From Nymphaea colorata (Eukaryota; Streptophyta; Magnoliopsida; Nymphaeales; Nymphaeaceae), in contig NC_045149.1 of assembly GCF_008831285.2 (NCBI RefSeq), positions 20,847,035 through 20,911,034 of the forward strand: a stretch of DNA of 64,000 nt, written 5' to 3'. Shown in pieces: positions 1 through 64,000 of the stretch. The notes under the pieces are model-generated. The model worked only from the letters and a program-made list of their open reading frames with translations. It had not been told where the DNA came from and did not search any database. Numbering within the stretch: position 1 is the first letter of the stretch; the number at the start of each line of letters is the position of its first letter. The position numbers and the translations under genes were made by a program.

Positions 1-2
1 CT

Positions 3-92
3 GCTGCCAACCCAATGACCACAGTCTTCGCTTCCTCTGCAGAGCATGAAATCTCAGAGAACCCATTGAACCTCTTTGTTCTCCTTGTGCTG
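3..92 (+). CDS. Possible C-terminal end of a gene cut by the window edge
   Basis: Frame 3 is open from the left edge to a TAG at 90-92. It gives about 29 residues ending in a hydrophobic run (NLFVLLVLL) after a small polar stretch, which would fit a GPI-anchor signal. An AG at 41-42 could instead be a splice acceptor. No family can be recognised from so short a tail, and it may be chance. Confidence 0.2.
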
Positions 93-1397
93 CTGTAGAA
101 GAAGACATGGCTCTCATGCCTGTGGATGGATTGGTGAAACCCCCAGTTGGTTTTCGTTGGGGTGGTCGAAATCGAATAGATTGTTGTGCATGAAGCCATC
201 TCTTCCTGTCAAAGGGCTCCTCCTTCCCCTCCTCCTCTTTCTTTGCGTATCTCAGTTGGGTATCTTCCAAATTTGGAAGAACACCTTCAGAGGAGGCTCA
301 GCCGGGGCAGGAAGTTGCTGATGTTTCAACTATATAGCTAACAAAAGCAAGCATAAAAACATGTTTTTAGCTAGTTGGTTTGGTTAGGATTTGAAGAGCA
401 ACTTAAAATTTTGGGTGGTGAAGAGGGAAGTTTCATAAGATTAGAGACCTTTGGAGGTCTTGAGTCACTGAAATAACTGAGGATGGACATGGTTAAAAAA
501 AAGAAGCATAGGTCTCTCCGCCTTCTCCATTTTTTTTTCAGTCATTTTGCTGTAGAATGATTAGCGCCAAAGATTCATGATCAGAGGCCGATCACTGTTG
601 AATCCATGATTATTAGGCTGTATGGCCAAGCTTGGTTCCGCTGTGGATAGAGCTCTCCGCCACGTGGCTGGTGAAGGGTGGTGGGTTGGAGATGAGAAGA
701 ATGAGGGGTGGAGGAGGTCTGTAAAGCTACATCCAATTAGAATGATCCCAAGGATCATGTTCAAAATCTAACAGTGCCTGAGAACCACAAGCAATGGCCC
801 CTCCCCTTCCCTTCCTCACTGGTTTCAGCTCTTCCAGTTTTCCCTGTCCCTCTCACTACCTTGCTGTCAGGTGTTATACGCCAAATTAATTTCCCTTCAC
901 GTTTTAGAACAATCACAGCCGTTCATTAGAGAATAACGTTGATGATGCCCATGCTTTCTGCGATTTGAACCACTGCCGTTTCCATCCAATCTTCTCTTAA
1001 AATGATACGGAGTCGAGCAAACAGGAAATACTTGACTGGGGGCAATAAAAGTTTCTGATTTTTCAAAGATATCAGGAGAACTTAAGAAAAGAAAGCAAGT
1101 TTGAGATAAATGAATGTTTTTTTTTTGAGAAAACTGTAAAGTCAAAAATGATTTGCAAGTTTCAGCTATTGAATCACAACAGAAAGTGAAATAGTAGTTG
1201 CAAAATAGCAATCGTTTTCCATTGTTTTCATTGCAGTGAGCAGTGGAGATTGCCAATGCTGCTATTGGTTTTCACTCTCAAGCAAACTGTGACCAATTTC
1301 ATACAAAGTGCTGTGGAGAAGAAGTTCAGAACAATGAATCACTGTTTAGCCTTTAAAATTAAATCGGTAAATCGGCTGAGGATAGGCTCCCACTTGC

Positions 1398-1553
1398 TTC
1401 AAGGAGTTTAGTGCAACCGGACAGTAAGACGCTTACATTGAAGGGATCCGAAGTTTAAATCCCATGGTCACTGTCAAGGAGTTAGTAGTGCAATTGGACA
1501 GTAAGACAGTTCACATTGAAGGGATCAGAAATTTGAATCTCATGGTCACTGTC
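1398..1553 (+). repeat. Tandem pair of about 78-bp tRNA-like units
   Basis: Two adjacent units share the order: a caaggagtt start, a D-arm-like part (agtgcaattggacagtaaga), cattgaagggatc, a T-arm/B-box-like part (aatttgaatctc or agtttaaatccc) and catggtcactgt. The first unit starts near 1398 and the second near 1476. The order resembles the A-box and B-box spacing of a tRNA or a tRNA-derived SINE head, but a full cloverleaf is not convincing, so I do not call a tRNA gene. Confidence 0.4.
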
Positions 1554-3628
1554 ATGTGTTCCAGTATACTACTTCACACTCCCGACTGAAAATTCAGACA
1601 CGGTGCGTTTTCTTTAAATATCAAACACAAATATGTCTTTCCTGAGTCTTTGCAAGATGACTCAATTTCTGTTCGGATCAGAAGCGTCCACGGACCACGC
1701 CTATTGACCACCTTGGGTTGAACTGGTGCCCCCGCACCCACCCCGTCCTTCAAAACTAAAAAACTTTAAAAATTTGTATGTAAATCTAAAAAATTTTAAA
1801 CTAATATATAAATATATATATTGAAAATTTTTATTTTGGCTCTTGTTAAAATTTTAAAATGATAATTCAGCCACTGCAACAAAAAACTTACATTTTGGCT
1901 CCCCCTGAGTATCATCCTTTTAAGTAAACGTCAACAAAAATTAAAATATGTTTCCAAAAATTTTAGGTTAAATTTCAAAAAAAAAAAACACGTATATTTG
2001 CGGAAATATTTAGTCCACTGTCCATACCAAGTTACCAACGAAACGATCGGCCCACTCCTGTGACGCAATCGCCGGGACGCATGTCCCCTTGGCTAAGTGA
2101 CAGAAAACAGACGTCAGGACGGTTTTCTCTTTGCTGACCAGCCATGGCCATCCCCCTGAAACAGGAACTATTTGTCCCATTTCGTGCAATACGTTAAATT
2201 GATAATGTATTATTTGTTCATATGTTGGAAGCCAGTTTTAATAAATTAAAATGGTGCAAATTATTTCTCAAACAAATAAATTTTAAAAAAATAGGCACTT
2301 GGGGTTGGACTAGGCTGAGAACTCATGGCCCGAACGGAGTTCAAATCACCCATGTTCGACTTTAACTCAGTTTGACAAGTTGGAACATGATTCAACTCGA
2401 TAGAATTAAAAAACATTGTGCAACAGGATGTGTTTATTCAAACATAGATTATTTAAGTTTGTTGGCTCATCTAAGGGGATGCCACTGGGTGCTGTTACAC
2501 GGTGTGCACTAACGTATGCTGTTTATATGAGGCCAATTTGTTACTTATATGAACACATCAGCAAAAATCAAACTAACGATTTCAAAACTAATCCATGTGT
2601 ACAAATCTTCGGGGTTCTTAAACGACAAAATGTAACCTCAAGTTGAAAAGCCCAGTAGGGCTTCAAGTCAGGTCATTACATTAAACAAGTTGTGCGGTAA
2701 ACTCAGGGAAGCTGCACCGTTCAACACGACGAAGAATAAAGAGTTGAATGAATTAATACGACGGTTACAGCAGCATACTCAATTGTGGGTCCGTTCCACT
2801 CCTTGCACGCACCCTCGCTGCAGAAACATAACCCAACTAGCAATACGGAAGCTCCCAACGGTGTTGAGGCCAGCATTGCCATATGAAGAATTTGGAAACG
2901 ATGGATCATCACCAGAAAATGAAAATATGGTATTCTAGTTAATGAGATATCACAAAGGAAAGTTTTTGAAAACCTTGTTCAAATTTGTATGGGTGACAGG
3001 AATATTCTCGGTTGAACTTGTTACATTTAACGACATGAATTACATAAAAAGCGGGCGGTTGAATCAAAAGAATTGAAACTTCAACACGTTTTCGTCGCAC
3101 CATGAAAACTTGGAGTAACTTCTTCGTAATGTTCTCTCATAAAGTACTAGAAGTGCCTTCGCTATAAGGCGCGAAGAATCAGCTTTTGAGAAAACAAAAG
3201 TGAAATAACATGAGCATCCTGAAAAAGAAAAACATCATTAGCATACTACCTTCTTCCAATTCCAAATAGATTATTAAGCAATTGAACGCAATGAGTTAAG
3301 CCTTTATCTTCAGAGAGTTCCTTGCCCAGCGAAAACAGTGTGGCGATGAAAATAGAGATTCCAATCGCGTCAGAATATTGACCTCTAAGTCTTTGATGGT
3401 AACCCATGAAAGAAGAGCTGGAAAAATCTCCAAAGTCGAGAAAAACCAATGCTTGCAGAGCTTTAAGCTGGTACAGCCACAAGAAAACCTTCTACACATT
3501 TCATTGTTGAGAGAAGGAGCGAATTGTTCTGGACTCTACTTGAGCTAAACAACTAGCAATCGCTACTGCCAGTGTCAAACTGATCATTGCAACCTTCCAT
3601 TGAGGGTCGATATGGAAGTGGACACGCA

Positions 3629-3631
<3 letters not shown>

Positions 3632-3664
<33 letters not shown>
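3632..3664. repeat. GA dinucleotide microsatellite
   Basis: An uninterrupted (GA)n run of about 33 bp lies about 200 bp beyond the SCAMP stop codon, in the presumed 3' flank. Confidence 0.9.
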
Positions 3665-3666
<2 letters not shown>

Positions 3667-3866
3667 ACAAAAGAATAATCTCTACAAGCAAATCAAAAGC
3701 ATACACAAATAAGAAGGAAAGAAAGAAGACCCACCAAAAAAAAAGGAAAAAAGCAGCTCTCTAACTGGTTGTGAAAAAGCAACTATATATACAACCAATG
3801 CACAGGAAAACACTCCGATGGACGATAGGTTGATAACCCGTCACTCAGCATATCCTAAGCACGCCC

Positions 3867-6800
3867 TCAGTTTTTGGATCCCCTGAAGTACATGTAAACT
3901 TTCTGCACAAGACAACATTTCTAGATGTCAAAAGAAATCATCCAACAAAAGACAGAAATTCAAACATAGCACAGAATTTGCTTGATCATGTATCCTTTTC
4001 CTTGATAAAATAAGAAGCATTATGACGGTACAGAATCCAAAGATGGCCAATCATCTGACTATCGAGACATGAATCATTTGCAAGCACAATGCTAAACCAT
4101 TACTGACATATTTTCTCAAACCAGAATACTTGGACGATGGATGCATAAATAAAGACATGCATCATTTGCAAGCACCTTGCTAAACTATTACTGACATATC
4201 TCCTCAAACCAGAATATTTTGACGATGGATGGATAAATAACATAAGCCAAAAGCACCTCGATGTTACCATCAGAAATAACAAGATTCAAGTAACAACCTG
4301 GATAACCCATAAGCTAAGAAGAACTTCCAGACAAAATAAGCCAAACCCAACCAAGTAAAAGATCTGCAAGCAAACAAGATAAGATTAGGAAACACAATAT
4401 GAAAGAGGGGGGAAAGAACCATATTGGCATAACTTAACAGGATCATAGATACAACTTTGAAGTTAACATTCGAAAAAACATAACTATATGTCAATTATTG
4501 AGCAACATCACAATACACTCCAATAAGAATTAGGAGCACAATTAAGATATCATGAAAAGTTCTTTTGTATATCACAACTTCCAGACAAAATTAGCCAATC
4601 CCAACCAAGTAAAAGATCTGTAAGCAAACAAGACAAGATTAGGAAACAGCATATGAAAGAGGAGGGGAAAAAAACCAAATTGGTATAACTTAACAGGATC
4701 ACAGATACCTAAATGTCAACTATTGAGCAACCACACAATACACTCCAATAAGAATGGGGGCACAATTAACATATCATGAAAAGTTCTTTTGTATATCACA
4801 GCTCTTGAAACTGCTTAACAAATCATGACATATCAGAAGTTTGTAAATCTACTCTTACCGATTGAAAATATCTCTTCTTAAAGGTCAATAAGTCAGTTGT
4901 GTATTGGAATTTCTTAAATTCAGGTGCTCATTTTATGGTGTCTTATTTTCCATAAAATTCTATGGATGAAGCGTGCATAATGGATGTCATGGACAAGCAT
5001 AACAGAGGAGACAGCCTTCCATTTAGATAGCATCAAATCAATGCTCCAATGTAATCCTTAAAATAATGTTTCCCCAGTTAGAAATGTCAAAGCACGTATT
5101 AAGGAATTATAAGAAGAACTAAGAAATCACTCATGCAGTGCTTAGGAAAGAGCAAGAGGAAATACCCAGCTCACGACTCAAGGAAAAGAAAGGAAATTTC
5201 TGGAGGATTGCATCAGAAGATGCTACCCAATCATCAGAGACTAAGTTTTCTAATCACCTTATGAACTTATGGCTTTCCAATCAAAAGAGGTTAAAATTAG
5301 AAGGCAATGAATTAGAAGAAATTTACCCCCAGAAGTACACTTGATGAGAACAGGTCGACAGCCGACAGAATCCCACTGAGTGCACAGAAGAAAAAGGCAT
5401 CATCACAAATCAGAAGACTTTCAATCACTAACTAAAATTGACAAACAATATTCCATGGTCGAAGGAGCAATAATAACTACTGGATACATAAGGTGATTAA
5501 CAGAACCATTTGTTGACGATCAAGTGGCATTTCTTTTCATACATGTAAGCAAATTTATATTACAGATACATCTTCTAAAGGCTATCTATAAGTCTATAAC
5601 AAATGGTCAAAATATCAAACCTGAAGTTCCGATATTGAATTTAGATACTATAATACAAGAAAGACAATCCATCTGAGTCCTAGAAGGAAATTTAGTTTAG
5701 ACATGAACTAGGAAAAGAAATGCAAATGTCGGTCTGTGGAGATCAATAATGCCTTTGTTAATCTGTTCATCCAAATCAGAGAGGACATCTTCTTGATGTT
5801 CAAGTAGAAACATGTAATAAAAAATAAGCGAGAATACTTTACAATGCAATGCAATGGTATATAATTACTGTCTGGACATTTCCAAGTGCAAGGCTGAAGC
5901 AAAAGTTTGGGAACTGCCAGATAATCCAGCTGACAAAACAAATTTTCTCTTTTAACATGTTTAAATTTACTTAAAAAAAGAATAAGGAATTTTTAGCAAA
6001 ATACATCAAAACAAGTAGACAATTAAGCCTCAAAGATGACTTTATTGTACGACTCATTGGGACTGATTATTGAACAATTCAGATTTATGGCAGTACTTAA
6101 TGTTCATAACGAATAGAAAAGAGCCACAATTTTTAGCTGAACCTAAACTTTTTGACAAGCCATATATGCATTTGTGTCACTTTACAGCATTCCTAGCATT
6201 AAAAAATGCACAAACGTCTGAAGGCGAATATTCATTTTCAAATATCTTACGTGAAGGATTTCCCGTGGAAGACAATTGGAGGGGCAATAGCAGCTACGAT
6301 ACAAAACCCAATATGCACCTGCAGAGCTACAAGATAAGCATCACAGACAAGTAACTTTCTATGAATATCAAATACATTAGATGCCAAAATAGTGAAATTT
6401 TACCAAATACCACATGAAAAACCAGCCAAAATTCAGGGCACTGTCAGTCCTGAAAAACATAAAACCACAATAAGCCACAAAGCCTTGTGACTATCTCAGA
6501 ACCATTTCATTTTAAATATATACATATCTAAATGAAACCCTCAATATCCAACTATCAAAGTCTGGCAAAGTGAAATGAACCATAAGTGCATGTTTAACAG
6601 TCAAGTAATAAGGTCATAAACATAGAACCACCACAAGGCATGTGCAGGCATCCGCAGTTTATTACTCAATATGCACCATTGAAATGGCAAAATTTCACAA
6701 ACCATGGTCATAATAAAAGTAGCAGGGACCACTTTATGAAGTAAAAGTTTCGTAAATTATCATATTTATTTACAGAAAAAGAAAAGATCTCTGAATAGTC

Positions 6801-9800
6801 AGATAGTGACATCAGAAAGAGTATGTATCAACACCTTATTGATCAGTACACACAAATACAAAACTTTGGAGTTTGGACAATATAACATGAACAACAGGAA
6901 CTCTATCCAGTTACTATAACAAAGCTATATGAATGCTCTGAATAAACAAATTAATTGTCTGCTCACCTCACGCCACGATACAGAGGCCTATACCACAACA
7001 CATATGAAAGGGGGTACCCAAGCAAAGCATAAATAATTGCGAGAAACCAGATTTTGACTCCTGAAATTATTAATTACCCAGTCAATAATATTGCAACCTC
7101 CAAAATGTGTCATCTTGAAAATTTTGAAGGAAAAAGGAAAATCCATAGACAACAGAATCAAAATGTGTACCTTCTCCTTTGATCCAAGCAACTGTCACTG
7201 CAAGAACATTATATGAAAGACAAAGAACTATTCCTGCAGAGGTCACAAAGACATTAAGAAACCATAATTTTTCGAACGGAAAAGCATCAGACCACCAGAG
7301 ACACCTAAACAGTCCATCGATTTTTCCATTTTAGTTCATCAAGGAACTGCAAATTCTCTTCAGATATAGAGTATATGGTAATTACTCCCAATGGGAAGAT
7401 CAAATACTAACAGATTCATTAAGGCAATTTCTGAATGAGGATAGAAATGTGCAGCACCACACAAGCTTTTTCCTGTATAGCCAGACAACTTTGTTGCCAT
7501 TGACAAATCAAGTTTGTGCCTCAAAATGCAGAAAACAGTATCAACAAGCTTTAACATAGTTTTCTCATTTGACAAGGAAGCCTACATCTATATATCCCAA
7601 GTAGCACATGTTTGAACCTGAATGCATGTAAAAGTGCATAAGCATGTCACCACATTTTCGAGTGTCAAACAAGAAGCTACGAATAAGTAACATAGTGAAT
7701 CAGCATATTATCATCCATGAAGTACACAATAGACAAGAACCAAAAAATTGGCCGTATCTGAAACTAAAGAACAAGAGATGAACATACACATTGGGCAATT
7801 TTAATAAAATGCAAAAGAATGGATAATCCAAGGTGAAGTAATATTTACAGAAAAGCAAAATTAGCAATATAAACTTATGTTTCATTGATGTACTCTAACT
7901 TTTCATATTATTACTTTCTTTGCGGCGGGAAATCAAAAAGAATATGTAGGAGAAAACAAAAATTACATAGTTGAAGAAAGTATACATCCATCTCATTCTC
8001 ATCCTCTTTGAATGCAGAATGCACCAAGTGCACTCGTACAGGAAACTTTGTTAGCATAGAGAAAATAGAAAGCAATAAAAGGCTTAGGTAATATAGACTA
8101 AATAGTATTAGATATTAGCACATACTACTATCTGCCGTGCAACTGTGTTCTCAGTGTAAGATGCTCAAAATTAACTTACTAGACATGCATTTAAGTTTAA
8201 GTAACAAACCTAGCCAACTTGCAAATGCCACATATTGCAGCCTCTGAGCATGTGCAGGTATTTCATTTGCTATGTCATGATGAATTATGGGGAAAAATGG
8301 AGGCCAATTCTTATCATTTCTAGGAACCCCAGCTGCATTCACAAAACAAAAGCATCTAAGACTACTGAAATAAACAAAAACCAACTAGTGCAATCAAAAT
8401 TTACCCCTTGACAGAGCCTCCTCTCTCCTTTTGATTTCCTATGCCAACAAAAATAAAATTAAAAATTAAAAAAAAAATTGATCAAGTCTGGATGAAACTA
8501 GGGCAGTAAAGAAAAAACTATATGCAATTTCAAACCAAAAGACAGAATATGAAAGCATACTCAAGGTCAGTTTGGAAGAAAATATCACAATCATATCTCA
8601 TAGTGGCAGTCTCTAACTATCTGCCCTGGCTAATTACAGAAGAAAGATCCCTGAACTCACCAACACAAACCCTAGTCCAAGATTAAGGTTGTTCCCTCTA
8701 AAACAAAATACACTCGTAAAACTGTGATGAAACCCTTGAACACTCCCATTTACCTATATATACCGCTAATACAGGGTCTGTCTTAAGACCCGACCCAAAA
8801 GACTCCCTTGACCTGTGATCCAGCCACTATCATATCGTTAAAGCATAAGCAGCGAGTAGCTGCAAATTCTACCTGTTCCTTCCTTTTTAGTTCTGCTTCC
8901 CAGGCTGCAAGTTCTTTTTTCTTCTTAGAGTCCTGAACAGATATAATATCAGTGGAGAGGTTGCCTGAAAGTGATGACAATAAGTGAAAATCAACTCTGA
9001 GGACAGCACCGCTTACATTGGTAGTATCCAAAGGTATGTCGACAGTTGCATCATGATTGCGACCGAAACCAAAAGGCTCCGAAGACAAAGGGGAAAGCCG
9101 TGATTTTGCTGGTGGTGCAGCAGCATTCTAATTTAAGATATATAATGTTAGCTCGATGAACAAAAAAACTTGCAATTAATTGAAATTTGAAAACAACAGC
9201 AAATTATGATTGCTACATAACAAGTTACTAACAACAAGAGCAAGCAAATGAGATACTAAACCATCATGGGAGTACCAAATGGAAATTGAAAACAATTCTG
9301 GAAACTGAAACTGGCCAAACAATCGTCATACCATAAATAATTGGCCAATGAGGAAGCATGACTTTGGAAAAAGGAATATAAGACCCTTGCATTTCCAACT
9401 TAAACTTTCAAAGCAGCTCAAATGAGGCAAGGTGGAATTAAAGGGCTACCTTATGAACTTATTGAATGCTCAACTGTTTCTGTTTGCAGATATCTACTGG
9501 GTCTCAAGCTTAATTCAACACCCCTTCCATCATATGAACGAGTAGAGGGGCATACTAAACAAGCCTATGATTTACGCGTAAAATAACTGAATGTTAGATA
9601 TATATCATTATATCAATCATTTCTTTGATAGTTAATTCTATTCCCATGCATCCTCGTCTGGTCTTAGATTTTTAGTCCAAGGTCGACCGTTTATAAATTT
9701 CATGTGTGTATTTATAACCTCATACAAGAGCTTATTTATAAATTATAGTTGGATTGTTTTGTAAAATACGGACAATCACATATGTAAACATGACCCATGT

Positions 9801-11380
9801 GCATATTGGACTACCCCGTATGTTCATCCTTTTAAACCCATGCTTTCATCTGCACCTAGTATGTTATAGGCAAACCAAAAAATATGGTTCTCAGGATCAT
9901 GCTTTGAAATTTAAAGTTCCTCAAGGTTGCACTGAGTACTGCAAAGTGCAAACTTAGATCTGTGGATTTCAGCCAAGGAAATCAGAACCAATCCCACAGG
10001 TTCAGCCAAAAATCTTATATTTTCAAAGTATAACGAGGAGCTTAGATTGGATATATTGGCAGCTAATTGTTTTCCACTGTTTAATTTATTATAAATATCC
10101 TTCTTCTACGGTAGTGTAGACTCTAGAAGACCATAAATGTTATTTTCTGTAAACAATAGAAAAAAAGTTTAGGCCCAAGGCCCTCAACAAACAAATCTCT
10201 GTAGTAAATTCCGTCTTGCTCACATGGTGTGGTCTGTTCTGTTTTAAGAATTCCTACTAAAACCATAGGAAAAAGGGATCCGTTCTTACACTCTTTTCTT
10301 CATCTCAGTAGACGAACCTGGGTAAGAAATTCCAGTTTCAGTGGAGGTTGAATCAGGCATACGGTGCCAGATCTAATCTTCAATCATGCCTATGTGGCAA
10401 TCAAGCATGCTGAAAATCAATCTGGAAATAGAGATTTATGTCATCCAAAAATGCGTTTATCAATACGGGATTTCTGGGATACCGATCTTTGTTAAATTAA
10501 ATTAAGTATATTAAGCATTGTATGGAACCACCGACCACGGCATGAGCTAATTACATCAAGCAATAATCACGAGTCTGTACACGTTCCAGATATAAGCACC
10601 GTACAGAATTTCACATGTAGCTGAGCTTACAACCCGCCCCACGCCCCAACCACCCCCGCCCCCCCACCCCCCAACACAACAAAAAAAAAAAAAAAAGCAA
10701 GCCGAAAAGGTAAATTCAAAAGCTATGAGCTTTAGCAAAACAGATTCAAGTTCTATTGTATGTCAATATAAATGAAACATATAAGCTCTCACTTTCCCGT
10801 GCAGATGAACGTCACTTCCATGCTCTTTCCCAAAAAATATCAAACAGATCTCAAATATCAACAACCGACATCCAACCACTAAAAACGCGCTTTAGTATCC
10901 ATTTCAGCAAATCAGTCGGCAAATCACGATCCCACTACTAGAAACAGCATTTTATAAAAAAAGGAAATTCCAAAAAGAAAAAAAACAAGCCTATTCCTAT
11001 ACTAGAACTCGTTAAAAACATCGATCAAATGACGACTAAGAAAGCGAAACCGAAACAGAACACTGAATCGACCCCGCAGCGGCACAGTATCAACTACTTC
11101 TTCAAGGGAACAGAAGCATTTCTAGAGATCGACGGATTTTTTCCAGCTTTTAAACACTAGGCATATTAGTGTTAAAGTAACAAGGATCCTGATGAAATTA
11201 CCGGCAACAAGGAAAATGCAGGCGAAACTAGACCATGTAAACGAATTAAAAAAACAAACATGGAATCCAAAAAAAAAAAAAAAATCCACTGACTAACACG
11301 GAAATGATAGATCAATTTCTTACTGAGAAGGGATTGACGTTCTCTTCGTCGAAGGGGTTGGGGTCATCTCTCCGAGGCAT
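3867..11380 (-). CDS. SCAMP: Secretory carrier-associated membrane protein (SCAMP), 12 exons
   Basis: SCAMPs are four-pass membrane proteins of the trans-Golgi network, endosomes and plasma membrane that work in secretory and endocytic traffic. Exons in transcript order: 11380-11324, 9127-9017, 8932-8873, 8438-8405, 8332-8210, 7233-7171, 7060-6967, 6449-6404, 6318-6251, 5375-5327, 4363-4298, 3902-3867. All junctions are GT-AG and the phases agree, giving 807 nt and 268 residues, normal for plant SCAMPs. Two NPF motifs (residues 8-10 and 16-18) suit EH-domain binding. A charged coiled region (about 57-88, [10 protein letters not shown]) comes next, then the signature [13 protein letters not shown], four membrane segments (about 123-146, 151-171, 187-212, 228-257) and the cytosolic loop [10 protein letters not shown] (172-181). 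The end, [11 protein letters not shown], is the short-tail plant type, like Arabidopsis SCAMP5. The start is the only ATG in frame with the NPF head. Intron 1 is about 2.2 kb. A decayed copy of exon 11 sits in the intron before it. Confidence 0.93.
4323..4800 (-). repeat. Tandem duplication covering SCAMP exon 11
   Basis: Unit 1 (4323-4576) contains most of true exon 11 and upstream intron sequence. Unit 2 (4577-4800) is a diverged, slightly shorter copy lying immediately 5' of it in gene orientation. Both start with acttccagacaaaat and end with gtatatcaca on the plus strand, so the junction is head-to-tail. Confidence 0.85.
4577..4617 (-). pseudogene. Decayed copy of SCAMP exon 11 (pseudo-exon)
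   Basis: The copy keeps the acceptor AG and the first codons (IFYLVG), then carries an in-frame TAA at 4593-4591. It is cut at the duplication boundary, so the second half of the exon and its donor are missing. If used, it would end the protein before the fourth membrane segment. Confidence 0.7.
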
Positions 11381-13189
11381 CTTCACGGAGGAACTGGCGA
11401 GCGAGAATGACGGAAGGCCGAGGGATTGACCGAGAAGGGAAGCGAGCAAGAGAACTTTTGTAAACTTAACTTCAAAACTGTGAAAGGTAGTGGGAATAAA
11501 ATGCCTTTCAGAGCGCTGGCAGTGGCCACTGTGGGTGGTTGAATTTACCGGAAAGCATTGGCCGTGAAACCTTTTGAACAGAAATGCCACGGAGCGCGCG
11601 CGGGAAATTCCTAAAAGGGGCATACAAAACGCGCTTGTCGTCGGCGCGGGTTTCTGGGTCGATATGGATCGGATACCGATCGGATATCCGATTGAACTAT
11701 TTTAAATATAAATCTATAAATATAAATCGAGTAACTTGTTGTAAATTTGAAAAAAGTTTTATTTATTTGGACCTCGGTTTCTCTCCAAATTAGCTTGAAA
11801 ATATAAATATATAATTTTTTTTTAATTTTCAATGAGGGCCACTAATTTCAAACAGATTGCTCAATAAGGGCTTACAATAAATTCGCTAAAAAAAAAGTTA
11901 GCTACAACTAGAAAGTTGTAATTTAGTTAGAAGTAAATACTAAAAAATGATTGCAGGTAATACTTTTTTTGTTTTACTAGTTAAAGACATTCCGCTTTAA
12001 GCTCTTATTTAACAAATTTCATGTAAAATATAAGGTACACTGAAAACACAAAAAGTAGTATTTTTAAAAAACTATAAAGAAAAAATAAGCCTGAAAAAAA
12101 AAACAAACATTTTAGATTGGAACCATTTGAAACTTGGCGGCTAAAACATTAAATTTGAATCGGAACAACGGCAAAGAGCATAGAAAAAGACAAAGCCCAA
12201 TTATCGATATCTCAAATTGGATTCAAATGCAAACACGCGCAGGATCTGGGATCACTCCGAAATGAGGACTCGAGTCTCGTAAAAATTTGTCAACGAGGAG
12301 GAGACAATTGATCCCTAGAAATAAATTCCAAGATTAACATCTTCTCGTGTTTAAAGCGGATTAAAATTTCAAGGAAAAGTAGTTTCTCATGTTTAGGGCT
12401 CACTCGTCTTTCACCCTCTCGGAAGTTAATCACTAGGGGCATAACAATTGTGAACTTTTTCATGCTGAATTTCTCCCGCGTTTGATTAAAAAGCTATTAA
12501 CAAAATGCCCCTTGAGAAAAGTGGAACCGGAAAATTTGCCTGAAAAGACTGTCAAATTGGAGTTCATATAACTTCTCAATGTTGGGAAAATCTTTTCTTT
12601 ATTCTAAGAGGTTGAACGCCATAAAAAAATGACCTCAACAGGCATAGCGTAGCTCATCGAATTATCAGCTTGTATAAAGACAGGTATCTAATTTGATTCA
12701 TGTAGGCATTATGTTCATGTGCCTTAAAGTGGTATGGTGCGGCATCCAAATTGAAGGTTGCACAGTTGTTATCGATGACACTGACGCAGTTCAAGACCCA
12801 GAAGAAAGGGGAAATGGGCACTTCGGGCCTCACTTCAGGGGGTGAGATAAACATCTCGCTCACCGGATGCCATAAGAAAATACTACGACAACAAGCTCTA
12901 AGCTCTCTCTCCAAACTGACAGCTAAAGTGAAAAAAAAAATAAAATTTAAGTATGTTTTTGTTATTCCACCAATTTTTCAAAATCCATATTTGGAAGTGC
13001 ATTTTCAAGCTTGTGTGCTTACCATAACTTCCATCTAATTTTTTAGATCCACAAGGTCTAAGGCATGCTTTCGGTAACTTGGGTTGTCACCCAACATATT
13101 CTTCATTTTGTACTTTGGTGACCTCTTTTGTGAGATACAAGAGGTTGACACTCCTAATACTCGAAATGAAAACTACCGTCTTTCAAACT

Positions 13190-13378
13190 CTGCCCAAAGG
13201 CAAAGATAGGTGTGGGCTAAGTGGGTGCATTTGCCCACATGGACCTCAAAAACTTATTATTTTTATATTGATATTTTTTAGTAATTTTTCTCATTTACAT
13301 ATTGGTGTCTTTTAAAAATTTAAAATTTTTTACCTAGTGCCCCTTTCGCTAAAATCTTCTGGCTTCGCCCCTACCCAC
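13190..13378. repeat. Dispersed repeat, copy 1
   Basis: It shares a chain of words with 14225-14400: a gtgtgggc/gtgtgagc start, an AT-rich middle with catattggtgtcttttaaaa followed by atttaaaattttt, then cttctggctt. The ggcttcgcccct end resembles the inverted start of the second copy (aggggcgaaggc), suggesting a degraded element with related ends. Confidence 0.45.
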
Positions 13379-14224
13379 CCCAGACCGTTGTCTCTAAGCC
13401 GTTTGAAAATTCAATCATAAAATATTGGATCGATTAGTTGGCACGGGATACCCCAGTCAATAGTATAATTTGATCTCACATGGGTTCTTAATAGTCGGGG
13501 AACATAACAATGCCATCAATGTAAGGCTTTCATAAGAGGTATTTGACGTAATATAAAGCAAGTAGTTGAGGTTCATGTAATAGCACTTTGATGAGTTAGG
13601 TACAAGAAAAAAAATATATTAATATATAGTTGTTGAGATCTACGACATCTCAACCAATATAGAAGGGTGGAATAATTACTTTTATTAGATGACAAGGGAA
13701 ACTACCTAATTTTTGAGAGTCATGACACCAATCATGCATAGAGTAACCCTTTTTTTCGCAGATAGCTTCTACATGGCTGGCTCCCTTTTAATGAAAAAGA
13801 ATGAAAAGCCAGAGATGGAAAGGGACAGACTTTTCTTACCCATATTAAGTTTTCCAAGATAAAGACATCCGGGACAACTTTTCTAACCATTAAATCACTT
13901 TCTTTGCCTCTTTACCTTGGTAATGTTTTCCAGGGTAAAGGCATCTTAGGTGCCCTTTTTTTAGCTATCCAAACTTCCCTTAAACTTGCAATTTGGCATG
14001 TGTTTGCAAGCTTGCATGCACGCTTCCACGTGTCGGTCGAACAAATGCACTGTTGTATCTACTGGTAACTGGATGATCTATGAAAACAAGTACTCAAGTT
14101 TGGTAACATTGGTTTAGGGATGGAAAATCATTTGATTCAACTTGAAAGTTTTGCATGTTTGGGTTGTATCAAATCCAACTGTTGGATCTCTAATCGGACC
14201 ATTCCATAACTGGAATACTTTATT

Positions 14225-14400
14225 TAGGGGCGAAGGCAGGTGTGAGCATTATGTGAGCAATCCCACACAAACCAATAAAAAATACTTGTTCTAATATTGA
14301 TGCCTCAGGATAACTTTATAATTTACACATTGGTGCCTTTTAAAATTTAAAATTTTATAACTAGTACTCCTTATCCAGAATTTTCTGGCTCTCCCAACTA
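14225..14400. repeat. Dispersed repeat, copy 2
   Basis: This is the relative of the repeat at 13.2 kb, with the same internal words (acattggtgccttttaaaa, atttaaaattt, ttttctggct) in the same order. It starts with aggggcgaaggc. The family is not recognised. Confidence 0.45.
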
Positions 14401-17037
14401 TGTTTTCTTAAAAGTTCTTCTCCACCTTATGCACAACAATGAAGAAATTTATATTACATTTTAAGTACTTGCTGAAGCTTTGCTAAAATAATATCTCCTT
14501 CTATGAATGAATTTTTTAGTTTGGATTGTGATCAAAGTTACAAAGTTCTCCAACAATTAGCACCATATTCAACAAGAACACATCTCGAGCAAAGCCTATA
14601 AAGGTCGTTTGTCAACAGGGACTTTATATATTGAGGTAGATTCATGGAACACTAGAACTAACATGTCATTAAACACTCACATAGTGTCCTGCTGTCAAGC
14701 AACCCTTAAGGAGATGCATTCGAACTTACAAGTCATGGTTTTCCTATGAAAAGATTCCCCGAACACTCATTGGAAAACATCTAACTGCTATGTGGTCCAT
14801 TTCTCCATCCCCTGAAGCAGTGGGACCTTAGGAAGCTGGGTCTGTCCTTATCAAACAGCAGGATCTCTGCTATTTTTACCTTCTCTTTAGCCAAAAGCCA
14901 AAATGAAGTTGCACCCACATGCAGACAATCTTATACAAACTAGAGAACATAAATTTTGAATTCAAATAACTACCCACTCTATGAACCTTTATAGAGTTTT
15001 TTTTTTTCCTTCTCGTTTTTGCCTTTTGACATGAACAGGCAAATTGGGGGTTAGTTCCATGGGGATTTGACTGCAAGATTCCTCAATTATCATAGTAATT
15101 TTAGAACGTGCTACTATTATGATTAATCTATTTTGCACACATCTTGGCATGTCCTTATTTTTGCCGTAAGTTGAGAAAGGCATTTTGATTCCTTAATCTA
15201 TGTCCAAAAATTTCAAGTTTACTTCTGCAGATGATAAGAGTTTAAATTTGGATACTTTATATATATTCATTCATTTTTTCGGTTGCCGGTTTGTCATCGC
15301 AAGCTTAATGGCACGCATACGCGTGCTCATCTCAACAAACACCAGCTTGAAAAGTTTCAGGGCGCGTTTGGATAAGACACCAAAATCACGCTTTTAAAGA
15401 ACTCAGTAACGTAAAAACTTTAGTTGTCACAGTCAACCGATGAAATTATACGAGAATAAAGAAAAAATATTCTCATGTGACGTTACCATTCTTTTTTTCA
15501 AGTACTTTTTGCTAAGGGTGGGCATCGGGCCGGTGAGCCTGGCTCGGGCCCGGCGGCGGCCCGGCCCGACGCCTAGGCCTACTTTTTTGACATGCCAGCA
15601 CTGTACTAAAGTATGGACTACTTCCACGACTTGCTAGCAGGAAAAATAAATAAATCTTTATCCTCCTTTTTCTTCTCCTTTTTTTCGTTATTTTTGTCCT
15701 TAAGATGATACCAAGTAAGATGATACCAAGTAAGGTAGTGTTCGATTGGATTTCGACTGCTAAGATCTTAAGTTTTAGATTTAGAGTGTATTTTTTAAAA
15801 GGTCACTCAAACACAAAAAATGAGCACCTTAGACAACTTTTATCATCACTAAAAAATCCGGTAGAAAAAATTCAGGCACAATTAAAGAAGTCGAAGAGAT
15901 GTTTGAGTAAAACACGTCCTAAATGCTCCTGGCTGAACAAGTTATCAAAAGATAGTTTTTCCAATGAAGAAAACACGTCCAAAGGTATACAGGGGAGAAA
16001 AAAAAAAGAACCCACACAATGAGTTGTATCCAATACGCGCTCTGATTCAAAGGAAATACGCGGAATATTTTTCATTTAACTTGTTCTTGAACTTATATAT
16101 TTCGGGTTCATTTTTTTTTCTTTATGTAACTTTGATTTGATTCAATTCAAAAAAGATTCTGACTCCTTTTTGATTCAGCCAATCACCTTCACCTATATAT
16201 TTTTATAAGGACTCATTTCGAAAGCCGAATTTAATAATACTACAATAAACAATTATTTGATTCCCCTACAACCATACAGGTAAAAACATTGGGCTGAGTT
16301 TCTTTTAGTAGACTATCGAACGCCCCATGCAGTTTGGGTGAGGCATTGCAAAGAATGCCTCAGTTTTTCAAAGTGCATTAGTACTTACGTCAGTGGGAGT
16401 CAAAACTATTCGTTCTAAAAGCAACAAAGTAACAGTTTACTGAGTGTCCCATTGTTTGGACTCTCTCTTTTGGTCTTTATTTTTGCCTCATTCCTGATTC
16501 TTTCCTGTACATTAAAATTCGAACTTAAAGGAGGCTTCCCACCAGATGCTGTGTTGAAAAACCTAACCAAAGACAGATAACGAATCAATAACGACGAGAA
16601 AACACCAGGTTTACTTGAATACATCAGGACTGGTTTGTGTCTCTACCATGCGGTCTGCTTGTTCATCCATGGACAAGTCCGGCAGCTAACACAGTGCTTC
16701 AAGTTCAACTTGAAACCATTGGCCTATGCTTCTTTGAATCTAGCACCAGTATAAGCAGTCATATCTGATAAATGGCATCAATGGGACTGGGTGTGGCAAA
16801 AATTACCAGAACAATCCACAGATAAGCATTTCAGTCCACAAACCATCTTTTGTTCTCATTCAGTGCAAGAGAGCAAGAAGTTGATTGTTATCAATGAAAT
16901 TCTTATTAGGCATGAAAAGGTACATGCCAGATGCATTTGGAATCCAGGTATGAAAGAAATGACCACTTCGAGGACGTCACAAAGATAATAGACATTTCTG
17001 CATTGATTAACTGGAACCAAGTCAAGGGCTCCCTTTT

Positions 17038-20000
17038 CTAATGATGATCATGTTGGACATACCGCAGGCCGCAGTATTTACATATAGCTGGTTCTTTAAG
17101 GTCAAGGCATATGAACTCAATCGGATGCCCAAGAGCTGGATTGGTATCTGCAAGCAAGAATCAAGAAGAAGATCAAAGTAAGATGCAATCAGAAGAAAAG
17201 ATGGTGCTAGGCAAGCTACAAGAGAAGTACCTTGACTAGATTGCTTCGTCTTTAATGATCCAGTTAATCAAAAGCTAAGTTCATGCAAGATACTATATTT
17301 AGAACAAGAAAGACTGGCATTACCTCCTTCACAGGCAACAATGCGTCCTTTGACTTTGATGGGTGGGACTTCATTAATTAACTCCATGGGAGATTTCCTA
17401 CTGGTGTCCTGCATGGATCAGAGAATCAGAAAACATAAGCAATATTATACAGGCATAGAGAACTAATCGCATGAAAATAAATGAAGCAGACACAACAATC
17501 AAGTTATCATTATTTATATAATGCAGTCATTGATACAGAACACATTTTTTCAACAAGGGCAACTCCTTTTCCCTAGAGACTAACTCCCGTGTTTACCTGT
17601 CAAGGTCCATAAACTCATTCGGCTTTCCAGCTTCTGTAGTCAGTTTATGAAGACCCTAAATTTGCTCGCAGCCTCACACAGATAAATCCTAAACTAACTG
17701 CTGATATCAGTTACATAATCAATCCAGCCAGTGATATTCTCTCATAAGAAACATGTTATGGCATTCGAAGAACTCAGCGATCATATCCTTGGAGTCAATC
17801 ATGGTTGGAGTTTGCGGTATCACATTACACACATTGAGAGGTGTATAACACTTCTTTGGTGTTTTGGTTGGAGAAATATTCTTCTCTTATTGTTACACAA
17901 CATAAGTTGTCTGCCATATATCAAGCTGGATACAGTTTTGGTTGCTATCAGACGGCTGAGAGAGCTTCAAGCTTGATATATCTCACAATCAGTACTCACT
18001 TTGCCTATGCAATTCTATTATTTCCTGAACATTTTCAGCATGTTCCTAATCTGCAGCAAAGTAAACGAGTGCAATGCACCTTGACTCATTTTCATAACAA
18101 CTGCTACAATCATCATACCAAAATATCTAATAATATGTTCTCTCTCTCTCTCTGAGAAATCTGGTAGTGTTTGAAAAAACAAGACCATGTCAAGGTAATT
18201 CAGGTTGGGAAAGAGTATACCTGTTTTCTGATTTTGAAAAAGTCATCCTCAAATATGGCAGTGGCATCAATAGGTTGTATACAGCCATCTAGAAGCACAA
18301 GGGCCCAAGGCTGGAGAATCAAGTATGTTGTGGTGTACTTCATTTACAACGTGGACAGTGCCTCAACATATTTTAGATTACAATGGAATGGAGATTGTGA
18401 GAAAGCAACTCAACCCAGATCGTCCATTATAAACATACTGAGAAGTTTGAAGAATCAAGTGTCAGTATAGAAATTTTGTCAGGCCAATTCACCTGAAGCC
18501 TCCACTGTTGATTCGTCTCATGTGAAATTAAGACCAGGGGCCAGTTTGAAAATAGGAGCTCTACCAAAGTAATTCTCAGAAACATGGACCACTGTCAGCC
18601 ACCAAAACATGTCTACTTAAATCTCTACAAGTGCTGCTCCTGAAGTCTAAGATGGCAAGGAAACAATTGTCTGTATCAGTTGTCTATTAGTTCATAATGA
18701 CAACTAGGACATAAAGCTGTTCTACATGCTCTAAGAAGTTAAATTACTAAATGCGCCCTTAAAAGTTTAGGAGCAGCAGGGACAAAAAGAAAGGAGTACA
18801 AAGACAGAGAACCGACCAACCTATACTGTCAGGCAGTTAAGGTTAAGCTTCTGATTCTCTCAAAAATCATAAACTGGAGAATCTTTTGGGGTTCCATAGC
18901 GTAGCACTACTCATGAGTAAATACAGGCTTACATAGGCTTAGTCACAACTATGTCCCGGAGGACCAGGATACTTGAAAGATAAAGTTCCCACTTCCATTT
19001 CAGCACATTGTTCTTTATCCATATCCAACAATATATATGCATTTTAATCATGTAGAATGACCAATATCACGGATACAACCAGTAGCTCATTAGACTAGCT
19101 GTCCATGAGTTTCTTGCAAGCTAAGATGCTTCCCCCTGAAGCAAGACTCAACATGTGGCAATGCAAATGATTCAGGTTTGAATCAGATCCAACATCTACC
19201 AAATTTGACTTCAACTGAATTATTGGCAATCAGATTCCAACACTATTTCTTAAAACCGAATTTGTATCCAAGTAGCATAGGATCTGACATTTGTATGTAC
19301 CTAGGTCGGACCTCAGTCAGATAACAGACTCGGGATTGGATATAGTTATGAAATTGTATACTGAATTTGAATCTGATTCGTGATTGGACTCAGATCCCTT
19401 TACTAGATACGACTAAAGGTTATGAAATATGATACTTTTCGTTTACAATCCCGCCTACAAGCATGGGTAGTAACTTTCCATCAGGCATGGCCTGAGAAAA
19501 TACATTCTTGTTGTGTGCTCGCCACATCAAGAACATCAAAGGTTATGCTTCAGCATAGAATAAAAATTTCAAAAACCAAAACATGGAGGAATTCGCAAGA
19601 AATAATCCAAAGGTTCACCATAGACTAAAAGTTTCAAAAACCAAAACAAGAAAGGGTCGATCAAAAATCAAATTAAACTGAAGTTAGGTTCAACATTTGT
19701 GTTTTTAATAGCATTAAGTATGGAACTCACCAATCAGTAATCAAATATCCAACTTCCTCCAATCCTTTTCACCTAAGGAGAAAAGAGGTAGAGAAAGGCA
19801 TAGGAAAGAACATTAGAATCTGCCTCTAACTAGGGCACCTCGTGTATTCAGCTTTAGGTTTCCAGATGCTCATTTTCACTTCATATATGTACTTTATTTC
19901 TATATACTGTCAAGAAGCAGGTTCTTATTATAAGCATGATATACATTTTGGATACTATTAAATGCACTTCCATAAACATGGGCATCCGAACAACTACCAT

Positions 20001-21936
20001 CAGGATTGGGAGGTTCTCGACAATGCCATTTACGCTTGTCAGTATATTTAGTAATCATAACTGCAACAAAAATAAATAAATAAATAACAATTTTCTTCAA
20101 TTGGAGAGGATACCAGGAGAACATTTGTCTCAACTTAAAATTCTATTTTCAACTCAACTAAAAATTCTATTCTCAAACCCATGTGCAGCTATTCAAATGC
20201 CAATTCGGAAAGCTATATAGAGTGATGTACTATGTTGGGTCTGGTGTTGGAGTATGTTCAGCTGAAATAGTTGACACACTCACCAGGCTTGGCACTACTA
20301 AACTTTAAAAAACATTCACTATCAGGTGTTGCGCGTGCAAATTAAGCATCAACGTCACACTCATGGAAGCAAGGAATCCCATGACTTATTCTAGTTGAAC
20401 TTTCAAAAAATATGCCTCATCTTTGTATGTGTGAGGAAAAAATTAATCAATATGATTTCAGCTGTAGCAAAGAGAAGGGTGTAGCAAGTGTGTCCCTGGA
20501 AAATAGACAAAAGAATAAGGATTATATGAAATATGAGATGTGCCAGATTAACCAAATAGAAAATTCTTCTGCTGAAAAGCTGGCCTCCATGTGAGTATGG
20601 GACTTCAAGTGGATGGGAGGGCCATGGGCATCATGCAGGTTGGCCATTCTGAACAGATCAATTATTTATCTGGTGGTCAGCTACATCAATCAAGCTCACT
20701 ATGCCATCCTAAGTTGCCCATACAAATAAGCATGATGGCCCGTTCTTTTTTTAGCATGTTTCAAGGAATGTCTAAATTTTAAGTAGCAAGTGATGGACAA
20801 TTTACAATTGAAACTCTCATGTGGCAAGAAATATTCAGAATGCAAAGCATAGAATCTTGTGTTAGCTCAGCATATCATCTTCAAATTGACAGGTAAAGTC
20901 AAGCTCTTAATAAGCATGTGCAGACCTGCCTTCAGTGTTTCATCAATGGATGCCATAAAGAAGTTGTCATGCTGAGTGAATTCCATCCAAAACAGCATGT
21001 TGTTTTGATAGCTGCTCTCATGCCCTTGACCACTAGAACTCAAGATGTACATCGTGACCTTAAGATTTGGGTTGCTATTCCACTAGAATGGAATATAATC
21101 TAGTGAAAGTGCAAGATTGTCGGAAGAATATCAGTTCACATGAGACTGTGTGGGACGGTGAACTGCATTTTAAAAAATTTATTTATTCATGAGTTCATTC
21201 CCGCTACAGGCACCAACGTAGTTGCTAGTTACATCAAGTCATGGTTAGAGTTTATTGTGTAACAGTAACACCATGTTCTCCGGATGACTATCTCTATCTG
21301 GGTAACTAATTGACTGCATTCAGTCTCTAAGGTGCGTGAATTACTTGTATTGAAAGGTTCCGAAGATCACCATTTTTTTGGAGCCTTGAAATGAAATGTC
21401 AGAGCATTTGAGTTTTTTTTAAGTAAAGTTTGCAATGGCTGTTCGCTCAAGAGGAGAACAGGAAACACATGAATCATACAACATCAAACACAAGACTTCG
21501 AACCCAAGAGTTAAAACTCGCTATGAACAAGAAAAGTAAGATATGCAATTAACAACTTGGGCATAATTTTATATTAATACTAATAAAACGAAAGAAAGAA
21601 AAGAGCAGGAGCGTAACAAAAAATAGCCCCACGAAAGGGAAGGAACAACTAATATTCGAACGTTGCAGAATCACCAAAAAACGAAAATCCACTAAGAAAA
21701 ACCAAAAAATGTCTAAATGGGCAGAAGGTAACACTGAAAGCCCCATCAAAAGTATAAGAAAATGGAGAAACAAATCTGTATTGGAAAGGGGAGAAGAAGG
21801 TAAGGACCTGCATCCACTTTGCGGTGTGGGCACTAACAAGGGACAGATTCCGAACCGAGCTCCGGGCGTACGACGGATCTAATCTCCTGAGATACGAAGA
21901 GAGAAGGAAAGACCCTAATTTCCTTCCGGAAGCCAT
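17038..21936 (-). CDS. NDUFS6: NADH dehydrogenase (ubiquinone) Fe-S protein 6, complex I 13-kDa subunit, mitochondrial
   Basis: This is an accessory zinc-binding subunit of mitochondrial complex I, located in the matrix arm and needed for N-module assembly. Exons in transcript order: 21936-21808, 17408-17324, 17147-17038, giving 324 nt and 107 residues. Exon 1 encodes the targeting peptide (MASGRKLGSF..., rich in Arg and Ser, few acids) and ends in KWMQ. Exon 2 carries SPMELINEVPPIKVKGRIV. Exon 3 starts with TNPALGHP and ends YCGLRYVQHDHH. The zf-CHCC zinc ligands are C69, H79, C94 and C97, all present. Phases 0 and 1 agree and the sites are GT-AG. Intron 1 is 4.4 kb, of which 3.8 kb, together with exon 1 and about 0.8 kb of upstream sequence, is duplicated at 39.3-44.0 kb. 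The nearer exon 1 is assigned here because it is contiguous with exons 2 and 3; the far copy has an identical exon 1 protein. Confidence 0.93.
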
Positions 21937-22731
21937 CGTTCAGAACAAGGGAAGAGGGAGCTTCTCCAATTTTCTGGTGAGGATGAGAGTTTTTTCTTAC
22001 GGCGGCAAGATGATTAATTTGCAGATGCGCATGCACTTCTTTGAAATTACATAAGTTACGCGGATTCCCGGGGATATTGTCGAACGCTTTGGGGGAGTAA
22101 GTAATCGGGTCGGACTGGGGTAGGATGCAAAAGGACAATGGTTTAAGACTCCGGGATTTGAACTCTTAGTATGCAAAGGATAATGGTCTGAATCTAGATC
22201 CGAATGGTTTACCTGATCTAATTTAATAAATAACATAGAAAAATAAATACCATCTGAGCAGGAGATATTAAATCTCTTAAACAATTTAACTCATCTGCTC
22301 AACTCAACCCATGACCAATGAACCCATAACCAATATGAGCCAAGTTTACATACATTTCTTGAAGCTAGAGCTTGAAATTAAGGCTGGACATCAGACTGGT
22401 CCGACAAGAAGTCAGAATTGGGCTAGGCCGCAACTTGGGCTCGACCCAACTGCCTGCAACCACATGTTCCCAACTCAACCCATGACCAATGTGTGACTCA
22501 TCTCCCCGCAGGTTTGCATCGGAATCCATGACCAATGTGAGCCAAGTTTCCTTCCTAACTTTCTTGGATTTAAAGTTTCAAATGAAGACCGGACATCAGA
22601 CCGGCCCGAGCCCGATAAGAAGTCAGGGTTCGACTAAGCCGCAACTTGGCTCGACCTTGAAACCTCATTCAACCTAGAAGCTTCTATGGAGTCTATTCCA
22701 TTGATATACAAGGGCTCGCTTTATTCCTAAG
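18002..22731. repeat. Segmental duplication, copy 1 (4.73 kb)
   Basis: This block matches 39321-44035 in direct orientation, 21.3 kb apart. I count about 23 substitutions and a few small indels: one CT unit near 18140, a 16-bp deletion in copy 2 corresponding to about 20468-20484, and 1-2 bp changes nearby. Identity is about 99.5%. It contains most of NDUFS6 intron 1, exon 1 and about 0.8 kb upstream. The match ends at ctttattcctaag. Confidence 0.95.
22300..22670. repeat. Imperfect tandem repeat upstream of NDUFS6
   Basis: Two diverged units of about 190 bp share the words aacccatgaccaatg, gagccaagttt, ggacatcagac, aagaagtcag and gccgcaacttgg in the same order. They lie 0.4-0.7 kb upstream of the NDUFS6 start and occur again in the second copy of the segmental duplication (about 43604-43974). 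Confidence 0.6.
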
Positions 22732-23729
22732 TGAAATGGGAACTGCTAGGCCTTGTATTGATGGGCAAGTCCCTTTCTTCTTCATTTCAAAACAAAACCC
22801 TATTTTTTCTCAAACATTCCAAAAAGCAAAATTATTTTCTAAGTTTTTAAATGATGTTAAACTTCATAATTTTAAACCAATTTTGCTTTGCAATAATGTC
22901 ATGAAGTTCAAGTTGCATTATGGTGAAGTGCGTAAGACCTATCAAGTGCAGAGTTATATCAAGTAATCAACAATGCTTTCTTGTTGGCAAAGTTCATCCA
23001 TGACAACTATCTCCTAGCCCACGACCCTTTTAGTCAGTGGTAGAGGAGGGAGATTAAGCTTCAAGGAGAGCTTGGTAGATAAAGTTATTATTGTTGTTTC
23101 TTCTGCATCCACGACCCTTTTAGTCAATGGTAGAGGAGGGAGATTATCCTTCCCCAAACGAGGATAAAGTGAAAGGTGATCCATTTATCTCCCCACCTTT
23201 TCTTACTATTGTAGGAAAGGTGACGAGCATCACAATTCGAAGGAAGGAAGGGCCTAGAAGGCTACCAAGGTAGGTGAGAGGTACAGATATCATTCGCTCC
23301 ATATGCTATCTTTATATGTTCTCTAAACTTCAAATGAAATCAATTGTTAACCTCAAACAAAAGCTTCAAGATTTTGAGGCTTCCATAGCCATAGGTATGA
23401 AAATCAGTGATGAGAAAGGTGAGCTAATGACCTTCAACACTTAAATTGTATCTACGCCAACGTTATGGAGAAGTGAAGTCGAGTCCCAGGTGTCTAGTTG
23501 ATGGGGAGGAATCATACATGTGTGGAAGGAGTTATACAGTAGCATCAGGTGGAATGTGGAATGGTTTGAAGGCCAAGTTTTGGCAGAATCAATGATGCAG
23601 ATCGCTACTGATTAATGACATTTCCAGTGAGGATTTCGTGATGTTCGTTTCTATCAAATGGAAAATCCTTCAGGTGGCTCATAGCAACTAAAGGCAGGTC
23701 CATTTCTTCAACAGTGTGAAGCCCCAGGT

Positions 23730-24080
23730 TGTGAATTCCATCCCAACACAGCCTACCAATCTGAGTTTTTGGAGTTGATACATAGACCAGGCAAATGGCT
23801 AACAAGGAAGAGCCTTCGGGAACCAGTAAGAAAGAAAAATCCCAAAGAATTCTGGAGGAGGACGATTTGGCTGGCAGGATCATATCCTTGGGCCTCGTGG
23901 TCTTTGGGAAGGGCGATTAATGATGGATAGTAATAGGTTGAAACTTTTGGAGTCTTCAATGGCCTCAATATATCATTGTTTTCGATCTGAGGATGAGATT
24001 AAAAGTCATTTGTTTCTTTTATTTAAAAAAAAAATTGGCATTCAAGGCCATACGGATGTTATCTTAGTTGAGGCCCTTAA
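23730..24080 (+). mobile_element. Possible LINE (non-LTR) 3' end remnant
   Basis: A plus-strand reading gives RLKLLESS followed by IYHCFRSEDEIKSHLFL. The spacing of C, acidic residues and HLF resembles the zinc-binding zf-RVT region that follows reverse transcriptase in plant LINEs. The expected first CxxC is incomplete and stops interrupt the surrounding sequence. I see no reverse-transcriptase core. Confidence 0.25.
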
Positions 24081-24645
24081 ATAGGTGTATGCACAAACAC
24101 TTTTTGGGGTTTCTCTTTCACCTGGTGGATCTAAACAAGGAATGGACTTAAGGCATGTTATGTTATGTCACCGCATCATCATCATGCATCCCTCGATCTT
24201 TGGAAAATTTGCACAGAGCATGTTTTGAAGCTTAATAACCGAGAAGAGGGTATTATAAGGGTGGTAAAGGACCGGCCGCAATCGGGAATCAGGGGTGAAG
24301 GATGCACCTGGGAACCAGGGATTGAAGTCGGCATTCATATTTGGCTTCTTAGCATTGTCAAGGGGAAAGTAACGTTACTTCCAACAATTTGGGGCCATGG
24401 AGAAAGTAACTGTTTGTTTGTTTCTATTCTATGAATTTATGGCAAGATTATAGCGGGTTCATAAATTATTAATACTGTAATACAATACATAAATCAGGCA
24501 GTAACAAGCTCTTTTTTATAGCAAACAGCCCCTTTGTGAACAATTAAATCATAAGACCGTAGACAAAATCAGCTAATATCCTTCTTATATGAGTCTCACG
24601 TCATTTGGCAAGATTCTACCCCTCCATAGTCTCACGTCATTTCTT

Positions 24646-24727
24646 CTTATATGGTAATCACGTCCTGTGCTGAATCAGATGTCATGTCTTCTTATATGGT
24701 AATCACGTCCTGTGCTGAATCAGATGT
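24646..24727. repeat. Two 39-bp direct repeats
   Basis: The stretch ttcttatatggtaatcacgt continuing through cctgtgctgaatcagatgt occurs twice, at 24646-24684 and 24689-24727. A related partial word (tcacgtcatttcttcttatatg) lies just before it. Confidence 0.85.
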
Positions 24728-25930
24728 GTAGCAAGCTTTTCCTTATGCTATATGCCTAAAATAAATCTTCGATACTACAAGTTATAGCATTGATCAATGA
24801 CAATTTAAACCAGACAAAGCTATCTACTAATCAGGTTAAATGAAAATCAGCAAGTATAGTGCGGCAGCCCAGTTGGTGTCTCCAAAAACAGAAACAGATA
24901 ACTTGTTTTTTTGGGGGTGAGTGGGAGCAGATCTCACACCACTTGAGAGCTGAAACCTCTCGTCTTCTCCTTGCCCTCCCTCAAGGTCCAGGGCAGCATC
25001 AGGGAGTGGGGAGGCAGTGCACCTTCAACTTGGTTATGCTCCTCACCCTCAAGAAATGGCGTAGTTACTGAATCAAAGGTCAAGCATTGACAAAATCTTG
25101 GTACCTGTTGTCAGATGATATTATTGCAAAGGTAATAATCAGGGAAGATTCATAGTCATAATTATGGGCTTTATGTTGTTTGAACCACAGTTGGTGGAAG
25201 GCTTTATGCTTCTTAAAAAGGGGGAAGCTTAAAGTAACTTGCTTTTCGTTTGTGTGAGCCTCATCTCATTTGTAAAATGTAAGTTATTTTTCATTGCTTC
25301 TTGCATCCATTTCGCAAGCCGATAACTAGGTCCAGGCATATTACATGGCTATTCATATATTAAAATAAAAACAGCTGATCACATGGTCAAATTACTCCAG
25401 TTGGCTAGGGGATTGACCCTTAAACTTTGAAGTTAAAGCCCAATACTCGAAGTTACGTGGCATTGGTCCAAGCTTGATTACCCAAAGAAAAAAATTTAAC
25501 GAGTTTGGCCAAATTTTATTCCCAACTGCAGATAGAGTCGCGTGCAACGGCGGCTAAATCTTTCACGTTTTGAATATAGATCAGGTCTAAACTGCCAGTG
25601 ATATGGTCAAAATGGTGAACGCCTTGAACGGACGATTACTGTATATAGAGAAGATAATGCAGATTCCACTTATTTTAAAGTTATTACACGTTTGATTTCA
25701 CAAGAATGAGATCTCATATGCACTACTGATTTTTCCGGCCATCTGTATCACTGATACGCATTACTCCATCTACAAGGGCCGTTTCGGATCCCTCCTTGTA
25801 TGTATGGCTTTCTTGCCAATCTCATGGGCAAGGGACGATACAAAACCGTACCAATGGCAAGACCGCTAGTTAGTTTTTCACTATCCTTGGCCTTCAACTA
25901 ACTTGAGGCATCTAAAGCTTCGCAAATAGC

Positions 25931-27045
25931 TCAATTGGTTCGCTTCCTCTTGCCTGACTTATGCACCAACTTAGATTCCATATTGGACATTGAAAATGGC
26001 GACCGCCTCTTGGCAAACACATTTGCTCTGCTATCTAAGTCATCTTCTTCGCTTTCATCAACAACATTAGATTCTTCCAACTCGTCAACTCGTTTCTTCT
26101 CAGACTCCAACTTCTTTTGTAATTTTCGCTCAACTGGGTTACAGGATGCTGCTACTTTTGAGTGGGGAACAAACTTTGCTCCCAAACCCAACCTTTAAAA
26201 ATGATGGGAAATATTTAAACAGACAGATCGGAAAAATGGAAAGGATAGTTTAAACAGTGCCCACCTTGATGGTCGACCCTTCATTTCCTCTTCACAAGGT
26301 TTATCCTCATCTGCTCCTCCACTCATGCTCTTCACCCACCCTTGGGCCTAAATGAAAATTAATAAAATGAAAAAAAAAAAGAAACAATTAGATATCGTTT
26401 TAAGGGAGGATAAGTAAGCAGACAACAAGATCTAAATATTCAAGTAAAACAGGTGGCTTAAATCTAATTGACTTTAATCTCATGTCTTCAGAACAGTCAG
26501 TGTTACACGAGACAGCAGTTTTAGCTATACTGCTCAAGGAATCACAATCAGCTAACAGATGATCAGATAAATAATTATGACGCCATGACCATGAATATCA
26601 TTTCTGTATGTGATTGCCACTGACAACTCAAAGAGATTTTGGTCTCATTTTCAACAGACAAAGAGTTTATACTTAATAATGGGAGATACTGAGATGACCC
26701 AACTTTGGAGCCTGTACCTCACAGGAATTCATTCACCTAATCACAAATCTTACCTTGTCCAGAACTTGGATATGACAAGCCAAGGAGATGGATGTGATTT
26801 TAGAGCCCAAATCCATGATTGTAACCAACATAATGCCTATTTCACTGCCCTTTTCAACTAATATAAGTGGCATACTGGAAATTACTAGTTGACAAGAAAG
26901 ATCAGATCTTAAACAATGGTAGAACTTGGCAAATACAAGGGCTTTTCCAGGATCTGGCATCTCAAGCAGAACTACAACATTGCAAAAGAAACAAAGGATA
27001 ACTGAAGAAGCCAGGAGGAAAAGAACGTCTGTATTTGTGTGTGTA

Positions 27046-27084
<39 letters not shown>

Positions 27085-28843
27085 GGGATGGTCGTGATAT
27101 GAAATTATAAAATTAACCTTTTAGAATGAGGAACCCAAACTCCCAAGTATGGTTATTTAGTCGCATCATGCAACCCATGTTCTTACGAGAAACAAATTTT
27201 ATCCACAGTAGAAGCCAACATCATGATTTACTACCACTCAATATGCTAGATTCAGCTTCTCCCTGAAGGTATCAGAAGATGCATTTGAATTTTTGATCCT
27301 TGGGTTTGTGCCTTGGAAGTTGTGCAAATAGATCAGAAGCATATGGAAGGGAGAAAAAAAAAGGAGAGGAGAGATTTTGAAGGACCAATCACCCAAAGTA
27401 AATCAGTGACATGTCCTTTAAATGCAGCCTTTCTTCACCTATCTAGTTTTAGATTATCCATATTTCTTTTGCGACACATTCTATAGACCTATCGCTGTAT
27501 TACATCTCTCTTGTGATCGACCTACAACATTGAACATTGTCTTCTGCATACTCTTGCAGTTTTATAGCGTCAACTAGCGTTTTGAAAAACTTCTGAAACT
27601 TAATTTGCAGATACTATTCTTTATTTCATATGTGCATAACAAATGATATGAGCATTCACACTATATTTAAGTCACAAAATTATGACACACATTTTATCCC
27701 AAAATGAGAAAAAAAATGAGATCCATCCTGTTGAGTAAGTGAAATTTCTACTGGAATCTCACAATGTGGATACTGAGTCTTCTTTTTTTCTCTCTCTCTC
27801 TCTCTTTGTGCAATCAAGATCTGCATAAGAGTTCTCTCTTTTGCAGATTGTTTTGGCTAAATTAGTTTTGCTGGAGTCACAGAAAAATTTCTGCCGCTCA
27901 AACTCTTTGGCAACAATGCTAACATATATAAATTGTCGAACACCTAAGAGTATTGTAATATTACATGACTCAAGATTGACGACTAGTTATAGTGGCTGAC
28001 TTTATGAAACAAAAACCCAAACATCATCACAAACTCCACACGGAATCCTCGGCATCAAATCAGTATTATCCACACACTTAGACACTAACTCCAACAAGAG
28101 AATCTATAAGAGTCAAGAGAGTTGACAGAGAAAATTCAATTAAAGTGGAGAATGGAGAAGAAAGAATTTTGAGTTCTTCAGTTACTAACTCCTGTTTGAA
28201 CTTATTGTTCTGATTTTAATACTACCAAGGAGACAACGACAAAGCCCTTTATGTTCACCTTACAGTCTATATATGGTTTTTTTCCAAAAAAAGGATCCCA
28301 AAGAACGAAGTCCTATCTACTGTCAACTGAACATCGCTACTAAGCAAACAAAACTGAGATAAGAAAAAACAAATTTAGAAGCATGACAGCTTTGATGTTT
28401 AATGAAGCAAGATGGATGATATAAATAACACCAGAGCAAATCAAACAGCACTTGCAATCAATCTGTTACATGAATATTTCCTGGCACATGTTCGTGCTGA
28501 AACTATTGCTACCCTTCCATCCCAGAAAAAAAATATACTGTCTTCTTATGTGGGAAAACCACAGAGAAGAGGGGAAATTGTTATTCCATACTTCTTATCC
28601 AACAACCATAAAAGGATTTCTCAATAGATATTCAGTGTGAGCAGTTAAAATGGCATGAAACCTCCAAATGATGCCACAGAGAATTTTAAGAGAAAAAGTG
28701 CACTCAAAACAATTACGTTAAAATTTTAACAATCTAAAAGGTCTATGCAAAATTAACCGTTTGTAAAGCAAAATAAGACTTACTATTTTAGAGGCTGTGT
28801 CCAGTATCACAATTTTTTGAGGAATCAGTGACGGTTTCTCCAT
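25931..28843 (-). CDS. Short charged plant protein, DUF3245-like, 3 exons
   Basis: Exons in transcript order: 28843-28784, 26347-26265, 26192-25931. Sites are GT-AG, phases agree, and the product is 134 residues. Exon 1 gives MEKPSLIPQKIVILDTASKI, exon 2 starts AQGWVKSMSGG and is acidic, and exon 3 gives the conserved-looking core RLGLGAKFVPHSK...NPVERKLQKKL, a coiled, acidic DESEEDD segment and a basic tail KSGKRKRTN that could act as a nuclear signal. From memory this resembles small plant/fungal proteins of the DUF3245 family, whose function is unknown; I have not been able to search. An acceptor AG lies 6-7 bases upstream of the ATG, so the transcript probably has an intron in its 5' UTR. 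Intron 1 is 2.4 kb with TG/GA microsatellites. Confidence 0.75.
27036..27086. repeat. Compound TG/GA microsatellite
   Basis: An imperfect (TG)n run passes directly into (GA)n inside intron 1 of the DUF3245-like gene. Confidence 0.9.
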
Positions 28844-29145
28844 GTTCCCCTACATATACCGTCAAAGGGACCCTTTTGGTAAACCAGAGAATGTAATCTG
28901 CCAAGAGCCCACAAGCACATTCAGTACAGCTAAAAAATGACCAAGAAAACAATGCTATGTGATTTGAACCATAAAGCGACTTTCAAATAAATGTATAACT
29001 CCATCAGTGAAAATTTTGCAGACATTGCATTAATTTCACTTTTAATTGCCTTGAGAATTTGTTGTTGTTGCATTATGATATGTGCTATGTCACATAGGTG
29101 CGGGTGCCGGAGCGGCACATTAAGGGGCGGAAGTGCGGCGAGGGT

Positions 29146-29167
29146 ATTTATTATTATTATTATTATT

Positions 29168-29200
<33 letters not shown>

Positions 29201-29201
29201 A
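29146..29201. repeat. TTA and TA microsatellite
   Basis: A (TTA)n run at 29146-29168 is followed by a (TA)n run at about 29173-29201. Confidence 0.9.
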
Positions 29202-29766
29202 CAAAATTGTCTATAAACAACAAAATTTACAAATTTACACTCTCCACATTTGGTGCTAAGTAAAATACTAAAATCTAAATCAGTACATTGCTCAAAATAC
29301 CTTCAAATATTCTGTGCTAACAGTCATTGCAGTAAAACAAATCAAATTATGGACACTATAGAAAACAACAAAAGGCAGCAGAAATTAATCATAAAAACAT
29401 GCTAAACAAGTAACCATTAAACAGCATATAACAGTCGTTGCAGCAAAACAAAAAACTGATCTAGGTGAAAAACATTACCACTTTAAGAGTAAAACTCAAG
29501 CATGTATAGTGTGTACTATGAAAAGAACGATAGAACAACAACATATTTCAGAAAATAGTCATTAAATCCTGAACATCACAAAAAAGAACTAAAAATCCGT
29601 GAAACACGCTGCAAATATGAGCAAACGCCAAATGGAGCTGCTGCAATCATCCCCAAAAGAAAAAGGCGACCAAAACAATAATCGAATTAAAGAGAAGTAT
29701 CAGTGAAAGACAAAATACACAAGGGCCAGCAAGAAATCGACTAGATGGATCGTAGACTCGCAGTTG

Positions 29767-30030
29767 ATTTCTGACGAGTTTGGGTGGAGAGTCAGCGGCC
29801 AGCGCCTCTAAATGCCAAACGGAGATGCACCAGATGGTCTTGCGCCGGTTGCCTTGTGCCAGAGATGCGCTGAAGGGTGCCGCCGGTTGTTGGAAGATAA
29901 CACGCCGGTCTCAGGTCGCCGGAAAACATGAAGATCGCTGGACAGTTGGAAGGACACACGCACAACACGGCAAGGCACCTCAAGGGCAAACGAAGGCCTC
30001 TCCCACTGAGTCGAAGCCCTAATCCGCTTC
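29767..30030 (-). promoter_or_regulatory. Candidate 5' leader of the DUF3245-like gene
   Basis: This stretch is clearly richer in G/C than its surroundings. On the minus strand it begins gcggattagggcttcgactc, typical of plant leader sequence. It could be a non-coding first exon, because the coding exon 1 at 28843 is preceded by a splice acceptor. I could not fix a donor, and open frames on both strands match nothing. Confidence 0.3.
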
Positions 30031-30124
30031 GTTTTGTGTTTTCACTTATGGTTTAAAAAAAATTATAAAAGAAGGGGACAAATGTACACTAGAGCGGTTG
30101 ACCGCCACCTGGTTTTGTCTTTTT

Positions 30125-30300
30125 GGGGGGTGTTGGATGATTGGGAAATTGGAATCGAAAAAAATATTTTTAAAAATAAGTTTTTTGGAATAAAAGAATG
30201 AAAAAATCTTTTTGATTTCCAGATGACTGAGAAATAAATTTCTAAAAAAATTGTTTCTTATTCGATAGTATGGAAACATATTTCCAAAAAAGGAATGGAG
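30125..30300 (+). mobile_element. Truncated left end of a Harbinger-like element
   Basis: It aligns by eye with the left end of the element at 36184: a g-rich start with tgttggatgattgg, then gaattggaa/ggaattgg, ttggaataaa-gaatga-aaaatc, gatgactgagaaat, and gatagta/gatgata before a run with aaacatatttcc. No matching right end is found before the copia insertion, so only about 175 bp remain. Confidence 0.6.
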
Positions 30301-31022
30301 AATGCGACACGGCGTGATCACAAACAAAGGTAAGGAAAGCGAGGACGGAAAGAAGCTAACACACATGGATTACAAACACATCCAAGGACACACATGAATA
30401 CAGCGCATAAGACGCCAACCAAAACTGGACCCTTACTTATTTGTAATGACTAACGTACTATCTGATGAAAATGATGAAAAGAAGCATATGACATAAAAAA
30501 ATTCACTAAAATAAAAAGAATGCCAGCAAGGAAAGAGCCCCGACAAGGAATGGCCCAAAAAATATGCTTACTGAAAATTTCAGAATATCTCATGCTACAC
30601 ATCATGCCTTATTTCTTTTAAGAGAGCACTATAAATGACGCACACAGGGTTTCCAAGGCTACAATGCGATTGCATATATACAGCAGGAAAGCTAGTTGAG
30701 AGAATTTCAAAAGTAGAACAAGGATTTGACAGGAAAAAAAACAAGAATCCTTGATCCAGAAAAAAAGAAAGAAAATAGTTCAAGCAGATGTAAACACAGA
30801 GCACAAACCACATCCGAAACCCATCAAAGTCGAATTCAACAAAAAGAAGGAACACATAGGAAAAGAAACAGAACCAAGAAACTGTTTCAGAAGGGGAAAC
30901 ACAGCAACAATCTTCTTGCCCCAAACACCAAATTCTCAGTAAAACAAGAAGAAAGAAAAAAACCAGCAACATCTGGAAAGAGCAAAACAAGGCTACCCAA
31001 ATTTGAAGAGGCTAATGACCAC

Positions 31023-31278
31023 TGTTGAAGTATGTTAGATGGGTATTGGGACCGGGTCCGGATCCGTATCCGATCCAACTTGTAGCCCTTGTTGGGCATT
31101 ATTTAAGTTGTGTAACCCTAATCCTTATAAAGTGAATGAAAGACAAAGGAGAGGGAAAGTCTGGCGGCTAGTGGGCACCGGCTCCTCCTCATTCGTGGTT
31201 TTTTTCCTCTTGTTGAGGGTTTTTCCACGTTACATCGTGATCGTTGTTTCTCTTCCTCTTCTTGTTCGTGTTTCTACA
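31023..31278 (+). repeat. 5' LTR of the copia element
   Basis: Starts TGTTGAAGTATG and ends GTTTCTACA; identical to the right LTR. It contains a TATA-like box (TATAAAG at 31126-31132) that would place transcription start in the middle of the LTR. Confidence 0.95.
31126..31132 (+). promoter_or_regulatory. TATA-like box in the copia LTR
   Basis: TATAAAG lies about 100 bp into the LTR, as expected for the U3 promoter. The same box is in the 3' LTR at 35534-35540, where it could drive transcription outward to the right. Confidence 0.5.
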
Positions 31279-31291
31279 TGGTATCAGAGCC
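31279..31291 (+). other. Primer binding site (initiator tRNA-Met)
   Basis: TGGTATCAGAGCC follows the 5' LTR with no spacer. It is complementary to the 3' end of initiator methionine tRNA, the usual primer of plant copia elements. Confidence 0.9.
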
Positions 31292-31360
31292 GACGAGTTT
31301 GGGAAATTTTTAGGGTTTGTGAAGTTCCAACCCTAATATCTCTCACCGCTACCATCGCCA

Positions 31361-31530
31361 CCACTGCAGTCACCGCCGCCGCTGCCGCTGCCACTACCGC
31401 CGCCGCCGCCGCTGCCGCCGCCGCCACCGCTGCCGCCGCCGCCACCGCCGCTGCCGCCGCCGCCGTTGCTGCAGCAGCCACCGCCGCTGCCGCCACCGTT
31501 GCTGCAGCAGCCACCGCCGCCGGTGTACCC
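31361..31530 (+). repeat. GCC-rich trinucleotide repeat in the copia leader
   Basis: An imperfect (GCC/GCT)n array occupies the place between the primer binding site and pol. It reads as poly-Ala on either strand in one frame and poly-Gly/Pro in others. The 231-codon frame running through it starts inside the LTR and is probably not a protein. Confidence 0.85.
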
Positions 31531-32062
31531 AATACCACTGTCGCTGTTTCCGCCGCCGCCGGTGTCACTCTTTGCGCCATCGCCATCGCAGCCACTCTTG
31601 CGGCGTCGCTCTTGCGCCGTTGTCCCTTGCGCCACTGCCTTTTGCGCCGTAGTCTTGCTTCCCGAAGAAGAAAGAAGATATGCGTGCTTAGGCGCTTCCT
31701 AAGCTTGCCTCCCCCTATTCATGTCACTTCCTAGGGGTCTTTTGCAAATCCGGTGAAGTGCATCCGCCTCTTACCTGCAATATATTGCTTGGTTGATCTT
31801 TGATTCCATCTTCTTGTTTTTGTTTGGCGCCCACCGTGCAAGAAGAGGTGGCTGGTCCGTGACTTGGTAGAGGACGTAAAGGAGGAGAGGAGCGTAACTT
31901 GAGGATTGCCTCAACGTCTGCCGGCGCTCCGACGATCGTTTCCCCCAATCGACATTCTGTTCACTCTTGGGGCTGATTGGGAATCCGGATATTACTGCCC
32001 GTTGGTGCTCTCTGTTGTCATCGGTGCCTCTCTTGTTGCCTCCTGTTGGACTATCTGTGATT

Positions 32063-35000
32063 ATGGCAGCTTCTTCATCTATAGACGTTATGGCGGATTG
32101 CCGTATGGGAGAGTGGATCATTGATAGTGGCGCTACTCACCACATGACCGGCGATCCTAAGGTCTTTCATGGGTATAAGCTTTCATCAGGAAAGGATCGT
32201 GTTTCCCTTGCCGATGGTTCATCTATCTCTGTGGCTGGAAAAGGGAGTCTCCCACTTTTGAACAAGTTCTTAGTCCACAATGCTCTACATGTTCCTCATA
32301 TTCCCTTGAATCTCTTGTCGGTTAGCAAGATCACGAAGGAGTTAAATTGCGAACTTATATTTTCCGCTGATCGCTGTGTTATGCAGGACTTGGTGACAGG
32401 GAAGAGGATTGGGATTGGCCTAGCTTCTGACGGGCTCTATCGTTTACCTATGCGTACTGCTCAGGCTCTCATGACGGCAGTCAGCCAAGCCACGAAGAAT
32501 AGAGAGGACTCCCTTCAGTTGCTTCTACGGTGGCATGAGCGCCTTGGACACTTGCCTTTTGGCCTTCTTAGACAGTTGTTTCCTGATATATGTTCCAGGT
32601 TAGATATGACTATGGTGTCTTGTGATGTCTGTCACCTGGCCAAACATGTTAGGGCTTCGTACCCATTGTCTAGCCATCGGTCTAATGAGGTATTTGCCAT
32701 GATTCATTCTGATGTGTGGGGGCCTGCAGGGATTCCTTCTTGTCATGGTTTTCAATATTTTATCACCTTTATAGATGATTATTCTCGTAATACTATTGTC
32801 TACTTGCTAAAAGACCGTAGTGAAGTTCCTACTGTCATAGAGACTTTCATTGCCTATGTGGAAACTCAATATGGAGCATCTGTTAAGACATTTCGATCTG
32901 ACAATGCTCGAGAGTATATGTGCCAGTCTGTTGATAGCTTCTTTCGAAAAAAGGGAATTGTTCATGAGACTTCCTGTAGTTATACCCCTCCTCAAAATGG
33001 AGTTGCTGAACGAAAAAATCGTCAGTTATTGAATATGACTCGGGCTCTTCTTTTTCAACGTCATGTTCCAAAAAAGTATTGGGGGGATGCTGTGTTGACC
33101 AGTGCGTATCTTATAAACCGGTTGCCTAGTCGCGTGTTGAATGGGAAGACGCCTCACTCTCTGTTACCGGGGACTCGTGAACCTTTCTCTCTTCCACTCA
33201 GAGTTTTTGGTTGTGTTTGCTTTATTCACAACCATAGTCCTCACATTAAAAAGCTTGATCCAAGATCTATTAAGGGCATTTTTTTAAGGTATTCTCCCAC
33301 TCAAAAAGGGTACAAGTGTCGAGACCCTTCCACTGGTCGGGCCTATGTTACCAAAGATGTCACTTTCCTTGAACGTGTTTCCTATTTTGGTGAGAATCCT
33401 CTTCAGGGGGAGTACTCTATGTCACGGGAAGAGTATTCTCCGAGTCAGGAAATTCAGTTTACAGATTTTTTGGACTACAGGCGTGACTCCGTTGGTCCAT
33501 CTAGTGAGGTGCATGAACAAGAGAAAAATGGTCCATCTAGTGAGGTGCATGAACAGGAGAAAAATGGAGAGTGTTCCACTGAGGCAGAAGAGAAGTGCAA
33601 TCGTTTATTTGGGCAAGTTTACTCTAGGCGAAGAGTTTGTACAGATGAGATGACAGGTGGTGAGAATGCTACTCCCAATCCAATTAGTCCTTCCCTGGAT
33701 GACCCAAGTCGTGCGCAGAAGCAACCTGTTGAAGAAGAGATTCAGACTGTTGCTGCTAGTGAAGAGCTTCCCATCGCCCTGCGAAAGGGTGTCAGGTCAT
33801 GTACTCAACATCCTATTGGTAACTTTGTTTCATATTCTAGACTGAGCAAGGACTACAAATGCTTTGTATCTTCTCTTTCTTTGACTATGATTCCCAGGAA
33901 TGTTGCTGAGGCTCAGAGTGATCCTAAGTGGACCTATGCTATGCAAGAAGAGATGGAAGCCTTGCGAAGAAACATGACATGGGAAGTTGTAAAGATTCCT
34001 GAGGCGGCTCACTTGGTTGGATCTAAGTGGGTCTACACCATCAAGTACAAACCAGATGGGAGTGTTGAAAGATACAAAGCTCGTCTTGTGGCCAAGGGGT
34101 TTAGTCAGAAATATGGGATTGATTATTTGGAGACCTTTGCTCCTGTTGCGAAGATGAAGACGGTCAGAGTCATTATCTCTTTAGCTGTGATGAAGGAGTG
34201 GAAGATGTACCAACTTGATGTCAAGAACGCATTTCTCAATGGAGACCTTGAAGAGGAAGTATATATGTGTATGCCTCCAGGATATGAGGAACCTGGAAAA
34301 TGTTGCAAGCTAAGGAAGGCTTTATATGGGCTCAAGCAATCTCCTCGAGCATGGTTTGAACGACTCAGACTTGTCATGAGACAATGTGGATACCATCAAG
34401 GGAATGGAGATCATACACTTTTTGTGAAGAGAAATAAGCAAAAGGTTACTATTCTGTTGGTATATGTTGATGATATGATTGTCACAGGTGATGATGAAGA
34501 TGAAATAATGAAGTTAAAGAAACTGTTGGCGATCGAGTTTGATCTTAAGGACCTTGGTAAGTTGAAATACTTCCTTGGCATAGAAATTGCTAGGTCTGGG
34601 ACTAGCCTTGTGCTAAATCAACGGAAGTACACTCTAGATTTGTTAAAGGAGACTGGGAAACTAGGGTGTAGACCAGCTTCTACTCCTCTAGATGCTGGCC
34701 ATAAGCTAAGTCTGAGAGACGGGGAGCCACTCTGTGAAGAGGCAAAAAGAAGATATCAATGTCTTGTAGGGAAGTTAATTTACCTTACTCTCACTAGACC
34801 TGATATTACCTTTGCTGTGAATGTGATGAGCCAGTTCATGCATGCTCCCACGGATGCCCACTTGAAGGCTGTTGACAGGATCTTGTGCTACTTGAAGAGG
34901 AATCCTGGCAAAGGTCTCTTATATGTCAAGCAAGACACTCTTGGGATTGAAGGTTATTCAGATGCAGACTGGGCAGGCTGTATTGACACTAGGAGGTCCA

Positions 35001-35446
35001 CCTCTGGCTATTGTATTTATTTGGGAGGGAATCTCATAGTGTGGAGAAGTAAAAGGCAAGATGTTTGTTCGCGTTCCAGTGCTGAAGCAGAATACAGAGC
35101 TGTTGCTATGGGAGTTTCTGAGCTTTTGTGGCTGAAAGTATTGTTGACTGATATTGGTATAAAAGTTGAAGAACCAATGAAGATGTATTGCGATAACAAG
35201 TCTGCAATTAACTTGGCCAACAACCCTGTGCTTCATGACAGAACAAAGCATGTTGAGATTGACCGACATTTCATTCGAGAGAGAATTGATGCTAAAGAAC
35301 TTATACTTCCTTACATGAGATCTGAAGACCAAACGGCTGATGTTCTGACGAAGCTTTATCTTCGACCTCATTTGAGAGAAATGTATCCAAGTTGGGCATG
35401 TTTGATATGTATGCCCAACTTGAGGGGGAGTGTTGAAGTATGTTAG
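32063..35446 (+). CDS. pol: Copia pol polyprotein (protease-integrase-reverse transcriptase-RNase H)
   Basis: An uninterrupted frame of 1127 residues from the first ATG; it is open without an ATG back to 31967. The protease motif DSGATHHMTG is at residues 21-30. The pre-integrase zinc region HERLGH...CDVC is at about 158-190. The integrase catalytic residues are D217, D280 and E316 (HSDVWGP, SDNAREY, NGVAERKN). The reverse transcriptase has KARLVAKGFSQ, QLDVKNAFLNGDL and YVDD at 801-804. RNase H begins near 965 (YSDADWAG) and includes SSAEAEYRA and DNKSAI. Every catalytic motif I checked is present. A 12-residue unit is duplicated in the integrase-RT linker. The stop lies 11-16 bases inside the 3' LTR, so the frame crosses the polypurine tract. 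Without gag in cis, mobility would need capsid from another copy. Confidence 0.95.
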   Translation: MAASSSIDVMADCRMGEWIIDSGATHHMTGDPKVFHGYKLSSGKDRVSLADGSSISVAGKGSLPLLNKFLVHNALHVPHIPLNLLSVSKITKELNCELIFSADRCVMQDLVTGKRIGIGLASDGLYRLPMRTAQALMTAVSQATKNREDSLQLLLRWHERLGHLPFGLLRQLFPDICSRLDMTMVSCDVCHLAKHVRASYPLSSHRSNEVFAMIHSDVWGPAGIPSCHGFQYFITFIDDYSRNTIVYLLKDRSEVPTVIETFIAYVETQYGASVKTFRSDNAREYMCQSVDSFFRKKGIVHETSCSYTPPQNGVAERKNRQLLNMTRALLFQRHVPKKYWGDAVLTSAYLINRLPSRVLNGKTPHSLLPGTREPFSLPLRVFGCVCFIHNHSPHIKKLDPRSIKGIFLRYSPTQKGYKCRDPSTGRAYVTKDVTFLERVSYFGENPLQGEYSMSREEYSPSQEIQFTDFLDYRRDSVGPSSEVHEQEKNGPSSEVHEQEKNGECSTEAEEKCNRLFGQVYSRRRVCTDEMTGGENATPNPISPSLDDPSRAQKQPVEEEIQTVAASEELPIALRKGVRSCTQHPIGNFVSYSRLSKDYKCFVSSLSLTMIPRNVAEAQSDPKWTYAMQEEMEALRRNMTWEVVKIPEAAHLVGSKWVYTIKYKPDGSVERYKARLVAKGFSQKYGIDYLETFAPVAKMKTVRVIISLAVMKEWKMYQLDVKNAFLNGDLEEEVYMCMPPGYEEPGKCCKLRKALYGLKQSPRAWFERLRLVMRQCGYHQGNGDHTLFVKRNKQKVTILLVYVDDMIVTGDDEDEIMKLKKLLAIEFDLKDLGKLKYFLGIEIARSGTSLVLNQRKYTLDLLKETGKLGCRPASTPLDAGHKLSLRDGEPLCEEAKRRYQCLVGKLIYLTLTRPDITFAVNVMSQFMHAPTDAHLKAVDRILCYLKRNPGKGLLYVKQDTLGIEGYSDADWAGCIDTRRSTSGYCIYLGGNLIVWRSKRQDVCSRSSAEAEYRAVAMGVSELLWLKVLLTDIGIKVEEPMKMYCDNKSAINLANNPVLHDRTKHVEIDRHFIRERIDAKELILPYMRSEDQTADVLTKLYLRPHLREMYPSWACLICMPNLRGSVEVC
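33494..33565 (+). repeat. In-frame 36-bp tandem duplication in copia pol
   Basis: Two 36-bp units (33494-33529 and 33530-33565) differ by one base (caa/cag) and encode GPSSEVHEQEKN twice in the linker between integrase and reverse transcriptase. Confidence 0.95.
35419..35430 (+). other. Polypurine tract of the copia element
   Basis: cttgagggggag immediately precedes the 3' LTR, the standard plus-strand priming site. Confidence 0.9.
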
Positions 35447-35686
35447 ATGGGTATTGGGACCGGGTCCGGATCCGTATCCGATCCAACTTGTAGCCCTTGT
35501 TGGGCATTATTTAAGTTGTGTAACCCTAATCCTTATAAAGTGAATGAAAGACAAAGGAGAGGGAAAGTCTGGCGGCTAGTGGGCACCGGCTCCTCCTCAT
35601 TCGTGGTTTTTTTCCTCTTGTTGAGGGTTTTTCCACGTTACATCGTGATCGTTGTTTCTCTTCCTCTTCTTGTTCGTGTTTCTACA
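35431..35686 (+). repeat. 3' LTR of the copia element
   Basis: 256 bp, identical to the 5' LTR as read, ending GTTTCTACA and followed by the target-site copy ACCAC. Confidence 0.95.
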
Positions 35687-35715
35687 ACCACCAAGGCGGC
35701 AGAGCGATTTCTTAC

Positions 35716-35870
35716 CTGAAAACCCCAAACCACGTAGCCTTGAAAACATAACACAAACAACCAAGAGTGAACTACTTTCAGAACAGAAGCCAATGGCATC
35801 GGAAAACATAACGCACCTTTCAAAGTATGGAGTAAAAGGCCAAAACTATCTGCAGATTTGCCGCTTGCGA
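35716..35870 (-). other. Candidate first exon next to the copia insertion
   Basis: On the minus strand, a leader-like stretch ends in gggttttcag with GTAAGA at 35715-35710, a good splice donor. The sequence interrupted by the copia element continues at 31017 as T-rich, intron-like DNA. A short frame starting MFSRLRGLGFS reaches the donor. I could not connect it to a downstream coding exon; the DUF3245-like gene, which needs an upstream leader exon, is one candidate. Confidence 0.25.
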
Positions 35871-35899
35871 AGTGGCAGTTGGGGGAGAGAGGTCTGCGG

Positions 35900-36180
35900 A
35901 AGCTAGGGTCAAGGGCAGAAGAGAGCTGCTGCGGAAGACGGAAGAGATGGCGTAAACAATATTACCCCTCTTTCTTAGCTGGGGACGAGGGCAGAAGAGA
36001 GCTGCTGGGGAAGACGGAAGAGATGGCGCCTCCTCTTTCCCCCTCTTTCTTCCTTTCGCACGGATGGAGAAAGGGAGCGGCTGCTTTCTTCCTTTCGCAC
36101 GGACGGAGAAAGGGAGCGGCTGCGGAAGACGAGTGTGAAGGCGTCCCTTCTTTCTTCCTCTCGCACGAGACCAATGCCCT
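35900..36180. repeat. GA-rich internally repeated stretch
   Basis: The segment gggcagaagagagctgctg through ggaagacggaagagatggcg occurs twice (near 35919 and 35991). A 38-bp unit starting ttcttcctttcgcacgga also occurs in tandem (near 36050 and 36089). It lies directly against the left end of the Harbinger-like element and resembles the G/A-rich part inside that element near 39.0 kb. Confidence 0.6.
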
Positions 36181-36560
36181 TTAGGTAGTGTTTGATGGGC
36201 AGGTAACCTGGAATTGGAAATATATTTCTGGAAATATATTTCTTGGAATAAAGGAATGAGAAAAATCTTTCCGATTCTCATTTTGGTGTGTGTGTGATGA
36301 CTGAGAAATATATTTCCAGAAATATATTTCTGTGTTTGATGATACAGAAATATATTTCCAGAAATATATTTCTGTGTTTGATAATAAGGAAACATATTTC
36401 CATATTTACATAATCTTTATATAGTTTCTTAAACACATGATGAATATAGAAATCAAGCACGTTAATGTTGTCGAATTTGAAAGCAATAATTTGTCCTTTC
36501 ACTTTCATATCTTGAATCTAGAATGCAGTTTTCAGAACAAGTATGTTTTCTATATGGCAT

Positions 36561-36561
36561 T

Positions 36562-36601
<40 letters not shown>
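36561..36601. repeat. CT/AT compound microsatellite
   Basis: A (CT)n run passes into (AT)n inside element A. Confidence 0.9.
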
Positions 36602-38616
36602 GCATCTATATTAGAGATGACAATAGATAAGACATAAGGTGTTCTCTATTCATGTTCTGATCAGTACTAACAATACATTATAAGATATAAGATGAGGCAT
36701 TATCCTGTTGAACATCCACACATTCCACTCAAAAGCATAAAAATTAATTCAAGCAAGGATGGACCTTGTAAAAGTGTCAATGATAATCTGAAAGTTGAAA
36801 ATCACACCACGTGCCAATTGATAATGTGATACCACTTAACAAATCCACTGTCCTATATCTGAGAGAAACATAGAAGAATCGTTCATACAGGCGCACGAAT
36901 GGGAAACTAAGAAATGTTGGAAGTATAGGAAATTAAGAAATGGGGCCTTGCCTTACTGTTGTTCTTGTGACACTGGCTTCAACTGAGAGGGGAAAATAAA
37001 AAAAGATCCAGTATGAGCAGCAGAAAAAAGTTGTAAACAGACAAATCCAAGTGTCAACAAGCAGATGTTGTGCGTTCATATAAAGCACATAAAGTTGTGT
37101 GTCTCAAAGCCAAAAAAAAGCCATTTTACTGTATTTACAACTACAGATGCAGGCTTGATGTGTAATGCATATAGGAGGCCATAAGTTGAATGGACATGGT
37201 TTGCTGTCATAAGTAGAACAGCGTCGATGGCAAGAAGTCATGTGTGCCCAGCCAACATGTTAGAGTCACTACCAGTACACTAGACGAGCACATGGGCAGG
37301 CATAATAACCTGGTCACCATGCTGAGAGAGATGCTCCATCACAAAAGAACGCTCAGTGCTGGACAACCCACAGTCCAATCAGCTGCATCCGAATGGAGTG
37401 AATCTATGCGGAACTGAACCAGAAACATGCAACAGTTGATGGCTGATGCACTCTCCACCCAACGTTGAGACTTCTTATCGAACAGGGGATACAGTAGGAC
37501 ACGAATTGCCAAAAACTATAAAATTTTGGGATATTTTTCCAAATCTGGCATAAACTGTTGATTAGGATGGGAAGAAGAAAACTGGATCCACTTCCGCGGA
37601 ACATGAAACCACACTGGGTAGCAAATTCAACTGAATTTCATTTCCTACGGGTCTAACATTGTACTCATGTCTCTGCTTTCAATGTTCCACCCTACTGCAG
37701 CAAGTAGGCTGTGGAACCATTTGATTTTAGCTAGTCCCAAGTAAATCATATGGAACACAACGGAAACCACCAATATTAAAAGGACAGGAATTGGCTCATC
37801 TCCGCTAGCCTGCATACTATCAAACAAATTGAGGTAATAGGCTCATGGTGCAACTCACATGTATCAATCCTTTGTCTTGCAATTGTTTCTAGCAATTCAC
37901 TTGTGTTAAGAGGAGCGTACCTGAAAAGTTGAGAAAAAGTAGATGCCAATGAATGTCAACATACTAGAGTTTAATAAACACTTAAGAAGCTGAACTAACA
38001 AGTAATACTTGGAACCTATCTGCAAATGACAAGCTCAAGTAGAAATAATAGTGAATTCATTTACAGGAAATTATCGTTTCGGCAGAACCTTCAAGTGAAG
38101 ATATCTGATCTACCAACATCCTTTTCATATTCTTTAACTAATTCTTGAGTATATTCAGAAGGAGCAGAACATATGAAAATTAAAAAGGCAATCATTATTG
38201 AAGCATAAACATAAGTAATCATATAAAGATGAAAAATGTTAAGAATAGATCCAAAGTTTCAAGTTTGTCAATCCTTCTTGTCTACATAAGAAGCTGGATT
38301 CAATTCCAACCCAATTTACAAGAAGAAGAAAAGAACAAAGCAGCATGCTGTAATGAGATGCCAAAAAAAACAAAACAAAACAAAACAAGACAAATGTAAA
38401 ACCAAAAAAAGAGGAGAAGAAGAACAAAAAAAACCAGGTGCGAGCCTGTTGCATGCCTACCTTCGAGCGGCCAAGATGGCGGTCCCACCAGATCCCCTGC
38501 CAGCAATCGATAGGCTGGTGACGCTAAGAAGGGGAGACTCACCTATCACTGGTGGAGAGAGCTATAGCTCTACAAGATGCGGTGTCGTGAGAGAAGGTGG
38601 TAGCAACACAAAGGAG

Positions 38617-38682
38617 AAGACGGAGAAGAGAGTAAGGGGAGCAGACGGAGAAGAGAGTAAGGGGAGCAGACGGAGAAGAGAG
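38617..38682. repeat. 26-bp GA-rich tandem repeat
   Basis: The unit gacggagaagagagtaaggg plus gagca is present about two and a half times inside element A. Long open frames across it on both strands are low-complexity by-products. Confidence 0.8.
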
Positions 38683-39320
38683 TCAGAGAGGCCAACGACG
38701 ATGGCCAACCTGACCTGCTCGGCCGACTTCCTGGGTCCCCTGCTGGGGGCCTCCGCAAATGCCACCACAGCCGAGTTGCTGGGGAGAGAAGAAGGGGGGA
38801 GAGAGTGTTCTCCTCTTTTTTTTTTTTTTTTTCTTTTCTCCTCTATGAAAAGAACGGCAGGGCCAGCAAAAGCAAGCAAAGATCGAGGAAACGAGGGAGA
38901 GTAAAAATGTCAAAACCCTCACCTTATTCATGAGCTGATGAGGGAATCCTTCGAGTGGGGAAGCTTGTGGCAATAGGAAGAAGGCTGCGGCTTCACGGCG
39001 CGTGAGGACGAAGAGCGTTGCGTGAGGACGAAGAGGGCTGCTGCTGCGAGAGGCGAGTGAGGGAAGAGCAGCGATAAGGACGAAGAGCACTGCGGAGGAG
39101 AGGAGGCAAAACGCGAAACGCGACCGTGCCCTAACGGTCCAAAAAATAATTCCAGAAACATATTTCCACCCCTCCGGGTGGAATAATGTTTCCGGAAACA
39201 TTATTCCGAAATCGACCTCAACGGTCGAAAATATAATTCCGCGTTTGATACGCAAGAATTTTTTTTTAAATTTGAAATATTATTCCGTTGCTACAGTGTA
39301 ATACCTGCCCATCAATTCTA

Positions 39321-42300
39321 TGCCTATGCAATTCTATTATTTCCTGAACATTTTCAGCATGTTCCTAATCTGCAGCAAAGTAAACGAGTGCAATGCACCT
39401 TGACTCATTTTCATAACAACTGCTACAATCATCATACCAAAATATCTAATAATATGTTCTCTCTCTCTCTGAGAAATCTGGTAGTGTTTGAAAAAACAAG
39501 ACCATGTCAAGGTAATTCAGGTTGGGAAAGAGTATACCTGTTTTCTGATTTTGAAAAAGTCATCCTCAAATATGGCAGTGGCATCAATAGGTTGTATACA
39601 GCCATCTAGAAGCACAAGGGCCCAAGGCTGGAGAATCAAGTATGTTGTGGTGTACTTCATTTACAACGTGGACAGTGCCTCAACATATTTTAGATTACAA
39701 TGGAATGGAGATTGTGAGAAAGCAACTCAACCCAGATCGTCCATTATAAACATACTGAGAAGTTTGAAGAATCAAGTGTCAGTATAGAAATTTTGTCAGG
39801 CCAATTCACCTGAAGCCTCCACTGTTGATTCGTCTCATGTGAAATTAAGACCAGGGGCCAGTTTGAAAATAGGAGCTCTACCAAAGTAATTCTCAGAAAC
39901 ATGGACCACTGTCAGCCACCAAAACATGTCTACTTAAATCTCTACAAGTGCTGCTCCTGAAGTCTAAGATGGCAAGGAAACAATTGTCTGTATCAGTTGT
40001 CTATTAGTTCATAATGACAACTAGGACATAAAGCTGTTCTACATGCTCTAAGAAGTTAAATTACTAAATGCGCCCTTCAAAGTGTAGGAGCAGCAGGGAC
40101 AAAAAGAAAGGAGTACAAAGACAGAGAACCGACCAACCTATACTGTCAGGCAGTTAAGGTTCAGCTTCTGATTCTCTCAAAAATCATAAACTGGAGAATC
40201 TTTTGGGGTTCCATAGCGTAGCACTACTCATGAGTAAATACAGGCTTACATAGGCTTAGTCACAACTATGTCCAGGAGGACCAGGATACTTGAAAGATAA
40301 AGTTCCCACTTCCATTTCAGCACATTGTTCTTTATCCATATCCAACAATATATATGCATTTTAATCATGTAGAATGACCAATATCACGGATACAACCAGT
40401 AGCTCATTAGACTAGCTGTCCATGAGTTTCTTGCAAGCTAAGATGCTTCCCCCTGAAGCAAGACTCAACATGTGGCAATGCAAATGATTCAGGTTTGAAT
40501 CAGATCCAACATCTACCAAATTTGACTTCAACTGAATTATTGGCAATCAGATTCCTACACTATTTCTTAAAACCGAATTTGTATCCAAGTAGCATAGGAT
40601 CTGACATTTGTATGTACCTAGGTCGGACCTCAGTCAGATAACAGACTCGGGATTGGATATAGTTATGAAATTGTATACTGAATTTGAATCTGATTCGTGA
40701 TTGGACTCAGATCCCTTTACTAGATACGACTAAAGGTTATGAAATATGATACTTTTCGTTTACAATCCCGCCTACAAGCATGGGTAGTAACTTTCCATCA
40801 GGCATGGCCTGAGAAAATACATTCTTGTTGTGTGCTCGCCACATCAAGAACATCAAAGGTTATGCTTCAGCATAGAATAAAAATTTCAAAAACCAAAACA
40901 TGGAGGAATTCGCAAGAAATAATCCAAAGGTTCAACATAGACTAAAAGTTTCAAAAACCAAAACAAGAAAGGGTCGATCAAAAATCAAATTAAACTGAAG
41001 TTAGGTTCAACATTTGTGTTTTTAATAGCATTAAGTATGGAACTCACCAATCAGTAATCAAATATCCAACTTCCACCAATCCTTTTCACCTAAGGAGAAA
41101 AGAGGTAGAGAAAGGCATAGGAAAGAACATTAGAATCTGCCTCTAACTAGGGCACCTCGTGTATTCAGCTTTAGGTTTCCAGATGCTCATTTTCACTTCA
41201 TATATGTACTTTATTTCTATATACTGTCAAGAAGCAGGTTCTTATTATAAGCATGATATACATTTTGGATACTATTAAATGCACTTCCATAAACATGGGC
41301 ATCCGAACAACTACCATCAGGATTGGGAGGTTCTCGACAATGCCATTTACGCTTGTCAGTATATTTAGTAATCATAACTGCAACAAAAATAAATAAATAA
41401 ATAACAATTTTCTTCAATTGGAGAGGATACCAGGAGAACATTTGTCTCAACTTAAAATTCTATTTTCAACTCAACTAAAAATTCTATTCTCAAACCCATG
41501 TGCAGCTATTCAAATGCCAATTCGGAAAGCTATATAGAGTGATGTACTATGTTGGGTCTGGTGTTGGAGTATGTTCAGCTGAAATAGTTGACACACTCAC
41601 CAGGCTTGGCACTACTAAACTTTAAAAAACATTCACTATCAGGTGTTGTGCGTGCAAATTAAGCATCAACGTCACACTCATGGAAGCAAGGAATCCCATG
41701 ACTTATTCTAGTTGAACTTTCAAAAAATATGCCTCATCTTTGTATGTGTGAGGAAAAAATTAATCAATAAATGATTTCAGCTGTAGCAAAGTGTGTCCCT
41801 GGAAAATAGACAAAAGAATAAGGATTATATGAAATATGAGATGTGCCAGATTAACCAAATAGAAAATTCTTCTGCTGAAAAGCTGGCCTCCATGTGAGTA
41901 TGGGACTTCAAGTGGATGGGCAGGGCCATGGGCATCATGCAGGTTGGCCATTCTGAACAGATCAATTATTTATCTGGTGGTCAGCTACATCAATCAAGCT
42001 CACTATGCCATCCTAAGTTGCCCATACAAATAAGCATGATGGCCCGTTCTTTTTTTAGCATGTTTCAAGGAATGTCTAAATTTTAAGTAGCAAGTGATGG
42101 ACAATTTACACTTGAAACTCTCATGTGGCAAGAAATATTCAGAATGCAAAGCATAGAATCTTGTGTTAGCTCGGCATATCATCTTCAAATTGACAGGTAA
42201 AGTCAAGCTCTTAATAAGCATGTGCAGACCTGCCTTCAGTGTTTCATCAATGGATGCCATAAAGAAGTTGTCATGCTGAGTGAATTCCATCCAAAACAGC

Positions 42301-44035
42301 ATGTTGTTTTGATAGCTGCTCTCATGCCCTTGACCACTAGAACTCAAGATGTACATCGTGACCTTAAGATTTGGGTTGCTATTCCACTAGAATGGAATAT
42401 AATCTAGTGAAAGTGCAAGATTGTCGGAAGAATATCAGTTCACATGAGACTGTGTGGGACGGTGAACTGCATTTTAAAAAATTTATTTATTCATGAGTTC
42501 ATTCCCGCTACAGGCACCAACGTAGTTGCTAGTTACATCAAGTCATGGTTAGAGTTTATTGTGTAACAGTAACACCATGTTCTCCGGATGACTATCTCTA
42601 TCTGGGTAACTAATTGACTGCCTTCAGTCTCTAAGGTGCGTGAATTACTTGTATTGAAAGGTTAAGAAGATCACCATTTTTTTGGAGCCTTGAAATGAAA
42701 TGTCAGAGCATTTGAGTTTTTTTTAAGTAAAGTTTGCAATGGCTGTTCGCTCAAGAGGAGAACAGGAAACACATGAATCATACAACATCAAACACAAGAC
42801 TTCGAACCCAAGAGTTAAAACTCGCTATGAACAAGAAAAGTAAGATATGCAATTAACAACTTGGGCATAATTTTATATTAATACTAATCAAACGAAAGAA
42901 AGAAAAGAGCAGGAGCGTAACAAAAAATAGCCCCACAAAAGGGAAGGAACAACTAATATTCGAACGTTGCAGAATCACCAAAAAACGAAAATCCACTAAG
43001 AAAAACCAAAAAATCTCTAAATGGGCAGAAGGTAACACTGAAAGCCCCATCAAAAGTATAAGAAAATGGAGAAACAAATCTGTATTGGAAAGGGGAGAAG
43101 AAGGTAAGGACCTGCATCCACTTTGCGGTGTGGGCACTAACAAGGGACAGATTCCGAACCGAGCTCCGGGCGTACGACGGATCTAATCTCCTGAGATACG
43201 AAGAGAGAAGGAAAGACCCTAATTTCCTTCCGGAAGCCATCGTTCAGAACAAGGGAAGAGGGAGCTTCTCCAATTTTCTGGTGAGGATGAGAGTTTTTTC
43301 TTACGGCGGCAAGATGATTAATTTGCAGATGCGCATGCACTTCTTTGAAATTACATAAGTTACGCGGATTCCCGGGGATATTGTCGAACGCTTTGGGGGA
43401 GTAAGTAATCGGGTCGGACTGGGGTAGGATGCAAAAGGACAATGGTTTAAGACTCCGGGATTTGAACTCTTAGTATGCAAAGGATAATGGTCTGAATCTA
43501 GATCCGAATGGTTTACCTGATCTAATTTAATAAATAACATAGAAAAATAAATACCATCTGAGCAGGAGATATTAAATCTCTTAAACAATTTAACTCATCT
43601 GCTCAACTCAACCCATGACCAATGAACCCACAACCAATATGAGCCAAGTTTACATAAATTTCTTGAAGCTAGAGCTTGAAATTAAGGCTGGACATCAGAC
43701 TGGTCCGACAAGAAGTCAGAATTGGGTTAGGCCGCAACTTGGGCTCGACCTAACTGCCTGCAACCACATGTTCCCAACTCAACCCATGACCAATGTGTGA
43801 CTCATCTCCCCGCAGGTTTGCATCGGAATCCATGACCAATGTGAGCCAAGTTTCCTTCCTAACTTTCTTGGATTTAAAGTTTCAAATGAAGACTGGACAT
43901 CAGACTGGCCCGAGCCCGATAAGAAGTCAGGGTTCGACTAAGCCGCAACTTGGCTCGACCTTGAAACCTCATTCAACCTAGAAGCTTCTATGGAGTCTAT
44001 TCCATTGATATACAAGGGCTCGCTTTATTCCTAAG
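39321..44035. repeat. Segmental duplication, copy 2 (4.72 kb)
   Basis: A direct copy of 18002-22731. Its left edge lies five bases from the broken right terminus of Harbinger-like element A. Its right edge runs from ctttattcctaag into unrelated AT-rich DNA. Copy 2 has one CT unit fewer, a 16-bp deletion and about 23 substitutions relative to copy 1. Confidence 0.95.
43112..43240 (-). pseudogene. Duplicated, orphan NDUFS6 exon 1
   Basis: This exon encodes the same 43 residues as exon 1 at 21936-21808, including the whole mitochondrial targeting peptide. It keeps the GT donor and the same 0.8 kb upstream, so it may be transcribed. Exons 2 and 3 are not present in the copy. The next NDUFS6 exons on this strand are 26 kb away, beyond the copia element, the DUF3245-like gene and the original exon 1. 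I treat it as a non-functional fragment, although it could splice to new downstream exons. Confidence 0.85.
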
Positions 44036-44286
44036 AATAAAGCAATTTATACCTTGAATGCTTCACCCTTTACACACACACATGATTCATGAATTTGATG
44101 GTGTAATATTAAAAGGTGAAATATAATGTACAACTTATTCGAAAATCGAACTGGCAAAAGCTACGGATTCAGCAAGTGTTGAATCCGTTGTTTTAGAAAC
44201 ATATTTACGTGTTGTGTGTGAGAAAGAGGGAGAAGTGAGAGAGATGTATTAGTGACTTTTTTTTAGTAACAAATTTTTAATTTGTA

Positions 44287-44287
44287 G

Positions 44288-44349
<62 letters not shown>
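44287..44349. repeat. TA/GT/GA compound microsatellite
   Basis: Three dinucleotide runs follow one another without a gap: (TA)n, (GT)n, then (GA)n. Confidence 0.9.
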
Positions 44350-44360
<11 letters not shown>

Positions 44361-44752
44361 AAGAGAGAGAGGGAGAGAGATGTATTAATAACTACCAGAC
44401 TAGAAACAAAAACCAAATTTACTAAAGATAATTATTAAAGTGTTTCTTATGTAGTATAACCTTATGGATACTATCCTAAGAGTGATTGGATGAGAAAGAT
44501 ATATTAACTTGCTCATTTTGTGAGTTTAATCATGCTTTTTAATTATAAAAAATGCAAGGGTCTTATAGCATCAAAATTTTGATAAAACAAAAATCATACT
44601 TTAACAAAAATAACTTGAATCAAAGCATGATTTACAATTAATTATTATATGAACACGTTCAGATGTTTACATTATGTTTACGACATTTTTTAATACAAAA
44701 CTAAGAGGTATAATTTTTGTCTCTTATCTTTCTCTCTGTCACACATGATACT

Positions 44753-44753
44753 A

Positions 44754-44797
<44 letters not shown>

Positions 44798-45139
44798 TGT
44801 TGAATGGTAACTCTAGTTTTTTAAAGTCACCAAAGTGATTTAATCTGCACGTTTGATATAACATGATGGATGGTTAAAGGAAAAATAAGAAGAAAAAAGT
44901 GATAGGTTTCGTCATATAATATTAATTTACATTTTTTTGTCGTTGTTTTTTTCTCGACCATCCATCTATCTTAAACGAACAATTAAGAAACAAATAAATA
45001 TAAATAGGTATAAGCAAATATTAGATGACAAAAATATTCATCACCTTTTTATCAATTTTTTAACCATCCATCATGTTGGATCAAACGGTTCCGATTAAAT
45101 GGTTGTGTGACTCTAAAAACCCAAGTTATCATTCAATTT

Positions 45140-45202
<63 letters not shown>
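44753..45202. mobile_element. MITE with about 90-bp terminal inverted repeats inside a TA microsatellite
   Basis: The left arm (44800 to about 44885, starting TTGAATGGTAACT) and the right arm (about 45050-45137, ending AAGTTATCATTCAA) are inverted complements with shared words: agtcac, gtttgat, aacatgatggatggttaa. The core is 338 bp and has no coding potential. It is flanked by TA repeats on both sides (44753-44799 and about 45143-45202), as if inserted into a TA run. Similar TA-targeting MITEs (Micron) are known from rice; whether this is the same family is not known. Confidence 0.75.
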
Positions 45203-45203
<1 letters not shown>

Positions 45204-46772
45204 CCCCTACATACCAAACTTTGATGTGGACCATTGGTTATAACAAAATCATAATGGATATTAATTACTAAATATGAAACTATATTGTATTTTTAAGAAT
45301 CCAAAATCCCCTTAAAAGAGAGAAACATCCAAGAGAAAGATCCTCATTAACAGTTTTGGAAATGCCAAACAACTGCATTGAATCTCAGTTTTTTTTTCTT
45401 TTTATTAATTGGATAAACGACTTCAAATTTAGAAAGTAAATTCCTTGATAAACCAATTCATCCATTACACGTTTTCTCCGGAAGTCTCATGAAATTCATC
45501 TCCTAAATTAATTTCTCATTTTTTAAAACCCACCCTGTTGATGACGATTTAACAATTTGTTAAATAAGGATAAGGTCAAGGAAACGTTTTTCCACATAGA
45601 TTTTGAGTGTTAATCACAGTGGCAGGCCCGGGCCGGGCTGAGCCCAATAAATTTGACCCGAAAACTTTTTTGTCAAGGGCCGGCCCAGGCCCGTGGCGGG
45701 CCGAGTGCTTACACGAACCTACTAATTTTATCCATTTAATATTATAAATAATTAATATTAGAAATAAGAGGTGCCACACGGACCAAGGGGGACAAAATTT
45801 TGAATCGCAGGTCTCTTGAGAGATGGGGCCCACCCAGGTTTGGTTCGCTGGACCACCAACTTTGCGTGAATGGTGGACCCGAACTATCGTCCGCGTTATG
45901 TCATTTGATAATGGAGGCAGGTGATGGATTAAATGGATGTGGATTTGAACCCTATTTCATACGTGATCCGGGCAGCAATAGGCCCGGTCCGCCCTTGACC
46001 TGTTCAAACCCAGACCAACCTTGATAGGTACCTTGATAGGGGCTGGACCGTGCTTGACCCAAGCTCGAACCCTGTCCTATAAATTTTAAGCTTAATTTGG
46101 CTGGTTCGAGGGTCGGATCAGTTTGATTTATGTAGGTACTAAATTTATAGAGATAGCTAGATTATCGCACGCACACATACATACACATATATAACAACAC
46201 ATATATAACAGGTGGCTGTTAATATCAAAGAGGTACAATAATATCAATTAATTTGTAAATAAAAAAGCCAAATTGTTTGTTCAAAATCTAAAATATCTAT
46301 ACCAAGAATTTCAATTAAAGGAAATAATTTATTTTCCTCCTCCTCCTCATCTTCCTTACTTTTCCTTTGAAATGCACTTCAAGCTTTGAAAAAACAATTT
46401 TGGTTTATATATTTGCAACATAATCTCTACCATCTAATCTAATTGGAATGATAAACTCAAATTTTTTTTTATCAAAATATGGTATACCATGGTAGAGTAG
46501 CTATCTGTCATAGTCATTAAATAGTTGCATGCTTTAAAAAACTATAAGATGATAAGTTATTCAATAATTTATTAATCATTCCAAATTTTCGAGTTAAGTT
46601 TAATTTTATAAAATAATAAAGTAAACAGCAACGGTTTTGAGTATACACAAAAAATGAAATCAATGTGGGCGCACTGAGTCTTCCCATGACTATATCCATG
46701 AATATATCAATTTCTTTGAATATATCTCTCAAATACTGCACTCCATGCAGCGTTTCATTATCAGCACCCTCT

Positions 46773-46870
46773 AATTATAATTCTAAATTTTTAGATGAAA
46801 AGAGATTAAATTATAATTCTAATTTTTTAGATGAAATGAGATTAAATTATAATTCTAAAATTTTAGAAAT
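46773..46870. repeat. 36-bp tandem repeat, nearly three copies
   Basis: The unit aattataattctaaattttt followed by agatgaaaagagatta occurs twice, then a partial third copy. Confidence 0.85.
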
Positions 46871-47549
46871 TATGTTCTCTCTTTAAGGTGGGTATTATGA
46901 TGGTTTAATTCACCAATTCTACAATTTTAACTTTTGTTTTGTCAAACACATCATTAATTTTAACTGCAAAATCAAAATTAATGGCCATCAAACACGGAAG
47001 CAGTGGCAAATTGGTATTGATTTTGAAATTGTTTAAAAAAAATATTAAATTTATTTTAATTATTTATCATATATTTTCTATTTAAAAAAATCATTTTATA
47101 GTAAATATTTTTCAAGAACAGATTAACAGATGGAGTCAAAACTGTCCGTGTGGGCCCAAGAGAACAGTAAAGCCCCCTCAATCTATGGTCCATGGTCAGG
47201 TGGAATTCCTTTTGTCAAACTCATGCATGTTGCAGTGGGTGAGTCTTCCAAAAGCAGCCTCCCTCCTATCGCCATCAACAACTCTGGAGAAAGAAAACCA
47301 GAAGCCAATCTCCCTCCATTTTACAACCTTGCCCCCTCCTCTCCTCTTTCTCCCAAAAAGAGCCAGATGAGCTTTATGTGGAAATGGAATCCCTCCAGCT
47401 CTTGGTTTCTTGTTCTTCTTCTTCCTTTTTTTTTTTTTTACCTGCCTTGCTGCTTACACCAGCCTTCTTCCCCTTTTTCCCTTACATGCACACGATGGGG
47501 AGGGGGGTATCTCCTATGTCTTCTTTTTGTCATTCCACACACGCTATGC

Positions 47550-47557
47550 TATAAATA
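47550..47557 (+). promoter_or_regulatory. TATA box of the 47.7-kb gene
   Basis: TATAAATA lies 158 bp upstream of the ATG at 47715. Transcription would start near 47580, giving a leader of about 135 nt. Confidence 0.6.
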
Positions 47558-47714
47558 CAGAAATGGGGACATGCCCTCCTTCTCAAGCAATCTCACAACC
47601 CACTTAGAACCCAGCAGGAGAAGGAGGTGAGAGTGAGGCAACTGTTGTTGAAGTGGCTAAATTTTGAGGAGGATTAGCAGGAAGACCCAGACACATCTTG
47701 GTATTTGAGAAGAA

Positions 47715-50700
47715 ATGGTGGGAATCTTCGCCAGGTTCTCATCAGTGAGGGGAAGCCACAGAAGGGCTCGATCCTCTTTGGTCAGTTGTTTCTCTTTTTT
47801 CTCGTGTTTTATGGGTGTTTTACCGTCTTTCGTGACGTTCGATCTTATTTCTTTCGTCCCGGGAGGGATGGGGAGTTTTGGTTTGGCCTCGTTCTATCGT
47901 TTTTTGTGTTCTGGCGGTGGCTTAGTGCCTTGAGTTTTGATGCTTCGGAAGCTTTCGTTTTCTGTTCTATTTGGAAATATTTGATGTCCTTATGATATTA
48001 GTCTGGAAAATTGGTGGTAGGATTTTCTTGATTCTGGGGTATAGATGGCTTGTGGTGCAGAGATCCGTAATTCTTTGTGGAACCTTGGCAGAGTTGGTTG
48101 AGTTGGAAAACGGAATTGTGTTTCCCAAATAGTAGAATTCTTGTCTTGTGCTCTGTAAGTGTTGGGGAGTTTCAAACCTGTATGTTACTAATTGGCTCTA
48201 GGGTCGGCAGTTGAAGTTGTGAAGATGCAACGCTCATGCTACTGCACATGGTTCAGCTGTCCAAGTTTCTATGCTTTCTGTTAGGAGTTGTGAGAGAGAA
48301 GTAAATGAAGCATTTCTTTTAGCAAATAAAGCAAAATTTTCTTTCTAGAAATAAATAGTTTCTTAGGTTTGCCATGCCTTCTCTTCTTAATCTGTTTTCC
48401 CAAATTCGTGGCTAGCGTTGCTTTCAATCCGTGGGCTTGTATTAAATTTGTTGGGCTTTTGGTTTAGGATGACAGGGAGGTTCAGAACTCAGAGATGTTA
48501 AATCCTACTGCTGTTGTTCCGCGCCATGGATTCGAAGCAGCGGTCGATTTTAAGCCTGTAGAGCATCCAAATGAACCCCCTGACAATGATCTTCCAGTGA
48601 AATGTCCGACACCAGAACCATCAATATTAAATGTAAGTGGTGCCCGTAATTATTAGCTTCCTCTGATAATTAATCTATGACTAGCTTTTCCTTCCTCAGC
48701 AAATTTTCTTCTCGTTCTTGTGAGAGTTTGGTCCTTGGTGGCCGCTTGCTACCATATGCTGTTACAAGAATTTTCCTTTTTCACGTTAGATACAGCATAC
48801 TTTGTTGCCGTGTAATAGCTTTTTAATGGTTTTTTTTTTGTGATGATATGATTGTTATCCATTGCTACTCTTTTGTGTCAATTCGTATATGATTCCTCCG
48901 CTATTGCTTCAGAGTTGTGCTTTTACCAAGCTCTTGGCATTTTCCCTTTTTCTTTTTTCGCCTTTGGTTAAATTCTGGTTGATCAGTTCTCCATTATTTT
49001 TCTCTTCAAGGATAGAGTTAGTTGATGCTTTTCTGTTTGTGGTTCCCTTTATTTTCCTTTTTTCTCCCTTGATACTCGGACAAAAAGCAGAAACCGTGTA
49101 GTTTATAGCAAGAGTTACAGCAGAAGTTGCACAACTTGGAGAGTGGAACCGAGGGCTAATCTTGAATAGAAAAGATGCTCAGAAGACACTCAAAAGGAAG
49201 AGATTACTCGTATAATATAAGTATAATATAAGTAGTTCGTAAACATGAAAATAAACAAAAGTTGCTTAACGTTAGCCATCTAGAGTATCTGTAGAGACTC
49301 TGTTAGCATCTGACTTTGAAGGAGAAAAATATAAGTACCAAAACTTGAGGGATAGCCTACACGTTAATATACATCTTCATCTATTTGTAACTGGTTCTCC
49401 AACCATGAAAGCGTTCTCCCACCATGAAAGCGTTCTCCCATTTGCAAGACTTGCTTTGCTGTCAAACCAGAAAAAAAGAAAAAAGGAAGCGCAGGAACCT
49501 GCGATTGTTTGCAGCTTTAGTTAAACTTTTCTGTCCGGTGACATTATCAATAACTTTATTTTTATTTACAGGCATCAAATCTTTTTGGTCATTGTAACTG
49601 TAGGCTCTGCATCTCGTACTTATCTTAGGTTGAAAATTTTCTCTCTTTTTACTACTATGGTTTCCCAAAACTAGCAAGCAGGGGCAGCTCAACTTGTATT
49701 GTTTTATGGTCAGAGACTCAGAATGACCCGCTTTTGTTTTAGATGCCTAAGTTAGTTCCTGTATTGAACTATATAATTAAGCTGCTTAAGAGGTGTGAAA
49801 ATGTTCTTTATTTTTTTGTGATGCAAATCTTTGTAGCAGGGGATTGACGTATTTATGTGAGGATTATTTAGTTGCATTCCCGTGGAAACAATCCTATTGC
49901 TCATTTTTTTTTTTTTGGCATTACAAATGAACCAAGTCAAACAATTGATATTGTCATATCCTGAACTTTCTTCTTTTCTGTTCTAGCCAGTGGCTGCCAA
50001 GTTTCCAACAGCGCATAGAAATCTCATCTCTCTTCATTTTTCATCTATACTGATTCCGCTTAATACTTGCACACTATTTTCATTCTGCAAGTTACCTCGG
50101 GGAGAAGATACTTTGGCTAGCCATTACATATGCTGTTAGTGTTCAATTATTTCCAAACCTGTTCACTGGGCTCAGATTAGGACCCTTTCTTGTCTTTTGC
50201 TTAATAGTACACGTCATCTGTGGTTTTCCATTTTATCCTATTTCTTGGTATGGAGTCACTGAGTCAGTTATCTGTTGTTTTTCAGCAAACCATTAGTTGT
50301 CTTCCACTGGCAAGATTTGATGATAAATTCATGAGCTTTCTCTTGTGAGATCTGTTTCTTACTAGAACCTCTATTTTCTTGATTATGGTCACACCTGGAG
50401 ACGGAAGATTGTTAGACCTTTCACGTTAGTTCAAGGACTGATAACCTGAGAATCTTGCAAAGTTTACTGTTACAGAAAGAAACGATCTGAGCTCATGTCT
50501 TTACTTGTAATGTCTATAAAGTAATTCCCAGTTAATAAAATGGCTCATTAAAATCGCTTTAAGATTCATTATCGGTCTTAACATGTCAGGATGCAAGAGT
50601 ATGGAAAGAAAGGCTGGCTGGCAATGCAAGAAGGCGAGCAGAGCTGCCTGTAATGAAGGATGAAGAAGCACGATCCCAACCTGAGAACCCTGTTCCCAAG

Positions 50701-50802
50701 CATCCATCACTCCCCACAACTCCTGTTTTTCTGCCTTCTCTCAGTGCTCCTGAGCACACCATTAGACAGCTGCTGGAAGAGTGCAGTGCACCCGAAGATT
50801 AA
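47715..50802 (+). CDS. Uncharacterised plant protein, 147 residues, 3 exons
   Basis: Exons 47715-47780, 48468-48632 and 50590-50802 join in phase 0 with GT-AG sites and end at TAA. The N-terminus MVGIFARFSSVRGSHRRARSS is basic and Ser-rich, resembling a membrane-binding or phosphorylated head; Gly2 is absent, so N-myristoylation is not expected. The middle contains EHPNEPPDNDLPVKCPTPEP followed by SILNDARVWKERL across the exon 2/3 junction. The C-terminus is Pro-rich and ends LPSLSAPEHTIRQLLEEC and six more residues. No enzyme motif, membrane span or known domain is seen. I believe similar proteins exist widely in plants without assigned function, but that is from memory. It has its own TATA box and converges on the ATAD3-type gene. 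Confidence 0.8.
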
Positions 50803-52102
50803 GGCAAATCGCCGTGCTTATGATCAAATATGGTGGTTCCCTGATCAGCTAAAATTATTTGCCGATGCTTGTAAAGTATACGTGTATACATACATACACT
50901 CTGCACTTCGATCTTAAGTTAGACATGTTCCGTGTACCATTTATGTAACTGCTGCACCTTTCAATATTGGGAATTGTTCATCGTCTTTGTTAACTGATCA
51001 TCTTTCTGCGCACTTTTTCTGCACCAGAGCTAAGGTTTGAGGGAACGTGACGGTTGAATCTGAAAAAGTTTTTTCTTTGGCTTCACGCCGAAAAAGATGC
51101 AGGTATTGAACTGTTGACCATCAAAATTTTAAAAGGAGACAACTTTGGGTAGCGTAACAAAAACAAGTTGTCGTTAAACGAAGAAATTTTTAACGAATTC
51201 TTTCCCACCCGTTAAGAAATCGAGCGCGTTCCGACAAATTTTCTCTACTTTTCCTGCAATTTTAAGGGAAAAAAAATTTAAGACTTGAACTCTCGAGAAC
51301 AGCGGCAAAAATCTCAATGTAATCTTACGATCTCAAGAAATATTGCAAGGAAAAAATAAAAACGTCGAGGTCCAGGTACATCAAAAGGTGGAGATGCAAC
51401 TCCCGAATCAAGCCATGGATGTCTCTCCGCCACCATTACCTATGGCTCTGGATTAACTTGTTATACCAGCAATTTAACTTGTTAGCTTGGCGAGACGGAG
51501 AGAGTTGCCGGCCACCGGCCAAGACTAAAATGCAGCGAGAGAAGCGAGGCCAGAGACACGGCCTGGAGAGAGGCGAGCAGAGGACAGAGATTTAATACCG
51601 GCTTCGCTCTTCGACGGGACGTTCTATTTTTTGAATTTCAGAATGTTAATTTCATTTGTAAGTCCCTTCCAGGCGATAAAACGTTCCCTAGTCCTGCCAT
51701 GACCAAGAAATTTATCCACCGCATAAGCAGCATAAGCAGAGGAACCTTACTCGACTTCTTTTGAAACATCTAAAAAAGTCGGCAAATATGTAGCATTAAA
51801 AAGTGGCATTGTGCTTGTCATTCAATTTCCAAAAGCACGTTGAATCTAATTCTACCTCAGCCAAACTAAAAAATGGCAGAAATCATGACATTGGCATTGA
51901 GCTAGTCGATTGGTTCATGACCTCTCAATAACTGCCACAACTTTTTATCTAAAATTCGTCAAAAAGACCCAAGTGGGAAATGGAGAAGAAAAATAAGAAG
52001 CGCCGTGAACCCAGTAAGCAGCTACTCACCTGCTTACCTGTAAAAAATAACAGCATTTATCACCCTTGAAAAAGCCAAGGTGTACAGATGCGCAAATGTA
52101 TA
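50803..52102. other. Convergent intergenic region
   Basis: The 3' ends of the 47.7-kb gene (plus) and the ATAD3-type gene (minus) face each other here. The outer parts are likely 3' UTR. I see no gene or distinct repeat between them. Confidence 0.6.
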
Positions 52103-55100
52103 TTAAACTGAACCATGCCCCTCCGAAGCAAGTGTTTTCCTTTGCTGATGCTCTGCAACTTTATAATCAACTACCTCTCTGAAAAGGGTAGCATCAAGTT
52201 CACACTCTTTGCTCCCATAGACAGCAGCTTGAACACTGGCCATTAGCTTTGCAATCTCTCTCCCAGAAAATCCATCAGTTTTAATAGCTGCCTCCCGAAT
52301 CACTTCATCAGAGACACCTTTGAGTTGTATTCTTGGTTGTGGTTTCTGGAGGAGGGACCGTAAACCCTCGCCTTTGTTGCCTGCCTGAACTATATATTTG
52401 TCCAGGTAGAGCTTAATTAGTTTGAGACGCTCCTCTTCTCCTGGTAGCGGAAATTCAAGGACCTCGTCAATACGGTCAGCAACTGCAGAATCAAGATCAC
52501 CAGGCCGGTTTGTAGCTAGTGCAAGAACTATGTCTTTTGACTGGTCACCGGTCCGAAACAAAAGAGCATTCAGAGCACTACGCTGGGCCTCACTCATATA
52601 GGTCTTGTTCCGTCTGCAATGATGAATGTTAGAAATTCCTTCAATAATCTACAAAAGGTCAAAAAGGATGACAGCAGCAACCCGCTTTGGTTCTCCATTC
52701 TGTCTTTTTGTGGAGAATCTTCACATAATTGTTGATTCAAGGAAATGGAGAGCTAGAAAATCTAAAGTTTCTGATAAATATGTTTGCTGATCATTCCAAA
52801 TAAACTTCAGAAATCAGAAGATAAAATATGAACTCTCTGGAATGATTACAAAAACAACAAGGTGTAAGATATCACACTTACTCGCACAAAAATGCATCAG
52901 CTTCATCAATGAAAAGCAATAACCCTTTGCGGGATTTCTTGGACCAGTCAAACAACTGATGTATCTTGGTAACAGCCTGTGAACCTAATGGTGCAACATC
53001 TCCACCAGTCATTAATGCATAATCCAACCCCTGAACATACACATAAATATTCAGAATGCTACAATGGTTGCTAACATCTTATGATTGATTAAATAAACCT
53101 AGTTTTAGGCTGCTTTGCCTAAGAACATGCCTTGCACAAGATGGGGAAAAAATAAGAATCTTATTTTTTGGTTTGCCCAGACGTACCAACGTGGATGAAT
53201 GGATCAATAAGCTATCCACCTAGGTCTAGCAGAGGATGGTAGGTCTCAAAGCTAAAAGCACAAACTCATACCGATTTCTTTGCAAGCTCCCTTGCAGCCA
53301 TAGTTTTCCCTGTTCCAGGAGGACCATAAAACAGCATATTACGGAATGGTGCTTGATGTAATTTTGTGTTTGCAGTAGCAGCAGCAAGCTGTTCAATTCT
53401 TTTGTGCAAGGCGGGGTTGAGGATCACATCACCAAAACCGCTTCCATTTTTGCCTGGGTTGTTTCCTTTATTGGTAAAGTAGCTAATCCCACGGGAAAAT
53501 ATCCCAGACCATGGATATTTCCCTCTGGAGGACTCCCTAATCAATGATGGCTGCCCTAGTATTCGGTCGACATAGCTCCAAACCACTTTCGCACCTTCTC
53601 TGCATTAGAGGGAGAAAAGGATGACAATTGGAATCAGCAAAAAGCAAACAATACAGAATTTTGACATGGATTGGATCTCCAACTATGTGATTTGCTGCAT
53701 GCTATGATTACAAAACCCAAATATTTAGCTTCCTAGGAGTCAGAGTTGCGGAACCTCTGGTGGCTGCAATACGTGCAGTCTCATAAAAAATGTAACAGAA
53801 TGAATCCAAATGAACATGGAAGAAGATACAATATGCAACCATAACTAATGGTCAGAAAGGGGTGTGAATATACCATCAACAGATGTAGTAAGATGTAATC
53901 TGTGAAGTATATTCCCAGGTGTCAAACCAATAAGTGGCTCGGCACCCTTCAGTATCTGGCCTTGTCCTCTCCCAAAAAAAAAAAAAAAAACTTACGTCAA
54001 TCAAGGTATCTGGGCTTGTCTCTCAAGTTCCCAACCAAAAAAAAAAAAACTTGTGTACCATCAAGACTTCCAACTGTTACCAACTATTCACTGAACCAAA
54101 TCAATCAAAATGTTTCTGCCGGGGACTGCCCCTTATCATTTATTATCAAAATGTACAAGAAAGAATGAGGAAACAAAGACAGAAACCCATGTAACAAGAT
54201 GACTGATCTAGCCACTGAACTCAGAGTGAAGAATGGTAAAGCAGGTTTTACATCAAAGCAGACCAGAACAAGAAACTAGACCGACTGATCCTTGTATTTC
54301 CACACCACAATTAAAGGAAACCTTCCACACCACAATTAAATAAAACCAGATCTTAGTTAAACTGATACAATAGGCATGCAAGATGCATACACAAATGGAT
54401 ATTAAACTGCCTGGGTTGGAAAAAAAATTATTGACAATTTTGAAAATAATGGTTCACCGACAAACTGACACACAGATTATAAACAAAGAGTAAGCAAGAA
54501 CATATGCTACTAAAACACCAACAACACATACCAGGCAAGAGAGAAGATATGATTTATCTCCTAAGTCCTAACCATGAACAATGGGAAAAAACAGCAGAGA
54601 CCAAACCTGGTAGTGTAAACTCCAGCTGCAAGAGCAGTTATTCCGCCAACAGCAACAATCAGCTTATTCTGATCCGTCAATATGGCACGCAAACCACCTA
54701 ACAGGAGGGAAAGGAAAAGAAGCAAGGATCAGAGACGGATATAGTTGGCGTGTTGATTTACGTAAACAACAGCTAAAAGAAAAAGGAAAAATCACTTTTA
54801 GGTAAGCATAGAAGTGAAAATCCCAGCTCCTAACTGATTCAGAACAAGGAGTGCCACAGTAACCTCTTTCACTCATTTTTATGCTGGATGCAAGGTGAAT
54901 ATGCAGAACAGAAGATCAAGCACTTAAACAACAATCTTTGGTAATGAAACAACACGCAGAAAGTGCTTGTGTTTGCTAATGACATGTCCTGGCACCAACA
55001 CAGACACTGCACCTATTCTCACCCCAAAAGGGGCAGTTTTATCCAAAAAGGTAACATTAATCAGCCGTACAAGCTAATACTGCTAAAAAAGGCCTTCAGG

Positions 55101-57087
55101 TTCCTTTTTCCCTAAGAACGACTTTGGTTTCTAGGCTTGTAAGGCAGCTAAACCTTGAAAAATATAGTTTTGTTAGAGGAACTTCAATACATATGTACGT
55201 ATGTGTGTGTGAATAAAAATGCCCTTCTTTCTCAAATCTAAACATATTGATCAAGACGAGCTCCAATCAACTTCTAGCATCTCCATGCTGAAAAAGACTT
55301 CAAACAAAAATGCAGGGAAGTCATTCCTTCGAACCCTTAACTTTATGAAAGTGAATGGAGCACACACTCCATGAAGGTGAATCAAGCACACATCCATGAA
55401 AGTGAATCAAACACACATTTTACAGAAATCAACTTCAGATAGATTTTCATGGATTGCACCTCCAATATGATCAAAAGCTGTGTTTATAGCTGCAACCCAC
55501 TTTTCTTGCTCTGCCTTGGCTCTTTCTACGAGCATCCGCTTATTTACCTCTTCAGCTAATTTTGCTTCATGGGCTCTCCCTTCTGCTTCTGCCAAAGCCC
55601 TTACTCTAATCGTTTCACGCTCTATTTCTGCTCGCTCCTTCTCTGTTCTACGTCGTTCGGCTTGAATCTGTTCTTCTGTAGCGCGGCGAGTTTGCTCCTG
55701 CCTTATCGATGATTCCTCTTGCATCCTCACAAGTTCTTGATTTCTACCTCTCTGAAGTTCATTCTCTGCCTGCATGTACAACAGCATCCATATAAGATGC
55801 AGTCAACCTTACAAACAATAGTACAAAGACCATATTGCCAACCTGCATTCTTTTTCTGGCCAGCTCATCCTCATAGCGAGCCATTTGAGCTTTTGTTTGT
55901 GCCTGTTGTTGAACTAACTTTTTCTGTTCCTCATAAAGCGCACGTTGCCTATCCTACAAAAACATGGGATACAAGTGCAGAAAACATAGCTGTTCAGAAG
56001 AGGAAGAGATGAAATATTACAACCAGACACAAAGAAAATTTGTCTGTACAGCATTTTTGTTGTCTAACGCTTGATCTAAATGTCATGCATGTTTCGTACA
56101 ACACCAGGACAGGGGAGTGGTAGAGGTAACCATGACGTAGAACATAGTTAAGGGGGAGGCCACAACGAGCAACGGGACTCAAGTCCTGAACTGTCTTTCA
56201 AGTTGTCAATCAACCAAGGAAAAGCAAATACCAAAGCAGCAAGAAAATATTCTGGCCACAGTAGCGAGGATGTTGGAGAAATAAAGTACAACAAGACACA
56301 GTACATAATAACAACAACGACAGCAATTAATCATTAGCTTTCCCAAGAAGGTTAGCATGTACACCTTAAAAATATAATGTATCAAACCAGTGATTTCTCG
56401 TCACAATATTGTCTAAAATCCTATGACCATTACTTAGAAAATTTTATTGGTCTTACCGTCTCATATTGAGATTGCAATGCTTGAAATTCTGCCTTCTTCG
56501 CTGCCAATTCAGCCTGTCTTGTTTCTTCTTGTTTCCTCATTAATTCAAACAACTGAAGACATGCAAACGACGATTAAACCAATGAATACAAGTAAATTCT
56601 TCTAATAAATAAACTACCGCAACAAAAAAAAACTAGCCAGTACTTAATTTTCAATCTTCCTTCGTCTCTCCCACAAATGGGAACTTGCAAACGAGTTCTC
56701 AAAATACATCTCATCTTCCGAAAGAAAAATGGTGCTTAATTCAGTATTCCACGATTAAGACAACCGAAAAATCTCAAAACTTCCATTGGTTAGAAAACAT
56801 AGGAAAATGTCGACCTTCTTGGCGTCCTTCGACTTGTTGAGTTCTCTCAATGCCGCCGCTCCTCGCTCTAGCGCCTCCGGATCGAACCCCGCCGCCGTGG
56901 TCCTGGGATTATCGTTCCGAACGCGCGTTTCTTCTTTGGGCGGTGTTGCCGGAGGCGGCTCTGGCGCCGGCTGCGGGGCGGGAGAAAACGGAGGGAATTG
57001 GAAGGGACCGTCTGCGAAGGCCTCCTCCATGACCAAAGAAGCCGACGCCAACGCAGAAACCAAACCCAGAGCACGAGCCTTGGCCAT
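52103..57087 (-). CDS. ATAD3: ATAD3-type AAA+ ATPase, mitochondrial inner membrane, 8 exons
   Basis: ATAD3 proteins are AAA+ ATPases anchored in the inner mitochondrial membrane and linked to nucleoid organisation and membrane contacts. Exons in transcript order: 57087-56815, 56552-56457, 55953-55843, 55769-55460, 54697-54607, 53599-53272, 53030-52882, 52613-52103. All are GT-AG and in phase, giving 622 residues, typical for plants. The N-terminal part is Pro-rich after an Ala-rich targeting head. [17 protein letters not shown] starts the DUF3523 region, with a long charged coiled coil (about 85-260, containing MRKQEETR and [12 protein letters not shown]). A membrane-like segment follows ([16 protein letters not shown], about 275-292). 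The AAA domain has Walker A GPPGTGKT (386-393), Walker B LLLFIDEA (440-447), sensor-1 [12 protein letters not shown] and DRIDE. An upstream in-frame ATG at 57183 would add 32 residues; I prefer 57087 because it starts like other family members. Confidence 0.95.
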
Positions 57088-58570
57088 ATTTCCACTGCAA
57101 CCACCACGCAAAACCCTTAAAATTCGCAATTTCTGAGATGCCAATTTGCGAAAGTGGCAGAAACTACCCCAATGGTTCAGCAAAACGACGACCCAACTCC
57201 TAGAAACCCAAAAAGAAGAGAAAGAAATGGATTCTCAGCAATTTTCTTGCATCAACTAGTGGTCGACCAGGGGGGATTTCATATGGTGATCTCCACAAGT
57301 CAGAAAAAGACGACACTTCTTGTTTCAGCTGCCTCTGCGGGGAAGGAGGGGTGACCGACCGCAAGTGATATAAGGTAGAAACCCCTCCTCCAAGTCTCAC
57401 TGGAAGGTGGTAGTAGCAGGGGTTTAGGGTTTAAGGTAGGCCTCGCTCCATCCGGAAAGAGGAAATTGGGCAATGGACCCACCTCGGCCAATCGACCGAC
57501 TGAACTGGGCTCGGAAATGCCAACCAACTCGACTCTTCCATGGTTTAAGTTTCAAGCTGGAACTGGCTAAATAGTTCAACTGTTGAGCCATTCTAAGTTC
57601 GAACCTCTTCTAGGGTAAAGGTGACTACCAAGGGCAACTCCCTGTTTTTCCATTGGAATTTTGCAGAAAAAAAGAGTGAACAAGTGAATTTTTTGAAGCG
57701 TGGTTGATTTGGAAATGTGTGAGTAACTTTACTTTCATCCATTGAATCTTTAATGGCTTTAGTGACGTAGTTTAGTTGGTCGATTTAAGTGACGTACTGA
57801 TGATACATTCTTGATAACATTTTCATGTTTAACTGCCGTCCCAAGCTTTGATGAAAAGTTTAAAATGTATTTCAAGTATCTTATATCAAAAGGGTATCAA
57901 TTATTTTCCTTTGCTTCACACACCTTCAATAAATTCATGCAAAATGTAGTATAAAAGATTATGTTTTTGCTATAAAGAGGTTAGTTTTCCTCATAAGCTA
58001 ACTCAAGCCAATTTCGAGGTGCAAAAATTATTGGGTTTCTATTTATAATCTACCTTTATGTAAGCAATTTGATTGCCTTCGAGTTTAGATTCCAAAATCT
58101 AATATTACATTGAGTCAACTTTTACCGTGTGGGCAGTTGCCCACACAGTCCCACGTATATATATACCTTTGCTTACTATTGCTGATTAAGTATTCTTCTG
58201 CCAGAATATTTATGCAAACTGACTTCGTCATATTTCTTAAGCAATTAAAGTTGGTCATGTATATATATATTATCTCCGATGTCAATCAATGCGTTTGTTG
58301 ATGGCTCGGCATTGATATTGTTACGGATCGGTGCTTGTTTTATATATATATATATATATATATTTGAAGGAAGTCGCACTGAATAAGTCGAGCTGGCTGT
58401 ACCTCATTTTATTTTACCATCATATGAAATGCACGAGAAATGCTTCTTCATCAAATGAAATTAAATCCAAAATTCAAATGATCGGTGGAGCGGTCGGTCA
58501 TCCAAGAATGGAAAGTAACCGCTTCTCCAATCTCGATTGCTTTTAGTTGCTGTTGATCGAGGTCGTCGAG

Positions 58571-58720
58571 ATGCTTCCCTTCCGTCTCTTGCCTCTCTCG
58601 CGCTCCCGCGCTTCCAGCCCTCCACCACCACAACCGCTCGCTCTCCCGCCGGCGCTCTCCACCACCACCGCTGCTCGCTCTCCAGCCGGCGACCTCCACG
58701 ACTACCGTCGTGTCCTGAAG
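58571..58720 (+). CDS. Candidate first coding exon of an unidentified gene
   Basis: From ATG at 58571 the frame runs 50 codons, Ser/Pro/Arg-rich, and reaches CTGAAG followed by GTAAATG, a fair donor, with a CT-rich intron start. A possible later exon begins after CTTCTAG at 61284 (frame MDAAASNKSTLKKGG) and ends at a GT at 61415, but has an early in-frame TGA. The composition could equally be an untranslated leader. No family recognised. Confidence 0.2.
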
Positions 58721-58728
58721 GTAAATGT

Positions 58729-58732
<4 letters not shown>

Positions 58733-58764
<32 letters not shown>

Positions 58765-58798
58765 ATATATAAATCTCTCTCTCTCTCTCTCTCTCTCG
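58733..58798. repeat. CT microsatellite, two blocks
   Basis: (CT)n at 58733-58762, a short TA-rich spacer, then (CT)n again to 58798. Confidence 0.9.
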
Positions 58799-61700
58799 CC
58801 CCTGGGCGTCGGCCATGGCGAGGGAAGGAGGCTGCTCATGAAGGGGATGAGGCAGCGACAACTTGCTGGGATGTTTTTAACCTTCCTGACCCATTCATCC
58901 ATCCGCAGTGAATGGCAATTTGCGAGCGAGGGTTTTAATCGAGGAGTCTCGATTCGTCTCAAGCTGCATTATCTACGGTAATAGGATTTATCTCTCTCGC
59001 GCTGCCCCTCCGTCCCTCTCTCTTTCTTTCTTTGTTTCTTTCGCTTTATCTATCTTTCTATCCGATTAATGCCGTGCATTGCATGCGCTTGCTCCGATCG
59101 CCAAAGGTTTTGGGTGTCGTTTCACAAACGAACTTATTCTCCTTCTTCTTAGTTAAGATACTGTGTCAATTTGTTCTCCACAAAACTAGGGGCTTCGTTT
59201 GAAATCTCAAAGGTTTTCATCTGTAGGCATTTGGAAAACATGAATGACTAATTAAATCGTGCAGTCAAATGTCATTACATTTCTATACATACAGAAACTA
59301 AAATATGTTGATTCTTTCTCTGTTATTTTTCCAGACTCTAAATATTGTAAGCTACCTTGAGGGTTTTCTCCCCAAAACTTCAAGATCGGTGGTTTAATGG
59401 AGTTGAAGTTTTAATTGGTTGCTAAAGGTGGATGTTACTTGTTAGGTAAATAAGACTTCAGTTCCATGAACTTCATTGGTCTTGAAGGCCATACGGTTTA
59501 TGAAAATTAGTTTACAAGTTCATCAGTGAACTGCTTTGTTTAATATATCTGTTTCATAAATATGTTTTGTTATAAGTTTTACATATAAGTCATGTATTTC
59601 CCTATTGCTTTATAAATAATATGTAAAGGAATCATGGTTTGTTCAGCTCCTTTTCCCTCTATGTTTGCTCTCTATCTTTTGGCCTGACAATATAAACATA
59701 TTATCTTTATGCCTTACAACATGCGCACATAATCTGTTTTATTATATTTCATATTTTGTTATATGTGATACGTTATGTATTTATGTATCTTCCTACTATA
59801 TAAGGTTATTATAATTTGTATTCATACTTATTTTTTGTTTGAAAATATATAACCTCACCTCTTCAGATGTTTCAGTAGAATAACTTTTTTCCACCTACAG
59901 TCCAATTACTAAAACAATTGAAATAACTGAGCCCTTCCGTTTATTAATGGCAGAAATTCAAGAAAAAGGACTGAAACGAGTATGTTCATGAAAAGCGTCT
60001 ACAAACAGTAGCCAAACCAAAAAATAATCATACTTAGGTTTTTCTCAATTTCAATTTCCTTTTGGTCCCTTATCGTGCATCTTGCCTATAGAACGGTAAG
60101 ACTAGGTTGTGATCTATTTCTATATAGATTATTACATTTATGGGTTAAAATTATTGATAAATTTAACCATTAATATGTTTTAGTTTCTAACATAGATTGT
60201 GTTAGTTTTATCCATTTTCTAGCTTATCATCTCACTGCATAAGATACTCTTCATGATGTCTCCTTGGAGTGGGCAAAGCCGCAGAGGACTTAAACAATAC
60301 AAGTAGATGGTCACTGACTCACTGCTATCGACTAGAAACTTATTCCATTAAAACGTCCAATTCAATTCAATGGAGGCCTTAGTGGGTCATGGCCAAAAGT
60401 ATGTTGTCCATCAATTATGGTTCAAAACATCAAATTCTTGGCTAATGGATTGGGTCTTAAGTTACAGAACAACAAGTTTAGGCAGTAATGGTCTTTTTCT
60501 TCAATATTATAATAAACTTTCGCTTTTTATACACTTCTTTAGTTCTCATATATTTTTTTTTTTAGTTATGGTCACCATTCAAACTGATTTTATCTAATAT
60601 TTGTTATCAATCAATCATACCAAAGTCATTAGCTATCTTACACTGCATTTAATTCCCCTGTATATATGGGATATTTCTGAATTTCTAAATTTATTGTTTT
60701 TGTTCCAAAGGAACAAAAACTGGGGAAACAACACAAAGGAAGGGTTGCCCTTATTAACAATCTCTCTTTGCTACCCGACAATATGATTTATTCATGTGGT
60801 TTTGTGGCTTTTTGTAATGCCCTTCTTTTAATAGGATCAATTCTTTTGGGCTAACCTCATGAATGTAGGTTGCTTGAGTTTTATTAATTTGAGTGAGACA
60901 GCACTATGATTTTGATGTTCCACATGTAGCAACATGTACAATATGTCTCACCTTCCTTCCATCCTCTTTCATACTGTAGTTGTTTGTTTGAGGTAAAATG
61001 GTTGCTTTTGGATATGAATGTCTCTTTAGGCTTCAATACCCACTCACTTGGCTTCAGTTACACATGTCCTCCTTTGTGTTGACATGATCATGATGTTTCA
61101 TGTGCCACTCCTTATCATCCAACTGTCACTTACTGATATATTCAAGAAGTTTTGATCTTAAATCTTAAACTCTTAACATCTTAAATCTTAAACTCTTAAC
61201 CTCTAATATGCCTTCTAACAATAATTGTAGCACTTAGTTGTCAACTTTTCTACTTTTTTAAAGTCTTGTCCTTATTCTTCTAGATGGATGCTGCAGCTTC
61301 CAATAAAAGTACATTAAAAAAAGGAGGTCGAGTATCTAGAGCTTGAGGAACAAGCTTTCTTGTACGTTTGGATGCTCTGAGTCAAACATTGTTTTACACA
61401 GTGGGCACAACAGAGGTATTATTTTGCTTTATTTAGTACCATTATGTAGATATTAGCAGTTTGCAGATCACCTTAACATGGCATGGTAGCTGTTACAACT
61501 TTCTTTTGCCTTTTAAATCAAGTAAGTTATGCTGCTATAGCTGCTTTCAATCTGAAAATGCTTTCAGTCGCTTTTGTAGTTATATGAAAGTGTTATTGAT
61601 TGCATGTTAATTTTTAACTTTTGCTGCTTGAGTGTTTGTTTGTTATTGTTGGTTGTCCATGTATGTTAAGCTTCTGTTGTTTCATGAGCCATTCATGGTT

Positions 61701-62003
61701 AATTAGTGACACAACAACTGGTTTATCATTGTTAATGCATGACTAATTGTGATAGTTAATAGCAATGAATGCATCATTAATTCCGTCATTACTGTTAGTG
61801 GCGCCATTCATGATGAAGAGTTGACATCACCGATGACATTTAGGGGCCGTTTGATGGCTGGAAACCATGGAAACGGAAAAAAATTTCCAGAAATATATTT
61901 CTGGAATTGAGAAATAGGAAAAAAATTTCCATATTTCCAAAACAAGCTTGTGTTTGTTAAGTAGGAAATATTTTTTTGGAAAGAAATTTCGTTGTTTGTC
62001 AGA

Positions 62004-62272
62004 AGTGGAAGAAGGGAAGGGAAGGAGGAGGAGGAAGAAGGGAAGGGAAGGGAAGGAAAGGGAAGGAAAGGGAAGGAGGAGGAGGAAGAAGGGAAGAAAG
62101 GGAAGGGAAGGGAAGGAGGAGGAGGAAGAAGGGAAGGGAAGGGAAGGAGGAGGAGGAGGAAGAAGGGAAGGGAAGGGAAGGAGGGAGGAGGAAGAAGGAG
62201 GAAGAAGGGAAGGGAAGGGAGGAGGAGGAAGAAGGAGGAGGAGGAAGAAGAAAGGAAGGGAAGGAGGATTTT
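62004..62272 (+). repeat. Polypurine block (GGGAAG/GGAGGA repeats)
   Basis: About 270 bp of almost pure purine on the plus strand, made of gaagggaaggg and aggaggagg words with a few pyrimidines at the ends. Confidence 0.95.
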
Positions 62273-62333
62273 GTGGATGATGGGCGTCAGGCGGTGCCAT
62301 CGGCAGAGGCGGGGGGACGTGGGGAGGTGGCCT

Positions 62334-62830
62334 CGCCGTGCCCTCCTCCCCTTCTTCCCCTCTTCTCCTTCCCTCCTCGCCGTGCCCTCCTCCCCTTCTT
62401 CCCCTCTTCTCCTTCCCTCCTCGCCGTGCCCTCTTCTCCTTCTTACCCTCTTCCCCTCCTATCATTTCTCTTCCCCTTCTTCCCCTCTTCTCCTTCCCTC
62501 CTCGCCGTGCCCTCTTCCCCTCTTCCCCTCCTATCATTTCTCTTCCCCTTCTTCCCCTCCTATCATTTCTCTTCCCCTTCTTCCCCTCTTCCCCTCTTCT
62601 CCTTCCCTCCTCTCCGCCCCCTCTTCCCCTTCTTCCCCTCTTCTCCTCGCCGTCCCCTCTTTTCCCCTCTTCTCCTTCCCTCCTCTTCTTCTCCTCTTCT
62701 CCTTCCCTCCTCGCCGTGCCCTCCTCCCTCCTTCCCTTCCTCCTTCTTCCTCCTCAATCCTTCCTTTCTTCCTCCTTCTTCCTCCTCCCTCCTTCCCTTC
62801 CTCCTCCTCCCCCTTTCCTCAGTGTCCCTT
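62334..62830 (+). repeat. Polypyrimidine tandem array, 44-bp basic unit
   Basis: The marker cgccgtgccctc starts units at 62334, 62378 and 62422, 44 bp apart. Later units vary and include a cctatcatttctcttcccc variant. Almost all other bases are C or T. It is roughly the inverted complement of the purine block on the other side of a 60-bp spacer. Confidence 0.95.
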
Positions 62831-63029
62831 CTTCCTCCCAACGGTCAAAAAAATTTTTCTAGAAAAATTTTTCCACCCCTGGCTAGAAAAATTTTTCCAG
62901 AAATATTTTTCCATTTCCACTTTTAACGACAAAAAAAAATTCTAAGTTTGATGGAGAGGAAAAATTTTAAAATTTTGAATTTTTTTTCTACTGCTACAGT
63001 AAATTTCCAGGGCAGCAAACACGCCCTTA

Positions 63030-64000
63030 GTGAAGCATGTTGTACATCACTAAATGCTATTTTGTTGTAGTGAAGTTTAGTAGATGTTCGACAAGTGCCA
63101 ATTATATTTATAAATTTTGTGCATTTTAATACAGTTTCTTGAGCATAAATTAACATTTTTAAAAACTCTTGTGCACATTTATACTCATGAAAGGGTTATG
63201 CTCTTTTAGATTTTCATGATTTTTTATACCAATTTTTGTGAACTTTTTTTACCAACGGCAAATTTTGTTGATGCTTCATAAACTTCTATAAAGATGAACT
63301 TTTTTTGACCGTTTATTAGAAAGTTAAAATGAATTCATTACATGAATTTTTTTGGCAAATTTCGTTTGTATATTTATGAGCTCATGAATAATAATGTTTT
63401 TTGGACTCTAATGACTTTTTATTAACGTTTGCAATTTTTTTTGAAGTTGAATTATTCAATTTTTTTTCTTGATTTTCTGTTAACATTTGTGACTTTCTAG
63501 TGTTTTGCAAACTTTTCTTCACAAAAGACTTCTAATGTTTTTGCAAACTTTTCATAAATAAAATGACATGATGTATCCGATGTTGTCCAAATTGTGTGGG
63601 ATTTTTTTTTGGCTTATTTTAATAGATTTTCATGGCTTTTTTACTGGAATTTATATATTAAATTAAGGTCTTGTGGTTTTCTAATGTTTTGCAAACCTTT
63701 CTTGAAAAGTCTTCTAATTTTGCAAACTTTCCATAAAAAAATGTCATGATATATCTGAAGTTGTCCAAATTGTGTTAGAAATTGTTACATATTTCAAGAA
63801 CTATTGTAAAACGTTTTAAAAATGATCTTTAAATGAGTTTAATAAACATTTCATAGACCTTAATGTTTTTGATAAACATTTTGTATTTATTTTTAAATCT
63901 TTATGTTCTCTTCATATGACTCGCACAAGCTTTCTTAGATGTTTAGGATGTACTACAAGCTTTTTGCATGTTTTTCATTTTTATATGATTTGTCTACAAT
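63030..64000. other. AT-rich right flank with a degenerate tandem repeat
   Basis: No gene is seen. A stretch of about 110 bp at 63490-63600 (ctagtgttttgcaaactttt, atgacatgatgta, gttgtccaaattgtgt) recurs in diverged form at 63673-63782. Confidence 0.5.

Follow-up and report, generated by a model that had tools for sequence, protein, structure and literature searches.

A direct duplication of the NDUFS6 promoter and first exon in Nymphaea colorata, probably a scar of double-strand-break repair

Introduction

A 4.7-kb piece of a chromosome of the water lily Nymphaea colorata, carrying the 5' end of a gene that we take to be NDUFS6 (complex I subunit), is present twice in direct orientation. The locus raises the question of how the second copy arose and whether it could act as a promoter and first exon in its new place. 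The DNA between the copies, a segment known from elsewhere in the genome plus two transposons, bears on the origin of the duplication. We analysed a window of 64,000 nucleotides (C12:20,847,035-20,911,034, where C12 is contig NC_045149.1); unless a contig or locus is named, positions are those of the window. Copy numbers were obtained from searches of the whole assembly (407.8 Mb, 783 contigs).

Results

The duplicated block

Self-comparison of the window revealed one long direct pair, copy A at 17999-22731 and copy B at 39318-44035, with 23 mismatches and 4 gap openings in 4,736 alignment columns. Alignment by MAFFT gave 23 substitutions, including one at the extreme edge (18001), together with four indels (2, 2, 16 and 1 nt); 4,692 of the 4,715 ungapped columns were identical, a divergence of 0.49%. 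The duplication had been described, in an earlier note made from the sequence by eye, as lying at 18002-22731 and 39321-44035 with about 23 substitutions and about 99.5% identity. It is real in the assembly, the alignment beginning 3 bp further left with one mismatch, and both estimates agree with the counts. The 5' end of NDUFS6 has thus been duplicated in direct orientation and fairly recently, as had been proposed. At an assumed rate of 7e-9 changes per site and year, the divergence of 0.49% corresponds roughly to 0.35 million years, which is to be read as an order of magnitude only.

Copy A, read on the minus strand, contains NDUFS6 upstream sequence, exon 1 (21808-21936; 129 nt, 43 codons, ending in phase 0 with donor CAG/GT) and most of intron 1. 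Exon 2 (17324-17408) and exon 3 with the stop codon (17038-17147) follow on the same strand just left of A. The gene of A is complete: its spliced protein of 107 aa matches zf-CHCC (PF10276, E 4.5e-15), and a search for motifs that we presume to be those of plant NDUFS6 found them in it. Copy B is the equivalent of A on the same strand, with upstream sequence, exon 1, donor and intron 1 sequence; exons 2 and 3 are absent, just as the earlier note had it. Exon 1 of B (43112-43240) is identical to that of A with the donor intact, and so are 321 bp around it (21780-22100 in A, including exon 1 and the GT donor), so that the protein level is indeed unchanged. In the assembly, a protein search found exon 1 twice, exon 2 once and exon 3 once. 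Nucleotide queries gave two copies for the promoter and exon stretch of the block, two full copies and four weak partial matches for its intron stretch, and one copy for 17000-18010 with exons 2 and 3. The parent is copy A, the one that adjoins exons 2 and 3.

The block had also been viewed as a mobile cassette. This was not borne out: each of the two block stretches has only two full copies, no transposon ends were seen on the block, and at one block edge end joining to a truncated transposon has left a scar. Inspection by eye showed neither terminal repeats nor a Helitron-type hairpin. A mobile gene-capture element of the pack type, which needs bounding terminal repeats and several loci, was rejected for a block with two full copies only; capture of this type by the neighbouring PIF-like element was rejected as well, as that element lies beside the block and not around it. 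Within the upstream end of the block, an imperfect repeat of about 136 bp (75%) is located at 22320-22446 and 22522-22656.

Rfam and tRNA searches of the window gave no matches. NDUFS6 shares the window with an ATAD3-like gene (52103-57234, minus strand; matches to ATAD3_N and AAA), whose product is presumably another mitochondrial protein. Two open frames at 8783-11701 (minus strand) look by eye like exons of a secretory carrier membrane protein, an assignment that we assume; they gave no Pfam match.

Nucleotide differences between the copies

The 23 differences between A and B comprise 8 transitions and 15 transversions, 11 of which are of the A/C or T/G type. Tested against a ratio of 1:1, 8:15 gave p 0.21; tested against 2:1, it gave p 0.003. 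This spectrum was dismissed as a special feature, since other repeat pairs of the genome are also rich in transversions. Transitions and transversions numbered 21:24 between the PIF-like element and its relative L027, 135:147 between 13 right ends of such elements and that of L007, and 35:26 between L005 and L006. The right ends were taken from 14 of the 20 loci L007-L026. Of the other six, four (L009, L012, L014 and L026) were not used because of their orientation, L015 because it matched in part, and L021 for no good reason. The pair L010/L011 was also excluded, its alignment having taken in N and non-matching flanks. Transversion-rich differences look common in this genome. At five of the six C/T differences A has C and B has T, and the two G/A differences split 1:1, which hints that B may be methylated, with too few differences for a claim.

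Segment I and the transposons between the copies

A and B are separated by 16.6 kb, which consist of a segment here called I (22732-36183; 8.8 kb without the Copia element inside it) and two transposons. The block thus forms a direct repeat flanking DNA known from elsewhere. A further copy of I lies inverted and 16 Mb away at C12:4,889,459-4,898,276 (hereafter C12:4.89 Mb) and matches from 22729-22732 to 36183, the Copia element excepted. The right flank of A is therefore not local DNA. The two copies of I differ by 170 substitutions in 8,594 aligned columns (2.0%). At C12:4.89 Mb the sequence runs on beyond both ends of I, with no long similarity to the window there. One stretch adjoining I at that locus (L050:184-812) has an 84% relative on C10:14377713-14378347 (L069); L069, which covers 1.5 kb on each side, gave no match to I.

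Three queries from I gave long matches only in the window and at C12:4.89 Mb, for the left end among the matches listed. The middle part was found in these two copies alone, and the right end in both copies plus 12 partial rows. The left end gave both copies in full and 39 partial rows to a repeat of about 100 bp (best 40 of 206). Apart from the two full copies, this repeat (22737-22838) occurs at no fewer than 38 diverged sites, with one extra row, and it shares the motif GATGGGCARGT with the PIF-like element.

On the minus strand, I carries the last two exons of a gene, at 26265-26347 and from 26192 to the stop codon at 25931-25933. The gene weakly resembles DUF3245 (E 0.0013; 19.7 bits, below the Pfam cut-off of 26.4), and both copies of I keep the reading frame of these exons open, their C-termini differing slightly.

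The first transposon is a Copia LTR retrotransposon inserted in I (31023-35686, plus strand). Its 256-bp LTRs are identical, its target-site duplication (TSD) is ACCAC, and its site is empty in the copy of I at C12:4.89 Mb (locus L050); it is young. The second, at 36184-39315, belongs to a family with terminal inverted repeats, a 3-bp TWA target duplication and multiple copies; these are features of the PIF/Harbinger superfamily, to which it presumably belongs. It begins with the terminal inverted repeat GGTAGTGTTTGATGGGCAGG behind a left TSD of TTA (36181-36183); the site is unfilled in the other copy of I. On the right, where B starts, the element lacks its terminal 8 bp, ACACTACC, and the right TSD.

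This truncation was recognised by comparison with other copies of the element. A 200-bp query from its right end gave 58 rows, namely the window, 39 other places and 18 short inner matches; the query covers the best 40 of 263 candidates, so that the places number at least 39. Among the 39 listed places, 32 end at the base equivalent to 39315, one ends a base later and six end elsewhere. Eleven of the 15 other plus-strand loci compared continue exactly with ACACTACC, and four have variants or a partial match; of four minus-strand loci, one right end was visible (L028). The closest copy among the matches listed, L027, is a complete element (GGTAGTGTTTGATGGGCAGG...CCTGCCCATCAAACACTACC) that TAA flanks at either end. 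The ends of a stretch at 61829-63000 resemble those of the element (71-76% over 100-170 bp), perhaps as a diverged relative.

Junctions and right flank

At the junction of A and I, the block end and the other copy of I have 3 bp in common (AAG, 22729-22731), which is weak evidence by itself. The junction of the PIF-like element and B reads CATCAA-TTCTA-TGCC, with the filler TTCTA at 39316-39320. Filler and neighbouring bases together form CAATTCTAT, which occurs in the window, both strands searched, only at the junction (39313) and inside the two block copies (18010 and 39329). A random 5-nt filler would have a probability of about 0.0016 of continuing a CAA primer within the initial 40 bp of the block, or 0.026 under a looser criterion, both probabilities having been framed post hoc with the junction already known. 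Microhomology and templated filler are thus found at the junctions, AAG at one and TTCTA at the other.

The homology of B to A stops at the exact base where I interrupts A. Beyond this base lies the right flank of B, R (44036-44286), for which no second copy was found in the assembly. R is the probable ancestral right flank of the block. Given this common edge, the adjacency of B and R is probably old, and I together with the PIF-like element probably represents an insert between 4.7-kb direct copies of its target. The shared edge is expected if B and R are native neighbours and would be a coincidence if B had been copied later from the DNA of A and I.

Discussion

Origin of the duplication

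The duplication is probably the scar of a complex double-strand-break repair, in which foreign DNA was joined between chromosome ends that overlapped by 4.7 kb. The ancestral order would have been exons 3 and 2, the block and R. Two ends, from sister chromatids or homologues, would have met, one stopping at 22731 and the other beginning near 18002 in intron 1. They would have been joined, presumably on one molecule, via a relative of the segment at C12:4.89 Mb with the PIF-like element at its right end. The join of A and I may have used the 3-bp microhomology; at the join of the element and B, the last 8 bp of the element would have been lost and a short filler copied from within the block, in the style of polymerase-theta end joining. 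I received the Copia element as well. The start of I at the right edge of the block and the single-copy state of R and of exons 2 and 3 support this model, as do the second copy of I 16 Mb away with its continuous surroundings, the shared edge of A and B, the truncated end of the PIF-like element and the filler motif.

A simple single event is opposed by the fourfold difference in divergence between I (2.0%) and A/B (0.49%; Fisher p 1.5e-13). Either the copy of I at C12:4.89 Mb was not the straightforward donor of a recent event, or the events took place at different times. That copy is also without the PIF-like element, which must have been in place when the join with B formed, and so it probably did not donate I directly, although the element may later have been excised precisely from C12:4.89 Mb. 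This argument about the donor eases the conflict of ages and does not prove break repair.

The same age order would fit two separate events, in which I with the PIF-like element was placed beside A long ago and a later break at the end of the element was filled by a 4.7-kb copy of A. We consider this unlikely, as B must then have stopped by chance at the border of A and I and there joined unique DNA. The shared edge is accounted for by an illegitimate exchange between two haplotypes, only one of which had I and the PIF-like element between A and R; A and B would be former alleles, and their divergence of 0.5% is allele-like. The 404 bp adjoining I differ more than the remainder (6/404 against 16/4,310, p 0.009, in a region picked post hoc and with the edge mismatch excluded from the 16). 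However, haplotypes of the age of I would be expected to have diverged by about 2% in the absence of intervening recombination, and the block queries of the assembly returned no further copy as a possible second haplotype, which makes such an exchange rather improbable. An assembly artefact, in which both haplotypes of a heterozygous locus were placed one after the other, would have the same geometry, and 0.5% could be heterozygosity. The word heterozygosity does not occur in the main text of the N. colorata genome paper (PMC7015852), which describes an assembly made from PacBio RSII reads with Canu. The window contains no N, and a false join would have been made nearly without overlap, yet the junction has a filler that matches the block beside a truncated transposon. 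We regard an artefact, too, as rather improbable. The layout finally resembles that of maize alleles produced by alternative transposition of reversed Ac ends, in which a composite insertion, a transposon with donor flank, separates the copies of a tandem direct duplication. Precise ends with target-site duplications are needed for this mechanism, and the right end here lacks 8 bp and the TSD and has filler instead, so that such an origin is hardly credible.

Comparison with known systems

Duplications at repaired breaks, filler copied from nearby and duplications with insertions of a transposon plus flank are already described. Tandem-duplication insertions at repaired breaks are said to be short and adjacent. 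The break-repair reading of our locus shares with the patch-mediated insertions, as far as outlined by Vaughn and Bennetzen (2014), the direct duplication at a repaired break, but here it measures 4.7 kb and about 12 kb of foreign DNA lie between the copies (Copia not counted). The maize tandem direct duplications with composite insertions, in the account of Zhang et al. 2014 (PMC4270019), likewise have a transposon and donor flank between the copies and end-joining junctions with microhomology, whereas 8-bp target-site duplications border the transposon ends in maize and the element here lost 8 bp of its end. The chimeric maize gene p2/p1, as far as reported in PMC2686159, shows, as here, a short stretch of filler derived from neighbouring sequence where ends were joined; in maize, DNA was deleted and two genes were fused, while the event here duplicated a gene start. 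Microhomology and templated inserts at junctions are attributed to polymerase-theta end joining in the portion of PMC5730883 on induced breaks in mouse cells, whereas the pathway suggested here is drawn from one junction. In the open-access literature searched we found no report of a first-exon duplication of plant NDUFS6, or of a Nymphaea segmental duplication linked to a transposable element or double-strand break.

Possible function of copy B

B retains a promoter, a start codon, the targeting peptide and a splice donor. Most likely it is a passenger that carries a promoter and first exon but lacks the remainder of the gene, and the function of NDUFS6 stays with A. Since A follows downstream of B in the same orientation, NDUFS6 exon 2 itself is one obvious splice partner: a transcript running leftwards from B would cross the PIF-like element, I and A and then reach exons 2 and 3. 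Splicing of its exon 1 to exon 2 would span a 25.7-kb intron and leave the protein unchanged. Such an mRNA would resemble the normal one, exon 1 and the 164 bp compared upstream of it being identical in the two copies, whereas the intron of B differs from that of A at 42889, 42937 and 43015. Unspliced, B encodes 95 residues. Exon 1, ending in phase 0, joins in frame to the phase-0 acceptor at 26347 of the I-borne gene, giving a fusion of 157 residues. We think it very unlikely, judging from the sequence, that B works as a second promoter, whether for a distal first exon of NDUFS6 or for such a mitochondrially targeted fusion. New mitochondrial proteins from the exon 1 copy, the use foreseen in the earlier note, would be speculation.

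What looks like a simple duplication can be an insertion that duplicated its target. The locus offers a recent and readable case in which break repair and transposons would have placed a complete promoter and a transit-peptide exon upstream of new sequence, and such a placement is the raw step assumed in models for the gain of mitochondrial targeting.
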